IMG/VR virus record: IMGVR_UViG_3300045303_000377
Coordinates: 1 to 40,833 of that record
Source of the DNA: a virus
Strand: one strand, 5' to 3'
Length of the DNA: 40,833 nucleotides
Part shown: positions 1 through 40,833 of the stretch, in pieces
How the letters are laid out: the number at the start of each line of letters is the position of its first letter
Numbering within the stretch: position 1 is the stretch's first letter
Made by a program: the position numbers and the translations under genes
The notes under the pieces: generated by a model
Database searches by the model: none
What the model was told of the DNA's origin: nothing
The model's input: only the letters and a program-made list of their open reading frames with translations

Positions 1-357
1 GTGACTGAGCCCACGCTCTTCCCCGTCGAGGCGGTGCCGCCGACGCTGACCGAGCGCCAGCAGTTCGTGTTGGAGCAGCTGCGGAACTTCGGCGAGGACG
101 GTCTCTCGGCCGACGAGGTCGGGGCCTTGCTCTGCGCGAGGCGCGGGCGCCACGACGCTGGCACGCGCTGCGAGTACGACTCCTCGAACGGGACGGGCGT
201 CTTGAAGGCGCTGAAGAAGAAGGGCCTCGCCAGGCGCAGGCGCGGTGGGACGTGGCTGGCGCTGTCAGGGCCCGACGGCGGAGGGGATTCCTCCTCGGGA
301 GCGTCGTCGGGCGCTGAGAGCGCCCTGGGCCCCGGAGAACTGCCGGAGGGCTTCTGA
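1..357 (+). CDS. Hypothetical protein, winged-helix-like
   Basis: A 118-residue protein with a GTG start on the first base of the window, so its true start could lie upstream. The segment TERQQFVLEQLRNFGEDGLS followed by an ADEVG helix and, further on, GVLKALKKKGLARRRR resembles a winged-helix fold with a basic recognition or wing region. The last 30 residues are Gly/Ser-rich and probably disordered. It overlaps the next gene by one base (TGATG). A small DNA-binding role is inferred; no family was identified. Confidence 0.7.
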   Translation: MTEPTLFPVEAVPPTLTERQQFVLEQLRNFGEDGLSADEVGALLCARRGRHDAGTRCEYDSSNGTGVLKALKKKGLARRRRGGTWLALSGPDGGGDSSSGASSGAESALGPGELPEGF

Positions 358-770
358 TGCAGGTGATGACGACCTACATCGCCGAGCCCGGCCCGCGCTC
401 GCGGCGCACGGCTGGCCTGATCAAGGTGGGGGCCTCGCACTCTCCGCAGCGCCGTGCACGCGGCCTCGGCATGAGGCTGATCGTCGCGACGACGCTGCCG
501 GAGCACCTCGTGCACAAGCTCTTCGCGCCGTTCGTCGTTCCGCTCGAAGAGGTGCGCGCTCGCAAGCTCGTGCCGGACAGGCGACAGGAGTGGTACTTCG
601 ACTGCGCGGAGATCCGCGAGCTGGCCGACTGGATCGGGCGCGTGCACTCGGCGCGACAGGCCGTACTCCATGACGACGTGGCTCTCTACATGTGCGAGAA
701 CCCCGACCGCGGCGGTGACCCGGACGACTTCCGGCGCGTGATCCGCGCGAAGGAGCTGTTGGGTTCGTGA
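357..770 (+). CDS. GIY-YIG-like (T5orf172/MUG113-type) protein
   Basis: A 137-residue protein. It shows the pattern of the T5orf172/MUG113 branch of the GIY-YIG nuclease superfamily: TYIAEPG near the N-terminus, LIKVGAS, then SPQRRARGL (candidate catalytic Arg), a PEHLVHKLF helix with a candidate Glu, and EWYFDCAEI, which matches the usual EWF motif. Small proteins of this group in phages are often stand-alone or embedded in KilA-N/Bro proteins. Here it stands alone. A GGAGGG Shine-Dalgarno lies 6 nt before the ATG, and an ATG nine bases later is an alternative start. Nuclease activity is inferred and untested. Confidence 0.7.
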   Translation: MQVMTTYIAEPGPRSRRTAGLIKVGASHSPQRRARGLGMRLIVATTLPEHLVHKLFAPFVVPLEEVRARKLVPDRRQEWYFDCAEIRELADWIGRVHSARQAVLHDDVALYMCENPDRGGDPDDFRRVIRAKELLGS

Positions 771-1867
771 TTCCCGGGACGCTCGCCACCGCCAAGGCGC
801 GCTCGCAGAACTCGAAGCTCGGCGAGGCGGCCACGACCTACGCCGCCCAGACGAGCTGCCCGTCCGACTGCGTCTTCTTCGACGGCGGCGGCTGCTACGC
901 CGAGACCGGCCAGGTCGGCAAGTTCGTCACCGCACCGCTGAACGCCGCGGCCGCGCAGTGCGAGCACGATGGGCTCGACGTCGCCCTGGCCGAGGCCGAG
1001 ACGATCGACGCGCTCGAGGTGATCCCGGGCCGGCCGCTGCGCCTGCACACCGTGGGCGACTGCGCGTCGAACCTCGCCGCGCTGATTGTCGCCGCTGCCG
1101 CTGAGCGGTACATGGAGCGCGGAGGCGGGCCCTGCTGGACGTACACCCACGCGTGGAGACACGTCGACCGTGAAGCGTGGGGCACGGTGTCCGTCCTGGC
1201 GAGCTGCGAGACGGGCGAGGACGTGCGCCTCGCCCGCTCACGCGGCTATGCGACGGCCCTGGTCGTCGAGGAGTTCGAGAGCGACAAGCTCTACGACGCC
1301 GACAATGGGGCGCGAAGTATTCACGAAAACATTCACGCGCCGGTCACGCACGAGGTTCAGTCTGAAAGCTCTTACCGTTTTTCGACCACAGATGAGGCTG
1401 CAAATGACGAGGTTTGTTCCGAAGGCGCTAATAAAAGAAGCGACTCGGGGCCACAGTTCGGGGTCGGCTCGGTGTCTTCGAGGCCACGAGAGTCGACCCC
1501 GATCCTTCCCTGCCCGTCGCAGACCCGTGACGTGCACTGCTCGGACTGCCGTCTCTGCTTCGACGACCAGGCGCTTCGCCGACGCGGTTACTCGATCGGG
1601 TTCGAGCTGCACGGGATCCCGCTGACGATTCGCCGGGCACGCCTGGCGCTCGCCGATCCCTCGAACCCCGACCGCCGGCGCTCGGCCGAGGAGCAGCTGC
1701 GCGAGCTGCTGGAGCGTGAGCCCGACGTCGGGCCGACCGCGGCCGCGCGCGAGCTCGACCTGAGCGTCGCCTACGCGAGCCAGATGCTTTCGTGGCTTCG
1801 TGGCCATGCTGAGCATCCGAGCGTGCTGCGACGGCGGCGCTACGAGCGGAGGCGGGCGGCGGCGTGA
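767..1867 (+). CDS. Cysteine-rich GP88/DUF7227-like phage protein
   Basis: A 366-residue protein with a GTG start. The N-terminal half has SCPSDCVFFDGGGCYAETG, HTVGDCAS and CWTYTHAWR, and a later PCPSQTRDVHCSDCRLCFDD cluster. This cysteine arrangement is typical of the actinophage GP88-like family, whose biochemical role I do not know; metal binding is likely. A C-terminal region of about 80 residues contains a helix-turn-helix-like stretch (TAAARELDLSVAYASQMLSWL). Between about 1305 and 1500 the coding sequence is AT-richer, uses codons unlike the rest (AAA, AGA, ATT, TTT) and adds about 60 residues between the two conserved halves. Confidence 0.65.
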   Translation: MIPGTLATAKARSQNSKLGEAATTYAAQTSCPSDCVFFDGGGCYAETGQVGKFVTAPLNAAAAQCEHDGLDVALAEAETIDALEVIPGRPLRLHTVGDCASNLAALIVAAAAERYMERGGGPCWTYTHAWRHVDREAWGTVSVLASCETGEDVRLARSRGYATALVVEEFESDKLYDADNGARSIHENIHAPVTHEVQSESSYRFSTTDEAANDEVCSEGANKRSDSGPQFGVGSVSSRPRESTPILPCPSQTRDVHCSDCRLCFDDQALRRRGYSIGFELHGIPLTIRRARLALADPSNPDRRRSAEEQLRELLEREPDVGPTAAARELDLSVAYASQMLSWLRGHAEHPSVLRRRRYERRRAAA

Positions 1868-2151
1868 GCGCCTGCAAGAGCTGCCGGGCGGAGATCGAGT
1901 GGGCGGTCACCGAGACCGGCAAGCGGATCCCGATCGACTCCGAGCGCCGGCGTGAGGGCAACATCCTGCTCGAGCATCGCGAGGTCGGGAGGCCACCGAT
2001 CGCGCGCGTGCTGACCCGAGAGCAGGTCGACGCGCACCGGCGAACCCACGCCGAGAACCTTGCCCGCGGGCTCGACACCGGCTCGGCTGATCTATTCGTC
2101 AGCCACTTCGCGACCTGCCCGAACGCGGCGCAGCACCGGAGGAGCGCGTGA
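1864..2151 (+). CDS. Small putative zinc-binding protein
   Basis: A 95-residue protein with a GTG start overlapping the previous stop (GTGA). CKSCRAEIEWAVTETGKRIP at the N-terminus and SHFATCPNAAQHR at the C-terminus form a CxxC...H...C pattern consistent with one structural zinc site. Proteins with this layout are common in early regions of actinobacterial phages, with unknown function. The four-base overlaps on both sides place it in one translationally coupled operon with the GP88-like and VRR-NUC genes. Confidence 0.75.
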   Translation: MSACKSCRAEIEWAVTETGKRIPIDSERRREGNILLEHREVGRPPIARVLTREQVDAHRRTHAENLARGLDTGSADLFVSHFATCPNAAQHRRSA

Positions 2152-2546
2152 CCCCGCGCAGCCTTCTCGCCCAGGCGCCCGAACTGCTGACCGAGTCGCA
2201 GTGGGCGAGCGTCGTCAACGACACGGCAAAGCTGGGCGGCTGGCGCCGCTACCACACCTACTTGAGCAGGCGCTCGCCGGCGGGCTTCCCCGATCTCGTG
2301 CTCGTGCGCGGGCCGCGCCTGATCTTCGCCGAGCTGAAGACCGACGTGAAGACGAGTCGGCTGACCGAGGATCAAGAGGGCTGGCTGGAAGCGCTGCGCG
2401 AGGTCGAGCAAGCGCTGAAGATCGCAGGCGTCGGCACCTGGCGGTGCGCGGCTCGGGTCGAGGTGTACGTCTGGCGTCCGTCGGACTTCGACGACGTCTC
2501 GGAAATCCTGACGGGCAAGCGCCCGAGAGAGGAGCGTGCCGCATGA
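2148..2546 (+). CDS. VRR-NUC domain nuclease
   Basis: A 132-residue protein. The core GFPDLVLVRG...LIFAELKTDVKTSRLTEDQEGWL is the VRR-NUC form of the PD-(D/E)xK nuclease fold: Asp in PDL, the Glu and Lys of AELK, and a downstream Gln in the DQ pair. Stand-alone VRR-NUC proteins in phages are thought to act on branched or replicating DNA, possibly as Holliday junction resolvases. GTG start overlapping the upstream stop; the downstream gene overlaps by ATGA. It sits next to the replication-initiator-like gene, consistent with a DNA metabolism role. Confidence 0.85.
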   Translation: MTPRSLLAQAPELLTESQWASVVNDTAKLGGWRRYHTYLSRRSPAGFPDLVLVRGPRLIFAELKTDVKTSRLTEDQEGWLEALREVEQALKIAGVGTWRCAARVEVYVWRPSDFDDVSEILTGKRPREERAA

Positions 2547-2989
2547 GCACGACCGCAACAGAGACCGACGCCGAGCGCCGCGTGCGCGAGAAGCAGGAGG
2601 AGTACGAGCGCCAGGAGGCCGAGGAGCAAGCAGCCGCCGTTGAGCCCGAGCCCGACGCTGAGAAGGGCGAGCTGTTCGACAAGAGCGACTACGACCGCGA
2701 GGACCTCGCGCTGCCGAAGGTCGACGGCGAGGGCACCGACAAGATCGCGATCGCCTTCTCCGGGACGGTGCTGCTCGACCGCTCCGATCCCGCCGACGTC
2801 GCGCTGATGCGCTCGATGCGCCTCGGCCAGGACGTGACGCTGAACGTCGAGGCCAAGGTCTCGGCCAAGGCGCACAAGTTCTCGACCGACCGCGAGGGCG
2901 AGCTCGATGCGGTCGTGCTGCAGCACACGGCGAAGGTGCACACGGTCTACCGGCCGGCGGGCGAGGACGTCGGGGAGGCCGCGGCGTAG
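2543..2989 (+). CDS. Hypothetical acidic protein of the early region
   Basis: A 148-residue protein. The ATG at 2543 overlaps the VRR-NUC stop (ATGA). The first 45 residues are a charged, Glu-rich probable coiled coil. Residues about 55-148 look beta-rich (IAIAFSGTVLLDRSD, LNVEAKVSAKAHKFSTD, VVLQHTAKVHTVYRP), compatible with a small OB- or beta-sandwich-like fold. No family recognised. It lies between a nuclease and the replication-initiator-like gene, so a role in replication or recombination is a contextual guess only. Confidence 0.75.
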   Translation: MSTTATETDAERRVREKQEEYERQEAEEQAAAVEPEPDAEKGELFDKSDYDREDLALPKVDGEGTDKIAIAFSGTVLLDRSDPADVALMRSMRLGQDVTLNVEAKVSAKAHKFSTDREGELDAVVLQHTAKVHTVYRPAGEDVGEAAA

Positions 2990-4063
2990 GTGCCCCGAAC
3001 GCTCGGGATCATCCAGACGACGATCTGGGTCGACGAGGACTTCAGGGCCCTCTCTGCGGATGCGCAGCGGGCCTACCTGATGATGATCTCGCAGCCCAAG
3101 ATCACGAACTGCGGCGTGCTCGCCTACGTGCCCGGGAAGATGTCGCGGCTGGCGATGGACGACTCGGTCAGCCGGCTGGAGCGGGCAGTCGGCGAGCTCG
3201 AGGCCGGCCGCTTCGTGGTCGTCGATCGTGAGACGCAGGAGCTGCTCGTGCGCACCTTCGTGCGCCACGACAAGATCGAGAAGCAGCCGCGGCTCAAGGA
3301 CGCCGCCGTGCGCGAGTTCCGCGAGATCGAGTCGCCGGAGCTCCGGCACGTTCTCCGCCAGGAGAACGCCGAGCTGTTCGGCAAGCTGCCCGAGCCGCGA
3401 CCGCTTGGACAAGCCACACTAGAAGGGGTCGGCGAACCCCTTGCGGAAGGGGTTGGCGAAGGGGTAAGCGAACCCCTCCGCGCGCGCGCGCCCGCCGCCC
3501 GCGCAGCCCCTGCCCCTTCCCCAACCCCGGCCCCTACCCCAGCAGCAGAAGACCCTGATTTCCAAGAGCCGAAGCTCGACCAGCCGCGCGGTGAAGATGA
3601 TCGAGATCCTGCTGCTGACCTCTCGCTGGAGCCGCCTCCGCTGGCTCTGGTCTCCGAGATCGTCGAGAAGCTGCCCGGCTCCGATCCCGATTCGCTCGCC
3701 CAGGTCGAGCCGCTCGCGCTGCAGCTGCCCAAGGGCGAGTTCGAGCAGCTGGTCGAGAAGGTCAAGGCCAGGGCGAACATCGGCAATCCGGTCGGCTTCT
3801 TCGTCTCCGAGCTGCGCAAGGCGGTGCGCCGGCATCACGCGGCGGGAACCGCTGCGCAGATGGAGCGCGCTGCGGGAGTCTCGACCGGCTCGGCAATCGA
3901 GCGGCTGAAGCGGGAGAAGCCCGAGGACTACGTCAGGGCCATGGCGACGGTGTTCGAGAACGGCGAGCTCAGTGTCTTCCTCGAGCGCTACGTCGACGAG
4001 GAGGACGAGCGCATTCGCCTGACCGACCTCGCTGCCGACCTGCGAGCGGAGACGGCTGCGTGA
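2990..4063 (+). CDS. Replication initiator / helicase-loader-like protein
   Basis: A 357-residue protein starting with GTG directly after the upstream stop. The N-terminal 130 residues (TLGIIQTTIWVDEDFRALS, RAYLMMISQP, GVLAYVPGKMSRLA, RFVVVDRETQELLVRTFVRHD) match the winged-helix N-terminal domain of phage replication proteins of the DnaD/lambda-O type. Residues about 145-200 are a low-complexity Gly/Pro/Ala linker whose DNA contains iteron-like repeats. The C-terminal part is helical and charged. I infer a replication initiator that binds an origin inside its own gene; the family match is by pattern only. Confidence 0.65.
   Translation: MPRTLGIIQTTIWVDEDFRALSADAQRAYLMMISQPKITNCGVLAYVPGKMSRLAMDDSVSRLERAVGELEAGRFVVVDRETQELLVRTFVRHDKIEKQPRLKDAAVREFREIESPELRHVLRQENAELFGKLPEPRPLGQATLEGVGEPLAEGVGEGVSEPLRARAPAARAAPAPSPTPAPTPAAEDPDFQEPKLDQPRGEDDRDPAADLSLEPPPLALVSEIVEKLPGSDPDSLAQVEPLALQLPKGEFEQLVEKVKARANIGNPVGFFVSELRKAVRRHHAAGTAAQMERAAGVSTGSAIERLKREKPEDYVRAMATVFENGELSVFLERYVDEEDERIRLTDLAADLRAETAA
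3421..3540 (+). other. Candidate replication origin: iteron-like array in the initiator gene
   Basis: Five near-identical half-sites occur at about 12-bp spacing: AAGGGGT at 3423, ACCCCTT at 3436, AAGGGGT at 3447, AAGGGGT at 3459 and ACCCCT at 3472, joined by GGCGAA-type spacers. The first two form a perfect 7-bp inverted repeat. Directly downstream are an alternating CG tract (3479-3490) and a strongly C-rich strand-asymmetric tract up to 3540. They encode a low-complexity linker, as the lambda origin does inside gene O. Origin function is inference. Confidence 0.5.
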
Positions 4064-4602
4064 GCAGCGGCAGGGATCGAATCGACTGGGCGGCGGCGCT
4101 CGCCTTCTACGTGGCGCTCGACCCGCCGCGCTCCTTCGCGAGGGTTGCGCGCAAGTTCGGAGTTTCAGACACCGCCGTCCGCAAGCACGCCCACCGGGAG
4201 AACTGGCGGGCCAAGGCCGACGCGATCGAGGCCAAGGCGGAGGCCAAGGCGCTCGAGTCCGGGCTCCGCAGCCGCGAGCAGAGGATCGCCGCGGTGCTGA
4301 AGACGATCGACGTCGGCCTCGACCAGGTCGGCGGCGATCTCGACAAGGGAGCGCAGCGTCTCGGCACCGACCGCTTCGCCGAGTGGGTCAAGCTCGCCGA
4401 GCTGCTCTCCGGGGAGGCGACCGACCGCGTCTCGGTGGCCGAGCTGCAGGAGGCGATGCGGATGATCGTCTCGCTGGCCGACCGCACGCTCGTCGAGGTA
4501 GTCGAGGCGACGCTCCCGGTCGGTAAGCGCACAGCCGTCCTGCAGGGCTTCCGCCTTCGCTACGTGCCGGCGTTGAACGAGGCGCTGGGGGTCGAGACGT
4601 GA
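4060..4602 (+). CDS. Helix-turn-helix protein, possible small terminase
   Basis: A 180-residue protein with a GTG start overlapping the initiator stop. The segment SFARVARKFGVSDTAVRKHA followed by RENWRAKADAIEAKAEAKAL is a helix-turn-helix followed by a helix rich in Ala, Glu and Lys, a layout seen in phage small terminase subunits and related DNA-binding proteins. The rest is helical. Its position two kilobases ahead of the large terminase fits a packaging recognition role, but it could equally be a transcriptional regulator. The C-terminal LQGFRLRYVPALNEALG may be an oligomerisation or partner-binding segment. Confidence 0.6.
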   Translation: MSSGRDRIDWAAALAFYVALDPPRSFARVARKFGVSDTAVRKHAHRENWRAKADAIEAKAEAKALESGLRSREQRIAAVLKTIDVGLDQVGGDLDKGAQRLGTDRFAEWVKLAELLSGEATDRVSVAELQEAMRMIVSLADRTLVEVVEATLPVGKRTAVLQGFRLRYVPALNEALGVET

Positions 4603-5339
4603 CCCACTGCGGACGCTGCGGCCAGGCGATCGAGGGCGCCCATGCCTGCATGCTGCCAGCGGTCTGGGTGCTGACCGTTCCGGGTCGCTATGGCCACATC
4701 GCCGACGTCGAAGCGCTCTGCCGGGCGGTGCTCGAGGAGGGGCTCGTGCGTTCCTCGATGACGCTCGGCTCGACCGACTACGACGAGGCGCTCGCCTTCC
4801 TGCTCGGCGAGGTCGTCGTCCTGGAGGCCGTCTACGATCCGCGCCGTGACGATCCCGCCCAGCGTGAGCCGCTCGGCTTCAGGCCCTGGCTCTACGGCCG
4901 CCTCCGCTTCCGGCTCATCGACTACTGGCGCAGCTGGTACGGCCGGCGAGGGCAGCACCGGGTCCATGACGGAGATGTTGACGGTGATCGACTGGAGCTC
5001 GCTGCCGGCGTCGGAGTGGGAGACGCTGCAGACGATTGGCTGCCTGCTTTCGGAGGGCGACAGCCGGCGGGAGATCGCCCAGAAGCTGGGCCTCTCCGAG
5101 GGCGAGGTCAGCTCGCGGATCGAGACGCTCAAGGAAGCGCTGCTCGAACGAACGGGCGAGCTCCAGGGCGAGCTGCGGGCCCGGGCAACGGAGCTCCGCC
5201 GCCGTGGCTCGACTGTCTGAGCTGCGGCTGGCGTACCTACCTGAAGCCGCCGAACGGCAACCCGGGCTGGCGTCTGCCGACGGCCTGCTCGGCCTGCGGA
5301 GTGCGTTTCGAGCGTGACGGCGCGGAGCGGGCGGCGTGA
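4599..5339 (+). CDS. Sigma-70-like protein, N-terminal part, with out-of-frame middle
   Basis: One open frame of 246 codons, but only its ends look like protein. Residues 1-20 carry a C..CG..C-type zinc-binding pattern (HCGRCGQAIEGAHACM). Residues about 60-118 (DEALAFLLGEVVVLEAVYDP, FRPWLYGRLRFRLIDYWRSW) resemble sigma-70 region 2. After about 4950 the coding signal moves to the +1 frame, where a region-4-like helix-turn-helix is encoded. The last 40 residues return to this frame as a clean zinc ribbon (CLSCGW and CSACGV). Either programmed frameshifting, overlapping genes or sequence errors must explain this. Confidence 0.55.
   Translation: MTHCGRCGQAIEGAHACMLPAVWVLTVPGRYGHIADVEALCRAVLEEGLVRSSMTLGSTDYDEALAFLLGEVVVLEAVYDPRRDDPAQREPLGFRPWLYGRLRFRLIDYWRSWYGRRGQHRVHDGDVDGDRLELAAGVGVGDAADDWLPAFGGRQPAGDRPEAGPLRGRGQLADRDAQGSAARTNGRAPGRAAGPGNGAPPPWLDCLSCGWRTYLKPPNGNPGWRLPTACSACGVRFERDGAERAA
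4966..5220 (+). CDS. Sigma region 4-like helix-turn-helix segment (+1 frame)
   Basis: An ATG at 4966 opens an 84-residue product in the frame that carries the real coding signal here: WETLQTIGCLLSEGDSRREI continues into AQKLGLSEGEVSSRIETLKE, a typical sigma region 4/LuxR-like helix-turn-helix with GC-rich third positions. It may be a separate small protein or, more likely, the second half of the sigma-like protein joined to the upstream frame by a +1 shift near 4945-4965. A GAGGG at 4949-4953 could act as a weak ribosome site for the independent-gene option. Confidence 0.55.
   Translation: MTEMLTVIDWSSLPASEWETLQTIGCLLSEGDSRREIAQKLGLSEGEVSSRIETLKEALLERTGELQGELRARATELRRRGSTV
5205..5339 (+). 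other. Zinc ribbon segment without its own start codon
   Basis: In the frame of the 4599 gene, CLSCGWRTYLKPP...TACSACGVRFERD forms a CxxC-x(21 or so)-CxxC zinc ribbon. No ATG, GTG or TTG lies in frame between about 5000 and 5205, so it can be made only by reading through the overprinted region or by a -1 shift from the helix-turn-helix frame shortly before its stop at 5218. Zinc ribbons are common at the ends of transcription factors, which fits the sigma-like neighbour. Confidence 0.45.
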
Positions 5340-5345
5340 GCGGGG

Positions 5346-5354
5346 CGATACTCG
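5346..5354 (+). promoter_or_regulatory. CGATACTCG start-site motif, copy 1
   Basis: Lies 3 nt before the ATG at 5358 and 6 nt after the stop of the sigma-like/zinc ribbon frame. No Shine-Dalgarno separates it from the start. First copy in the window; interpretation is given in the findings. Confidence 0.7.
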
Positions 5355-5357
5355 GCC

Positions 5358-5585
5358 ATGGGTAGCAGCCGCAGCCAAGACCGCCCTGAGCCCGTCACCG
5401 AGGACGAGGTTGTGCGGGCATACGACTTGCTCGCCCAATGCGAGCGCTTCAAGCAGCGGCCGGCCGGCGAGCTCCTGCGCTCGATGATCCCCGGAACCGC
5501 GCTCTGGCGGGAGCGCCGGCGGCTCGTCAAGCGCTACAAGCGCCAGATGCGGCGCGTCCACGAGCTCAAGCGCACCGATGCGTAA
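5358..5585 (+). CDS. Small basic hypothetical protein
   Basis: A 75-residue protein. The start is fixed by the CGATACTCG motif 3 nt before the ATG. TEDEVVRAYDLLAQCERFKQ is a helix; the C-terminal half (WRERRRLVKRYKRQMRRVHE) is very basic and probably binds nucleic acid. It overlaps the next small gene by 8 bases. No family recognised; it lies in the group of small DNA-binding-type proteins that precede the terminase. Confidence 0.7.
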   Translation: MGSSRSQDRPEPVTEDEVVRAYDLLAQCERFKQRPAGELLRSMIPGTALWRERRRLVKRYKRQMRRVHELKRTDA

Positions 5586-5757
5586 CGAGGCCGAGGTGCG
5601 CTCGATCGTCCAGGCCGAGCTCCGCGAGTTCGCGAAGACGCTCTTCGCCGAGGTCCACGACGCGCCGACGACCGTCGAGGGCTACATCCTGCGAGACGAC
5701 CTGATCGCCTGCATCCGGCGCGTCGGCCGAAAGATCGGCATGGGCGGGATGACGTGA
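5578..5757 (+). CDS. Small hypothetical protein (59 residues)
   Basis: Begins with ATG inside the end of the previous gene and ends in GTGA shared with the next start. The 59-residue product (MRNEAEVRSIVQAELREFAK, then AEVHDAPTTVEGYILRDDLI and ACIRRVGRKIG) is helical and charged. The uninterrupted coupling on both sides and GC-rich third positions support that it is translated. Function unknown. Confidence 0.7.
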   Translation: MRNEAEVRSIVQAELREFAKTLFAEVHDAPTTVEGYILRDDLIACIRRVGRKIGMGGMT

Positions 5758-6068
5758 GCAGGGAGAGCCGTCGTCAGGAGCGGAAGGCGGAGCTGATGCT
5801 GCGCGGCGCCTCGGGGGTGCTCGCCGCACTCGCCGAGCCGGACGACGCGGGCAGGCATCTGGCGACGATTGACGACCTCGTCGCCCTGCTTCGCTGCGGG
5901 CGCGGCCAGGTGATCGCGATCGTGGACGAGCTGGAGAGCGCCGGCATGGTGCGCCGCTACGACGACCGCTGCTACCTGGAGCTGACAGAGTCGGGCCTCG
6001 AGACCGTGTCCAAGGCGCGGGCCGAGGTGGCCGCAGCCAAGGCCGACCAGGTCGTCGACGCGGCATGA
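5754..6068 (+). CDS. Winged-helix-like DNA-binding protein
   Basis: A 104-residue protein with a GTG start overlapping the preceding stop. After a basic N-terminus, residues about 25-85 show a winged-helix pattern: ATIDDLVALLRCGRGQVIAI then VDELESAGMVRRYDDRCYLE and LTESGLETVSKAR. This resembles MarR/PadR-like small wings. It directly precedes and overlaps (ATGA) the large terminase, so it may be the small terminase or a regulator of late genes. Confidence 0.65.
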   Translation: MSRESRRQERKAELMLRGASGVLAALAEPDDAGRHLATIDDLVALLRCGRGQVIAIVDELESAGMVRRYDDRCYLELTESGLETVSKARAEVAAAKADQVVDAA

Positions 6069-7885
6069 GCACGAGCCCGCTTCAGGCCGCGCTCCGCTCG
6101 GCGACCCGCGAGCTCGAGCTGGAATGGGCGAGCGAGGAGGAGCGCGAGCTCGAGCTGACCGAGACCGAGCAGTACAGCCGCGATCCGTTCCGCCTGCTCG
6201 AGCTCGGCCACGTCTGGATCTGGTCGAAGTTCGAGCGCCGGCCGGTGCGTCTGGTGCCGTTCCCGACCCAGCGCGAGCTGCTCGAGGCCTGGTTCGACCT
6301 CGAGACGCTGCAGCGCTCGGGCCAGCTGACCTTCCGCAACGTCGCCGACGAGAAGAGCCGGCAGATGGGGGAGACCTGGATCGTTGCCTACGGCCTGCTC
6401 TGGGCGGTGCACTTCCACACCGTCTCGCTCTTCGCCCACCACTTCCGCTCAGCCGAGATCGACGACGGCGGCGAGCGCAACACCTGGAAGAGCCTCTTCG
6501 GGAAGGTGCGCTACATGGACCGGCGGCTGGGCTCGACGAGCGGGCTGCCGGCGCCGCAGCAGCGCGCGTCCGTGCCGGGCCTCGGCAAGCTGATCTTCAG
6601 GCCCAACTCGCGGGAGCCAGCCAAGATCGAGAACGTCGGGCGTGACTCGGTCGTCTACGGCGGCGAGGCCTCGCCTGACCCGGGTCGCGGCGGCTCCTTC
6701 GACGGAGCGGTGATCGACGAGGCCGCCTTCGTGCCCTGGGGCGAGAAGGTGCACGGTGCGCTCGACGAGGCCTGCCCGAACGGCAAGCTCTACCTCTCGA
6801 CCCCGCAGGGCGACGACAACATCCATGCCCGGATCATCGACGAGCGCCCGCGGGGCTGGCGGATCCTGCGCCACCACTGGTCCGAGCACCCGGTCTACCG
6901 CGAGGGCCTGCACGTGGCCGGCGTCGAGCCCGACCAGCAGCCGGACGCCGAGATGCGAGCAAACGCGACGGGCTGCAAGCTCTGTCAGGGCAACCTGGAC
7001 GGCCGCCAGTGGAGTGCCGAGGCGCCGCTTTCGCACCGCTTCCCCGGCCGGCTGACCTCGCCATGGTACGACGAGCGGGTGATCGGCAAGACCGACGAGC
7101 AGGTCGCCCAGGAGCTCGACATCGACCGCGAGCGGGCGCTCACCGGCCGCGTCTACAGCGAGTTCCAGACCGAGATCCACGTCGTCGAGGCGGGCATCGC
7201 CTACGAGCACAACACCTCGCCGCTCGAGCTCGGCTTCGACTACGGGCTCGACTGCACCGCGGTTGTCCTCTGCCAGGACAAGCCCGACGCCTACTGCGTG
7301 ATCGGCGAGCTGGAGATGGGCGACGTCGTCGGCACGACCGCGACTCCCGAGAACGTCTCCGCGGCGCTGCGCCAGGTGCTCGAGCAGATCGGCGTGCCGG
7401 CACGCGAGCTGACCCCCTTCTGGACGAAGAAGCTCTACGCGATCGGCGACCCGGCCGGCCACGGGCGCTCGCTGGAGAGCGGCCGCCCGTTCGTCGAGGC
7501 CTACAGCCGACAGGGCTTCGCGATCGGCAGGCCGCCCCAGCGCCTCTCGTCCCGCGTCGACTTCCGCCTCTCGGCGGTGAAGCGCCTGCTGCTCGGGACC
7601 CCGAAGCCGCTGCGCATCTCCGGGCCCGGCTGTCCGCGCCTGGTCGAGCACATGCGCAACAACCGCTGGCCGACCGACCGCTCCGGCAAGCGCACGCCGA
7701 CGGCGACGCGGCCGCTCGACGACGTCCACAACCACATGCCGAGCGCCCTCGGCTATCTCGCGGTGACGAAGTTCCCGCCGCCGCTCGAGCTCGACCCCAA
7801 CGCGCCGCCACCGCCGGCGCCCTCGCCCGCCGATCGCCGCGACGGGCTGCTCGATCCGGGGCTCTCCTACGGCATGTCGCTGTAG
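6065..7885 (+). CDS. terL: Terminase large subunit
   Basis: A 606-residue packaging motor. The ATPase part has the SRQMGET loop at residues 98-104, where the usual Walker A Lys is Glu103, and Walker B GAVIDEA with Asp218-Glu219. A STPQG coupling motif follows. The C-terminal nuclease shows GFDYGLD (Asp392), IGDPAG (Asp462) and LDDVHNH (Asp552/Asp553), the expected acidic triad of the RNase H-like fold. Length is normal for T4 gp17/Terminase_6 proteins. The loss of the P-loop Lys is shared by some phage terminases that keep the SRQ arginine. ATG start overlaps the upstream gene; the portal follows after 14 nt. Confidence 0.92.
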   Translation: MSTSPLQAALRSATRELELEWASEEERELELTETEQYSRDPFRLLELGHVWIWSKFERRPVRLVPFPTQRELLEAWFDLETLQRSGQLTFRNVADEKSRQMGETWIVAYGLLWAVHFHTVSLFAHHFRSAEIDDGGERNTWKSLFGKVRYMDRRLGSTSGLPAPQQRASVPGLGKLIFRPNSREPAKIENVGRDSVVYGGEASPDPGRGGSFDGAVIDEAAFVPWGEKVHGALDEACPNGKLYLSTPQGDDNIHARIIDERPRGWRILRHHWSEHPVYREGLHVAGVEPDQQPDAEMRANATGCKLCQGNLDGRQWSAEAPLSHRFPGRLTSPWYDERVIGKTDEQVAQELDIDRERALTGRVYSEFQTEIHVVEAGIAYEHNTSPLELGFDYGLDCTAVVLCQDKPDAYCVIGELEMGDVVGTTATPENVSAALRQVLEQIGVPARELTPFWTKKLYAIGDPAGHGRSLESGRPFVEAYSRQGFAIGRPPQRLSSRVDFRLSAVKRLLLGTPKPLRISGPGCPRLVEHMRNNRWPTDRSGKRTPTATRPLDDVHNHMPSALGYLAVTKFPPPLELDPNAPPPPAPSPADRRDGLLDPGLSYGMSL

Positions 7886-7887
7886 GG

Positions 7888-7896
7888 CGATACTCG
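7888..7896 (+). promoter_or_regulatory. CGATACTCG start-site motif, copy 2
   Basis: Begins 2 nt after the terminase stop and ends 3 nt before the portal GTG at 7900. No purine-rich ribosome site is present in the 14-nt gap. Confidence 0.75.
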
Positions 7897-7899
7897 GCC

Positions 7900-9384
7900 G
7901 TGCGACTGCTCCCGAGCTTCCTCCGCCGCGAGAACGCCGCCCTGCCGGGTGGCGCCGGCGACCCGCCCAAGGGTGAGGCGGGCTCCGATCGCGAGGACTG
8001 GCTCGGCGACCTCCAGGGCGGCGGGCCCGACGTCAACCCTGAGCTGAGCGGCTCGGCTAAGTTCGTCGTCTACGACGAGATGCGCAAGACCGACGCCTCG
8101 ATCAAGGCGCTGCTGCTCTTCCTGAAGCTGCCCGTGCGCTCGGCGGCCTGGGGCCTGAACCCGAAGACCGAGGAGCCTGAGGCGCAGGTGATCTGCGACT
8201 TCGTCGACTGGAACCTCGGGGTCGAAAGCGGCGAAGGGCAGATGGACCTCAGCTGGGACGAGTCGCTCCAGCAGGGCATGCAGATGCTCGACTTCGGCCC
8301 GATGTTCGAGGAGCTCGTCTGGGGCGACTCGGTCAGCTGGACCGACGGCGACGGCGACCAGCATCTGGTGCGGCCGCTCGTTCGCCTCGCGCCGCGGATG
8401 CCGCGCACGATCGACAAGGTCGTGATCCGCAAGGGCCAGCTGCTCGAGCTGCGCCAGGACATCCCGAACACTCAGCCGATTCCCGGCGAGAAGCTTTCCT
8501 ACATGGTCTTCGAGCGGGAAGGCGGACGCTGGGACGGCGTCTCGCTGCTGCGCCCGACCTGGGGGCCGTGGCGACTGAAGAAGGCGCTGATGATCGCGGC
8601 CGGGATCGGCTGGGATCGCTTCGCCGCCGGCTTGCCGGTCGTCTGGCACCCCGACACGCCGGCGGGCGAGCAGAAGGCGCGCCAGATCGGCCGCGACGTC
8701 CGCCACCACGAGCGTGGCTACGTCCACTTCCCGATCCCCGAAGGCTTGAAGAAGGAAGAGGCCCAGTGGGAACTCGAGATCAAGAATGGCGCGACGACGC
8801 TCGCCGACCCGGTCCCGCTTCTGAACTGGTACTCGGGCCAGATCCTCGAAGCGGGCCTCGCCCACTTCTCCAACCTCGGCAACAGCGCGCACGGCGCGCG
8901 AGCGGTCGCCGAGACGCAGATCGACCCCTTCTTCCTGGCCGTGCAGACGCTCGCCAACTATGTCCGCCGCGAGCGCTCTCGACAGGTGATCAAGCGGATC
9001 GTCGAGGTGAACTTCGGGGCCGAGGCCGCCGATCGCTGGACGCCGACGCTGACCGTTTCGAAGATCCAGGCGCGCTCGATCTCGACGATCTCCCAGGCGA
9101 TCTACGACCTCAATCAGGCCGGACTCACCTTCACCGATCGCGAGGCCCAGGACGACATCCGCGAGCTGCTCGGCCTGCCGAAGCTCCCCGAGGACGATCT
9201 CCTCGCTCAGGGGATCGACCCCGCGCAGCTGCAGCAGCTGCTCGCCTCAGCCGGGCTCGACCCGGAGACCCTCGCCGCGATCCTCGCCAAGCTGCCGCCC
9301 GAGGTCGGGGTCGCGCGCAACAAGGCCCCGGGCTACCAGGGCAACGGAGCCGGGCTCGAAGGCGCCGGCCTGCAGGGAGGTTAG
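7900..9384 (+). CDS. Portal protein, DUF935/Mu gp29-like
   Basis: A 494-residue protein. The start is the GTG that follows the repeated motif; the open frame extends far upstream, but that part overlaps terminase. Typical portal features are VVYDEMRKTDASIKALLLFL, PVRSAAWGLNP, the central GMQMLDFGPMFEELVW, LVRLAPRMPRTI, and the DUF935-type LLNWYSGQILEAGLAHFSNLG followed by GARAVAETQIDPFF. The C-terminal 60 residues (PKLPEDDLLAQGIDPAQLQQ) are helical and then Gly-rich. It forms the dodecameric DNA channel of the head. Confidence 0.88.
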   Translation: MRLLPSFLRRENAALPGGAGDPPKGEAGSDREDWLGDLQGGGPDVNPELSGSAKFVVYDEMRKTDASIKALLLFLKLPVRSAAWGLNPKTEEPEAQVICDFVDWNLGVESGEGQMDLSWDESLQQGMQMLDFGPMFEELVWGDSVSWTDGDGDQHLVRPLVRLAPRMPRTIDKVVIRKGQLLELRQDIPNTQPIPGEKLSYMVFEREGGRWDGVSLLRPTWGPWRLKKALMIAAGIGWDRFAAGLPVVWHPDTPAGEQKARQIGRDVRHHERGYVHFPIPEGLKKEEAQWELEIKNGATTLADPVPLLNWYSGQILEAGLAHFSNLGNSAHGARAVAETQIDPFFLAVQTLANYVRRERSRQVIKRIVEVNFGAEAADRWTPTLTVSKIQARSISTISQAIYDLNQAGLTFTDREAQDDIRELLGLPKLPEDDLLAQGIDPAQLQQLLASAGLDPETLAAILAKLPPEVGVARNKAPGYQGNGAGLEGAGLQGG

Positions 9385-9391
9385 GCCCCGC

Positions 9392-9400
9392 CGATACTCG
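9392..9400 (+). promoter_or_regulatory. CGATACTCG start-site motif, copy 3
   Basis: Lies in the 19-nt gap between the portal stop and the GTG at 9404, again exactly 3 nt before the start. Confidence 0.75.
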
Positions 9401-9403
9401 GCC

Positions 9404-9787
9404 GTGAAGGTCGAAGTGCTCGTCACGCAGTGGAGCGCCGAGGGGCAGACGCTCGCCGGCGGCGTCCACGAGATCGGTCCGGGCGAGTGCCCGTGCGGCG
9501 CCAAGCACAAGTCGACGAAGGCGTTCCTCTCGCTCGTCGCCGCGGCCGAGGACGCCGGCTCGATCAAGGTCAGCGCCTCGAAGGCCGAGCGCGCCGAGCT
9601 GAAGGGCCACGTCCAGACCCAGGCCGACGGCGAGAAGGCCTACGCCGAGGCCCAGCGCGACGGCCGCTGGCACGAGGGCAACTACGACGCCTTCATGGCC
9701 GACGTCGAGGCTGGCCTGCGCGACCCGGACGAGTTCGGCGTGATGCCCGACCGCGAGATCTACGTGAACGAGCGGAAGGCGGGCTGA
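9404..9787 (+). CDS. Hypothetical protein after portal
   Basis: A 127-residue protein, GTG start placed by the motif. The N-terminal 40 residues (KVEVLVTQWSAEGQTLAGG, HEIGPGECPCGAKHK) are beta-rich with a CPCG pair; the remainder is helical and acidic (AEDAGSIKVSASKAERAELK). It may be a small head-associated protein. No family recognised. Confidence 0.7.
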   Translation: MKVEVLVTQWSAEGQTLAGGVHEIGPGECPCGAKHKSTKAFLSLVAAAEDAGSIKVSASKAERAELKGHVQTQADGEKAYAEAQRDGRWHEGNYDAFMADVEAGLRDPDEFGVMPDREIYVNERKAG

Positions 9788-9788
9788 C

Positions 9789-10532
9789 GTGGCGAGCATC
9801 GTTGCGGCCGACCTCGTCGAGTACCACGCGGCGACGCAGTCCGACGCGGACGCCATCGCCGTCGGCGGCGCGATCGACCCGCTGCGCCGCCCCGACTTCA
9901 CGCAGGTCACCGCCGCCGACACCGTCGAGGTGATCTCGAACAACGCCGGCGACACGCAGAACTGCACGATCGAGGCGCGCAAGGCCGACGGCACCGTCGT
10001 CAGCGAAACGCTCGCATTGACGGGCGTCACCGCGAAGATCTTCGCCGGCAACGGCGCGATCGACCGGATCCTGAAGGTCGAGCTCGCCTCGAACGCGGTC
10101 GGCACGATCACCGTGCGCAAGTCGGTCGCCGGCGCCACCTACCGGACGATCCCCGCCGGCGAGCGCGGCTTCTCGATGTGGATGCGCAAGGACGCCAGCT
10201 CGACGAGCGGCGCACTCAACTTCTACGCAAAGACGTTCTGGAAGAACACGAACGGCACGAACGCGCTGCTCGGCGCGAACGTCACCGAGTCGGCCGACCC
10301 GACGGGCCTCGTCGACTTCGGGCTCGCGGCCTCGGTCAACGACTCGGGCACGACGACGAACCGGCAGACGGCGCCAGGCGGAGTCACCTTCGCCTCGACG
10401 CTCGTCAACGTGCCCGGCACCGACCTCGCCTCGGGGGCTGCGATCGGGGTCTGGCGGCGGCTCGCGCTGGCGCAGAACAACGCGGCGATCCGCTCGACTC
10501 ACACCCTGCAGCTCGCGGGATCGACGACGTGA
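9789..10532 (+). CDS. Beta-rich putative virion protein
   Basis: A 247-residue protein, GTG start one base after the previous stop. The sequence is rich in Thr, Ser, Gly, Ala and Val with alternating polarity (TVEVISNNAGDTQNCTIEAR, ILKVELASNAVGTITVRKSV), suggesting a beta-sandwich or tail-fibre-like fold. The stretch GERGFSMWMRKDASSTSGAL is shared in style with structural proteins of actinophages. Its place after the portal suggests a virion decoration or fibre component; the exact role is unknown. Coupled by GTGA to the next gene. Confidence 0.65.
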   Translation: MASIVAADLVEYHAATQSDADAIAVGGAIDPLRRPDFTQVTAADTVEVISNNAGDTQNCTIEARKADGTVVSETLALTGVTAKIFAGNGAIDRILKVELASNAVGTITVRKSVAGATYRTIPAGERGFSMWMRKDASSTSGALNFYAKTFWKNTNGTNALLGANVTESADPTGLVDFGLAASVNDSGTTTNRQTAPGGVTFASTLVNVPGTDLASGAAIGVWRRLALAQNNAAIRSTHTLQLAGSTT

Positions 10533-11263
10533 GCGCCCTGCTCGAGCGCTACGAGCGCCAGGCGCTCCTTCTCGACAATCCGCGCAAGCCTCGCGAGTAC
10601 GAGCCGATCACGGAGATCTCGACCGAGGGTTGGGAAGACGTGATGAAGCTCGCCAGCCATGAAGGACGGCGCTGGAAGGAGATCGGCAACCGGCTCCACG
10701 CCAGTGGCGAGCCGCAGGCGTTGCTCGGCGGGCTCGTCGGGATCGTCGGCGAGGTGCCGACCGCCGACCTCGCGGCCGTCACCGGCGGCGCGGCCAACGT
10801 CGAGTGGTGGAAGGCGCTGCTCTACACGCCGGTCCCGGCGCTGACGCAGTCGAAGGCGATGTTCTCGCTCGACGCCGAGGGCACGGTTACGAGCTCGGGT
10901 GCCGGCCAGACGCTGACCCCGAGCGAGCACATCAGCTCGACTGGCGCCGTCGGTACCAACCTGACCGCCTGCCCAACCGCGCAGGCGCTCGGCTCGACGA
11001 TCACGAATGCGATCTGGCGCTTCGAGGCCGACATCACGATCCGCGTCGCCGGCGTCGGCACCACCGCCGTCGCAATCGGGGCCTTCTCGTTCGCCTACAC
11101 GGTGCTCGCGAACGGCGGAGCGCCGACCACGATCATCTGGCGGTCGACCGCGAACGCGACGTTCGACTCGACCATCACTAACGGCGCCTGCTTCGGCGCG
11201 ACCCCTTCAGCAGCCGGCGTCTCCGTGACGCCGCGGCAGATCCGCTGGGGGAGCTGGAACTGA
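10529..11263 (+). CDS. Putative virion protein with helical N-terminus
   Basis: A 244-residue protein starting at the GTG that overlaps the previous stop. Residues 1-100 are helical (LLERYERQALLLDNPRKPRE, GEPQALLGGLVGIVGEVPTA); residues 100-244 are beta-rich (MFSLDAEGTVTSSGAGQTLT, IWRFEADITIRVAGVGTTAV). The second half repeats the type of fold predicted for its upstream neighbour. I place it in a decoration or fibre block between portal and MuF protein. No family recognised. Confidence 0.65.
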   Translation: MSALLERYERQALLLDNPRKPREYEPITEISTEGWEDVMKLASHEGRRWKEIGNRLHASGEPQALLGGLVGIVGEVPTADLAAVTGGAANVEWWKALLYTPVPALTQSKAMFSLDAEGTVTSSGAGQTLTPSEHISSTGAVGTNLTACPTAQALGSTITNAIWRFEADITIRVAGVGTTAVAIGAFSFAYTVLANGGAPTTIIWRSTANATFDSTITNGACFGATPSAAGVSVTPRQIRWGSWN

Positions 11264-12447
11264 TGCGCCGGCTGCTCGCGATCATCGCCTTCGCCCTTCT
11301 CGCCCTCGGCGGCGCGGGATTCGCCTGGACGGTCGTCACGCCGGGCGAGCACGTCGCCTGTACGCCGGCGCACACGATTTCGGACAACGGAAACCCGCTC
11401 GGAGAGATCCCCGGCGAATGCGTTACGGCCACAGATCAGACCGTCACCGGGCCGACGACGACCGTCCATGACACCGTCACGCAGACGGTCACGGTCACGA
11501 CCGGCACGACTACCGCGCCTCCTCCTCCACCTCCTCCTCCTCCTCCTCCACCCCCGCCTCCGCCTCCGCCCCCGAGCGGCGCGGCGAACCTCTGGGTCTC
11601 GCCTGGCGCTGGCGGCTGCTCGCGCTCCGCGACTCCGGTGATCCTCACGGCTGGCGTCTCCTGCCCGAGCTTCGCCGCGGCCTACACCGCCGCGCAGTCG
11701 GGCGACGTGGTCGGCGTCAGCGGCACGCTCTCGACCTCGCAGAACTTCGCCGGGGGCTACCAGTCCAGTCAGGGCCCCGGCACGAAGATCCTCACCTTCA
11801 AGGGCGTCGCCGGGAACGTCGTCCGCGGCATCCACTCCGGCTCTCCCGACCTGACCTTCGACGGCCTCAACGTGGACTGCGGTGGAGTCAAGTCAAGCGG
11901 CGCGTGCGTCGAGAACGGCGGTGGCGACCGCGACCGCTGGCTGAACATGAGCATCGGCAACGTGGCCGACGAGAAGGCGGCGCTCGTGGACGGCGACCAC
12001 CTCGTCTTCGACACCGTGCGCTTCCACGACGCCGTGATCAAGACGGACGGCGTTCACCTCGAATGCCTCTACGCGATCGTCGTCCCGTACCTGACGATCC
12101 GCAACTCGACCTTCACCAACTGCGCCGTCTTCGACGTGCTCTTCACCTACGGCTCCTGGTGGAGCCCGTTGCCCCCGGCTTACGGCAACGTCACGCTCGA
12201 GGGCAACCAGTTCGGCGTCACCTACTCGCTCGGCGGCGGGATCATGTACGAGTCCGTCCACGTCGGCGACGTCGGCACGTCGAACAACGGCACGAACATC
12301 GCCAAGGGCTCGATCGTCGGTTGGGCTCTCCGCAACAACCGCTTCGATCTCCCCGTCACCGGCTTTGAGCCTCCGCGCCCGGTCACGAGCAGCGTCTTCT
12401 GCGGCAACGCTGGCAGCGTAGACACAAGCTGGAAAACCGCCTGCTGA
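11263..12447 (+). CDS. Signal-peptide protein with polyproline linker and beta-helix domain
   Basis: A 394-residue protein. Residues 3-22 (RLLAIIAFALLALGGAGFAW) form a signal peptide or single membrane anchor. A Thr/Val-rich region is followed by 19 consecutive prolines (residues 86-104) and then a domain from about 107 with short beta runs (YLTIRNSTFTNCAVFDVLFT, YGNVTLEGNQFGVTYSLGGG) typical of right-handed parallel beta-helix (pectate-lyase-like) proteins. Beta-helices are common in phage spikes, but a signal peptide is unusual in a virion protein. It may be a host-surface or secreted cargo protein. ATG overlaps the previous stop. Confidence 0.7.
   Translation: MRRLLAIIAFALLALGGAGFAWTVVTPGEHVACTPAHTISDNGNPLGEIPGECVTATDQTVTGPTTTVHDTVTQTVTVTTGTTTAPPPPPPPPPPPPPPPPPPPSGAANLWVSPGAGGCSRSATPVILTAGVSCPSFAAAYTAAQSGDVVGVSGTLSTSQNFAGGYQSSQGPGTKILTFKGVAGNVVRGIHSGSPDLTFDGLNVDCGGVKSSGACVENGGGDRDRWLNMSIGNVADEKAALVDGDHLVFDTVRFHDAVIKTDGVHLECLYAIVVPYLTIRNSTFTNCAVFDVLFTYGSWWSPLPPAYGNVTLEGNQFGVTYSLGGGIMYESVHVGDVGTSNNGTNIAKGSIVGWALRNNRFDLPVTGFEPPRPVTSSVFCGNAGSVDTSWKTAC
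11518..11574 (+). repeat. Polyproline (CCT/CCN) microsatellite
   Basis: Nineteen proline codons, mostly CCT, form a nearly pure pyrimidine tract on the + strand inside the beta-helix gene. Slippage by whole codons would change linker length without breaking the frame. Such a run needs EF-P for efficient translation. Confidence 0.9.
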
Positions 12448-12456
12448 GGTCGCCTC

Positions 12457-14196
12457 ATGGCGACCGTCTCGCGTACATACGTCTTCGCCGCTAACGCCGA
12501 GGGCTTCACAGACCAGGGCAACTCGGCAAGTCTGACGGCGGCGTGGGTCGCCGGAGACGGCAACCCGCCCGGCTCGCTGGAATGGCTCGCTGTCGCCGCT
12601 GCGACGGAGTTCGCAAGGGACACGCTCGAAGCGTGGACGGCGAAGTTTCCCGGCATCCCGGCCGGCGCGATCATCACGCAGGTCCAAGTCACCGCCTGGG
12701 ACGAGCTCTGCTGGACGGGCGGCGGCCCGACGCGCCGCGTCCGCTTCCGCATCGTTGACAGCACGAACACGGTCGTCCACTCGGCGGGCGACCTATTCGA
12801 CACGACCTCAAACGCGACGACGAGCTCCGGCGGCACTCCCGTTGCTATGGGCGCTGGGACGGCTCGAGCAGTAGACGCCTCATTCCAGCCTGCGGCGACA
12901 CAAATCAAGTTCGAGATCGTCGTCGATTCGACCGGCACGATCGACCTCGAGCAGGACAACATCGCGGTCACGGTCACGTACACGACTGCGGCTGCAGGCG
13001 CCGGCCCGGCACCGAACCCGATCCTGCAGATGCTCAACCAGCGCGGCCGGCTACGCGCGCTGGCGCTGCAACTGATCCGACCGAGGCCTTCGCTGGCGCC
13101 AGTGGGCACGCCCGTCTCGAGTAGCGTCGACGCGCCGTTCGAGGCGTTGCAGGCCATCGCGCAGAGCGGCAGCGACCCGCTCGATGCGGCCCAGAGCCTT
13201 GCGACGAGCGCAAGCGACCCGCTCGAGGCGACGCAGGGGCTCTCGAACGCGAGCTCCGACCCGCTCGAGGAGAACCAGGGCGTCGCCGCGGCCGGCGTCG
13301 ATCCGCTGGAGGCGCAGCAGGGAATCGCAGCGCCGCTGAGCGATCCCTTCGAGGCGGTCCAGGGCGGGATCGTCTCGACGTCGCTCGTGCCCTTCGAGGC
13401 TCTGCAGGGCATCGTCCAGTCGCTCGTCGACGCGATCGAGGCGGCGGGCGGGGTCGCGTCGAGCGGGGTCGATCCGTTCGAGGCGGTGAGGGCAATCGCG
13501 TCCTCGCTGGTCGACCCGTTCGAGTCGAGCACCGGCGTCGCGAGCAGCGGGAGCGATGCGTACGAGTCGGCCCAGGGACTCGCTACGACCATCCTCGATG
13601 CCTTCGAGTCGCTCGCCGGCGTCAAGACCAGCAGCGGGGATCCTCTCGAAGCGCTGGCCGGAGTCGCGTCGGGGCTGAGCGATCCCTACGAGGCCGATGG
13701 TGCAGCGCTCGCGGCCGTCAGCAGCAGCTCCTCGGCGCCGTTCGAATCCTTGAAGGCGATCGCAGCGAGCCTTGGCCTTCCGCTCGAATCCTTGGCCGGC
13801 GTCACGGTCACGAGCGCAGACGCCTTCGAGTCCCTCGCTGGGGTCGCCGCCGTGGCGCTCGTCCCGCTCGAGAGCGCCGGCGGCGTGCGGCAGACAATCG
13901 CCGTGCCCTTCGAGGCACCAGCCGGAGTCGCCTCGAGCGCGGCCGCCCAGCTCGAGAGCCTGGCCGCCGTCCTCCGCGTCTCGGGCGCGCCCTTCGAGGC
14001 GACCTCGATCTTCGTCTACCTTCGTGTCGGCGAGCTGCTCGTCGAGCTGGCCGTGCTGCGTCCCGAGGGCCGCTTCGGCCGCGTTGCTCCCGGCGCTCCG
14101 ATACTCGCCCTGAGGCCTATCGCGCGGCTTCGTAGCACCGATGCGCCGGCGGATCTCGGCGCGGTTGAGCCGGAGGCGAGGATCACGAAGACCTGA
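12457..14196 (+). CDS. Repeat-rich putative fibre protein
   Basis: A 579-residue protein. Residues 1-180 look like a beta-sandwich (YVFAANAEGFTDQGNSASLT, RRVRFRIVDSTNTVVHS, IKFEIVVDSTGTIDLEQDN). From residue 224 to about 516 there are about 21 tandem copies of a 14-residue unit with consensus SDPFEALQGIAxSG; the Glu in the (P/A)(F/L/Y)E(A/S) core is almost invariant (one copy has Asp). The C-terminal 65 residues form a separate domain (VYLRVGELLVELAVLRP). Repeats of this style occur in phage structural proteins; I infer a long rod or solenoid in the virion. Function is not proven. Confidence 0.7.
   Translation: MATVSRTYVFAANAEGFTDQGNSASLTAAWVAGDGNPPGSLEWLAVAAATEFARDTLEAWTAKFPGIPAGAIITQVQVTAWDELCWTGGGPTRRVRFRIVDSTNTVVHSAGDLFDTTSNATTSSGGTPVAMGAGTARAVDASFQPAATQIKFEIVVDSTGTIDLEQDNIAVTVTYTTAAAGAGPAPNPILQMLNQRGRLRALALQLIRPRPSLAPVGTPVSSSVDAPFEALQAIAQSGSDPLDAAQSLATSASDPLEATQGLSNASSDPLEENQGVAAAGVDPLEAQQGIAAPLSDPFEAVQGGIVSTSLVPFEALQGIVQSLVDAIEAAGGVASSGVDPFEAVRAIASSLVDPFESSTGVASSGSDAYESAQGLATTILDAFESLAGVKTSSGDPLEALAGVASGLSDPYEADGAALAAVSSSSSAPFESLKAIAASLGLPLESLAGVTVTSADAFESLAGVAAVALVPLESAGGVRQTIAVPFEAPAGVASSAAAQLESLAAVLRVSGAPFEATSIFVYLRVGELLVELAVLRPEGRFGRVAPGAPILALRPIARLRSTDAPADLGAVEPEARITKT
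13126..14004 (+). repeat. About 21 tandem 42-bp/14-residue repeats
   Basis: The unit is degenerate at DNA level but regular in protein length: most copies are exactly 14 residues, with two longer units. Variable positions alternate D/V/L at position 2, and the preceding Ser-Gly or Ser-Ser pair marks the boundary. The high divergence between copies indicates an old repeat kept by protein structure rather than a recent slippage product. Confidence 0.8.
14099..14107 (+). promoter_or_regulatory. CGATACTCG motif, copy 4 (inside a gene)
   Basis: Lies inside the last 100 bases of the repeat-protein gene. A CTG, in frame with that gene, stands at the +3 position where other copies have ATG or GTG. 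It is 89 nt before the ATG at 14196, so it could drive that gene with a short leader, or be a chance or decayed copy. Confidence 0.45.
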
Positions 14197-14600
14197 TGCC
14201 GAACGAGTTCATGATCCCGGTCGAGCAGGGCGACACGCCCGACCTCGTGTTGGGCCCGCTGCAGGTGCGAGACCCGATCACGAACGCGCTCTCGCCGATC
14301 GACCTCACGCAGATCGGGATCCACCTTTGGCTGACGGCGAAGGTGGCGAAAAGCGATGCCGACGGAGCTGCGGTCTTCCAGAAGGTCTATGTCCAGGGCG
14401 GGGGCGGCAACACGATCTCGGTCAACTCGCCGGCGAGCGCGGGGAAGAACTACGCGACGGCGCGACTCGCAGCGGTCGACACGGAAGACCTCGCGGTGCC
14501 GGTCGACCTCTACGCCGACGTCGTCCTGCAGGAGCCCGACGGCCGCGTGACGACGATCGCCCGCGGCACCATCGCCGTGCTCGACCGCGTCAAGGACTGA
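14196..14600 (+). CDS. Putative beta-rich structural protein
   Basis: A 134-residue protein. ATG overlaps the end of the repeat protein (TGATG). The sequence (FMIPVEQGDTPDLVLGPLQV, IGIHLWLTAKVAKSDADGAA, LYADVVLQEPDGRVTTIARG) matches the pattern of small immunoglobulin-like or baseplate upper-protein-type domains found next to fibres in phages. One base overlap with the MuF gene follows. Probably an adaptor that attaches the preceding fibre-like protein; inference from context. Confidence 0.65.
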   Translation: MPNEFMIPVEQGDTPDLVLGPLQVRDPITNALSPIDLTQIGIHLWLTAKVAKSDADGAAVFQKVYVQGGGGNTISVNSPASAGKNYATARLAAVDTEDLAVPVDLYADVVLQEPDGRVTTIARGTIAVLDRVKD

Positions 14601-15358
14601 TGCTCGCCGAGCTCGCGCCTGAGCGCAGCGCCGTCGAGCTCGGCGAGCAGCGCGCCCGCGTCGAGGCGCTCGTCGGCCGGCCGCTTCGCCAGGCCGAGCA
14701 GGCGATCGACGTGCTCGGGCTCGACACGGCCCTGGGGCGTGCGAAGGACGAGCTGGCGAGGGCGATTGAGGCTGAGAAGCGCCGCGCGATCAGACGCCGG
14801 ATGCGCGTCGGCGGGCTGCGGATCCAGCTGACCCCGGCCATGCTGGCGCCGCTCGAGCGGCTCTTTCGCCTCGGCCGGCGCGAGGCCCGCGCCGAGCTGC
14901 AGCGGCTCGGCTACGAGATCCCGCGCCGCGCGCTTGCCTCCGAGCCGCACTACGACGAGCTTGCCGAGGTAGCAGCGCTCATGCGGGAGGCGCTCTACCG
15001 GCTGCAGCTGAACGTCGAGCGGCGCTATGCCTCCGTCCAGTTCTCCGAGGCCACGACCGCCTCCATGATCCGTGCCCTTTACACTGTGCCCGGCGCGCGA
15101 GACATCGCCTCGCGCGTCGTCTCCTCGGCGCTGACCGCCGGCCTCGGCGCGACCTTCGAGCACAACGCCGGCCTGGTCGGTGGCTGGGAATACACGGCCG
15201 TGCTCGACGGCCACACCTGCGGGGAGTGCGAGTCGCTCGACGGTGAGACCTACGACACCTGGGAGGCGATCCAGGAGGTGCTGCCGGGGGGCGGCCCGAA
15301 CCCGTCCTGCTCGGGCGGGGGGCGCTGCCGCTGCCGCGCGGTACCGGCTGCAGCCTGA
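14600..15358 (+). CDS. Phage head morphogenesis protein, MuF/SPP1 gp7-like
   Basis: A 252-residue protein. The start is the ATG overlapping the previous stop. The C-terminal half has the family signature: a helical segment with ATTASMIRALYTVPGARDIA, then YTAVLDGHTCGECESLDGET and, after a Gly/Pro loop, a basic Cys pair in GRCRCRAVP. The N-terminal 80 residues are long helices. MuF/gp7 proteins bind the portal and enter with DNA or help assembly. It usually follows the portal directly; here five kilobases of other genes intervene. It converges with the minus-strand gene after only one base. Confidence 0.85.
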   Translation: MLAELAPERSAVELGEQRARVEALVGRPLRQAEQAIDVLGLDTALGRAKDELARAIEAEKRRAIRRRMRVGGLRIQLTPAMLAPLERLFRLGRREARAELQRLGYEIPRRALASEPHYDELAEVAALMREALYRLQLNVERRYASVQFSEATTASMIRALYTVPGARDIASRVVSSALTAGLGATFEHNAGLVGGWEYTAVLDGHTCGECESLDGETYDTWEAIQEVLPGGGPNPSCSGGGRCRCRAVPAAA

Positions 15359-15359
15359 G

Positions 15360-16154
15360 CTAGAGACCGTCCTTGCCGATTTCGACCACGGTGGTCGGAT
15401 CGGTCAAGACGGACAGGTCGCTCAGCGGCGTGAACTGGCTCCACAGCAGTGTCTGATCCTGATGCAGCTGGAACGGTCCTGACCGCGCCTGCGCGATCGA
15501 CAGAACGGGCTCGCTGCTGTCGCTGAACACCGCGCCCCAGGTCGGGTCGAAGTAGTGCCACGCGCCACCGTAGAACGTCTCGACCGCGATGTGGTTGTTG
15601 GCGCCGTGGTAGAACTGGACGCTGCGCACGGGAAGCCCGAACTGCCGGACGATGGCGGCGAAGGTGAAGGACGCCGTGCCGCAGATCCCAGCTTGTGTCT
15701 CCAGTGCCATCTCGGCGCTCCAGGGGATCGCCATCGAGTTGAGCACGCGGTAGCCGTAGACCTCCGCGAGCACATGGCCGACGACGTAGTTCATGGCGGC
15801 GGTGGAGATCACGTAGCCGTCCGAGGCCGCAGGGTCGAGCCGCTCGATGTAGGCGCGCTCCGCCTGGATCGTGCTGACCGCGCGGGAAAGCTCGGTCGGA
15901 GCGTTCTTGTAGTAGTCGCGCTCGCCGGTCATGTCGCGCAGGTTCGACTGAAGACTGGTGACGGTGGCTGAGAGGCTGGCGGTCTCCTGCACGAGGTTGT
16001 CGTGCTCCGTTCGGAACTGGCCGTTCGAGATTTGGAGCGCGGCTACCTGCTTTCGCAGCGCCACGATCTGGCGATGCTGCTTCGGGGTGGCCTGGGCGGT
16101 GGTCGCGACGATGAGCGCGAGGGCGGCGATCAGGGTGAGGGCGGCGATCTTCAT
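15360..16154 (-). CDS. Secreted transglutaminase-like protein with coiled coil (cargo gene)
   Basis: A 264-residue protein; the start at 16154 is chosen for its strong ribosome site (AAGGAGAAGG) and signal peptide, although the frame is open further upstream. Residues 1-22 are a signal peptide ending near AQA; 27-100 a probable coiled coil. A transglutaminase/papain-like core follows with candidate triad Cys158 (AGICGTASF), His188 (NNHIAVE) and Asp203 (YFDPTWG). Such enzymes hydrolyse or cross-link amide bonds outside the membrane. It opposes all late genes and is coupled (CAATGA) to a ribbon-helix-helix gene, as expected of a lysogen-expressed 'moron'. Confidence 0.8.
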   Translation of the reverse strand: MKIAALTLIAALALIVATTAQATPKQHRQIVALRKQVAALQISNGQFRTEHDNLVQETASLSATVTSLQSNLRDMTGERDYYKNAPTELSRAVSTIQAERAYIERLDPAASDGYVISTAAMNYVVGHVLAEVYGYRVLNSMAIPWSAEMALETQAGICGTASFTFAAIVRQFGLPVRSVQFYHGANNHIAVETFYGGAWHYFDPTWGAVFSDSSEPVLSIAQARSGPFQLHQDQTLLWSQFTPLSDLSVLTDPTTVVEIGKDGL

Positions 16155-16285
16155 TGGTCCTTCTCCTTCTGGAGTACGTACCGGATGTAGTCGGAACGGG
16201 TCATGCCTCGGCGCTTCGCCTCGCGTTCGAGCCACCTGACGAGCTGAAGTGGCATTCGCACGGGGATCATTTTCATCGGGGACAT
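16151..16285 (-). CDS. Ribbon-helix-helix DNA-binding protein (44 residues)
   Basis: The minus strand encodes MSPMKMIPVRMPLQLVRWLE then REAKRRGMTRSDYIRYVLQK and a short tail. The beta strand MIPVRMP, the helix LQLVRWLEREAKRRG and the second helix RSDYIRYVLQK are a textbook Arc/CopG ribbon-helix-helix fold. Its stop overlaps the start of the transglutaminase-like gene, so the two form one operon. It most likely represses its own promoter through the inverted repeat just upstream, and might also affect the divergent gene at 16336. Confidence 0.85.
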   Translation of the reverse strand: MSPMKMIPVRMPLQLVRWLEREAKRRGMTRSDYIRYVLQKEKDQ

Positions 16286-16293
16286 AGTCGCAC

Positions 16294-16313
16294 CGTATCA
16301 CAAACGTAATACG
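16294..16313 (-). promoter_or_regulatory. Inverted repeat, candidate operator of the ribbon-helix-helix protein
   Basis: CGTAT at 16294-16298 and ATACG at 16309-16313 form perfect 5-bp arms with a 10-bp spacer; comparing the full half-sites, 7 of 10 positions match. It overlaps the predicted -10 and start point of the minus-strand promoter. Size and symmetry suit a dimer-of-dimers ribbon-helix-helix repressor. Binding is inferred. Confidence 0.5.
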
Positions 16314-16333
16314 ACCGGCGCCGCGATACTCAA
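16306..16333 (-). promoter_or_regulatory. Predicted promoter of the minus-strand cargo cassette
   Basis: On the minus strand TTGAGT (16328-16333) and TATTAC (16306-16311) are separated by 16 bp and lie 20 bp from the ATG at 16285. This is the most sigma-70-like sequence in an otherwise GC-rich region. The -35 box overlaps the CGATACTCA motif of the divergent late gene, so the two promoters would compete. Confidence 0.45.
16324..16332 (+). promoter_or_regulatory. CGATACTCA start-site motif, copy 5 (variant)
   Basis: Differs from the other copies only in its last base. It stands 3 nt before the GTG at 16336 in the divergent intergenic space, where no upstream + strand gene exists, so coupling from an upstream gene cannot supply translation here. 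Confidence 0.7.
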
Positions 16334-16335
16334 CC

Positions 16336-16800
16336 GTGCCAGACCAGCTGCGCATCACCACCCACGGCTTCGACGAGGCCGATCTACGCATCAAGCGCGT
16401 CGGCCTCCTCCTCTCGGACCTGCGCTCGTTCTGGCCGCTGGTCGTGCCGATCTTCATCGGCTGGATGCGCTCGCAATTTGCGAGCGAGGGGACCTTCTCC
16501 GGCGAGCGCTGGTCGCCGCTCTCGACTCCGTATGCGACGTGGAAGTCGATCCATTACCCGGGCAAGCCGATTCTCCAGGCCACCGGCGCGCTTCGTCGCG
16601 CGGCCTCGATGCCCACCCGCCGCGCGACGCCCCGCAGCCTGACCCTGACGATCCACGACCCGAAGATCTCCTACCACCAGGAGGGCACCGACAAGATGCC
16701 CGCCCGGCCGCTGATCTTCTCCACGCTCCCGCCGATCGCCCGACGCGAGCTTCAGCTGGTGGCCGAGCGCTACGTGCGGGAGGTCATCAGCCGTGCCTGA
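16336..16800 (+). CDS. Virion morphogenesis protein, Mu gpG/Phage_tail_S-like
   Basis: A 154-residue protein with GTG start set by the motif. Family marks are WPLVVPIFIGWMRSQFASEG, GERWSPLSTPYATWK, ILQATGALRRA and the C-terminal YHQEGTDKMPARPLIF with its MPARP motif. Members of PF05069 complete the head-tail joint or tail. It is the first + strand gene after the minus-strand cassette, so its expression cannot depend on read-through translation. Confidence 0.85.
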   Translation: MPDQLRITTHGFDEADLRIKRVGLLLSDLRSFWPLVVPIFIGWMRSQFASEGTFSGERWSPLSTPYATWKSIHYPGKPILQATGALRRAASMPTRRATPRSLTLTIHDPKISYHQEGTDKMPARPLIFSTLPPIARRELQLVAERYVREVISRA

Positions 16801-16803
16801 GCG

Positions 16804-16812
16804 CGATACTCG
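16804..16812 (+). promoter_or_regulatory. CGATACTCG start-site motif, copy 6
   Basis: In the 15-nt gap after the gpG-like gene; 3 nt (GCG) separate it from the GTG at 16816. Confidence 0.75.
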
Positions 16813-16815
16813 GCG

Positions 16816-17334
16816 GTGAAACCAGGCGACTTCATGCCGGTCGTGGCGACCACGCTCGCGAGCCTGCAGGACGAGGCAAGCGGGCTGCCGGCGGCGATCG
16901 CCGACTACAACGCCGAGGACGGCCACAACTACGAGCTCGAGGTGCCGAGCGAGCAGGCCTACTACCCCGGTGGCGACGACACCGGCGCGATCGTCCCCTG
17001 GGTGGAGGTGGCGGTCGGCACCGGCAGGATCGCGAACTTCTCGCTGCAGCAGCTCTCGGCAGACCTCGCTGCCGACCTCAGCGTGGCGCTCTGGCTCGAG
17101 GGCGCGACCGGCGAGATCCCCGAGATCTACGAGCGGGCGCTCGGCTACGGGCGTGTGCTCGCCGAGGTGCTGATGGTGCCCGACGCCTGCGGGCCGCTCG
17201 ACGTCGAGACGATGAGCTTCCTCTTCCCGGCGATCCCGATCGGCGACTTCAACCCGCAGACCCGGACGTTCGACCGTTGGCGCACGGCGGCGATCGTCGA
17301 GCTGACGCTCGAAGCCTCGGCCGAGCGGCCCTAG
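16816..17334 (+). CDS. Putative tail terminator/minor tail protein
   Basis: A 172-residue protein with GTG start placed by the motif. MKPGDFMPVVATTLASLQDE gives an N-terminal helix, followed by alternating strands (AIVPWVEVAVGTGRIANFSL, ALGYGRVLAEVLMVPDACGP) and AAIVELTLEASAE at the end. Size, position after the gpG-like protein and fold pattern suit a tail terminator or tail completion protein. No definite family. Confidence 0.6.
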   Translation: MKPGDFMPVVATTLASLQDEASGLPAAIADYNAEDGHNYELEVPSEQAYYPGGDDTGAIVPWVEVAVGTGRIANFSLQQLSADLAADLSVALWLEGATGEIPEIYERALGYGRVLAEVLMVPDACGPLDVETMSFLFPAIPIGDFNPQTRTFDRWRTAAIVELTLEASAERP

Positions 17335-17341
17335 CCCCCGC

Positions 17342-17350
17342 CGATACTCG
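17342..17350 (+). promoter_or_regulatory. CGATACTCG start-site motif, copy 7
   Basis: In the 19-nt gap before the protease gene. The sequence GTGTG follows; the GTG at 17354 has the usual 3-nt spacing and keeps the frame of the gene. Confidence 0.75.
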
Positions 17351-17353
17351 CGT

Positions 17354-18568
17354 GTGCCCGGTGAGCTTGCGACCATCGACCTGCCCGGCGTCGAGATCAT
17401 GTCGGTCGGCGGCCCGGTGCACGCGATCGGCTCGCCGCCTGAGGGCGACCACTGGACGCAAGACCACCTGCGCCAGATGGCCGACGCGGCGAAGGAGCTC
17501 GAAGGCGAGCTGCGCCCGCCGAACAAGATCGGTCACTCCTCAAAGCAGAAGCTGCTCGCGAACTCGGGCCTGACCGACGGCGAGATGCCGGCGGCCGGCT
17601 GGCTCGAGAACGTCCGCCTCTCCGAGGACGGCAACAAGCTGCTCGCCGACGTGAAGAAGGTGCCGGCCAAGCTCGGCAGCCTGATCCAGGCGGGCGCCTG
17701 GCGCACACGCTCGGCCGAGCTCTCGCGGGTCACCAGCCAGAAGACCGGCAAGAGCTACGACTGGGTCGTTACCGGCCTCGCCTGGCTCGGCGGCAAGCGG
17801 CCCTCGATCAGCACCCTCGACGACGTCGTGCGCTTGTACGAGTCCGACGACGACCGCGTCGTGCGGCGCTGCCTCGCCCAGGAAGAGAACGAGGACTCCT
17901 ACTCGAAGGAGGCCGTCGACGCTCTGCGCGAGAACGCCTTCGACGACGCGGCCGGAAAGATCGCACGCGCTGCCGATACTCGCGCGATGGCCGAGATCAC
18001 CCTCACCGAGGAGAAGGCGCGGGAACTCGCGACGAGCCTCGGTGTCGAGGGCGAGATCGACGCCGACAAGCTGATCGAAGGCGCCAAGGCGCGCGTCGAG
18101 GACAAGAGCCTCAGCGCCGAGCAGCAGGCCGAGCTGGCCAAGAGCCTCGGAATCGAGGGCGAGGTCACGCCGGAGAAGCTGCTCGAGGCCGCGAAGGCCA
18201 AGCCCGAGCCGAAGCGCGAGAACTCGGCCGACGACGACGAGCTGAAGCGCAAGCTCGAAGAGGTCGAGAAGGAGGCCAAGCAGGCGACCGAGGATCTCCG
18301 CCTCGAGCGCCGGCGGAACTTCGTCGAGGACGAGCTGATCGCCACCGCCAAGATCGCGCCGGGCGACCGGAAGAAGTGGGAGGACCGCTACGACAAGGAC
18401 GCCGAGCTGGCGCGCTCGTTCGCAGAAGACCTTCAGCCCGACCCCGTCCTGCTCAGGGAGCTCGGCTCCGACGAAGAGGGCACCGAGAGCGAGGTCGAGG
18501 AGCGGCGCAAGCTCGAAGAGGCCGACTCGTCCGCCCGACTCGGGATCCCGAAAGAGGAGCTGATCTGA
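17354..18568 (+). CDS. Capsid maturation protease with C-terminal scaffold, Mu I-like
   Basis: A 404-residue protein. Residues 1-165 match the Mu-like I protease family: NKIGHSSKQ, DGEMPAAGWLENVRLSEDG, KLLADVKKVPAKLGSLIQAG, AWRTRSAELSRV and TGLAWLGGKRPSISTL. The His in GHS and the Ser in RSAEL are candidate active-site residues. From residue 212 the protein is a highly charged helical scaffold (EEKARELATSLGVEGEIDAD, DDELKRKLEEVEKEAKQATE). In Mu the scaffold Z is made from an internal start in I; the same arrangement is predicted here. Confidence 0.85.
   Translation: MPGELATIDLPGVEIMSVGGPVHAIGSPPEGDHWTQDHLRQMADAAKELEGELRPPNKIGHSSKQKLLANSGLTDGEMPAAGWLENVRLSEDGNKLLADVKKVPAKLGSLIQAGAWRTRSAELSRVTSQKTGKSYDWVVTGLAWLGGKRPSISTLDDVVRLYESDDDRVVRRCLAQEENEDSYSKEAVDALRENAFDDAAGKIARAADTRAMAEITLTEEKARELATSLGVEGEIDADKLIEGAKARVEDKSLSAEQQAELAKSLGIEGEVTPEKLLEAAKAKPEPKRENSADDDELKRKLEEVEKEAKQATEDLRLERRRNFVEDELIATAKIAPGDRKKWEDRYDKDAELARSFAEDLQPDPVLLRELGSDEEGTESEVEERRKLEEADSSARLGIPKEELI
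17974..17982 (+). promoter_or_regulatory. CGATACTCG motif, copy 8 (before internal scaffold start)
   Basis: Lies within the protease gene, 4 nt before an in-frame ATG at 17987. It is the only copy with a 4-nt gap. In the protease frame it is read as part of ADTRAM. Confidence 0.7.
17987..18568 (+). CDS. Nested scaffold protein (internal start in the protease gene)
   Basis: An in-frame ATG preceded by the repeated start-site motif would give a 193-residue product, MAEITLTEEKAREL onward, that is exactly the charged scaffold part without the protease. Two related half-repeats (ATSLGVEGEIDADKLIEGAK and AKSLGIEGEVTPEKLLEAAK) precede a long coiled coil. Phage Mu Z and lambda Nu3 are precedents for nested scaffolds. 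The separate product is inferred. Confidence 0.65.
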   Translation: MAEITLTEEKARELATSLGVEGEIDADKLIEGAKARVEDKSLSAEQQAELAKSLGIEGEVTPEKLLEAAKAKPEPKRENSADDDELKRKLEEVEKEAKQATEDLRLERRRNFVEDELIATAKIAPGDRKKWEDRYDKDAELARSFAEDLQPDPVLLRELGSDEEGTESEVEERRKLEEADSSARLGIPKEELI

Positions 18569-18569
18569 C

Positions 18570-18968
18570 GTGGCCGTCACCGGCGGATACGTCCCCCCGT
18601 ACGCAGCAGGCGCGCCGCCGATCACGCTCGCGGTCAGCGCCGCTGTCCTCGCAGGCCAGGTCGTCGAGGTCACCGGCGACAACACCGTCGGCCCCGCCGG
18701 CGCGGCCTCGCGCAAGGCGATCGGCGTCGCAGGCCAGAGCGGCTCGGCCGTCGGCGACCTGATCACCGTCTACCTCTTCGGTGACCTCCACACAATGACC
18801 GCCTCCGGCGCCATCACCGCTGGCGACCAGGTCGGTACCGCCGCCGCCGGCGCAGTCTCGACCATCGCCGCCGGAACCACCACGGATCTCACCCGCTCGA
18901 TCGTCGGGGTCGCGCTCGCCGGGATCGCCAACGGCCAGACTGGCCGAATCATGGTGGGACCCTTCTAG
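18570..18968 (+). CDS. Head decoration/capsid cement protein (DUF2190-like)
   Basis: A 132-residue Gly/Ala/Thr/Val-rich protein with a GTG start, one base after the scaffold stop and a GAGGAG ribosome site about 10 nt upstream. The pattern (TLAVSAAVLAGQVVEVTGDN, KAIGVAGQSGSAVGDLITVY, GDQVGTAAAGAVSTIAAGTT, IVGVALAGIANGQTGRIMVG) is that of DUF2190 or related capsid decoration beta-barrels, which trimerise on the capsid surface. The major capsid gene follows without a gap. Confidence 0.85.
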   Translation: MAVTGGYVPPYAAGAPPITLAVSAAVLAGQVVEVTGDNTVGPAGAASRKAIGVAGQSGSAVGDLITVYLFGDLHTMTASGAITAGDQVGTAAAGAVSTIAAGTTTDLTRSIVGVALAGIANGQTGRIMVGPF

Positions 18969-19913
18969 ATGCCGACCTATCCACTTCAGGGCGGTTCCGG
19001 TTCGCAGCTGACCGTCGAGGCGCTGCTCAAGCAGCCTCGCCGGATTTCGCGCGATCTCGTCAACCTCGTCTCCAAGCGCCTGGTCGCCGACCGACTCTTC
19101 GTGCGGGGCTCGGCCGAGCAGGTCGCCGGCGGCGCGATGCAGTACCAGCTCGCCGAGTCGATCTACCTCGACACCGATCCGACCGAGGAGATCGCAGCCG
19201 GCGCCGACTGGCCGCGCTCGACCTGGACCGAGGCGATCCTCTCCGAGGTCGTCCACCAGTACGGGCTCGAGGTGCTGATCACGAACCTGATGGTCAGGCG
19301 CCACCAGATGGATCAGGTGACGCGCGCCGAGCGCAAGCTGGCCAACAACCTCGTCCGCTTCATCGACACGAAGGCCTTCGCGCTGCTCGAGAACCTCGCC
19401 AAGGGCCAGAACACGCAGGCCTCCGCAGCGGCCTGGTCGATCGCCGGCACGGACATCATCGCCGAGGTCGTCAAGGCCCAGGAGTTCATCGAGACGGCCG
19501 ACAACGGCTACAGCGGCTTCGAGGGCGCGACGATGGTGCTCAACACGAGCAAGCGCGACGATCTCCTGAACAACACCGTCCTGCGCGCCGCACTGCCGCG
19601 CGAGGATCGCACCGGCCAGATCCAGACCGGGATGATGGCGCCCTTCCTGGGCCTGAAGGAGATCCTCTTCAGCTCGCGGGTCACCGCGACGAAGGCGATC
19701 ATCATCGACACGGGCGTCGCCGGCACGATCGCCGACGAGCCGCCGGATCCCTCCGAGGGCTTCGTCGGCTACGACCCGGGCCCGGGCTTCTCGCCGATCT
19801 ACGTCAAGGTCTACGAGCACCCGGAGTCGAAGGGGAAGGTCGTCGCGGCCGGCCGCTGGCCCGCCATGGCGCTGACCGACCCGAAGGCCATCACCGTCAT
19901 CACGGGGATCTAG
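18969..19913 (+). CDS. Major capsid protein
   Basis: A 314-residue protein, ATG directly after the decoration stop. The HK97-fold pattern is visible: long N-terminal helical and extended region (LVNLVSKRLVADRLFVRGSA), P-domain helix ERKLANNLVRFIDTKAFALL, and the A-domain strands near VVKAQEFIETADNGYSGFEG and MVLNTSKRDDLLNN. The C-terminal VKVYEHPESKGKVVAAGRWP and AITVITGI are typical of capsid proteins of this Mu/actinophage group. Position between decoration and adaptor genes supports the call. Confidence 0.88.
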   Translation: MPTYPLQGGSGSQLTVEALLKQPRRISRDLVNLVSKRLVADRLFVRGSAEQVAGGAMQYQLAESIYLDTDPTEEIAAGADWPRSTWTEAILSEVVHQYGLEVLITNLMVRRHQMDQVTRAERKLANNLVRFIDTKAFALLENLAKGQNTQASAAAWSIAGTDIIAEVVKAQEFIETADNGYSGFEGATMVLNTSKRDDLLNNTVLRAALPREDRTGQIQTGMMAPFLGLKEILFSSRVTATKAIIIDTGVAGTIADEPPDPSEGFVGYDPGPGFSPIYVKVYEHPESKGKVVAAGRWPAMALTDPKAITVITGI

Positions 19914-20153
19914 ATGCCCAAGGCAATCGTCACCGCAGACGTCTACCGCTACTACGAGGAGACCGGCAACGCCGAGTCCGGGGTTCTCGAAGCGGAGAAG
20001 GGCGCCGAGATCGACGTCTCCGAGAAGGAGCTCAAGCGCGGTCTCGAGATGCACGAGCGCGACGGTGTCGGCCTGGTCAAGCCTCGCTCCAAGGACGCCA
20101 AGGAAGCGAAGGCTGAAGCCGCCGACGAGGCCGAGGCAGAGCCCGCGGCCTAG
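19914..20153 (+). CDS. Small hypothetical protein after capsid
   Basis: A 79-residue protein, ATG immediately after the capsid stop. The first 55 residues (AIVTADVYRYYEETGNAESG, LEAEKGAEIDVSEKELKRGL) look like a small folded domain; the rest is an Ala/Glu/Lys-rich tail. Small genes at this place in related phages are often head-tail joining helpers or unknown. No family recognised. Confidence 0.7.
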   Translation: MPKAIVTADVYRYYEETGNAESGVLEAEKGAEIDVSEKELKRGLEMHERDGVGLVKPRSKDAKEAKAEAADEAEAEPAA

Positions 20154-20168
20154 CCTGGGCGGGGCCTG

Positions 20169-20660
20169 ATGGCCATCGCCTACGCCACCTACGCAGACGT
20201 CAAGAGCCGCGCCGGGCGCATCGCCAGCGCCTTCGAGCAGGCGGGCAAGCATCCCGACTCGAACGACATCGCGCAGTTCCTCGTCGACGTCGACAGCGAG
20301 ATCGACGCGGCCCTACGAGGCCGCGGCTTCGATCCCACGACGCTCGACGCGGCCACCGTGGCCGCCTTCAAGGACCCGGCCGCCTACGGCGCGCTCGCCA
20401 GGGCGCTCGCGGGCCTCACAGGCGCGCCGGCAGATCTCGTCGCCACGGCGAACAAGATCTGGACGGAGGCCATCCTCGCGATCGAGAACGGCACCTTCCC
20501 GGCGCTGCGCCAGCTCGCAGCCAGTACCGCCGGTGACAACGCGGGCTCCTTCTGGACTGACGAGCCCGGCTACGGGATGGGTCTCTCGACGAGCGCGATC
20601 GAGCGCCAGGGCCTGAATCCGGACATGGCTCCGGCGGTCGCCCGCACGCAGAAGCTGTGA
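20169..20660 (+). CDS. Head-tail adaptor, Mu gp36/DUF1320-like
   Basis: A 163-residue protein. The N-terminus AIAYATYADVKSRAGRIASA with DIAQFLVDVDSEIDAALRGR is the helical pattern of the gp6/gp36 (DUF1320) head-tail connector family. GRGF and the later GALARALAGLTGAP continue the family layout; the C-terminal 40 residues are a flexible extension. Unlike the genes with the CGATACTCG motif, its 15-nt upstream gap holds a GGGCGGGG stretch that can act as ribosome site. Confidence 0.7.
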   Translation: MAIAYATYADVKSRAGRIASAFEQAGKHPDSNDIAQFLVDVDSEIDAALRGRGFDPTTLDAATVAAFKDPAAYGALARALAGLTGAPADLVATANKIWTEAILAIENGTFPALRQLAASTAGDNAGSFWTDEPGYGMGLSTSAIERQGLNPDMAPAVARTQKL

Positions 20661-20802
20661 GCCGCGTGTATCGGGTTGTAACCGCGCCCTCACGCTCGGC
20701 GAGCGGGCGAACGCCCCGATAAGTCATCGCGCGGCGCCAGACGCGGAGAACGGCTCCTAGCGCGTCGGCCGGAAACCTGCCTGCCGCCGCCGATACTCGC
20801 GC
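20661..20802 (+). other. 142-nt intergenic region with hairpin
   Basis: One of the longest non-coding stretches in the structural region. It contains GGTT-GT-AACC at 20674-20683, a hairpin at 20685-20709 (CGCCC and GCTC pairing with GAGC and GGGCG around a GGC loop), and the CGATACTCG motif at its end. No U-rich tract follows the hairpin. It may hold a processing site or GC-rich terminator between the head and tail transcripts; nothing else was recognised. Confidence 0.4.
20791..20799 (+). promoter_or_regulatory. CGATACTCG start-site motif, copy 9
   Basis: Ends 3 nt before the GTG at 20803. Preceded by 130 nt of non-coding sequence, so this copy is free of coding constraints and is the best one for testing promoter function. 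Confidence 0.75.
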
Positions 20803-21273
20803 GTGGCACCCGCCCTGATCCTGACTGCTGCCAAGGCCGAGGAGCGCGGCTTCACGGGCGAGGGGCCGTTCACGCTCGGCGGTGCCTTCCCGGGGATCTA
20901 CTCGGTCGGCCAACCGCTCGCGCTCTCGGAGCTCGGCTTCCAGAGCGAGGGCGAGGCGCACGAGGCCTTCGAGGAGGCCTTCGGCGACGACTCACCGCTC
21001 GAATGGACGGAGGTCGGCGAGGGCGAGGGGCGGGCGTTGCGCGAGAACCACGCCCTCTCGGAGATCGAGCTCGCCGAGCACGTCGCCACCGGCGATGTGC
21101 GTGACTCCGGCGGGGAGGAGATCAGGACTCACGCGCAGGCCGACGAAGCCGCCAACGACCTCGGTCTCACCTTCCCCTCGGATCCGCGGCCGACCGTAGC
21201 CGAGAAGGTCGCAGCCATCGAGCAGGCGCGCGCGGCCGCCGGGGTCGTCCTCGCCGACGGGGCGGAGGGCTAG
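20803..21273 (+). CDS. Hypothetical acidic protein before tail tube
   Basis: A 156-residue protein with GTG start set by the motif. It is rich in Glu and Ala (LALSELGFQSEGEAHEAFEE, SEIELAEHVATGDVRDSGGE). The stretches PFTLGGAFPGIYSVGQPLAL and IRTHAQADEAANDLGLTF suggest two small folded parts. No family recognised. It starts the tail section and is followed without a gap by the tail tube gene. Confidence 0.7.
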   Translation: MAPALILTAAKAEERGFTGEGPFTLGGAFPGIYSVGQPLALSELGFQSEGEAHEAFEEAFGDDSPLEWTEVGEGEGRALRENHALSEIELAEHVATGDVRDSGGEEIRTHAQADEAANDLGLTFPSDPRPTVAEKVAAIEQARAAAGVVLADGAEG

Positions 21274-22506
21274 ATGGCCGCCGTCGACTTCGCCGAGTTC
21301 GCCCTCGAGGAGTTCCCGAACAACGAGCAGACGGCGCTCTCGGCGGTGACGCCGAACCGCAAGAGCACGAACCTGATGTACCCGCCTTCGCGCACCGTTC
21401 GCGTGAGCGCGGCGCCGACGCCCATGTCGCGCGCCGACGAGCTCCGCGGGCTCAAGGGCGAGGTCCCGCGCCTGGCCGACACCTACGAGCCGGCCGGCGT
21501 CCTGACGGTGCGGGCCTACGGCGACATTCTCCCGTTCCTGCTCGCGCTCTCCGGCTTCGACGGTGTCGCGACCGCTGGCGGCGCGCTCGTCTCTGACGGC
21601 TACTCCTCGACCGTCTCCGGCGCGAACGGCCTCAACTCCACGACCATCCTCGTCGTCTCGACCGCCGGCGCGGATCCGAGCGGCACGATCATTGTCAACG
21701 GCGTCGCCGTGACCTACACCGGGATCACCGGCAACACCTTCACCGGCTGCGGCGCGCACGCGGCGCTCGTCGGTGGCGAGACCGTTACCGGCAATACCCC
21801 GACCGGCGCGACGAAGTGGGTCTTCGACAAGCGTGGCGGGATCAACGCCCAGACCGCGCGCGTCCGGACAAACTACGCCGACGAGAACGTCGAGCTCCAG
21901 GCCTACGGCGTCGGCGTCTCGAGCCTGGGGATCAACGCCGGCGCGGAGCTCTCGGCCGACCTGATGGCGCTCTACATGCGCCGCCTCGCGGCCGACACGA
22001 CCACGGTTCCTGTGATCTCGGCCGGCGCGATCCAGCCGTTCCGTCGCGGCGACCTCTTCATTTCGGCGCTCGCCGGCGGCGGTGTCCTCTCCGACTGGAG
22101 CCTGACGATTGCCAACTCGCTCGAGCGCATCCGCACGGCGAGCCTCTCGCCTCCGAGCGACTGGCCCGACCTGATGGAGCTCGGCGACGACCAGGTACAG
22201 GTCTCCGGCACGCTCCCGAAGCGCGTCCTCACCGGCGCGGACTACGACGCGCTGATCGCCGCGACGACCTTCGCGATGCTCGCCCGCTGGACGGGCCGCT
22301 CGACGATCGCCGCGACCGGCAAGCGGTACGGCCTCTGGATCAACATGCCGAAGGTCCAGTACGTCGGCGGCGAGCAGGACGAGCTCCAGAACCGCCGACG
22401 GCACGGCTTCGCGCCTGACTGGTTCGCGTCCGTCGATGAGGCGCTCGGCTACGACTGCCGGATCACCGTCGTCTGCGGCGTCCCTGCGATCGCGACCTAC
22501 GTCTAA
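21274..22506 (+). CDS. Major tail (tube) protein
   Basis: A 410-residue protein. ATG directly after the previous stop with GGAGGG upstream. The N- and C-terminal parts (NRKSTNLMYPPSRTVRVSAA, LKGEVPRLADTYEPAGVLTV, IANSLERIRTASLSP, VQVSGTLPKRVLTGADYDAL) fit a siphophage tail tube protein of the actinophage type. A central insertion of about 90 residues rich in Ser, Thr and Gly is an Ig-like or variable domain exposed on the tail. It precedes the frameshifted chaperones, the usual order. Confidence 0.75.
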   Translation: MAAVDFAEFALEEFPNNEQTALSAVTPNRKSTNLMYPPSRTVRVSAAPTPMSRADELRGLKGEVPRLADTYEPAGVLTVRAYGDILPFLLALSGFDGVATAGGALVSDGYSSTVSGANGLNSTTILVVSTAGADPSGTIIVNGVAVTYTGITGNTFTGCGAHAALVGGETVTGNTPTGATKWVFDKRGGINAQTARVRTNYADENVELQAYGVGVSSLGINAGAELSADLMALYMRRLAADTTTVPVISAGAIQPFRRGDLFISALAGGGVLSDWSLTIANSLERIRTASLSPPSDWPDLMELGDDQVQVSGTLPKRVLTGADYDALIAATTFAMLARWTGRSTIAATGKRYGLWINMPKVQYVGGEQDELQNRRRHGFAPDWFASVDEALGYDCRITVVCGVPAIATYV

Positions 22507-22510
22507 GCCG

Positions 22511-23158
22511 ATGGCGCGGATCGACGACGAGCAGACTCCGGACGTCCAGCCGGTCACGGAGGCCGAGCTCGACCTCACCGTCCTCGACGCCCTCGATCGC
22601 CACGTCACGGTGGCGGTGATCTACCGCACGATCGACGGCGATGGTCGGCAGGGCACGTTCGTCGATTCGGCGAACGAGCGCTTCCCGGTGCGCGGCTCCC
22701 TGCCGGTGCCGACGATGACCGCATTCCTGCGCCTGGAGACGCGGATCAACAATGCGCTCGCGTTCGTCGCCGACGACGATCTGACGCCCGAGAAGGCGGC
22801 TGAGCTCCAGATGCAACGCGACCGCGAGCTCGAGGCGACGATGGAGGAGGCCCACGACCGGATCCTCGGACTCATCGTCGAGAAGACGCCGAGCGCCTTC
22901 CGGCTCGAGCAGCGCGAGGTCGATGACGAGACCGTCACGGTGCGTCCGTCGATCGAGCTCGACACGTCGCAGATCCTTGTCCTGCTCGGCTGGATCGCCG
23001 GCGACATCTCGGTCGCCGATGCGATCGCGCGCGGGCTGACCGCCGGCGCGACCGGCGCGCGATCCGAGGCCGAGATCGCCGCCGAGGCCGGGGCGGCAGA
23101 TGGCGACGCCGGGGAGGCCGCCGAAGCGGCCCCTTTCGGCTCGAGCGCGCGCTCGTAG
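22511..23158 (+). CDS. Tail assembly chaperone, short form (gpG-like)
   Basis: A 215-residue protein starting at the ATG 4 nt after the tail tube stop. Helical and acidic (VQPVTEAELDLTVLDALDRH, MQRDRELEATMEEAHDRILG, LDTSQILVLLGWIAGDISVA). Position between tube and tape measure and the presence of a slippery site near its 3' end identify it as the short tail chaperone, which coats the tape measure before tube polymerisation. Confidence 0.8.
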   Translation: MARIDDEQTPDVQPVTEAELDLTVLDALDRHVTVAVIYRTIDGDGRQGTFVDSANERFPVRGSLPVPTMTAFLRLETRINNALAFVADDDLTPEKAAELQMQRDRELEATMEEAHDRILGLIVEKTPSAFRLEQREVDDETVTVRPSIELDTSQILVLLGWIAGDISVADAIARGLTAGATGARSEAEIAAEAGAADGDAGEAAEAAPFGSSARS

Positions 23159-23433
23159 AGACCCTGCTCACGCTCGGCCGCGTCAACCGCTGGCCGCCCG
23201 GCTACTGGCGCGATCTGCTCTGGGACGACTTCGTCCTCCACGTCTGGCACCGGAGCGAGGAGATCGCGCGGCGCGAGGAGGCCGGTGAAGACGACGACGG
23301 AATCCGGCGTGCACCGCTTGGTGGCTTCGGCCCGCCGAGCCGCGACGCCCTCGCCTCGATTCCCTGGAGCGGCGAGGGCGTTGACCCGCTCGAAGAGCTG
23401 TTCGAGCGCGAGGGCTTCGAGGGCGCCGAATGA
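22511..23433 (+). CDS. Tail assembly chaperone, frameshifted long form (gpGT-like)
   Basis: A -1 slip at 23131-23137 joins the first 209 codons of the short form to a downstream frame read from 23137 to the stop at 23431-23433, giving about 307 residues. The added part reads RLERALVETLLTLGRVNRWP then PGYWRDLLWDDFVLHVWHRS and ends in an acidic tail; this is the conserved second chaperone domain and has no start codon of its own. The stop overlaps the tape measure ATG (ATGA). Confidence 0.85.
23131..23137 (+). other. -1 ribosomal frameshift slippery heptamer CCCTTTC
   Basis: In the short-form frame the codons are CCT TTC preceded by C, so both tRNAs can re-pair one base back as CCC TTT. This is the classic X XXY YYZ form and lies about 20 nt before the zero-frame stop. 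The shifted frame continues straight into the conserved chaperone domain. Confidence 0.85.
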
Positions 23434-26400
23434 CCTCCACCGAGCGCGTTGAGCTTCGCTTCGACGGCGTCTCCCGCGGGGCGACCAAGGCCGCCCACGA
23501 CACGCGCACGGCCCTCCGCCAGGTCGGCGACGAGTCTGACCGCACGAGCAAGCGAGCGAGCAAGGGCTTCCGCGAATCGCAGAAGGACCTCGACCGCTTC
23601 TCGCGCGGCGCGATCGCCGGTTCCGGTGCGTTTCGCAGCTTCGGCCGCTCGATCGCCTTCGCCTCGGCCTCGTTCCTCGGCGGCGTCGGCTTTATCGCCA
23701 TCGTGCGCCAGTCGATCTCGCGGGCCTCGGACCTGCACGAGGAGCTCAACAAGGTAGACGTCGTCTTCCGGGACTCCGCGCGCTCGGTAAAGGCGTGGTC
23801 GAAGGACTCGGCCTTCGGCTTCGGCCTCGCCCGCTCGGAGGCGCTCAAGTTCGCGGGCACGTTCGGCAACCTCCTGACGCCGATGGGGATCGCCCCCGAT
23901 CTGGCGGCCACGATGAGCAAGCGCCTGGTCGAGCTCGCCGGCGACATGGCCTCGTTCAACAACGCGAGCCCGGAGGAAGTGCTGCTCGCTCTCAACAGCG
24001 GCCTGACGGGCATGGTTCGGCCCCTGCGGCGCTACGGCGTCTTCCTCGACCAGGACCGCATCGCGGCCGAAGCGCTCCGTCTGGGCGTCGTGAAGGCCAA
24101 CGTCGATATGTCGAAGACGGGCGACGCCGCGACGAAGGTCGAGATCGCCACGGCCAAGCTGACGGTCGCGCGAAAGAAGTACGGCGAGGGCACGACGCAG
24201 GTCGCCGCGGCCGAGGTCGCGCTCCACAGCGCCGAGCGCGCTCTTAGCGCCGAGCTCGGCGGGCGCGTGCCGAAGCTGACGGCCGCCCAGAAGGCCCAGG
24301 CGACCTACGCGATCATCCTCAAGGACACCGCGAACGCCCAGGGTGACTTTGCGCGCACGAGCGACGGGCTCGCGAACCAGCAGCGGATCCTCCGCGCCGA
24401 GCTCATCAACATCCAAGAGGAGATCGGCACCGCGCTCATGCCGACGATCCTGCGCCTGACGCGCGGGCTCACCGGCTACCTCCAGACGCTCGAGTCGGGC
24501 GGCTCGCGCCATGAGGCGTTCATCAAGCTCGTCCACCAGGTCGGCGACGTGCTCCGGAGCGTCTACGGCGTCGTCAGGACGTTCGCGACCGGCCTCAACA
24601 CCGTCGCGCGCGTCATGGGCGGCTGGGGCAACGCCTTCTCGCTCGTCCTCTCGCTCTTCCTCGCTAAGAAGTTCATCGCGCTCGCCGCGGCGATCCGTAA
24701 CACCCGGATCGCGATGTTCCTTCTCGGCCAGCAGGCGGCCGCAAGCGGGACAGCCCAGACGTGGGCCGCGTTCGGGACGGGCGGGTCGATCGCGAGGAAG
24801 GTGGACGGATCGACCGGCCGCGTGGTGGCGCTCCGATCGGCGCTGCGGAGCCTGGCGACGCTCGGCCTCATCACGATCGCGATCGAGCTCCTGATCCACC
24901 GGAAGCTCGTCGGCGACGTTCTCGAAAGCATCGTCGGAGACACGCCGGCGACTGGGATCCCGACCGCCGGCCAGAAGAGCGCCCAGGACTGGGCGCGCTA
25001 CCTCAAGGCGCACGGCTACTCGAGGCAGGGCGCGCATACGCGGATGGTTCAGGTCGCGATCTTCTCGGAGCAGGAGATCACGGCCGCGCTCGACAAGGTC
25101 TACGGCACGACGGGCGCGAAGGGCGGCACCCCGGGCGAGCCGGTCGTCACCGGGCCGCGCCAGAGTGGCAAGCGCGACCAGGCCGCGTTCATCGCAGTCA
25201 CCGCCGCGCGCTCTCCTGGCGCTGGCGGGACGGGCTTCCACCTTCCGGGCGAGCGCAAGCCCTACGACTGCTCGGCCTTCGTCCAGGCGGTCTACGCGCA
25301 CGCCGGGATCACGATCGGCTCGAACACCTACGAGCAGGTCAAGCAGGGCCGCCACGTCGATCGCTCGCAGCTTCGCCCAGGCGACCTGATCTTTATGAAC
25401 TTCCCCGGCGAGCGCTCGCCGGGGCACGTCGGGATCTACGTCGGCGGCGGGCAGATGGTGCACGACCACGGCGCGAGCGGAGGCGTCGAGGCCCAGGCCG
25501 TTCCGTGGAACGCCGTCGTCGATACGCGCACCTACGCCGCCGGCAAGGGCAACCCGGCGATCGTCGCGCCCGCCGATCCGGGCGCTGGGGCAGGAGGCGA
25601 CGGAGGTCTCACGGTTGGCGCGACGCCGAAGGCTCGAAAGAAGACCGACAAGCCGGATCCGGAGGAGCTCCAGGCGGCGCGTCGTACCGCCGCCTTCGTC
25701 GAGCGGGCAGTCGGCCGCGTCGTCTCGCCGACTCTGCGGAAGAACCTCCGCAAGCGCGCCGACGAGCTCAACGAGGCGCTCCAGCACGTCGCGAACGAGG
25801 GCGAGCTCCGGAAACTCCAGAAGCGGCTCGACAGCCTCACCCATGACCTCGAGGAGGCCGTCAAGCTCGGCCAGGCGACGACGATCGCACGCAAGAGCGC
25901 GGCCGCACTCGCGACGCAGATCAGCCGGCTTCCCGAGGCGCTGGCGAAGGACGTCCGTGCGAAGATGAAGGTGGTCCAGAAGGAGCTCGCCGACGTCACG
26001 ACCGCCGGCCAGCTGGCGCGGGTCCGCAAGCAGATGGACGCGATCGCGAAGGCCATCGCCGACGCGATCGACAAGCTCCGCATGATCGTCGGGCAGCGGC
26101 AGGACGCCTTCGGGACGGCGTTCGGGCGCGTGGCCGACAAGATGCTCTCGATCTTCGACGCGCAGACGCAGAAGTTGATCGATAGGGCTCGCGCGCGCGT
26201 CGCTGAGTTCGGCTTCGAGATCGGCGTCGGGGAAGAGACGCCGGCCGAGCGACGGCAGCGCGAGCGCGACGCAGTCAAGACCGCCGAGGATATGGCGAAG
26301 CGGCTCGCCGACGCGCAAGCCGCCGTCTCGAAGGCCGCGGCCGAGCTCCAGCATCCCGACTTTTTCGACAGTCGCACCAACGACGAGCGAGCGCAGGCGC

Positions 26401-27134
26401 TCATCGACGCGCAGAAGGATCTCCAGGACGCCCTCTACGACGCCGAGACCGCCGGCCTGGAGAAGCAGGCCGAGGCCGAGCGCAAGGCCGCAGACGCCGC
26501 CCTGGCGGCCGAGCAGAAGCGGATCCAGGACGAGCGCGACCTCCTGCGCGAGCGCTTCCAGAACCGGATCAGCGAGATCGAGACGAACCTCGCGAACGAG
26601 ACGATCACGGCGAAAGAGGCGCGCGACCAGCTTCTCGCGCTGATGGCTGACCCGGCCTACCAGACGAGCTTCGGCGATATCGGCGACCTGATGGGCGCGG
26701 CCTTCGCGACAGGTTTCTCCGATGCGATCGACGGGCTCACGACCGCGTTGAACGCGCTGATCGACGCGCTCAACGAGCTCCTCAAGGCGACCGGCAAGAC
26801 GCCCGTCCGACACGCGGAGCCCGCGACGCGCTCGCCCGGCCGTCCGAGGTCGCCGATCGGGCACCCGGCGATGGCGCGCGGCGGCACCGTGCCGGGCCAG
26901 TACGTCGGACGCTCCGACACGATCGTCGGCCACCTGACCCCCGGCGAGGAGGTCATCGAACGCTCGACCGCGACGGCGCTCCGGCGCTTCCTCGCGCAGC
27001 AGGGCTCCGGCGGCGGTGGCTCGAGCTACGGCCCGATCTACGTCCTCGGCACGACCCCGCGTGAGGTCGCCGCGGCGCTCGCGAAGCTCACCGGGCCCGA
27101 GCTCGACCGCCAGATCGGCTATCGGCTCGACTGA
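23430..27134 (+). CDS. Tape measure protein with embedded NlpC/P60 peptidase
   Basis: A 1234-residue protein. The N-terminal 400 residues have tape-measure features (FDGVSRGATKAAHDTRTALR, ASDLHEELNKVDVVFRDSAR, FAGTFGNLLTPMGIAPDLAA) and long helices; hydrophobic stretches lie near residues 405-440 and 475-490. A peptidase domain at about 570-700 shows Cys614 (PYDCSAFVQ), His666 (PGHVGIYVG) and His678, the NlpC/P60 triad. Long charged coiled coils follow to about 1120. It sets tail length, and the peptidase may cut peptidoglycan during DNA entry. ATG overlaps the chaperone stop. Confidence 0.9.
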   Translation: MTSTERVELRFDGVSRGATKAAHDTRTALRQVGDESDRTSKRASKGFRESQKDLDRFSRGAIAGSGAFRSFGRSIAFASASFLGGVGFIAIVRQSISRASDLHEELNKVDVVFRDSARSVKAWSKDSAFGFGLARSEALKFAGTFGNLLTPMGIAPDLAATMSKRLVELAGDMASFNNASPEEVLLALNSGLTGMVRPLRRYGVFLDQDRIAAEALRLGVVKANVDMSKTGDAATKVEIATAKLTVARKKYGEGTTQVAAAEVALHSAERALSAELGGRVPKLTAAQKAQATYAIILKDTANAQGDFARTSDGLANQQRILRAELINIQEEIGTALMPTILRLTRGLTGYLQTLESGGSRHEAFIKLVHQVGDVLRSVYGVVRTFATGLNTVARVMGGWGNAFSLVLSLFLAKKFIALAAAIRNTRIAMFLLGQQAAASGTAQTWAAFGTGGSIARKVDGSTGRVVALRSALRSLATLGLITIAIELLIHRKLVGDVLESIVGDTPATGIPTAGQKSAQDWARYLKAHGYSRQGAHTRMVQVAIFSEQEITAALDKVYGTTGAKGGTPGEPVVTGPRQSGKRDQAAFIAVTAARSPGAGGTGFHLPGERKPYDCSAFVQAVYAHAGITIGSNTYEQVKQGRHVDRSQLRPGDLIFMNFPGERSPGHVGIYVGGGQMVHDHGASGGVEAQAVPWNAVVDTRTYAAGKGNPAIVAPADPGAGAGGDGGLTVGATPKARKKTDKPDPEELQAARRTAAFVERAVGRVVSPTLRKNLRKRADELNEALQHVANEGELRKLQKRLDSLTHDLEEAVKLGQATTIARKSAAALATQISRLPEALAKDVRAKMKVVQKELADVTTAGQLARVRKQMDAIAKAIADAIDKLRMIVGQRQDAFGTAFGRVADKMLSIFDAQTQKLIDRARARVAEFGFEIGVGEETPAERRQRERDAVKTAEDMAKRLADAQAAVSKAAAELQHPDFFDSRTNDERAQALIDAQKDLQDALYDAETAGLEKQAEAERKAADAALAAEQKRIQDERDLLRERFQNRISEIETNLANETITAKEARDQLLALMADPAYQTSFGDIGDLMGAAFATGFSDAIDGLTTALNALIDALNELLKATGKTPVRHAEPATRSPGRPRSPIGHPAMARGGTVPGQYVGRSDTIVGHLTPGEEVIERSTATALRRFLAQQGSGGGGSSYGPIYVLGTTPREVAAALAKLTGPELDRQIGYRLD

Positions 27135-28369
27135 TGGCGAGCGTCGCGCGCGCTTCCTACCGCTGCTTCGTCTCCTGGGTCGCCTACAACCTCGGTGCTT
27201 TCACGATCGGCTTCTCGCAGATCGGCGGCACCGACCTGCTCGGCACGTCGCCGGCCGATCTCTCGTTCACCGGGCCTTACGACGACGTCTCGCCGAAGCT
27301 CAGCCGCGTGACGTTCAACCGCGGCCGCGACGACGGTCTCTCGATTGTCGGAGCCGGCGAGGCGACCGTCGATCTGCGCGATCCCGATGGGCGCTTCAAC
27401 CCGTCGAACCCCGCGAGCCCGCTCGCCGGCGTGCTCGACGATCGCCTCCATCCGATCATGCTCCAGGGCGTCATCGGGAGCCCCCTGACCGTCGCCTTCC
27501 CGCTCTTCTACGGATGGGTCCGGCGACTCGTCTGGGAGCCGCAGGGCCGCAAGGGCACGGCGCAGCTCGAGTGCGTCGACCTCTTCTACCGCCTCGCCCG
27601 GGCCTTCCCGGTCATCGCCTCGACCGGGCCGACGACGACCGGCGCGGCGATCGGGAAGATCCTCGACGCGGTCGGGCTCCCCGACCCGGCGGCGCGCAGT
27701 CTCGACGTCGGCGACTCGATCCTCGACTTCGCCGCGGACGGCTCGAAGAGCGCGCTCGACCTGATCGGCGACCTGCTCGAGGCCGAGCGCGGAATCTTCT
27801 TTGTCGCCGGCGACGGCCAGGCGACCTACCGCTCGCGACTCACCCGCCAGACCGGCGCGGTCGTCGGGGCGATCGCCAACTCGATGCGAGCGATCGGGCC
27901 CGGCTCCGACTTCGACCAGGCCCGGACACGCGTCACCGTCACCCGCACGCAGAGCGGCTACACCGCCGTCAAGACTGCGCCCTCGCTCATCACCGGGCGG
28001 CTCGGCCTGATCGACCTCCCGGCGATCGCGACGCCCTTCCTCTTGAACGACGGGCAGGCCGACTCGCTCGCCTCCTGGCTGCTCTCGCAGGTCGCAACGA
28101 CGCGCCAGCCGATCTACGGCCTGACGATCGACAACCGCGAGCAGGCCCTCCTCGATCAGATCCTCGCGCGCGAGATCGGCGACCGGATCACCGTCACCGA
28201 GGCCGAGGGCGGCACGACGGGCACGTTCGTCATCGAGCGCCTCGCGCACGACGTCGACGTCAATCGCGGCCGCCACTCAGCGGCCTACCTCCTGACGAAG
28301 GCCGACACGGCAACCCCGTTCCGGATCGGCTCATCGCTGATCGGCGGCACCGACGTTCTCGTCTACTAG
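27134..28369 (+). CDS. Tail hub/baseplate protein
   Basis: A 411-residue protein; the ATG overlaps the tape measure stop. The N-terminal domain (AFTIGFSQIGGTDLLG, VTFNRGRDDGLSIVGAGEAT, VDLRDPDGRFNPSNPASPLA) is the pattern of actinophage distal or hub tail proteins. FYGWVRRLVWEPQGRKGTAQ and LECVDLFYRLARAF continue it, and DRITVTEAEGGTTGTFVIER is at the C-terminus. The phrase IGGTD occurs at both ends (residues about 30 and 405). Probably the tail hub attaching fibres. Confidence 0.75.
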   Translation: MASVARASYRCFVSWVAYNLGAFTIGFSQIGGTDLLGTSPADLSFTGPYDDVSPKLSRVTFNRGRDDGLSIVGAGEATVDLRDPDGRFNPSNPASPLAGVLDDRLHPIMLQGVIGSPLTVAFPLFYGWVRRLVWEPQGRKGTAQLECVDLFYRLARAFPVIASTGPTTTGAAIGKILDAVGLPDPAARSLDVGDSILDFAADGSKSALDLIGDLLEAERGIFFVAGDGQATYRSRLTRQTGAVVGAIANSMRAIGPGSDFDQARTRVTVTRTQSGYTAVKTAPSLITGRLGLIDLPAIATPFLLNDGQADSLASWLLSQVATTRQPIYGLTIDNREQALLDQILAREIGDRITVTEAEGGTTGTFVIERLAHDVDVNRGRHSAAYLLTKADTATPFRIGSSLIGGTDVLVY

Positions 28370-28376
28370 CTGCGGC

Positions 28377-28385
28377 CGATACTCG
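28377..28385 (+). promoter_or_regulatory. CGATACTCG start-site motif, copy 10
   Basis: Spans the 19-nt gap after the tail hub stop; 3 nt separate it from a GTG at 28389, which opens an 8-codon leader instead of the main gene. Confidence 0.75.
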
Positions 28386-28388
28386 CCC

Positions 28389-28415
28389 GTGGCGACGAGC
28401 AGGGCTGCGAGATGA
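28389..28415 (+). CDS. Predicted 8-codon leader minicistron
   Basis: The GTG that follows the motif at the standard spacing reads eight codons (MATSRAAR) and stops in the ATGA that contains the start of the fibre gene. Translation of the leader would feed ribosomes to the next start. There is no other good ribosome site for 28412 apart from a weak purine run. Alternatively this is a decayed original start of the fibre gene. Confidence 0.45.
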   Translation: MATSRAAR

Positions 28416-29029
28416 CCTTCACGACAGTTCCGGACAAAACTGCCGGGGATGTTTTTACCGAGGCGATGTGGGACACCTACATTCGCGACAACCTGAACGC
28501 CGGCGTCCTGCGGCCGATCGCCGACTCCGTTGCCGGCGGCGCGGTCGCCTCGTTCGACTTCACGAGCATCCCGGCGACCTTCGCGCATCTCGTCGTGTTC
28601 GCGTATCTGCGAGCCGACCCCGCCGCCACCTTCGTCAATGCGAACCTCCGTCTGAACAACGACTCCGGCTCCACCTACGACTCTCAGCAGCTAGTCGCGA
28701 ACGGGACGGTGCCCTCGTCCACCGGCACGGCGGCTGGAGCGACCACGAGCGCCCTGGCCGGACGAGCGCCGGCGGCGACGGCTCCGGCTAGCGCGTTCTC
28801 GGCGCTGATGCTCATCATCCCGCAGTACGTCGGCGCGGTGGGCCACAAGTCTTGGCTCGCGCTCTCCTACGACCGCGAGGTCTCCGGGACCGTCTCGGAC
28901 GGCGTGATCTTCGCCGGAGGCGGTCAGTGGCTCAGCACCGCCGCGGTCAGCCGTCTGACGCTTCTACCGTCGTCGGGCAACTGGATCGCTGGCTCGCGCG
29001 CGACGCTTCTCGGAGTGGGGGCGGTCTAA
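28412..29029 (+). CDS. Putative tail fibre / receptor-binding protein
   Basis: A 205-residue protein. The opening MTFTTVPDKTAGDVFTEAMW and DTYIRDNLNAG is the common N-terminal attachment motif of siphophage tail fibres. Residues 45-205 are beta-rich (FDFTSIPATFAHLVVFAYLR, FVNANLRLNNDSGSTYDSQQ) with a Thr/Ala-rich middle, as in a small receptor-binding head. Translation is apparently coupled to the 8-codon leader. Confidence 0.7.
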   Translation: MTFTTVPDKTAGDVFTEAMWDTYIRDNLNAGVLRPIADSVAGGAVASFDFTSIPATFAHLVVFAYLRADPAATFVNANLRLNNDSGSTYDSQQLVANGTVPSSTGTAAGATTSALAGRAPAATAPASAFSALMLIIPQYVGAVGHKSWLALSYDREVSGTVSDGVIFAGGGQWLSTAAVSRLTLLPSSGNWIAGSRATLLGVGAV

Positions 29030-29482
29030 ATGCCGGAAGCCGCGCCGAGACTCGTCATCGACTGCTCGCGGCCCGCGCCGCCCGATCCGGAGCTTGTCGT
29101 GCGCGTCGAGCGGGAGGCGGTCGGCCTTCTGCGCGAGGGCAGGACCGAGGAGGCCGAGAACGTCATCCAGCAGGTCAAGGGGATGCGCGAGTCGATCGCG
29201 CTCGGCCCGGTCGAAACCCTTGAGGAGCTCACCGACGCGGAGGTCGCTCAGCGCAAGCTCGACGCGGAGGCTGACCTCGACCACCGGCTGGCCGACCTGC
29301 GCGTCGCGCGCGACACGCGCCTCGCCGCGAGCGACTGGACGCAGGGAGCCGACGCGCCACTCGACGAGAAGGCGACGCTCGCCTGGCGCGACTATCGTCA
29401 GGAGCTCCGCGACTACCCCGCCACGGTGAACGATCCGCTCGATCCGCCGCCGTGGCCTGAGCCTCCAGGAGGCGACAAGTGA
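29030..29482 (+). CDS. Tail fibre assembly-type protein (Phage_tail_APC-like)
   Basis: A 150-residue protein, ATG immediately after the fibre stop. The C-terminal part RVARDTRLAASDWTQGADAP, then AWRDYRQELRDYPATV and PPPWPEPPG, matches the tail assembly chaperone-like domain (PF16778/XkdW type: tDWtq, YRq.LRD and wP.P). The N-terminal half is helical. These proteins usually accompany tail fibres and may help their folding or attachment. Confidence 0.75.
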   Translation: MPEAAPRLVIDCSRPAPPDPELVVRVEREAVGLLREGRTEEAENVIQQVKGMRESIALGPVETLEELTDAEVAQRKLDAEADLDHRLADLRVARDTRLAASDWTQGADAPLDEKATLAWRDYRQELRDYPATVNDPLDPPPWPEPPGGDK

Positions 29483-30282
29483 TCCGTATTCCGAAGCAGC
29501 CGGCCGAGCTCGCGACGAGGCCGATCAAGCAGGGCGAGATCAGCCCGCGCGTCGTCAAGTGGCGCGCGCTGCTCGTCGGCAAGGGTTTCGTCCTGCCGAA
29601 GGAAGGCTCGCTCTTCGGCCGCGAAATGCAGAGCGCGACGCTTGTCGCCCAGCGCTGGGCCGGCGTCACCGCGGACGGGCTCGTCGGGCCAGCGACCTGG
29701 AAAGCGGTCGCGCGCAAGTCACGGACGAAGCGGCCGATCACGGTCGTCAAGACGCTCATCGGTCGCCCGAAGATCATCGACGTCCGGCGCGGCCAGTTCG
29801 GCTTTGCGCGGCACCGGACAAAGCGCTGGGGCACGCGCGTCCGCGGCGAGATCGTCGCGAAGCTCGGCCACTACACCGGCGGCCCGGCGAGCTTCCAGTC
29901 TGACGCCGGCTTCCACGTCAACTCGGACTACCTCGACCAGGGCGGCGCGCCGGCGATCGCCTACACGCTGGGGATCGACAAGGACGGGACGATCTTCGTC
30001 TTCAACCCCTGGAACGCGATCACCTGGCATTGCGACGGCGGAAAGAACACCGTCACGCTGGGGATCGTCTTCCGCGGTGCGGCCGAGGGCCCGACGCTCG
30101 CGCAGCGGCGCTCGCTCAAGTGGCTTTGGAAGGCGCTCGAGCAGGGCACGCTCGGCTTCGACTTCCCGCCGATGCCGGTCGCCTCGACGACGCACCAGCA
30201 CGTCAACTCGACAAGCTGCCCCGGCGTCAAGGGCGAGGCGTTCTACCGCTCGATCAGCCCGGACTTCCGGACGCACTTGTGA
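29479..30282 (+). CDS. Endolysin: peptidoglycan-binding domain plus amidase
   Basis: A 267-residue protein with GTG start overlapping the upstream stop. Residues about 15-80 form a peptidoglycan-binding domain (ISPRVVKWRALLVGKGFVLP, WAGVTADGLVGPATWKAVA). Residues 100-255 form an N-acetylmuramoyl-L-alanine amidase of the PGRP/Amidase_2 fold: His131 (GHYTGG) as first zinc ligand, His239 and Cys247 in THQHVNSTSCPG as the others, with YTLGIDKDGTIFVFNP in between. No signal peptide, so it needs the downstream holin to reach the wall. Confidence 0.9.
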   Translation: MIRIPKQPAELATRPIKQGEISPRVVKWRALLVGKGFVLPKEGSLFGREMQSATLVAQRWAGVTADGLVGPATWKAVARKSRTKRPITVVKTLIGRPKIIDVRRGQFGFARHRTKRWGTRVRGEIVAKLGHYTGGPASFQSDAGFHVNSDYLDQGGAPAIAYTLGIDKDGTIFVFNPWNAITWHCDGGKNTVTLGIVFRGAAEGPTLAQRRSLKWLWKALEQGTLGFDFPPMPVASTTHQHVNSTSCPGVKGEAFYRSISPDFRTHL

Positions 30283-30995
30283 TCTTCCTCGCCGACGCCC
30301 TCTCGAGCGGAAGCACGCCGGTCCTCGTCTCGCTCATTGCCTTCGTTGGGATCGTCGTTGCCGCGGTCGTCGGCCCTGCGCTTGCCACGCGCCGGGCGAA
30401 GAGGGACCGGATCGAGGAGCGCGCCCAGGAGAGGGCCGAGCGGGAGGCCGAGCGGGAGGCCGACAAGCAGCGGGCGCGAGACGAGCGGCTCCAGGATCTC
30501 GAGGCGCAGGACGCGGTCCGCAAGGAAGCGCTCCGGCAACAGCAGGAGGTCGCCGCGACGCTCGAGGACGCCGCCGTGCTGCTTCGGGCCGACCAGGAGA
30601 AGACGCGCAAGGCCGCCGAGGAGGTCGCGCGCCGGGCCGAGGCCGCGGACGTCGCGACGCGCACGGAGCTCGGCGAGATCAAGGGCCTCGCGACCGACAC
30701 GCATATCCTCGTCAACTCGAACATGGACGAGCAGAAGCGGATCGCGCTCCGGCTCGCCGAGGAGGGCCTGGAGTCGCGCCAGCGCGAGGTCGTCGGCCTG
30801 CGGGAGATCGTCAGCCTGCGGAAGGCGCTCGGTCAGGAGGCGACGCCGGATGCGCTGGCGGCGATCGAAGCGGCCGAGACGGCGATCGAGAAGCAGAAGC
30901 GGGAGATCGTCGATCTCCGGCAGGAGCTCGAGGAGCGCGCCAAGCGCCTAGAGATCGTCGAGAAGGCGGCCGCCCCGCCGAAGGGCGGCGCTTGA
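30279..30995 (+). CDS. Membrane-anchored coiled-coil protein of the lysis cassette
   Basis: A 238-residue protein with GTG start in GTGA overlap with the endolysin. Residues about 10-32 (TPVLVSLIAFVGIVVAAVVG) are one membrane segment; the rest is a very charged continuous coiled coil (RDRIEERAQERAEREAEREA, EKQKREIVDLRQELEERAKR). This could be a spanin-like or pinholin-associated protein, or an infection-time envelope protein. Location between amidase and holin suggests a lysis role. Confidence 0.7.
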   Translation: MIFLADALSSGSTPVLVSLIAFVGIVVAAVVGPALATRRAKRDRIEERAQERAEREAEREADKQRARDERLQDLEAQDAVRKEALRQQQEVAATLEDAAVLLRADQEKTRKAAEEVARRAEAADVATRTELGEIKGLATDTHILVNSNMDEQKRIALRLAEEGLESRQREVVGLREIVSLRKALGQEATPDALAAIEAAETAIEKQKREIVDLRQELEERAKRLEIVEKAAAPPKGGA

Positions 30996-31204
30996 TTACG
31001 GTCGTCCTTTCGTACCCCAACGGCACGCGCGAGTCGGTCCTTCTGGCCGGCGTCCCGAGGAAGGGCGAGCTCATCCCCGCCGGCGAGAACCCTGCCGGCC
31101 CCGCGCTGCGCGTGCTCGAGGTTCTCTGGCTGCGCGCAACGCTCAAGGATCCGGAGCCGGACGTCATCGTCCGCGTCCGGACACGCGACGAATCGGAGGC
31201 ATGA
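30992..31204 (+). CDS. Small hypothetical protein with TTG start
   Basis: A 70-residue protein that starts at the TTG of a TTGA overlap with the previous stop and ends by overlapping the holin ATG. The sequence (TVVLSYPNGTRESVLLAGVP, RVLEVLWLRATLKDPEPDVI) is beta-rich with GC-rich third positions. The TTG start is chosen because the only upstream in-frame alternatives lie within the neighbouring gene. Function unknown. Confidence 0.65.
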   Translation: MITVVLSYPNGTRESVLLAGVPRKGELIPAGENPAGPALRVLEVLWLRATLKDPEPDVIVRVRTRDESEA

Positions 31205-31413
31205 TGACCCGGAAGCACAAGAAACAACTCGTGGACGTCTCGGAGCGCACGGCGGCGACCTTCGCCGAGGCGTTTATCGCGGTCGCGCTCGTCTCCGGCG
31301 TCAGCGATACGACCGGCCTCAAGATCGCCGGCACCGCTGGAGCTCTCGCGGCTGGGAAGTTCGCGCTCGCGAAGATCGACACCTACCTGCACCCGCCGCC
31401 GCCTAGTCAGTAG
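31201..31413 (+). CDS. Putative holin
   Basis: A 70-residue protein. Two ATG codons in tandem (31201 and 31204) could both serve, after a GGAGG ribosome site. A basic N-terminus (TRKHKKQ) is followed by hydrophobic stretches AEAFIAVALVSGV and IAGTAGALAAGKFALAK, matching small r1t-type phage holins that follow the endolysin. It would form membrane lesions that release the amidase. Its last 7 bases overlap the end of a minus-strand gene. Confidence 0.75.
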   Translation: MMTRKHKKQLVDVSERTAATFAEAFIAVALVSGVSDTTGLKIAGTAGALAAGKFALAKIDTYLHPPPPSQ

Positions 31414-31589
31414 CGGTCGTCGTCGTAATACGGCTCGCGCTTCGAGAGCACGGCGAGCACGAGCAGCCCGAGCAGGTTGAAGAAGAAGCCGACCAGGGCG
31501 CCCACGAGCGGCGAGCGGTTCTTCGACTGCGCGATCATCGCGCCGGCGATCGCGGTTACGAGCCCGAAGAAGAGGATGACCTCGATCAC
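31407..31589 (-). CDS. Small two-pass membrane protein (minus strand)
   Basis: A 60-residue protein with GTG start. VILFFGLVTAIAGAMIAQSK and LVGALVGFFFNLLGLLVLAV are two membrane helices; KNRSP forms the loop and the tail is charged (KREPYYDDDRY). The gene points away from the lysis genes and in the same direction as the repressor, so it is likely expressed in the lysogen, possibly for superinfection exclusion. A GAGGA sequence about 8 nt before the start can serve as ribosome site. Confidence 0.7.
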   Translation of the reverse strand: MIEVILFFGLVTAIAGAMIAQSKNRSPLVGALVGFFFNLLGLLVLAVLSKREPYYDDDRY

Positions 31590-31727
31590 GTCCTCAGGCC
31601 CCTCGTTCGAGCGGTTGCCCTGCGGCGATCACGTGTCGAGACTATGACGCACAGAGGACAACAACGGCTCGGCGGCCGGGCCTACGATGGAGGTCGATGC
31701 AGGACCCGGGGTCGCTGATCGCTCGCC
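31590..31727. other. Intergenic region between membrane protein and repressor
   Basis: 138 nt without a confident gene. It includes a locally AT-richer stretch around 31640-31670 that might hold a promoter for the minus-strand membrane protein, but no clear boxes. A + strand ORF beginning at ATG 31697 with GGAGG 5 nt upstream runs antisense into the repressor gene; I consider it unproven. Confidence 0.35.
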
Positions 31728-32123
31728 TCACCGAGATCGCGGTTCGTCTCGAGCTTCTGGCGGCTCGCCTAGAAGCTCCTCCAGCCGATCCAGCGCGCGC
31801 TCGAGACGGAAGGCAATCGCTTCGCCTTGTTCACGATCAAGCCCGAGCGCCTCGCCGTCGGCGACGAAGTAGCTGATCGGTTGCTCTAAGGCGGCCGCGA
31901 TAATCTCGAGCGTCTCGATGTCGGGCTCGTGCACGCCGCGCTCCCAGTTCGAGACCGTCTGCGTGTTGATCGGCCCGTCTCGACCCGGGATCTGCGCCGC
32001 CAGCTGACGCTGCTTCCACCCCTTCGCCTCGCGCGCTCGCCTGATCGCGGCGCCGACCGCTGCTTGCCGCATCGCCACGTCCAGCATCCTGCGGAGGTCT
32101 TCTAGGTGAGTGTTAGCAGGCAT
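31728..32123 (-). CDS. XRE-family repressor (lysogeny regulator)
   Basis: A 131-residue protein. After an N-terminal helix, residues about 20-85 form an XRE/Cro-CI helix-turn-helix (IRRAREAKGWKQRQLAAQIP, INTQTVSNWERGVHEPDIET). The C-terminal 40 residues are a charged helix likely used for dimerisation; there is no LexA-type peptidase domain. It is divergent from a small Cro-like gene, with four CTTCTAG repeats in and next to the shared promoter region. It is probably the immunity repressor; induction by RecA cleavage is not expected. Confidence 0.85.
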   Translation of the reverse strand: MPANTHLEDLRRMLDVAMRQAAVGAAIRRAREAKGWKQRQLAAQIPGRDGPINTQTVSNWERGVHEPDIETLEIIAAALEQPISYFVADGEALGLDREQGEAIAFRLERALDRLEELLGEPPEARDEPRSR

Positions 32124-32169
32124 TCTTCTAGTTGCTTGACTCGCAGCATGCCTTCTAGTACGCTTCTAG
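32099..32169. repeat. Four CTTCTAG repeats, candidate operators
   Basis: Exact copies of CTTCTAG start at 32099, 32125, 32152 and 32163, the last two 11 bp apart (about one helical turn). They flank or overlap both divergent promoters, and one lies inside the repressor's 5' coding region. TCTAG(T/G) gives partial dyad symmetry around CTAG. These are the natural targets for the two XRE proteins; which protein binds which site is unknown. Confidence 0.6.
32136..32164 (+). promoter_or_regulatory. Predicted promoter of the Cro-like early operon
   Basis: TTGACT at 32136-32141 and TACGCT at 32159-32164 with a 17-bp spacer form a good sigma-70-type promoter. Transcription would begin close to the GTG at 32174, giving a leaderless or nearly leaderless mRNA. 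A CTTCTAG repeat lies in the spacer and another covers the -10 end. Confidence 0.55.
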
Positions 32170-32173
32170 TCAA
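32145..32173 (-). promoter_or_regulatory. Predicted repressor promoter, overlapping the early promoter
   Basis: On the minus strand TTGACT (32168-32173) and CATGCT (32145-32150) are 17 bp apart, 21 bp from the repressor ATG. The -10 is weak, as expected of a regulated repressor promoter. It overlaps the early promoter on the opposite strand, so the two cannot be used at the same time. Confidence 0.45.
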
Positions 32174-32401
32174 GTGGCTGCTACATCGACGGTCATCGGG
32201 CAGAACATCCGCGAGGCGCGCAGGGCGCGCGCGTGGACGCAGAAGGAACTCGCGCTCAAGGTCGGCGTCGAGTCGCAGACGATCTCGAACCTCGAGCGCG
32301 GCGTGTACCAGCCGTCGTGGAAGACGCTGCACTCGCTGGCCGAAGCGCTCGAGCTGAGCCTCGAAGAGCTGCTCTCCGAGAACGGGGCGGCGGCAGCGTG
32401 A
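32174..32401 (+). CDS. Cro-like XRE-family regulator
   Basis: A 75-residue protein with a GTG start close to the predicted transcription start. Almost the whole protein is one helix-turn-helix domain: IGQNIREARRARAWTQKELA, then LKVGVESQTISNLERGVYQP and SLAEALELSLEELL. It is divergent from the larger XRE repressor and is the first gene of the early operon, which is the standard place for a Cro-type antagonist of lysogeny. Confidence 0.85.
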   Translation: MAATSTVIGQNIREARRARAWTQKELALKVGVESQTISNLERGVYQPSWKTLHSLAEALELSLEELLSENGAAAA

Positions 32402-32550
32402 CCTCCTGGAACGACGGCACCGTGCACGACCGGGACCGCCACGACTGGCTCGGCTCGGTTGCTCTCGCACTGGCCGTGCCGGCGCTCTTCTTCGGCCTCT
32501 ACTTCGGCCTCGACTTCGCGCTGCAGTGGATCGCGGGGTTGTTCGCGTGA
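32398..32550 (+). CDS. Small single-pass membrane protein (50 residues)
   Basis: The GTG in a GTGA overlap with the Cro-like gene opens MTSWNDGTVHDRDRHDW, then the membrane helix LGSVALALAVPALFFGLYFG and a short amphipathic tail (LDFALQWIAGLFA). It ends in another GTGA overlap. The even coupling and hydrophobicity support translation. Small membrane proteins at this early position often modify the host envelope or exclude other phages; the role here is unknown. Confidence 0.7.
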   Translation: MTSWNDGTVHDRDRHDWLGSVALALAVPALFFGLYFGLDFALQWIAGLFA

Positions 32551-32768
32551 GCAACCTCGCCCGCGAGCTCGTCGTCGAGCGTGAGCAGCCCGTTTATCGC
32601 GGCTGCGTCTACTGCGGCGCTCCGACCCGGGGCCGCGCCTGCAGCGCCCACTCCGATCTGAACTCTCTCGACCCGCACGCGCTCCTGATGAGGGGCTATC
32701 GAAAGCAGAGCCCGCCGCCTTCCCCAGCGAAGGATCCGGCGACGGGCTCCAACACGGAAGGACGGTAA
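32547..32768 (+). CDS. Small zinc-finger-like protein
   Basis: A 73-residue protein, GTG start overlapping the previous stop. GCVYCGAPTRGRACSAHSDL has Cys-x2-Cys and Cys-x2-His spacing, consistent with one zinc finger. The C-terminal 25 residues are Pro/Ser-rich and probably disordered. Likely nucleic acid or protein binding; no family recognised. Confidence 0.7.
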   Translation: MSNLARELVVEREQPVYRGCVYCGAPTRGRACSAHSDLNSLDPHALLMRGYRKQSPPPSPAKDPATGSNTEGR

Positions 32769-32772
32769 CGCA

Positions 32773-33075
32773 ATGGCTGGACTGACACTGCGCGAGCAGC
32801 GCGCCCAGGACGATCCGAGCGCCGAGCGCGACGTGACGCTCGACCGCGACACGCGCAACGCACTCGCCGAGATCGTCGACGTGCTCAAGGGCCGGAACTA
32901 CAACGTCGACGCGCGGATCCTGCAGCGAGTCGTCGAGAAGTGGGACGCCAACGAGGCGACCGAGATCCTCGTCACCGAGGACAGGTTCATCGACGTCGTC
33001 GAGTCGGTGCTCGGCACCTGCCCTCACGGTGTCGACCTCGACCGCGAGTTCTGCTCGAAGGGGTGCCGGCGATGA
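32773..33075 (+). CDS. Hypothetical early protein
   Basis: A 100-residue protein with ATG preceded by GGAAGG about 11 nt upstream. The sequence (LDRDTRNALAEIVDVLKGRN, WDANEATEILVTEDRFIDVV) is helical; the C-terminus contains CPHGVDLDREFCSKGCRR, a C-x(2)H...C-x3-C arrangement that could bind zinc. It overlaps the next gene by ATGA. No family recognised. Confidence 0.7.
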   Translation: MAGLTLREQRAQDDPSAERDVTLDRDTRNALAEIVDVLKGRNYNVDARILQRVVEKWDANEATEILVTEDRFIDVVESVLGTCPHGVDLDREFCSKGCRR

Positions 33076-34319
33076 GCGCCCTCGACCGCATCCAGCAGCC
33101 GGGCGCGCTCGCCGTGCCCGAAGGCGCCCGCCAGCTCGGCGCACGCGTGAAGCCGATCGTCCGGCTCGGGATGGGCTTCAAGGATCCCGACCGGGGCTTC
33201 CCGCGCAAGACCGATCACTTCACGATCAGGGGCGACGAGCGCGCGATCGCCAAGTTCCGCGAGATCTACGGCGAGAAGCCGAAGGCGGTCAAGATCATGG
33301 TGCCGTCGGAGCTCGCGCTCGCGCTCGACATCAGCTACCGCAGCTTCGTCGGCGGTGGTGACGAGGACGGTGGCCGGCCGCTCGCGCTCGGCAAGACGAA
33401 CTTCGCCACGCTCGGCTACGTCGGCGGCCCGGACGTGCTCCGCGTCTGGCGCCAGGACGGCAGCTACGACGAGGTGGAGACGCTCGGCCTCGATGAGCTC
33501 GGCAAGCCGCTGGATGAGCACGCCGCCGAGCTGAACATCGCCGTCTATGCGACCTTCACGTTCACGATCCCGGAGGTGCTCGGCTGGGGCTCGTTCGCCC
33601 AGGTGACCTCGAAGGGGAAGAAGAGCGCCGACAACCTGGTCTTCAAGCTCGGCCAGATCTACGGCGCGTTTGGCTCCAAGGCGCAGTTCGCCTTCTCGCG
33701 CGAGGAGCCGCCGATGCTCGTCCTGAAGCCCGACACCGCGCTGATGCGCTTCGAAGACAAGGACGGCTCGGCGAAGTGGGGCAAGACGAGGATCTTCGTG
33801 CTCGACATCGTGATCCCGGAGGCGTTCGACGACATGGTCGACCGCCTGCGCGATCGCCAGGCCGAGATCGCCGGCACCGGCGGGCCCGCGGCCGCGCTCT
33901 ACGGCCAGGATCGCCCCGTCGCAGCACTCGAATCCGGCTCGACCGCAGATGATGCTCTCCCCCCGACCGAGCCGGTGGAGGCGGCCGAGACCGTCGTCGA
34001 CGCTGAGGCGGTCGAGGCCTCCTCCGAATCCGAGCCCAAGGTGGGGGAGGGCTTCGAGGCGCCTGCAGGCGCGACCGACGACCCGCTCGTGCTGGCCGCG
34101 AACGAGGCCGCCGAGGTCGTGATCCCGCAGGGGGCGAACAAGGGCCTGCACCTGCGCGAGCTACTCGATCAGAAGGACGGCCTCAAGTGGCTGCGCTGGG
34201 CGCTGCGCTCCTGGGCTGACGACAGCTTCGGCAAGGCCTGCTGGGCGTTCGCGGCCGTATACGCCCCGGATATCCACCAGCTGGTCGCCGACGAGAAGGC
34301 GAAGGCGGCAGCGTCGTGA
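33072..34319 (+). CDS. Gp3-like (recombination directionality factor-like) protein
   Basis: A 415-residue protein; ATG in ATGA overlap. The N-terminal 240 residues (RVKPIVRLGMGFKDPDRGFP, RKTDHFTIRGDERAIAKFRE, IYGEKPKAVKIMVPSELALA) resemble the Gp3-like family that includes the phiC31 recombination directionality factor and many phage proteins annotated only as metal-binding. A disordered acidic linker of about 70 residues follows, then a small C-terminal domain (VVIPQGANKGLHLRELLDQK, WLRWALRSWADDSFGKACWA) like the ExoX C-terminal module. A role in recombination or replication is inferred. Confidence 0.6.
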   Translation: MSALDRIQQPGALAVPEGARQLGARVKPIVRLGMGFKDPDRGFPRKTDHFTIRGDERAIAKFREIYGEKPKAVKIMVPSELALALDISYRSFVGGGDEDGGRPLALGKTNFATLGYVGGPDVLRVWRQDGSYDEVETLGLDELGKPLDEHAAELNIAVYATFTFTIPEVLGWGSFAQVTSKGKKSADNLVFKLGQIYGAFGSKAQFAFSREEPPMLVLKPDTALMRFEDKDGSAKWGKTRIFVLDIVIPEAFDDMVDRLRDRQAEIAGTGGPAAALYGQDRPVAALESGSTADDALPPTEPVEAAETVVDAEAVEASSESEPKVGEGFEAPAGATDDPLVLAANEAAEVVIPQGANKGLHLRELLDQKDGLKWLRWALRSWADDSFGKACWAFAAVYAPDIHQLVADEKAKAAAS

Positions 34320-34522
34320 GCAGCCACGAGCCCGAGCCCCGCGTCGGCGAGATCCCGTTCGAGCAGCGCTCTTCGGTCGCGATCAAGATGACCGCGAAGG
34401 GCGAGGCGACGGTCGACGTGAAGGTCTACGCCGGCCAGGACGGCGCCGAGCTCGAGCAGGCGCGCCAGCTCGCGGTCAAGGTCTACAACGAGACCGCCGC
34501 GGCCGTGCGGGTGGCCGCGTGA
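34316..34522 (+). CDS. Small hypothetical protein
   Basis: A 68-residue protein, GTG start overlapping the previous stop. RSSVAIKMTAKGEATVDVKV and EQARQLAVKVYNETAAAVRV suggest two strands followed by a helix. GTGA overlap with the next gene. The sequence resembles small phage proteins of unknown role located near recombination genes. Confidence 0.7.
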   Translation: MSSHEPEPRVGEIPFEQRSSVAIKMTAKGEATVDVKVYAGQDGAELEQARQLAVKVYNETAAAVRVAA

Positions 34523-34773
34523 AGCTCCTCGTCTACATCCGTGACGGCCGCACCGTCTACGCGCTCCGCGGCCGCGGCGAGCTGAGCAGGCTCGCGCGCG
34601 CCGAGCCCTGGGGCGAGGAGCCGTCGGTGGTCTCCGTGCGCGGCACCTGGAACCCGGTGACCGGCCGGTTCGTCTGGCAGCCGAACGTCCACCTTCGCCA
34701 CCTCGCGCGAGGCTCGATCTCGCACGTCGAGGAAGGTGATCCGAATCAGGCGGCGGGAGGGCGATCGGCATGA
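34519..34773 (+). CDS. Small hypothetical protein
   Basis: An 84-residue protein with a GTG start in GTGA overlap. LLVYIRDGRTVYALRGRGEL and VVSVRGTWNPVTGRFVWQPN give a mainly beta prediction with basic residues; the C-terminus is polar. No family recognised. ATGA overlap couples it to the next gene. Confidence 0.7.
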   Translation: MKLLVYIRDGRTVYALRGRGELSRLARAEPWGEEPSVVSVRGTWNPVTGRFVWQPNVHLRHLARGSISHVEEGDPNQAAGGRSA

Positions 34774-35129
34774 GGCGCATCATCCTCACCCGCCACGCCG
34801 TCGAGCAGGCCGAGCGCCGCTTCAACGAGCTGCACCCGACCGTGCACGTCGAGCAGCTCGTCCGCGAAGAGGTCGCCGATGCGCTGCGCTGCGGTCGCGT
34901 GTTCGATCGCCGGCCCGATGGGTTCCGGCTCTACGGCGAGAAGGATCGGCCGCTCGCGAAGGGGCAGCGCGTCATGCTGAGCGAGGACGGGCTGCGCGCC
35001 TACATCGTCGTCGACGGGAGTCTCGGGCACAGCGACCGCAGGGCGCACATCGTCATCACGTCGCTTTCGTACGCGGGGGTCTCGAAGCGGATCCGGCGGC
35101 GACCGACGAAGGATCGGAGGGCCGCGTGA
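34770..35129 (+). CDS. Small hypothetical protein (DUF4258-like pattern)
   Basis: A 119-residue protein. ILTRHAVEQAERRFNELH followed by a helix and DRRPDGFRLYGEKD, then the strands RVMLSEDGLRAYIVVDGSL and AHIVITSLS resemble the DUF4258/RelE-like barnase fold seen in small toxin-like or RNA-binding proteins. The family assignment is weak. It is coupled by GTGA to the SbcD-like nuclease. Confidence 0.6.
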   Translation: MRRIILTRHAVEQAERRFNELHPTVHVEQLVREEVADALRCGRVFDRRPDGFRLYGEKDRPLAKGQRVMLSEDGLRAYIVVDGSLGHSDRRAHIVITSLSYAGVSKRIRRRPTKDRRAA

Positions 35130-36388
35130 AGCTCCTCTGCTGCGGCGACTTCCACCTCGGCGCCGGCGCCGAGTACGGGCCGCGCCCGGGCGATCGGCTA
35201 CGCGACCAGGAGCGAGTGCTCAACGAGATCGTGCGCATCGCTCACGAGGAGAACGTCGACGCGGTGCTTTTCGCCGGCGACGCCTTCGAGCGGCGGCGCC
35301 CTTCGCCCGAGGAGATCCACGTTTGGCAGGAGTTCGTCTACGAGGCGACCTGCCATAGCGCCAGCCTCGTGTCGATCGACGGCAACCACGACGTGATCGC
35401 AGCCGACGTCTTCGCTGCGCCGGAGCTCGCCATCGGCATGGATCACTACCGGACGCCCGGCGTCGAGGAGCTCTGCTCGCACAAGTCCGAGGCCGAGCGC
35501 GCCTACGTGGCGACGCTCCCCTGGACGCCGCCGGCGCACCTCGTCGCAAACCGGAACGGGGGAGACCGGGACGAGCTGCACGCCGAAGTCGCAGACCTCC
35601 TGCTCGACGCCGCCCGCGACCTGCGCTCGCAGATCCCTGTGGGCCGCCCGAGCATCCTGCTTGCCCACTGGTCGGTCTCGGGTGCGGTCACTCCGACTGG
35701 CGCCGACGTCGGCCTCTTCCGCGAGCCGGTACTGCCGCTCGCCGATCTGCTCGCTCTCGGCTTCGACTGGATCGTCCTAGGGCACATTCACGAAACGCAA
35801 ATCCTCGCGCGCGACCCCGTCGTGATGCGAAGCGAGAACGGCACCGAGGCCGTCGGCAACGGGACGTGTGCGTTCTACGTCGGTTCTCCCATGGTCTTGA
35901 ACTTCGGCGAGGCCAAGGGCCACCACGGCGTGATGCTGCTCGACACCGACGCGCGCTCCCTGCGGCACATCGAGATCCCCGACCGGCCCTTCGTCACGGT
36001 CGATGCCGACATTCCGATCGCGCTGGCGAACCCCGTCGGCATCTACCCGATCACCGATCCGACCGACCTGATCGCCGCTGCGGTTGCCGAGCACCTCCCG
36101 CTCACCGATGCCGTCGTCCGCATCCGCTACAAGGCGACCGCGGAGCAGGCCCGCCGCGTCGACCATGCTGCGCTGCGCGGGCTTGTCGCGGATGCCGGCG
36201 CTTCCAAGCTGTACGCGATCCAGCCCGAGATCGTGCGGACTGATCGCGCGCGGGTGGAGGGCGTCGACGAGCAGGTCGGGCCGATGGAGGCGCTCGACCT
36301 TTGGATCGAGCACAACTTCCAGGAGGTCGCTCGCGGCGACGAGCTGCGCGTACTGACCTCTCGCTACCTCGAGGACGTGGCCGCGTGA
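35126..36388 (+). CDS. sbcD: SbcD/Mre11-like nuclease
   Basis: A 420-residue protein starting at the GTG overlapping the previous stop. Metallophosphoesterase motifs are in order: GDFHLG (Asp8, His10), AGDAFE (Asp52), GNHD (Asn87-His88-Asp89), LLAHWS and GHIH (His220, His222). These bind two manganese ions in Mre11/SbcD/T4 gp47 nucleases. With the SbcC-like ATPase it processes DNA ends and hairpins during phage recombination or replication. The C-terminal 100 residues would contact SbcC. Confidence 0.9.
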   Translation: MKLLCCGDFHLGAGAEYGPRPGDRLRDQERVLNEIVRIAHEENVDAVLFAGDAFERRRPSPEEIHVWQEFVYEATCHSASLVSIDGNHDVIAADVFAAPELAIGMDHYRTPGVEELCSHKSEAERAYVATLPWTPPAHLVANRNGGDRDELHAEVADLLLDAARDLRSQIPVGRPSILLAHWSVSGAVTPTGADVGLFREPVLPLADLLALGFDWIVLGHIHETQILARDPVVMRSENGTEAVGNGTCAFYVGSPMVLNFGEAKGHHGVMLLDTDARSLRHIEIPDRPFVTVDADIPIALANPVGIYPITDPTDLIAAAVAEHLPLTDAVVRIRYKATAEQARRVDHAALRGLVADAGASKLYAIQPEIVRTDRARVEGVDEQVGPMEALDLWIEHNFQEVARGDELRVLTSRYLEDVAA

Positions 36389-38568
36389 ACCCGCTCAGGA
36401 TCCACGCCGAGCACTACAGGAGCTTCGAGCGCCTCGACCTCGACCTCCCGATCGGCTGCGTGGCCGTGCTCGGCGAGAACGGCGCGGGCAAGTCGAGCAT
36501 CGTCAATGCGATCGACCTCGCGCTCTTCGGGCCACCGTCGCGCAACCTCGGTGACTACCTCAGCGAGGACGCCGGCGATAGCGACGACCTCGTCCTCTGC
36601 CTCGAGTTCGAGCACCGCGGCGAGCTCTACCGCGTGCGGCGCGGCTACTCGGCGCGGGGGAGGGGCAAGACGACGCTGGACTTCGAGCTGGCGTCAGCGC
36701 CGCTCGATGACCCGCTGGCCGAGCAGATCGCGCCGGGCTGGTCGCCGCTCACCCGCGAGACAGCGGCCGCGACCCAGGCGCTGATCGAGCAGACGCTCGG
36801 CCTCTCTCGCGAGACTTTCCGCGCCTCAGCCTTCCTGGCCCAGGGCGACGGTGCCGCGTTCACCGAGGCCCAGCCGCGCGAGCGCAAGGCGATTCTCGCC
36901 GAGGTGCTGGGGCTCGAGGTCTGGGATCGGTTGCTCGAGCGTGCCAAGGCCGACCGCTCCCGCATCGAGGCCGCGAGCTCCGAGCTGAAGACGCGGATCG
37001 GAACCGCCGGCGAGGATCTCGAGCGCCAGCCGCTGCTCCAGCGCCAGAAGATCGACCTGGACAAGGCCGCCGACGAGCTTGCCGGGCAGATCGCGAGCCT
37101 CGAGGCCCAGCGCGTCGATGCGGCCAAGGCGCTGACGACCGCGCGGGAGGCGGCTGCCGAGTTGAAGGGCGCGCGCGAGGTGCTCGCCGCCCGCGAGGCA
37201 GATCTGCAACGGGTCGAGAAGCGCATCGCGCAGATCGCCGAGGCCGACCACAACTCCGGCGCTCTTGTAGGCGAGCGGGACCTCGCGCAGCGACTGGCCG
37301 AGCGGGTGCCGGGTCTGGAAGAGGAGCTCGCCAAGGCGACCGCCGCAATCGAGAAGCGCCGCGAGCTTGAGCGGATGGAGGAGACGCGCGCTCGTCTCAC
37401 GCGAGAGATCGGCTCGCTGGGGACGAAGTCGGCCGAGCTGTCGGCGAAGGCCGTGGAGTTGAAGCGCGCCGAGGACGTGCAGCACTGCGACAGGTGCGGA
37501 CAGACGCTCGAGAGCGAAGCCCGCGAACGCGCCCTCGACTCCTACATGGCCGAGATCGACGACATTGGCGGGCGGGTCACGAAGCTGCGATCGCAGCTCG
37601 ATCAGCTCCCGGAGCTCGACGACCTTCGCGGCGCGATCGAGGACGTCCGCGGCAAGCCCGAGATTGAGCAGGAGCTCGCGCGCGGCCGCGCGGCCGCCAC
37701 CCGCGTCACCGAGATCACCGCCCGCCTCGAGCACCTCGACGAGCTCAAGGCCGAGCGCGAGTTGCACGAGCGCTCCCTACCCGAGTTCCGTACCGCGGCC
37801 GCCGAGCAGCGCACGAAGGTCGAAGGCCTCAAGGCATCCCACCCGCAGATCGGGATCCTCGAAGCCGACCTCGAGGGCGCGGAGCGCCGACTCGAAGAGA
37901 CCCGCCGCGAGCTGGCCGAGTCGCAGTCGAAGGTCGGGCGCGTCGACGGCGAGCTCGAGCGGATTGCGGGTCTGGCCGAGCGCGTCGCCGGCGAGAAGCG
38001 CCAGCTGGACGAGCTGCAAGCAGAGCTTGACCTCGTGCTCCTGGCCGAGCGCGCCTACGGGCGCGACGGGATCCCGACGCTGATCGTCGAGAACGCGGCC
38101 ATCCCGCAGATCGAGGTCGAGGCGAACCGCATCCTGGCCGAGCTCGGCACGAGCTTCACGGTCGAGCTGCGCACCCAGCGCGAGCTGAAGGACGGCTCCG
38201 GCGTCCGCGAGGCGCTCGACATCGTCGTCTACGGCCCCGCCGGCGAGAGGCCCTACGAGACCTTCTCGGGCGGCGAGCGGACGCGGTTGAACCTGAGCCT
38301 TAGGATCGCTCTTGCCCGGCTGCTCGCGCATCGCCGCGGCGCCGAGGTGCGGATGCTCGTGATCGACGAGCCGGAGTTCCTCGACGAGCCGGGTGTGGCG
38401 CGGCTCGCCGAGGTTCTCCGCGGCCTCTCGGCCGACTTCGAGCGCGTCTTCCTGATCTCGCACCAGCCCGCGCTGCGGGAGGCCTTCGACGAGGTGCTCA
38501 CGGTCGTCAAGGACGGCGACCGCTCGCGCGTCGAGGAAGCAGACCTACGAGAGGAGATTCCAGCATGA
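36385..38568 (+). CDS. sbcC: SbcC/Rad50-like ATPase
   Basis: A 727-residue protein, GTG start overlapping the SbcD stop. Walker A GENGAGKSS (Lys36, Ser37), zinc hook CDRC at Cys368/Cys371 between two long coiled coils, ABC signature SGGER at 628-632 and Walker B MLVIDEPE with Asp661-Glu662. The coiled-coil arms of about 200 residues each are shorter than in bacterial SbcC, as in T4 gp46. The pair forms the Mre11-Rad50 clamp that opens and trims DNA ends. Confidence 0.92.
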   Translation: MNPLRIHAEHYRSFERLDLDLPIGCVAVLGENGAGKSSIVNAIDLALFGPPSRNLGDYLSEDAGDSDDLVLCLEFEHRGELYRVRRGYSARGRGKTTLDFELASAPLDDPLAEQIAPGWSPLTRETAAATQALIEQTLGLSRETFRASAFLAQGDGAAFTEAQPRERKAILAEVLGLEVWDRLLERAKADRSRIEAASSELKTRIGTAGEDLERQPLLQRQKIDLDKAADELAGQIASLEAQRVDAAKALTTAREAAAELKGAREVLAAREADLQRVEKRIAQIAEADHNSGALVGERDLAQRLAERVPGLEEELAKATAAIEKRRELERMEETRARLTREIGSLGTKSAELSAKAVELKRAEDVQHCDRCGQTLESEARERALDSYMAEIDDIGGRVTKLRSQLDQLPELDDLRGAIEDVRGKPEIEQELARGRAAATRVTEITARLEHLDELKAERELHERSLPEFRTAAAEQRTKVEGLKASHPQIGILEADLEGAERRLEETRRELAESQSKVGRVDGELERIAGLAERVAGEKRQLDELQAELDLVLLAERAYGRDGIPTLIVENAAIPQIEVEANRILAELGTSFTVELRTQRELKDGSGVREALDIVVYGPAGERPYETFSGGERTRLNLSLRIALARLLAHRRGAEVRMLVIDEPEFLDEPGVARLAEVLRGLSADFERVFLISHQPALREAFDEVLTVVKDGDRSRVEEADLREEIPA

Positions 38569-39380
38569 CCCCGGTTCAGATCCCCGAGGGCTTCGACCTC
38601 GAAGCGCTTGTGCTCGCCGGCGGCAGCCACAAGTCGTTCGACGACGGCTGCTGCGTGACCGAGCTGGCGAGCTACATGGCCGGCGAGCCGTTCAGCGACC
38701 ACCCGAAGTGCGTCTCGCCGGTGATCGCGACCTTCGGGCGCTCCTGGAACGATTCGCTCGACGACGACGAGCGCCAGATGCTCAAGCCCTACGCGGTCAA
38801 GATGATCGACACCGCGACCGGGAAGCGCGACGAGGAGATCCGGGCCTGGATGTGCACCGACTGGCTCGCGCGCGAGTGCGCGCCAGGGTTCCTGCGCCTG
38901 GCCGGTCTGACCGAGCAGGCGCAGCTGCTGGAGAAGCTCGCGCCGCTCACCTCGTCGTCGCTGGCCAAGGCGGCCCAGCCGACACTTGACCGGGCGCGCA
39001 CGGATGCGGCCGCCGCGCGGGACGCCGCGTGGGACGCCGCGTGGGACGCCGCGCGGGACGCCGCGTGGGACGCCGCGTGGGACGCCGCGTGGGCCGCCGC
39101 GCGGGACGCCGCGTGGGACGCCGCGTGGGACGCCGCGTGGGACGCCGCGCGGGACGCCGCGTGGGACGCCGCGCGGGACGCCGCGTGGGACGCCGCGTGG
39201 GACGCCGCGTGGGCCGCCGCGTGGGACGCCGCGCGGGACGCCGCGTGGGACGCCGATCCCTCCCGTCGGCGCTCGGCCGCTGACGCGGCCCTCGCGCCGA
39301 CGGTCAAGCAGCTGCAGGCGAGCGCGCTCCTTCTCCTCGACCGGATGTGCGAGGTCGGCAGGGAGGACAAGGCGGCGTGA
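38565..39380 (+). CDS. Phage protein with C-terminal AAW-type tetrapeptide repeat helix
   Basis: A 271-residue protein, ATG overlapping the SbcC stop. Residues 1-125 form a conserved-looking domain (CCVTELASYMAGEPFSDHPK, SWNDSLDDDERQMLKPYAVK) common to actinophage proteins of unknown role. Residues 149-228 are 20 tandem tetrads, mostly DAAW, with four DAAR, two AAAR/AAAW variants and similar changes. These would make a long helix with Trp/Arg on one face and Asp on the other. A short C-terminal helix (LQASALLLLDRM) follows. Function unknown. Confidence 0.75.
   Translation: MTPVQIPEGFDLEALVLAGGSHKSFDDGCCVTELASYMAGEPFSDHPKCVSPVIATFGRSWNDSLDDDERQMLKPYAVKMIDTATGKRDEEIRAWMCTDWLARECAPGFLRLAGLTEQAQLLEKLAPLTSSSLAKAAQPTLDRARTDAAAARDAAWDAAWDAARDAAWDAAWDAAWAAARDAAWDAAWDAAWDAARDAAWDAARDAAWDAAWDAAWAAAWDAARDAAWDADPSRRRSAADAALAPTVKQLQASALLLLDRMCEVGREDKAA
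39009..39248 (+). repeat. 20-copy 12-bp tandem repeat (GACGCCGCGTGG type)
   Basis: Twenty units of exactly 12 bp, nearly identical, differing mainly by T/C (Trp/Arg codon) and A/C (Asp/Ala codon) changes. Copies are much more alike than the old 42-bp repeats at 13.1-14.0 kb, which points to recent expansion by slippage or unequal recombination. The tract is free of stops in several reading frames on both strands. Confidence 0.9.
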
Positions 39381-39712
39381 GGACACGCGAGGCATGGGAG
39401 CGGGTGACCGCAAAGCGGCAAGAGCATCAGACCGCGGCAACCCTCAAAGCAACCGCTGGCGAGACCCACGACGACCACATTCGCGCTGGCCTCGAATGGA
39501 TCTACGCCGCCTGCTCCGAGCACGGCCTTGACCCTGACGAGGTCATGGAGACGATGCTCGTCGCCCAGGCCGACACCACGCCGAACCTACGCGCGCTCGT
39601 TTTCGTTCAGGCCCTCGCTGCGAACGACCTTCCCGAGGCGTGCTTCGCCGGTGGCTACCTGTCGGGCCTGACGGTTGGCCTCGAACTTCTACGCGAAAGG
39701 CGGGCAGCGTGA
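39377..39712 (+). CDS. Hypothetical early protein
   Basis: A 111-residue protein starting with the GTG that overlaps the previous stop. All helical (EAWERVTAKRQEHQTAATLK, IRAGLEWIYAACSEHGLDPD, LVAQADTTPNLRALVFVQAL). The end ALAANDLPEACFAGGYLSGL then TVGLELLRER resembles a small helical-bundle protein. Codon use is slightly less GC-rich than its neighbours. No family recognised. Confidence 0.7.
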   Translation: MRTREAWERVTAKRQEHQTAATLKATAGETHDDHIRAGLEWIYAACSEHGLDPDEVMETMLVAQADTTPNLRALVFVQALAANDLPEACFAGGYLSGLTVGLELLRERRAA

Positions 39713-40059
39713 GCTACATCGACACCGTCAAGCGGTTCGTCGGCTTGACCACGGATCCGGCCGATCCCGATCTGCGTCGCGGCTTCGACGACGAGCCGGT
39801 CGAGCAGGGACCGAAGTACCTCGTCCTCTCCGACGAAGAGCGCTCGCGCGGCTTCGTCCGCCCGCTACGAACGGCCTATGTGCACGACGCCTGCGGCACG
39901 GTCACGACGATGGCGCTGCCGATCGCGGAGACCTACGCGCGCCAGCCCGCCTTCTACGGCGGCACCTACTGCGTCGGCTGCCGCAAGCACCTGCCGGTGG
40001 CCGAGTTCCGTTGGGTCACGCCCGACGGGAAGCACACCGATGAGCGGGTCGGCTCGTGA
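39709..40059 (+). CDS. Small phage protein with Cys/His cluster
   Basis: A 116-residue protein, GTG start in GTGA overlap. Typical segments are FVRPLRTAYVHDACGTVTTM, ALPIAETYARQPAFYGGTYC and VGCRKHLPVAEFRWV. His and Cys in YVHDACG and CVGCRKH probably form one zinc site. Proteins with this pattern are widespread in phages and in some bacteria without a known function. Confidence 0.75.
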   Translation: MSYIDTVKRFVGLTTDPADPDLRRGFDDEPVEQGPKYLVLSDEERSRGFVRPLRTAYVHDACGTVTTMALPIAETYARQPAFYGGTYCVGCRKHLPVAEFRWVTPDGKHTDERVGS

Positions 40060-40256
40060 TCCACCAGGTCGAGGTCGTCGTCTTGATCGCCGCCATCGCG
40101 TTCACCGTGGTCGTCGTCGGCGCCGCGGTCGCCTTGCTGCTCACCCGAGCCGTCCTCCACCTGAGCTGGAAGATCGGCCGGCGGCTCGATGCGAACGGGC
40201 GCGGGGGAGAGCTGCTCGAAGCGCTGGCGAAGAAGACCGAGGGGCGGTCGTTGTGA
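40056..40256 (+). CDS. Small membrane protein (66 residues)
   Basis: GTG start overlapping the previous stop. VEVVVLIAAIAFTVVVVGAA and ALLLTRAVLHLSW make one long or two short membrane segments; the rest is a basic cytoplasmic tail (KIGRRLDANGRGGELLEALA). GTGA overlap with the next gene. Function unknown. Confidence 0.7.
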   Translation: MIHQVEVVVLIAAIAFTVVVVGAAVALLLTRAVLHLSWKIGRRLDANGRGGELLEALAKKTEGRSL

Positions 40257-40540
40257 CCGAGCGCAACCCCGACGGCACCCACGGCCCCGAGCACGTCACC
40301 GACGAAGGGATTGAGTTGAGACCCATAGAAACCAAGTGGGTAGGCCCCTTTGAGCGCATCGCGCAACTCAAGGCCGACCTCCAAGCCGCGCGGGAGCGGG
40401 AGCTACAGATCCTCGTTGCGTTCTACGACGCTGACTACCGAGAGTGCGGCCGTGTCTGCGATGAGGTTCTCGACCGCAGCGGAGCACTTCTCGAACGGGT
40501 TCGTCTCGCCGCCCACCCCGCCGAGGAGCCGAGCTTGTGA
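40253..40540 (+). CDS. Hypothetical protein with coiled coil
   Basis: A 95-residue protein from the GTG in the overlap. A polar N-terminus is followed by a helical stretch (FERIAQLKADLQAARERELQ, LVAFYDADYRECGRVCDEVL). The 5' part around 40310-40350 is locally less GC-rich than the neighbours. No family recognised; GTGA overlap with the last gene. Confidence 0.65.
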   Translation: MTERNPDGTHGPEHVTDEGIELRPIETKWVGPFERIAQLKADLQAARERELQILVAFYDADYRECGRVCDEVLDRSGALLERVRLAAHPAEEPSL

Positions 40541-40833
40541 CCCCAGTAGAGGAACGCATCGACCACGCGGCTGTCGTGCGAGCAGCAATCGAGCAGTCAT
40601 ACCTCGGTCATCCGTCTGCTGTCCGCAGAGTCGAAGCGGCTCACGTCTCTCTCGACGCTCTGCTCACCGAGCACTCCGCCCTTCATTCACTGCGCTGGTC
40701 GCTCGGCCTTGAGACGCATCCCGGCGAAGATCAGCAGTCGCGAGAGGACTCTCACCGCAACCTCGACGCGCTGCTCGACGCCGCCCTCCCCGCCACGGAA
40801 CCCGCCCACCCCGAGGAGCCGAGCGATGGCTGA
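40537..40833 (+). CDS. Hypothetical helical protein at window end
   Basis: A 98-residue protein with GTG start; its stop is the last codon of the window. Helical, rich in His and Ala (HAAVVRAAIEQSYLGHPSAV, VSLDALLTEHSALHSLRWSL). An ATG at 40827 inside its end would start a further gene beyond the window if sequence continues. No family recognised. Confidence 0.65.
   Translation: MTPVEERIDHAAVVRAAIEQSYLGHPSAVRRVEAAHVSLDALLTEHSALHSLRWSLGLETHPGEDQQSREDSHRNLDALLDAALPATEPAHPEEPSDG

Follow-up and report, generated by a model that had tools for sequence, protein, structure and literature searches.

The virus record IMGVR_UViG_3300045303_000377 (IMG/VR; positions 1 to 40,833, here called the window, 40,833 nt in full) carries ten copies of CGATACTCG, most of them a short fixed distance before a start codon. 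These copies are probably -10-type elements of late promoters lacking a -35 element, at which a phage sigma factor and the host RNA polymerase would produce mRNAs that are leaderless or have leaders of 1–4 nt. To a fuller reading we give an even chance: that a sigma encoded in two frames at a fixed +1 offset drives these -10-only promoters in a phage group, and that almost every late mRNA at an operon head, as well as a scaffold mRNA from inside a gene and a tRNA, begins exactly on its first functional base or only a few bases away from it.

The initial annotation listed all ten copies on the + strand, and this was reproduced, with nine exact copies and one, at 16324, ending in A. Also as described there, the gap to an ATG or GTG is 3 nt in eight copies and 4 nt in one (17974), the copy at 14099 lies within a gene end, and no Shine-Dalgarno sequence is present at the motif-headed genes (Table 1). 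GATACT, which begins 11 nt upstream of the start codon, occurs ten times in the window, each time at one of these sites and nowhere else on either strand. A comparison with shuffled sequence, which had been proposed as a check, gave 7 matches to CGATACTCG-NNN-RTG; 100 dinucleotide shuffles averaged 0.02 and never had as many as 7. The bare 9-mer was found 9 times against 0.26 expected under a second-order model. Allowing one mismatch left the bare word barely enriched (25 versus 17.4 expected), so the signal lies in the exact word and its position and not in a loose match. The fixed-spacing copies are confirmed as an observation. The portal protein of the window matches Pfam P23-45_portal_barrel, and the repressor region has repeats of its own (TTCTAG). 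A search for near-identical phage records found none, and two genome-contig scans with capsid and protease queries returned no cellular or prophage relative that would name the host.

Table 1. Predicted promoter elements and associated reading frames of the window
Feature	Coordinates	Strand	Basis or remark
Candidate late sigma factor, frame 0	4599..5339	+	Sigma region 2 (residues ~35-120); C-terminal zinc-ribbon-like CxxC domain
Sigma region-4-like HTH ORF, 84 aa	4966..5220	+	Nested in the +1 frame of 4599..5339
Putative late promoter -10 element, predicted TSS ATG 5358	5346..5354	+	Motif, spacing, relatives
Putative late promoter -10 element, predicted TSS GTG 7900 (portal gene)	7888..7896	+	Orthologous sites in relatives
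Putative late promoter -10 element, predicted TSS GTG 9404	9392..9400	+	Motif, spacing, relatives
Promoter-like copy within the 3' end of a structural gene	14099..14107	+	No RTG at predicted TSS
Putative late promoter -10 element CGATACTCA, predicted TSS GTG 16336 (neck gene)	16324..16332	+	
Putative late promoter -10 element, predicted TSS GTG 16816	16804..16812	+	Motif, spacing, orthologous sites
Putative late promoter -10 element, predicted TSS GTG 17354 (head maturation protease)	17342..17350	+	
Putative internal late promoter -10 element within protease gene	17974..17982	+	Predicted 1-nt leader, in-frame ATG 17987
In-frame internal ORF, 193 aa, scaffold-like C-terminal protease-gene product (inferred)	17987..18568	+	
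Putative late promoter -10 element, predicted TSS GTG 20803	20791..20799	+	Motif, spacing, orthologous sites
Putative late promoter -10 element, predicted TSS GTG 28389	28377..28385	+	
Putative leaderless mini-ORF, 8 codons	28389..28415	+	TGA overlaps the next gene's ATG 28412 (ATGA coupling)

A motif search of related phages, likewise proposed earlier, found lineage-specific versions of the word at the same genes in about a dozen related phage lineages. Four versions stand at orthologous starts (GATACT, GAAYCT, GATAGT and GACATT), all of which keep A3 and T7. All 98 sites found in 13 records lie on the + strand, with 0 on the opposite one; their common core is (G)(C)CGANNNT, whose A and T correspond to those of a -10 box. 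A logo of 75 sites, picked by class patterns that fix A3 and T7 and with the start predicted, not mapped, has C1, G2, A3 and T7 invariant, G-1 and C0 strong, and mostly G at position 13. The downstream start usually lies 12–16 nt after the first C, and a purine is missing at position 13 in 21 of 95 sites (about a fifth). In G004 and G007 the start is 13–16 nt on (19 once), which predicts leaders of 1–4 nt or longer. G012 and G013 (the latter being IMGVR_UViG_2831922129_000001, which may come from an isolate genome) are 43-kb records in which all motif copies fall within a single unbroken stretch, which is the late region where this could be identified. The earlier proposal that the virion genes are served by phage-specific promoters and leaderless mRNAs gains support from the relatives, through the orthologous starts, the lineage-wide change of the motif with only the A and T retained, the tRNA sites described below, and the lack of a Shine-Dalgarno sequence or a -35.

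The absence of a shared -35, already remarked upon, extends to the relatives: the 75-site logo has no conserved column in the -35 region or anywhere else upstream of position -1, and no shared element was found upstream at a fixed or variable distance, the enriched upstream words being mostly stop codons of the preceding gene. A resemblance to FliA/WhiG-type promoters had also been suggested. Since no TAAA-like -35 stands at a fixed spacing from an GCCGATAA -10, TAAA being present in 2 upstream windows, this idea is not supported. The candidate phage sigma, the internal scaffold start, the 1–4 nt leaders and the three coupled mini-ORF sites were not part of the initial annotation.

When the motif was examined as a driver of RNA genes, tRNA-Met genes starting directly after it were found in several relatives. 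As located by ARAGORN, the 5' end of the tRNA is at position 13, the usual place of the start codon, in two of them (G012 and G013), at 12 in G005 and at 17 in G006. Because the word also stands before tRNA-Met genes, it is better explained as a promoter than as a ribosome signal. Every relative that covers the protease gene has the internal site in frame and at the corresponding position, despite their differing motif classes; by analogy with lambda C/Nu3, this site would make a nested scaffold. Three apparent exceptions to the start-codon rule (28377, G001 19214 and G011 10835) are ORFs of 8–10 codons ending in an RTGA overlap, an arrangement described as 'coupled' in leaderless mRNAs of mycobacteria (PMC4633059). 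The copy at 28377 thus does not start the long gene directly: it opens a mini-ORF overlapping the ATG of that gene. The copy at 14099 is orthologous to those at G001 19214 and G008 2681/G011 10835, where the gene served is the orthologue of the window gene at 14196.

Just upstream of the motif array and adjoining it is the sigma-like locus. Its region 2 was matched by Pfam Sigma70_r2 in two relatives (E 0.0011 in G001 and 0.019 in G003, both below the curated cut-off), and Foldseek gave weak matches (E >3) that were mostly to sigma region 2 (4lup, 5or5, T4 gp55 7d7c and WhiG 7lq4). The region-4-like frame of the window gave weak matches, likewise below cut-offs, to Sigma70_r4 (E 0.0046) and Sigma70_r4_2 (E 0.0042), the latter also weakly in G003 (E 0.0012), and its model resembles region 4 of Mtb SigL and E. 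coli sigmaE as well as other (LuxR-type) HTHs. The sigma-like gene is present in 10 of the 10 phages covering the region (the window and all 9 related records), and in all ten region 4 is at a +1 offset to region 2, with linkers of 46–127 nt. The locus may make two proteins, one nested within the other, or a single fusion produced by +1 frameshifting; a search for a slippery site for the +1 shift found no common heptamer. Neither the gene nor the motif was found in two AT-rich outgroups, and deposited phage genomes yielded no homologues of the sigma. Covariation of region 2 with motif class was considered as independent support and set aside: identity is higher within a class, but that of TerL is too, so the covariation is not independent of phylogeny.

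On these data we propose that CGATACTCG is a -10-type element of phage late promoters with the core (G)(C)CGANNNT, to which a phage sigma from 4599–5339 would redirect the host RNA polymerase by this single element, with no -35. The predicted RNA start is position 13 of CCGANNNT, with the first C as position 1, and lies about 6 nt to the 3' side of the conserved T. This position is one base closer to the -10 than in usual sigma-70 spacing, and position -12 is G, not T. Since position 13 is the R of the RTG start codon at most sites, the mRNA would be leaderless there, with leaders of 1–4 nt at others. Most genes that lack the word overlap the preceding gene or directly adjoin it and would be translated by coupling, so that each copy may head a short late operon. 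From the copy inside the protease gene the nested scaffold would receive an mRNA of its own, and in relatives another copy would give tRNA-Met. What the sequences themselves show is the motif and its placement, its covariation by lineage, the tRNA sites, the internal site and the conservation of the sigma-like gene; the start of RNA at position 13, its lateness and the reading of the motif by the sigma are predictions.

The near-constant gap to the start codon, the single orientation and the position at operon-head genes would also suit a translation-initiation element, recognized on the transcript by ribosomes or by an RNA-binding protein and not by RNA polymerase; cluster K mycobacteriophages have start-associated sequences (SAS) in a similar position (PMC3203893). 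We consider this very unlikely, as the same word precedes tRNA genes and mini-ORFs of 8–10 codons, its distance from the start codon varies by 4 nt in G006, it has no anti-Shine-Dalgarno complementarity and it differs between related phages. SAS, although like the window motif in being short asymmetric words just before start codons in one orientation, are 13-bp sequences (GGGATAGGAGCCC) with a Shine-Dalgarno core, AGGAG, lie by non-structural genes in that half of the genome, and have a proposed role in translation (PMC3203893). The motif has no AGGAG and a different sequence, and was rejected as an SAS. Still less probable is an operator function, with the word bound by a DNA-binding protein of the phage and not acting as a promoter: asymmetric sites of one orientation scattered among genes do resemble L5 stoperators, but an operator would not have to lie in exact register with start codons and the 5' ends of tRNAs, the bases that do not vary match a -10 element and show no dyad symmetry, and in the repressor region it is the TTCTAG repeats that are found instead.

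Real promoters could also be read by a host sigma, housekeeping or alternative, with the sigma-like gene otherwise employed and the motif classes tracking hosts. TANNNT boxes, the A and T of which are retained in the motif, give many leaderless mRNAs in high-GC bacteria, beginning about 12 nt upstream of the start codon (PMC3160421); moreover, hosts may differ between the phages, and the sigma assignment is weak. This explanation appears unlikely, given the G in place of T at -12, the lineage-fixed middle bases, which host TANNNT boxes do not have, the sigma-like gene in every relative covering the region, the joint absence of gene and motif from the outgroups, and the restriction to one gene block, which fits a dedicated factor. 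Leaderless genes of Actinobacteria do share with the window a -10-like box about 11–12 nt before RTG and RTGA-coupled small ORFs (PMC3160421, PMC4633059), but differ from it in the same two sequence features and in lacking a dedicated late set that includes tRNA genes.

The proposed phage sigma, acting with the host polymerase at -10-only promoters, would have a counterpart in gp36 of phiEco32, whose middle and late promoters have one element and start 6–8 nt downstream; a distant relative, gp47 of 7-11, uses a different promoter sequence (PMC8948821). The phiEco32 element (tAATGTAtA) differs from the window motif, and gp36 is described as without region-4 homology, whereas the window encodes a region-4-like domain in a second, overlapping frame; the passages drawn on here report no leaderless start codons (PMC8948821). 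In Thermus phage P23-45, middle and late promoters are of the extended -10 class and -35-independent (PMC7403470). P23-45 differs from what is proposed for the window in that host sigma-A is remodelled by gp39, with no phage sigma. Its transcripts are leaderless, as is predicted for most of those considered here.

If the proposed mechanism is correct, a promoter code for uncultured high-GC phages would be readable from sequence alone, a phage late programme would be built on leaderless translation, and the lineages would offer natural sets of diverged sigma/promoter pairs for the study of changes in -10 specificity. T4 resembles the system proposed for the window in that its late promoters have no -35 and its late sigma is described as split between gp55, which is sigma-2-like, and gp33, a sigma-4 mimic; it differs in that the two genes are far apart, transcription is clamp-activated and gp33 does not recognize DNA sequence (PMC2988020). 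Among the family matches obtained for the window there is no clamp gene, its two domains are at one locus in +1-offset frames, and its kinship to T4 amounts to the weak fold match with 7d7c. A review of T4 asks why split late sigma halves always come from separate, separately regulated genes (PMC2988020); as the two putative halves here are at one locus in overlapping frames, this question would become testable in a new system.

The initial annotation reported ten plus-strand copies of the word CGATACTCG (at 5346, 7888, 9392, 14099, 16324, 16804, 17342, 17974, 20791 and 28377) and read them as phage-specific promoters giving leaderless mRNAs across the virion genes. The window is an IMG/VR virus record of 40,833 bases with 70% GC. 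All ten are present, nine of them exact and the copy at 16324 ending in A; GATACT is confined to these sites in the window, and the minus strand has no copies. The 9-mer occurs 9 times against 0.26 expected, and CGATACTCG-NNN-RTG 7 times against a mean of 0.02 in shuffled sequences, none of which reached 7. With one mismatch tolerated, the excess was almost gone (25 observed, 17.4 expected), and thus the signal is carried by the exact word together with its position.

Searches of viral contigs with capsid, protease and TerL yielded 13 related records (G001–G013), with G001/G002 and G008/G011 as near-duplicate pairs. The word takes a single, constant form in each of them: the window shares CGATACTCG with G001 and G008/G011, CGAAYCTAG occurs in G003, G005, G009, G010 and G012, CGATAGTAG in G006 and G013, and CGACATTC in G004 and G007. 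The class versions recur at 98 sites on one strand and 0 on the other, counted over the window plus 12 relatives (13 records); no such word was enriched in two AT-rich outgroups (TerL identity 25–32%). The taxon number in the IMG/VR identifier of G013 (L042, L048–L050) resembles that of an isolate genome and may point to the host.

Alignment of 75 sites on the first C gave G-1, C0, C1, G2, A3, T7, C/A8, G9, C12 and G13, with three class-dependent bases between A3 and T7; sites were gathered with class patterns, so that invariance within the pattern is partly selected, the classes themselves being derived from unbiased k-mer enrichment. By sequence, A3 and T7 appear to match the key pair of bases in a -10 box. 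No conserved position suggesting a -35 was found upstream of the 75 sites, and the proposed resemblance to FliA/WhiG-type promoters was therefore not borne out. SAS (PMC3203893) was rejected as the identity of the word. At 95 unique sites, the distance from word to start codon is 12 nt in 49, 13 nt in 19 and 14–16 nt in 10; in G006 it drifts between 12 and 16 nt, with the word itself constant.

In several relatives the word is directly followed by a tRNA-Met gene, whose 5' end (ARAGORN) lies at position 13, the predicted RNA start counted from the first C, in G012 and G013, at 12 in G005 (tRNA gene confirmed by an Rfam match) and at 17 in G006; a tRNA-like sequence begins at position 13 in G009 and G010. 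Since tRNAs do not require a ribosome signal, this arrangement argues that the word is a promoter. So do three sites without a long ORF in the usual place (28377 in the window, 19214 in G001 and 10835 in G011), which open ORFs of 8–10 codons, the stop overlapping the next start as RTGA in 3/3, a 'coupled' form also found in mycobacterial leaderless mRNAs (PMC4633059). The same conclusion is supported by the protease gene, which, regardless of motif class, holds one internal in-frame site ahead of an ATG/GTG within the gene in all the relatives whose records span it; by analogy with lambda C/Nu3, this site may give rise to a scaffold mRNA.

Gene setting of the window (identities from family searches)
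Feature	Position	Basis or location
TerL	6065–7885	family search
Portal	7900–9384	family search
Neck	16336–16800	family search
Protease	17354–18568	family search
Major capsid	18969–19913	family search
Tape measure	23430–27134	family search
Endolysin	29479–30282	family search
Repressor/Cro-like divergent pair	31728–32087 (-), 32174–32401 (+)	right of late genes
SbcC/SbcD-like genes		right-hand side
Replication-initiation and TerS-like genes		left-hand side

Most late-block genes lacking the word overlap the previous gene or directly adjoin it, and most of those with it have a gap in front. A gene with a transglutaminase-like match (15360–16154, minus strand) lies amid this plus-strand block, just before site 16324.

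We propose that the host enzyme would first read the early genes, after which a sigma factor from 4599–5339 would guide core polymerase to late promoters consisting of a -10 alone; transcripts would begin at position 13, leaving operon heads leaderless or nearly so, and downstream genes of short operons would be translated by coupling. Late timing, 5' ends and the sigma–promoter match are what we infer here.

The candidate sigma gene adjoins the first word copy on its upstream side. Its frame 0 homologues match Pfam sigma region 2 weakly (E 0.0011 in G001, 0.019 in G003), as does the nested +1 frame ORF (4966–5220) region 4 (E 0.0042 in the window, 0.0012 in G003). In statistically weak structure searches with AlphaFold models (pLDDT 73 and 80, respectively), sigma region 2 chains (sigmaE, T4 gp55, WhiG) led for region 2, and SigL/sigmaE region 4 appeared among LuxR-type HTHs for region 4. 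A homologue was found in 10/10 phages with contigs covering the region (the window and loci L009, L010, L011, L013, L025, L026, L045, L046 and L047) and not in the two AT-rich outgroups. The region 4 offset is exactly +1 in all ten (linker 46–127 nt), and this block is better conserved in the +1 frame (identity 0.38 vs 0.25). The constant offset would favour a frameshift, for which no +1 slippery site was found in the locus; the codon aligned to ATG 4966, by reading NTG (ATG, TTG, GTG, CTG) in nine phages and AAG in G007, would favour a separate region 4 protein. Motif class and sigma similarity are concordant, yet no more than phylogeny gives. At least five of the ten genes have a zinc-ribbon-like C-terminus in frame 0. 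G009 (L025) and G012 (L045), of the same motif class, share 94% identity in TerL and only 41% in sigma region 2, suggesting that the sigma gene is exchanged or changes very fast within one class.

The proposed system of the window would resemble those of T4 and phiEco32 in mode of working and is not classed as a member of either. Promoters of phiEco32 gp36 have one element with a start 6–8 nt downstream (PMC8948821), an arrangement also predicted here; T4 late promoters lack a -35 and use a split sigma (PMC2988020), and here no -35 was found and the candidate sigma may likewise be split. These would be combined with leaderless starts like the TANNNT ones of high-GC bacteria (PMC3160421).

Several TTCTAG repeats at 32104–32175, lying between the repressor-like gene and its divergently oriented Cro-like neighbour, are probably operators. 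The product of 33072–34319 has a Pfam match to a Gp3-like recombination directionality factor; of the matches obtained, none was to an integrase. A 271-aa protein (38565–39380) contains a long WDAA/RDAA repeat run, with GTGGGACGC as the coding repeat word.

Follow-up and report, generated by a model that had tools for sequence, protein, structure and literature searches.

How does a virus that encodes its head protease and its scaffold in a single gene produce the two proteins in different amounts? Head assembly requires more scaffold than protease, and known phages achieve this with internal translation starts, whereas herpesviruses use an internal promoter. We examined this question in an uncultured phage represented by the IMG/VR record IMGVR_UViG_3300045303_000377, the whole 40,833-nucleotide stretch of which was analyzed and is referred to here as the window. 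Comparisons with related and distant phages suggest that an internal leaderless promoter produces the scaffold separately from the protease, an explanation that we consider, as a whole, quite likely.

The protease-scaffold gene and its internal motif

The locus comprises the following features.

17354..18568, + strand: head maturation protease with C-terminal scaffold; ORF of 404 aa with a GTG start
17987..18568, + strand: proposed nested scaffold ORF of 193 aa with an ATG start (MAEITLTEEKAREL...); in-frame start kept in relatives
18570..18968, + strand: cement/decoration-like protein, directly after the scaffold (Pfam Phage_cement_2, E=2e-4; PHROG 673)
18969..19913, + strand: major capsid protein (PHROG 1650, E=2e-57; Phage_capsid_4, E=1e-13)

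Residues 6-179 of the full-length product match the head maturation protease family PHROG 3894 (E=9e-33), and residues 33-358 match PHROG 976 (E=1e-18). ATG 17987 lies in frame with GTG 17354, 211 codons downstream, and thus corresponds to residue 212 of 404 and opens the last 193 residues. In the AlphaFold prediction of the protease (mean pLDDT 58) the last protease strand spans residues 134-142, an unreliable linker follows over residues 144-252, and helices come thereafter; a PDB search with this model (pLDDT 58) returned nothing usable. Because the PHROG 3894 match ends at residue 179 and the model places strands up to 142, a linker up to 252 and then helices, residue 212 would fall between the protease and the helical scaffold, in agreement with the border position proposed in a preliminary description of this DNA.

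Several repeats and one conflicting annotation were observed in passing. The N terminus of the nested scaffold carries a direct duplication of a 30-residue unit (18001-18090 and 18109-18198, 71%), apparently missing in most relatives. Elsewhere in the window, ORF 38565-39380 contains an array of ~12-base repeats at 38936-39307, and ORF 12457-14196 contains imperfect 84-base repeat units at 13114-13764. The PHROG 673 label of the product encoded at 18570-18968 reads head scaffolding protein, in conflict with Pfam Phage_cement_2; gene order favors a cement protein, and the PHROG label may therefore be wrong.

The sequence CGATACTCG occurs in the window as nine exact copies on the plus strand and none on the minus strand, compared with ~0.26 expected from trinucleotide content. 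Its shorter part GATACT is present in 10 copies, all on the plus strand and all belonging to the start motif. The sites are listed below.

5346..5354, + strand: motif copy; ATG at +12 (5358)
7888..7896, + strand: motif copy, portal gene; GTG at +12 (7900)
9392..9400, + strand: motif copy; GTG at +12 (9404)
14099..14107, + strand: motif copy; no start codon at +12, next ATG at 14141, 42 bases from the motif start
16324..16332, + strand: motif variant CGATACTCA, neck gene; GTG at +12 (16336)
16804..16812, + strand: motif copy; GTG at +12 (16816)
17340..17351, + strand: motif GCCGATACTCGC before the protease's own start; GTG 12 bases after the motif C at 17342
17972..17983, + strand: internal motif GCCGATACTCGC, proposed internal leaderless promoter; core CGATACTCG at 17974-17982
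20791..20799, + strand: motif copy; GTG at +12 (20803)
28377..28385, + strand: motif copy; GTG at +12 (28389) opens an 8-codon ORF

At eight of the 10 CGATACTC sites, the distance from the first motif base to an ATG or GTG is exactly 12 bases, the usual arrangement in the window being one in which three bases separate CGATACTCG from the start codon. The two exceptions are the copy at 14099, without a start codon, and the internal protease site, whose spacing had been described as 12 and is corrected here to 13. At 28377-28415 the predicted leaderless 8-codon ORF ends in a TGA that overlaps ATG 28412 (ATGA), and the two may be translationally coupled.

Inside the protease gene the motif is present once, at 17974-17982 ahead of the in-frame ATG 17987, which confirms what had been noticed earlier. 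The 12-mer to which it belongs (17972-17983) is identical to the copy ahead of the protease start (17340-17351). No start-like motif lies between 17974 and the capsid gene; the major capsid gene has no motif of its own, the nearest one upstream being that at 17974, and the next motif downstream of 17974 is at 20791.

A single copy within a gene could arise by accident, if the peptide Ala-Asp-Thr-Arg, kept for reasons of protein function or by chance, happened to spell the motif. The codon choices speak against such an accident, since the internal copy uses GAT (6% of the Asp codons of the gene) and ACT (6% of its Thr codons), and the motif was recreated in 10 of 4000 synonymous re-codings of the window protein. 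The relatives described below keep the motif while the residues change and so refute this explanation, to which we assign a negligible probability.

We propose instead that CGATACTCG acts as the recognition element, similar to an extended -10 element, of a phage-specific promoter, and that transcription starts at the start codon or within one or two bases of it, giving leaderless mRNAs. With the copy at 17974 the protease gene would contain one of these promoters internally, with RNA beginning at ~17986-17987, and translation from ATG 17987 would yield a scaffold of 193 aa that has the same sequence as the C-terminal part of the protease-scaffold protein. Because no further motif occurs before 20791, the internal transcript probably continues into the cement and major capsid genes and serves these as well. 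Scaffold and capsid would then be made independently of the protease and in larger amount; the protease, portal and neck genes have upstream motifs of their own, an organization that would set a low-copy protease apart from high-copy scaffold and capsid. The separate parts of this proposal differ in strength. Judged from sequence, the nested start at 17987 is almost certainly used, the motif is very likely a promoter whose RNA starts at the codon, and it is likely that the motif raises scaffold over protease.

The border start in related and distant phages

Ten further phages, recovered as viral contigs, encode the same protease (L003, L004, L005, L006=L007, L008, L009, L013, L014, L060=L091 and L132), and the family is one of uncultured soil phages. 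L132 was found via its capsid protein alone and, because the protease was not used to find it, serves as a held-out test. A collection-wide scan with GCCGATACTCGNNNGTG gave mainly single chance matches and added one true relative, L060/L091; profile searches of genome contigs with the protease and capsid alignments found no prophage.

The start motif differs among these phages. It reads GATACT in the window, L006 and L060, GATAGT in L003, GAATCT or GAACCT in L004, L005, L008, L009 and L132, and GACATT in L013 and L014. In all 11 phages, that is the window and its 10 relatives, the phage's own variant is found at the protease/scaffold border before an in-frame ATG or GTG, at an offset of +13 in nine phages, +15 in L014 and +16 in L013. 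These internal starts were placed on the DNA and on alignments of the nested part alone, because full-length protein alignments misalign the scaffold border. Among the ten phages measured, the nested part spans 161-198 aa and the whole gene 404-532 aa, the latter differing because of variable inserts between the protease and scaffold domains.

The residues at the internal start vary (ADTRAM, PDSRPV, AESRHV, AESTPM, ADIRRRM), and a start-capable codon is kept throughout. The codons that spell the motif are rare choices in most of the protease genes, and synonymous shuffling recreated the motif together with an in-frame ATG or GTG in 0-105 of 4000 trials in nine phages and in 251 of 4000 in L013. 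These relatives are not independent of one another; shared DNA is nevertheless unlikely to explain the conserved sites, because four motif variants are represented and protein identity is 35-60%. The internal spacing of 13 bases fits a nested site: for the variants that end in TAG, a spacing of 12 would put a stop in the protease frame (CGA TAG TAG or CGA ATC TAG), whereas a spacing of 13 avoids it (C GAT AGT AGG or C GAA TCT AGG), and the internal sites of these variants use 13.

Two further observations concern the phages with GAATCT or GAACCT. In L004, L005, L008, L009 and L132, GAATCT is found at the protease, scaffold and post-capsid genes and GAACCT mostly at portal and other genes, two grades that may reflect promoter strength. 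In L004 the bases at +12 after one motif (8573-8590) read ATC GAC CTT TTT GCC, where L009 and L132 have the GTG that starts the homologous gene; either this is a leaderless gene with an ATC start or the start codon was lost.

More distant members of the same protease family occur in cultured Arthrobacter, Gordonia, Corynebacterium and Mycobacterium phages at ~32-37% identity. Eight of these phages were compared (L152-L159), five of them related Arthrobacter phages. Like the window, Abba, Beans, Schnabeltier, prophiGD05-3, Adelaide and the others have a homologous gene, the gene order protease-cement-capsid and an in-frame start at the border. This GTG or ATG stands at the homologous position, just before the first scaffold helix, in eight of eight, and in each case a Shine-Dalgarno match of 5-8 bases accompanies it; Schnabeltier GTG 320, for example, is preceded by GAAGGAGG and Adelaide ATG 285 by AAGGAGG. 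The nested products would measure 161-190 aa. By comparison, Shine-Dalgarno matches of at least five bases were found at six of the 39 other internal ATG, GTG or TTG codons listed (Fisher ~1e-5). The CGANNNT motif is absent from the internal start of these distant phages, whereas the window's clade shows the reverse, with the motif and without the Shine-Dalgarno sequence. A border start driven by a Shine-Dalgarno sequence in the distant phages indicates that the nested scaffold is older than the motif and that the signal was exchanged in the window's clade. The nested start proposed in the preliminary description is thereby supported from two sides, by the divergent motif of each of the 11 phages with its in-frame ATG or GTG and by the Shine-Dalgarno starts of the eight.

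These comparisons also bear on whether the motif might be a promoter for the cement and capsid genes only, with the in-frame ATG incidental and the scaffold made solely as a fusion to the protease. Within the window, the cement and capsid genes do follow the internal motif with no other copy in between, and the relatives share this order. A promoter of that kind would need neither an in-frame start nor a Shine-Dalgarno counterpart, and both are found: an in-frame ATG or GTG follows 13-16 bases on in 11 of 11 phages despite varying neighboring residues, and at that position the distant phages combine an in-frame start with a Shine-Dalgarno sequence. We therefore regard a promoter confined to cement and capsid as unlikely and favor one that also yields the nested scaffold.

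A proposed leaderless promoter and its candidate reader

Across 66 motif sites in nine phages, an ATG or GTG lies at +12 in 40 and at +13 in 16 (56 of 66 together); every other offset from 9 to 39 accounts for at most three of the 66 sites, and no site is on the minus strand. The motif also precedes tRNA-Met genes, by 12 bases in L003 (motif 9040, tRNA 9052) and L005 (8128, 8140) and by 11 bases in L132 (motif 3269, tRNA 3280). As a tRNA needs a promoter and has no translation start, these sites argue for a promoter rather than a ribosome signal. In L004 (8330) and L009 (9010) a sequence resembling a tRNA follows the motif; neither ARAGORN nor Rfam called these two as tRNAs, and they were left uncounted.

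The motif occupies the position of a Shine-Dalgarno sequence and keeps a tight spacing to start codons, properties that would suit an unusual ribosome-binding or translation-start signal directing internal initiation on a long transcript, as in Mu or lambda; the start-associated sequences of mycobacteriophages were first interpreted in this way (PMC3203893). Besides the tRNA genes, which are preceded by the same motif at the same spacing, the variation of the motif among related phages is unexpected for a signal addressed to the host ribosome, while promoters co-evolving with a phage factor would be expected to diverge in sequence at constant positions. The motif has no anti-Shine-Dalgarno complementarity, and several other genes of the window do have ordinary Shine-Dalgarno sites; before the internal starts of the 11 phages no Shine-Dalgarno sequence at usable spacing was found, the motif filling that position. 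A translation signal is on these grounds improbable.

The form of the motif points to a promoter. Over 72 sites the invariant letters are CGA...T, GC is favored immediately upstream, and the consensus is GCCGANNNT[CA]G, in which a -10-like element, GANNNT, lies at a fixed short distance from the start codon. The motif agrees with a -10 element at A(-11) and T(-7), and established promoter geometry with T at -7 would put the canonical transcription start at the A of ATG 17987. In the GACATT group, where the usual spacing is 14, the same geometry would give a leader of one or two bases. In the 72 sites, columns farther upstream than -2, counted from the motif, carried no information, and without a conserved -35 element a standard two-part Sigma70-type promoter is not supported.

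The constant spacing from the motif to start codons and to the 5' ends of tRNAs would likewise result if the motif were an RNA-processing site at which a long transcript is cut just ahead of these features, leaving leaderless ends. Against this, the invariant G-A-N-N-N-T is similar to a -10 element, the phages carry a sigma-like gene, and we know of no precedent for a 9-base, sequence-only RNA cut site of this sort. We judge processing to be very improbable and retain the promoter. The suggestion that the scaffold has a leaderless mRNA of its own thus gains indirect backing from the fixed spacing of 12 or 13 bases, the tRNA spacing, the lack of Shine-Dalgarno sequences and the sigma-like gene.

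The candidate reader of the element is encoded in two overlapping frames.

4599..5339, + strand: sigma region-2-like ORF with a zinc-ribbon-like C-terminal end; candidate motif reader, identified via relatives
4966..5220, + strand: sigma region-4/HTH-like ORF in the +1 frame, overlapping the region-2 ORF (Sigma70_r4_2, E=0.004)

This sigma-like factor lies between the genes for the terminase small and large subunits. The window's own copy at 4599-5339 has no Pfam sigma match, and PHROG and Pfam searches with the window genes gave no direct sigma match; its product shares 38% identity over 107 aa with the L007-phage counterpart, which matches Pfam Sigma70_r2 (E=2.8e-4), as does the L009-phage counterpart (E=6e-5). 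A sigma-domain search of the relatives placed a region-2-like protein beside the terminase genes in six records, two of them, including the L009-phage copy, above the Pfam cut-off, and region-2-like counterparts are present in nine phages, including the window. All nine carry a region-4/HTH-like ORF in the +1 frame of the region-2 stretch; in the window, several other HTH families score equal to or above Sigma70_r4_2 over 4966-5220.

The factor looks split over two overlapping frames (the window; L003 2300-3100; L013 1373-2300; L143-L150), and this may represent a two-subunit sigma or a +1 frameshift. The start codon of the region-4/HTH ORF is ATG, GTG, TTG or CTG, with AC as the next two bases in most phages, and in some the first frame closes with a zinc-ribbon-like segment. 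The phage of L003 encodes in addition a second, complete one-frame sigma of 169 aa (L139 1329-1838; Sigma70_r2, E=2e-9).

Phage-encoded sigma region-2 proteins that read a -10-only element are known from the T4 late promoters (gp55), and in sigma28/FliA-type promoters GCCGA opens the -10 element. The consensus of both differs from the window motif, and the window factor is treated as a sigma-like candidate assigned to neither family. The GCCGA of the motif may thus resemble sigma28 promoters, a lead to which FliA (sigma28) as the best PDB profile match lends weak support (E=0.002 with the complete L003-phage sigma, 0.057 without it). That the motif is read by the phage's own sigma-like factor is in our estimate slightly favored, and the pairing of motif and sigma is not separable from shared descent.

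Comparison with known nested scaffolds

In lambda, the nested in-frame scaffold of C/Nu3 is made from an internal translation start. Lambda C/Nu3, Mu I/Z and PaMx73 all resemble the window in having a nested in-frame scaffold at the protease/scaffold border. In the Mu-like PaMx73, the internal start at Val177 has the Shine-Dalgarno sequence ACGAGGA with a 9-nt spacer (PMC4378225). Mu-like and lambda internal starts use Shine-Dalgarno sequences, whereas the window's clade has a start-associated promoter-like motif instead. Of the Mu and lambda precedent originally invoked for this locus, the nested in-frame start stands, and the internal Shine-Dalgarno sequence on a shared mRNA, found at usable spacing in none of the 11 phages, does not.

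The start-associated sequences of cluster K mycobacteriophages are 13-bp elements, GGGATAGGAGCCC, that contain a Shine-Dalgarno core and lie 3-7 bp from the start of non-structural genes (PMC3203893). They share with the window motif a short, asymmetric form, a position a few bases ahead of start codons and a nearly uniform orientation. The window motif, however, does not match their consensus, GGGATAGGAGCCC, and the cluster K repeat is not described inside a protease gene. Leaderless promoters have been predicted in cluster O (PMC4351075). The literature searched yielded no phage in which a leaderless promoter drives a nested scaffold, which is not proof of absence.

The closest mechanistic precedent, by analogy, would be herpesvirus UL26/UL26.5 rather than lambda or Mu. 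There, as reported by Liu and Roizman (1991, cited in PMC4498786), a promoter and transcription unit for the scaffold lie inside the protease gene. In both systems the C-terminal part of the protease gene encodes the scaffold in the same frame, and the scaffold has an internal promoter, predicted in the case of the window; the scaffold is the more abundant product in the herpesvirus and would be so in the window phage. The herpesvirus promoter serves eukaryotic RNA polymerase II, whereas that of the window would be a phage element with a predicted leaderless mRNA. The proteases are likened here by gene layout, the fold search being uninformative on homology.

Whether control of the nested scaffold passed in this clade from translation, through a Shine-Dalgarno sequence, to transcription, through a leaderless internal promoter read by a phage-encoded split sigma, the UL26/UL26.5 solution in a bacterial virus, seems to us evenly balanced. 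The switch would be traceable in sequence, because sister phages use the translation-start solution at the same codon. The motif predicts N termini that gene callers overlook and offers a start-site map for uncultured phages, and its variants, paired with sigma-like proteins, form a natural series for studies of promoter recognition. The internal-promoter solution known from herpesviruses appears to be represented among phages by the window's clade.
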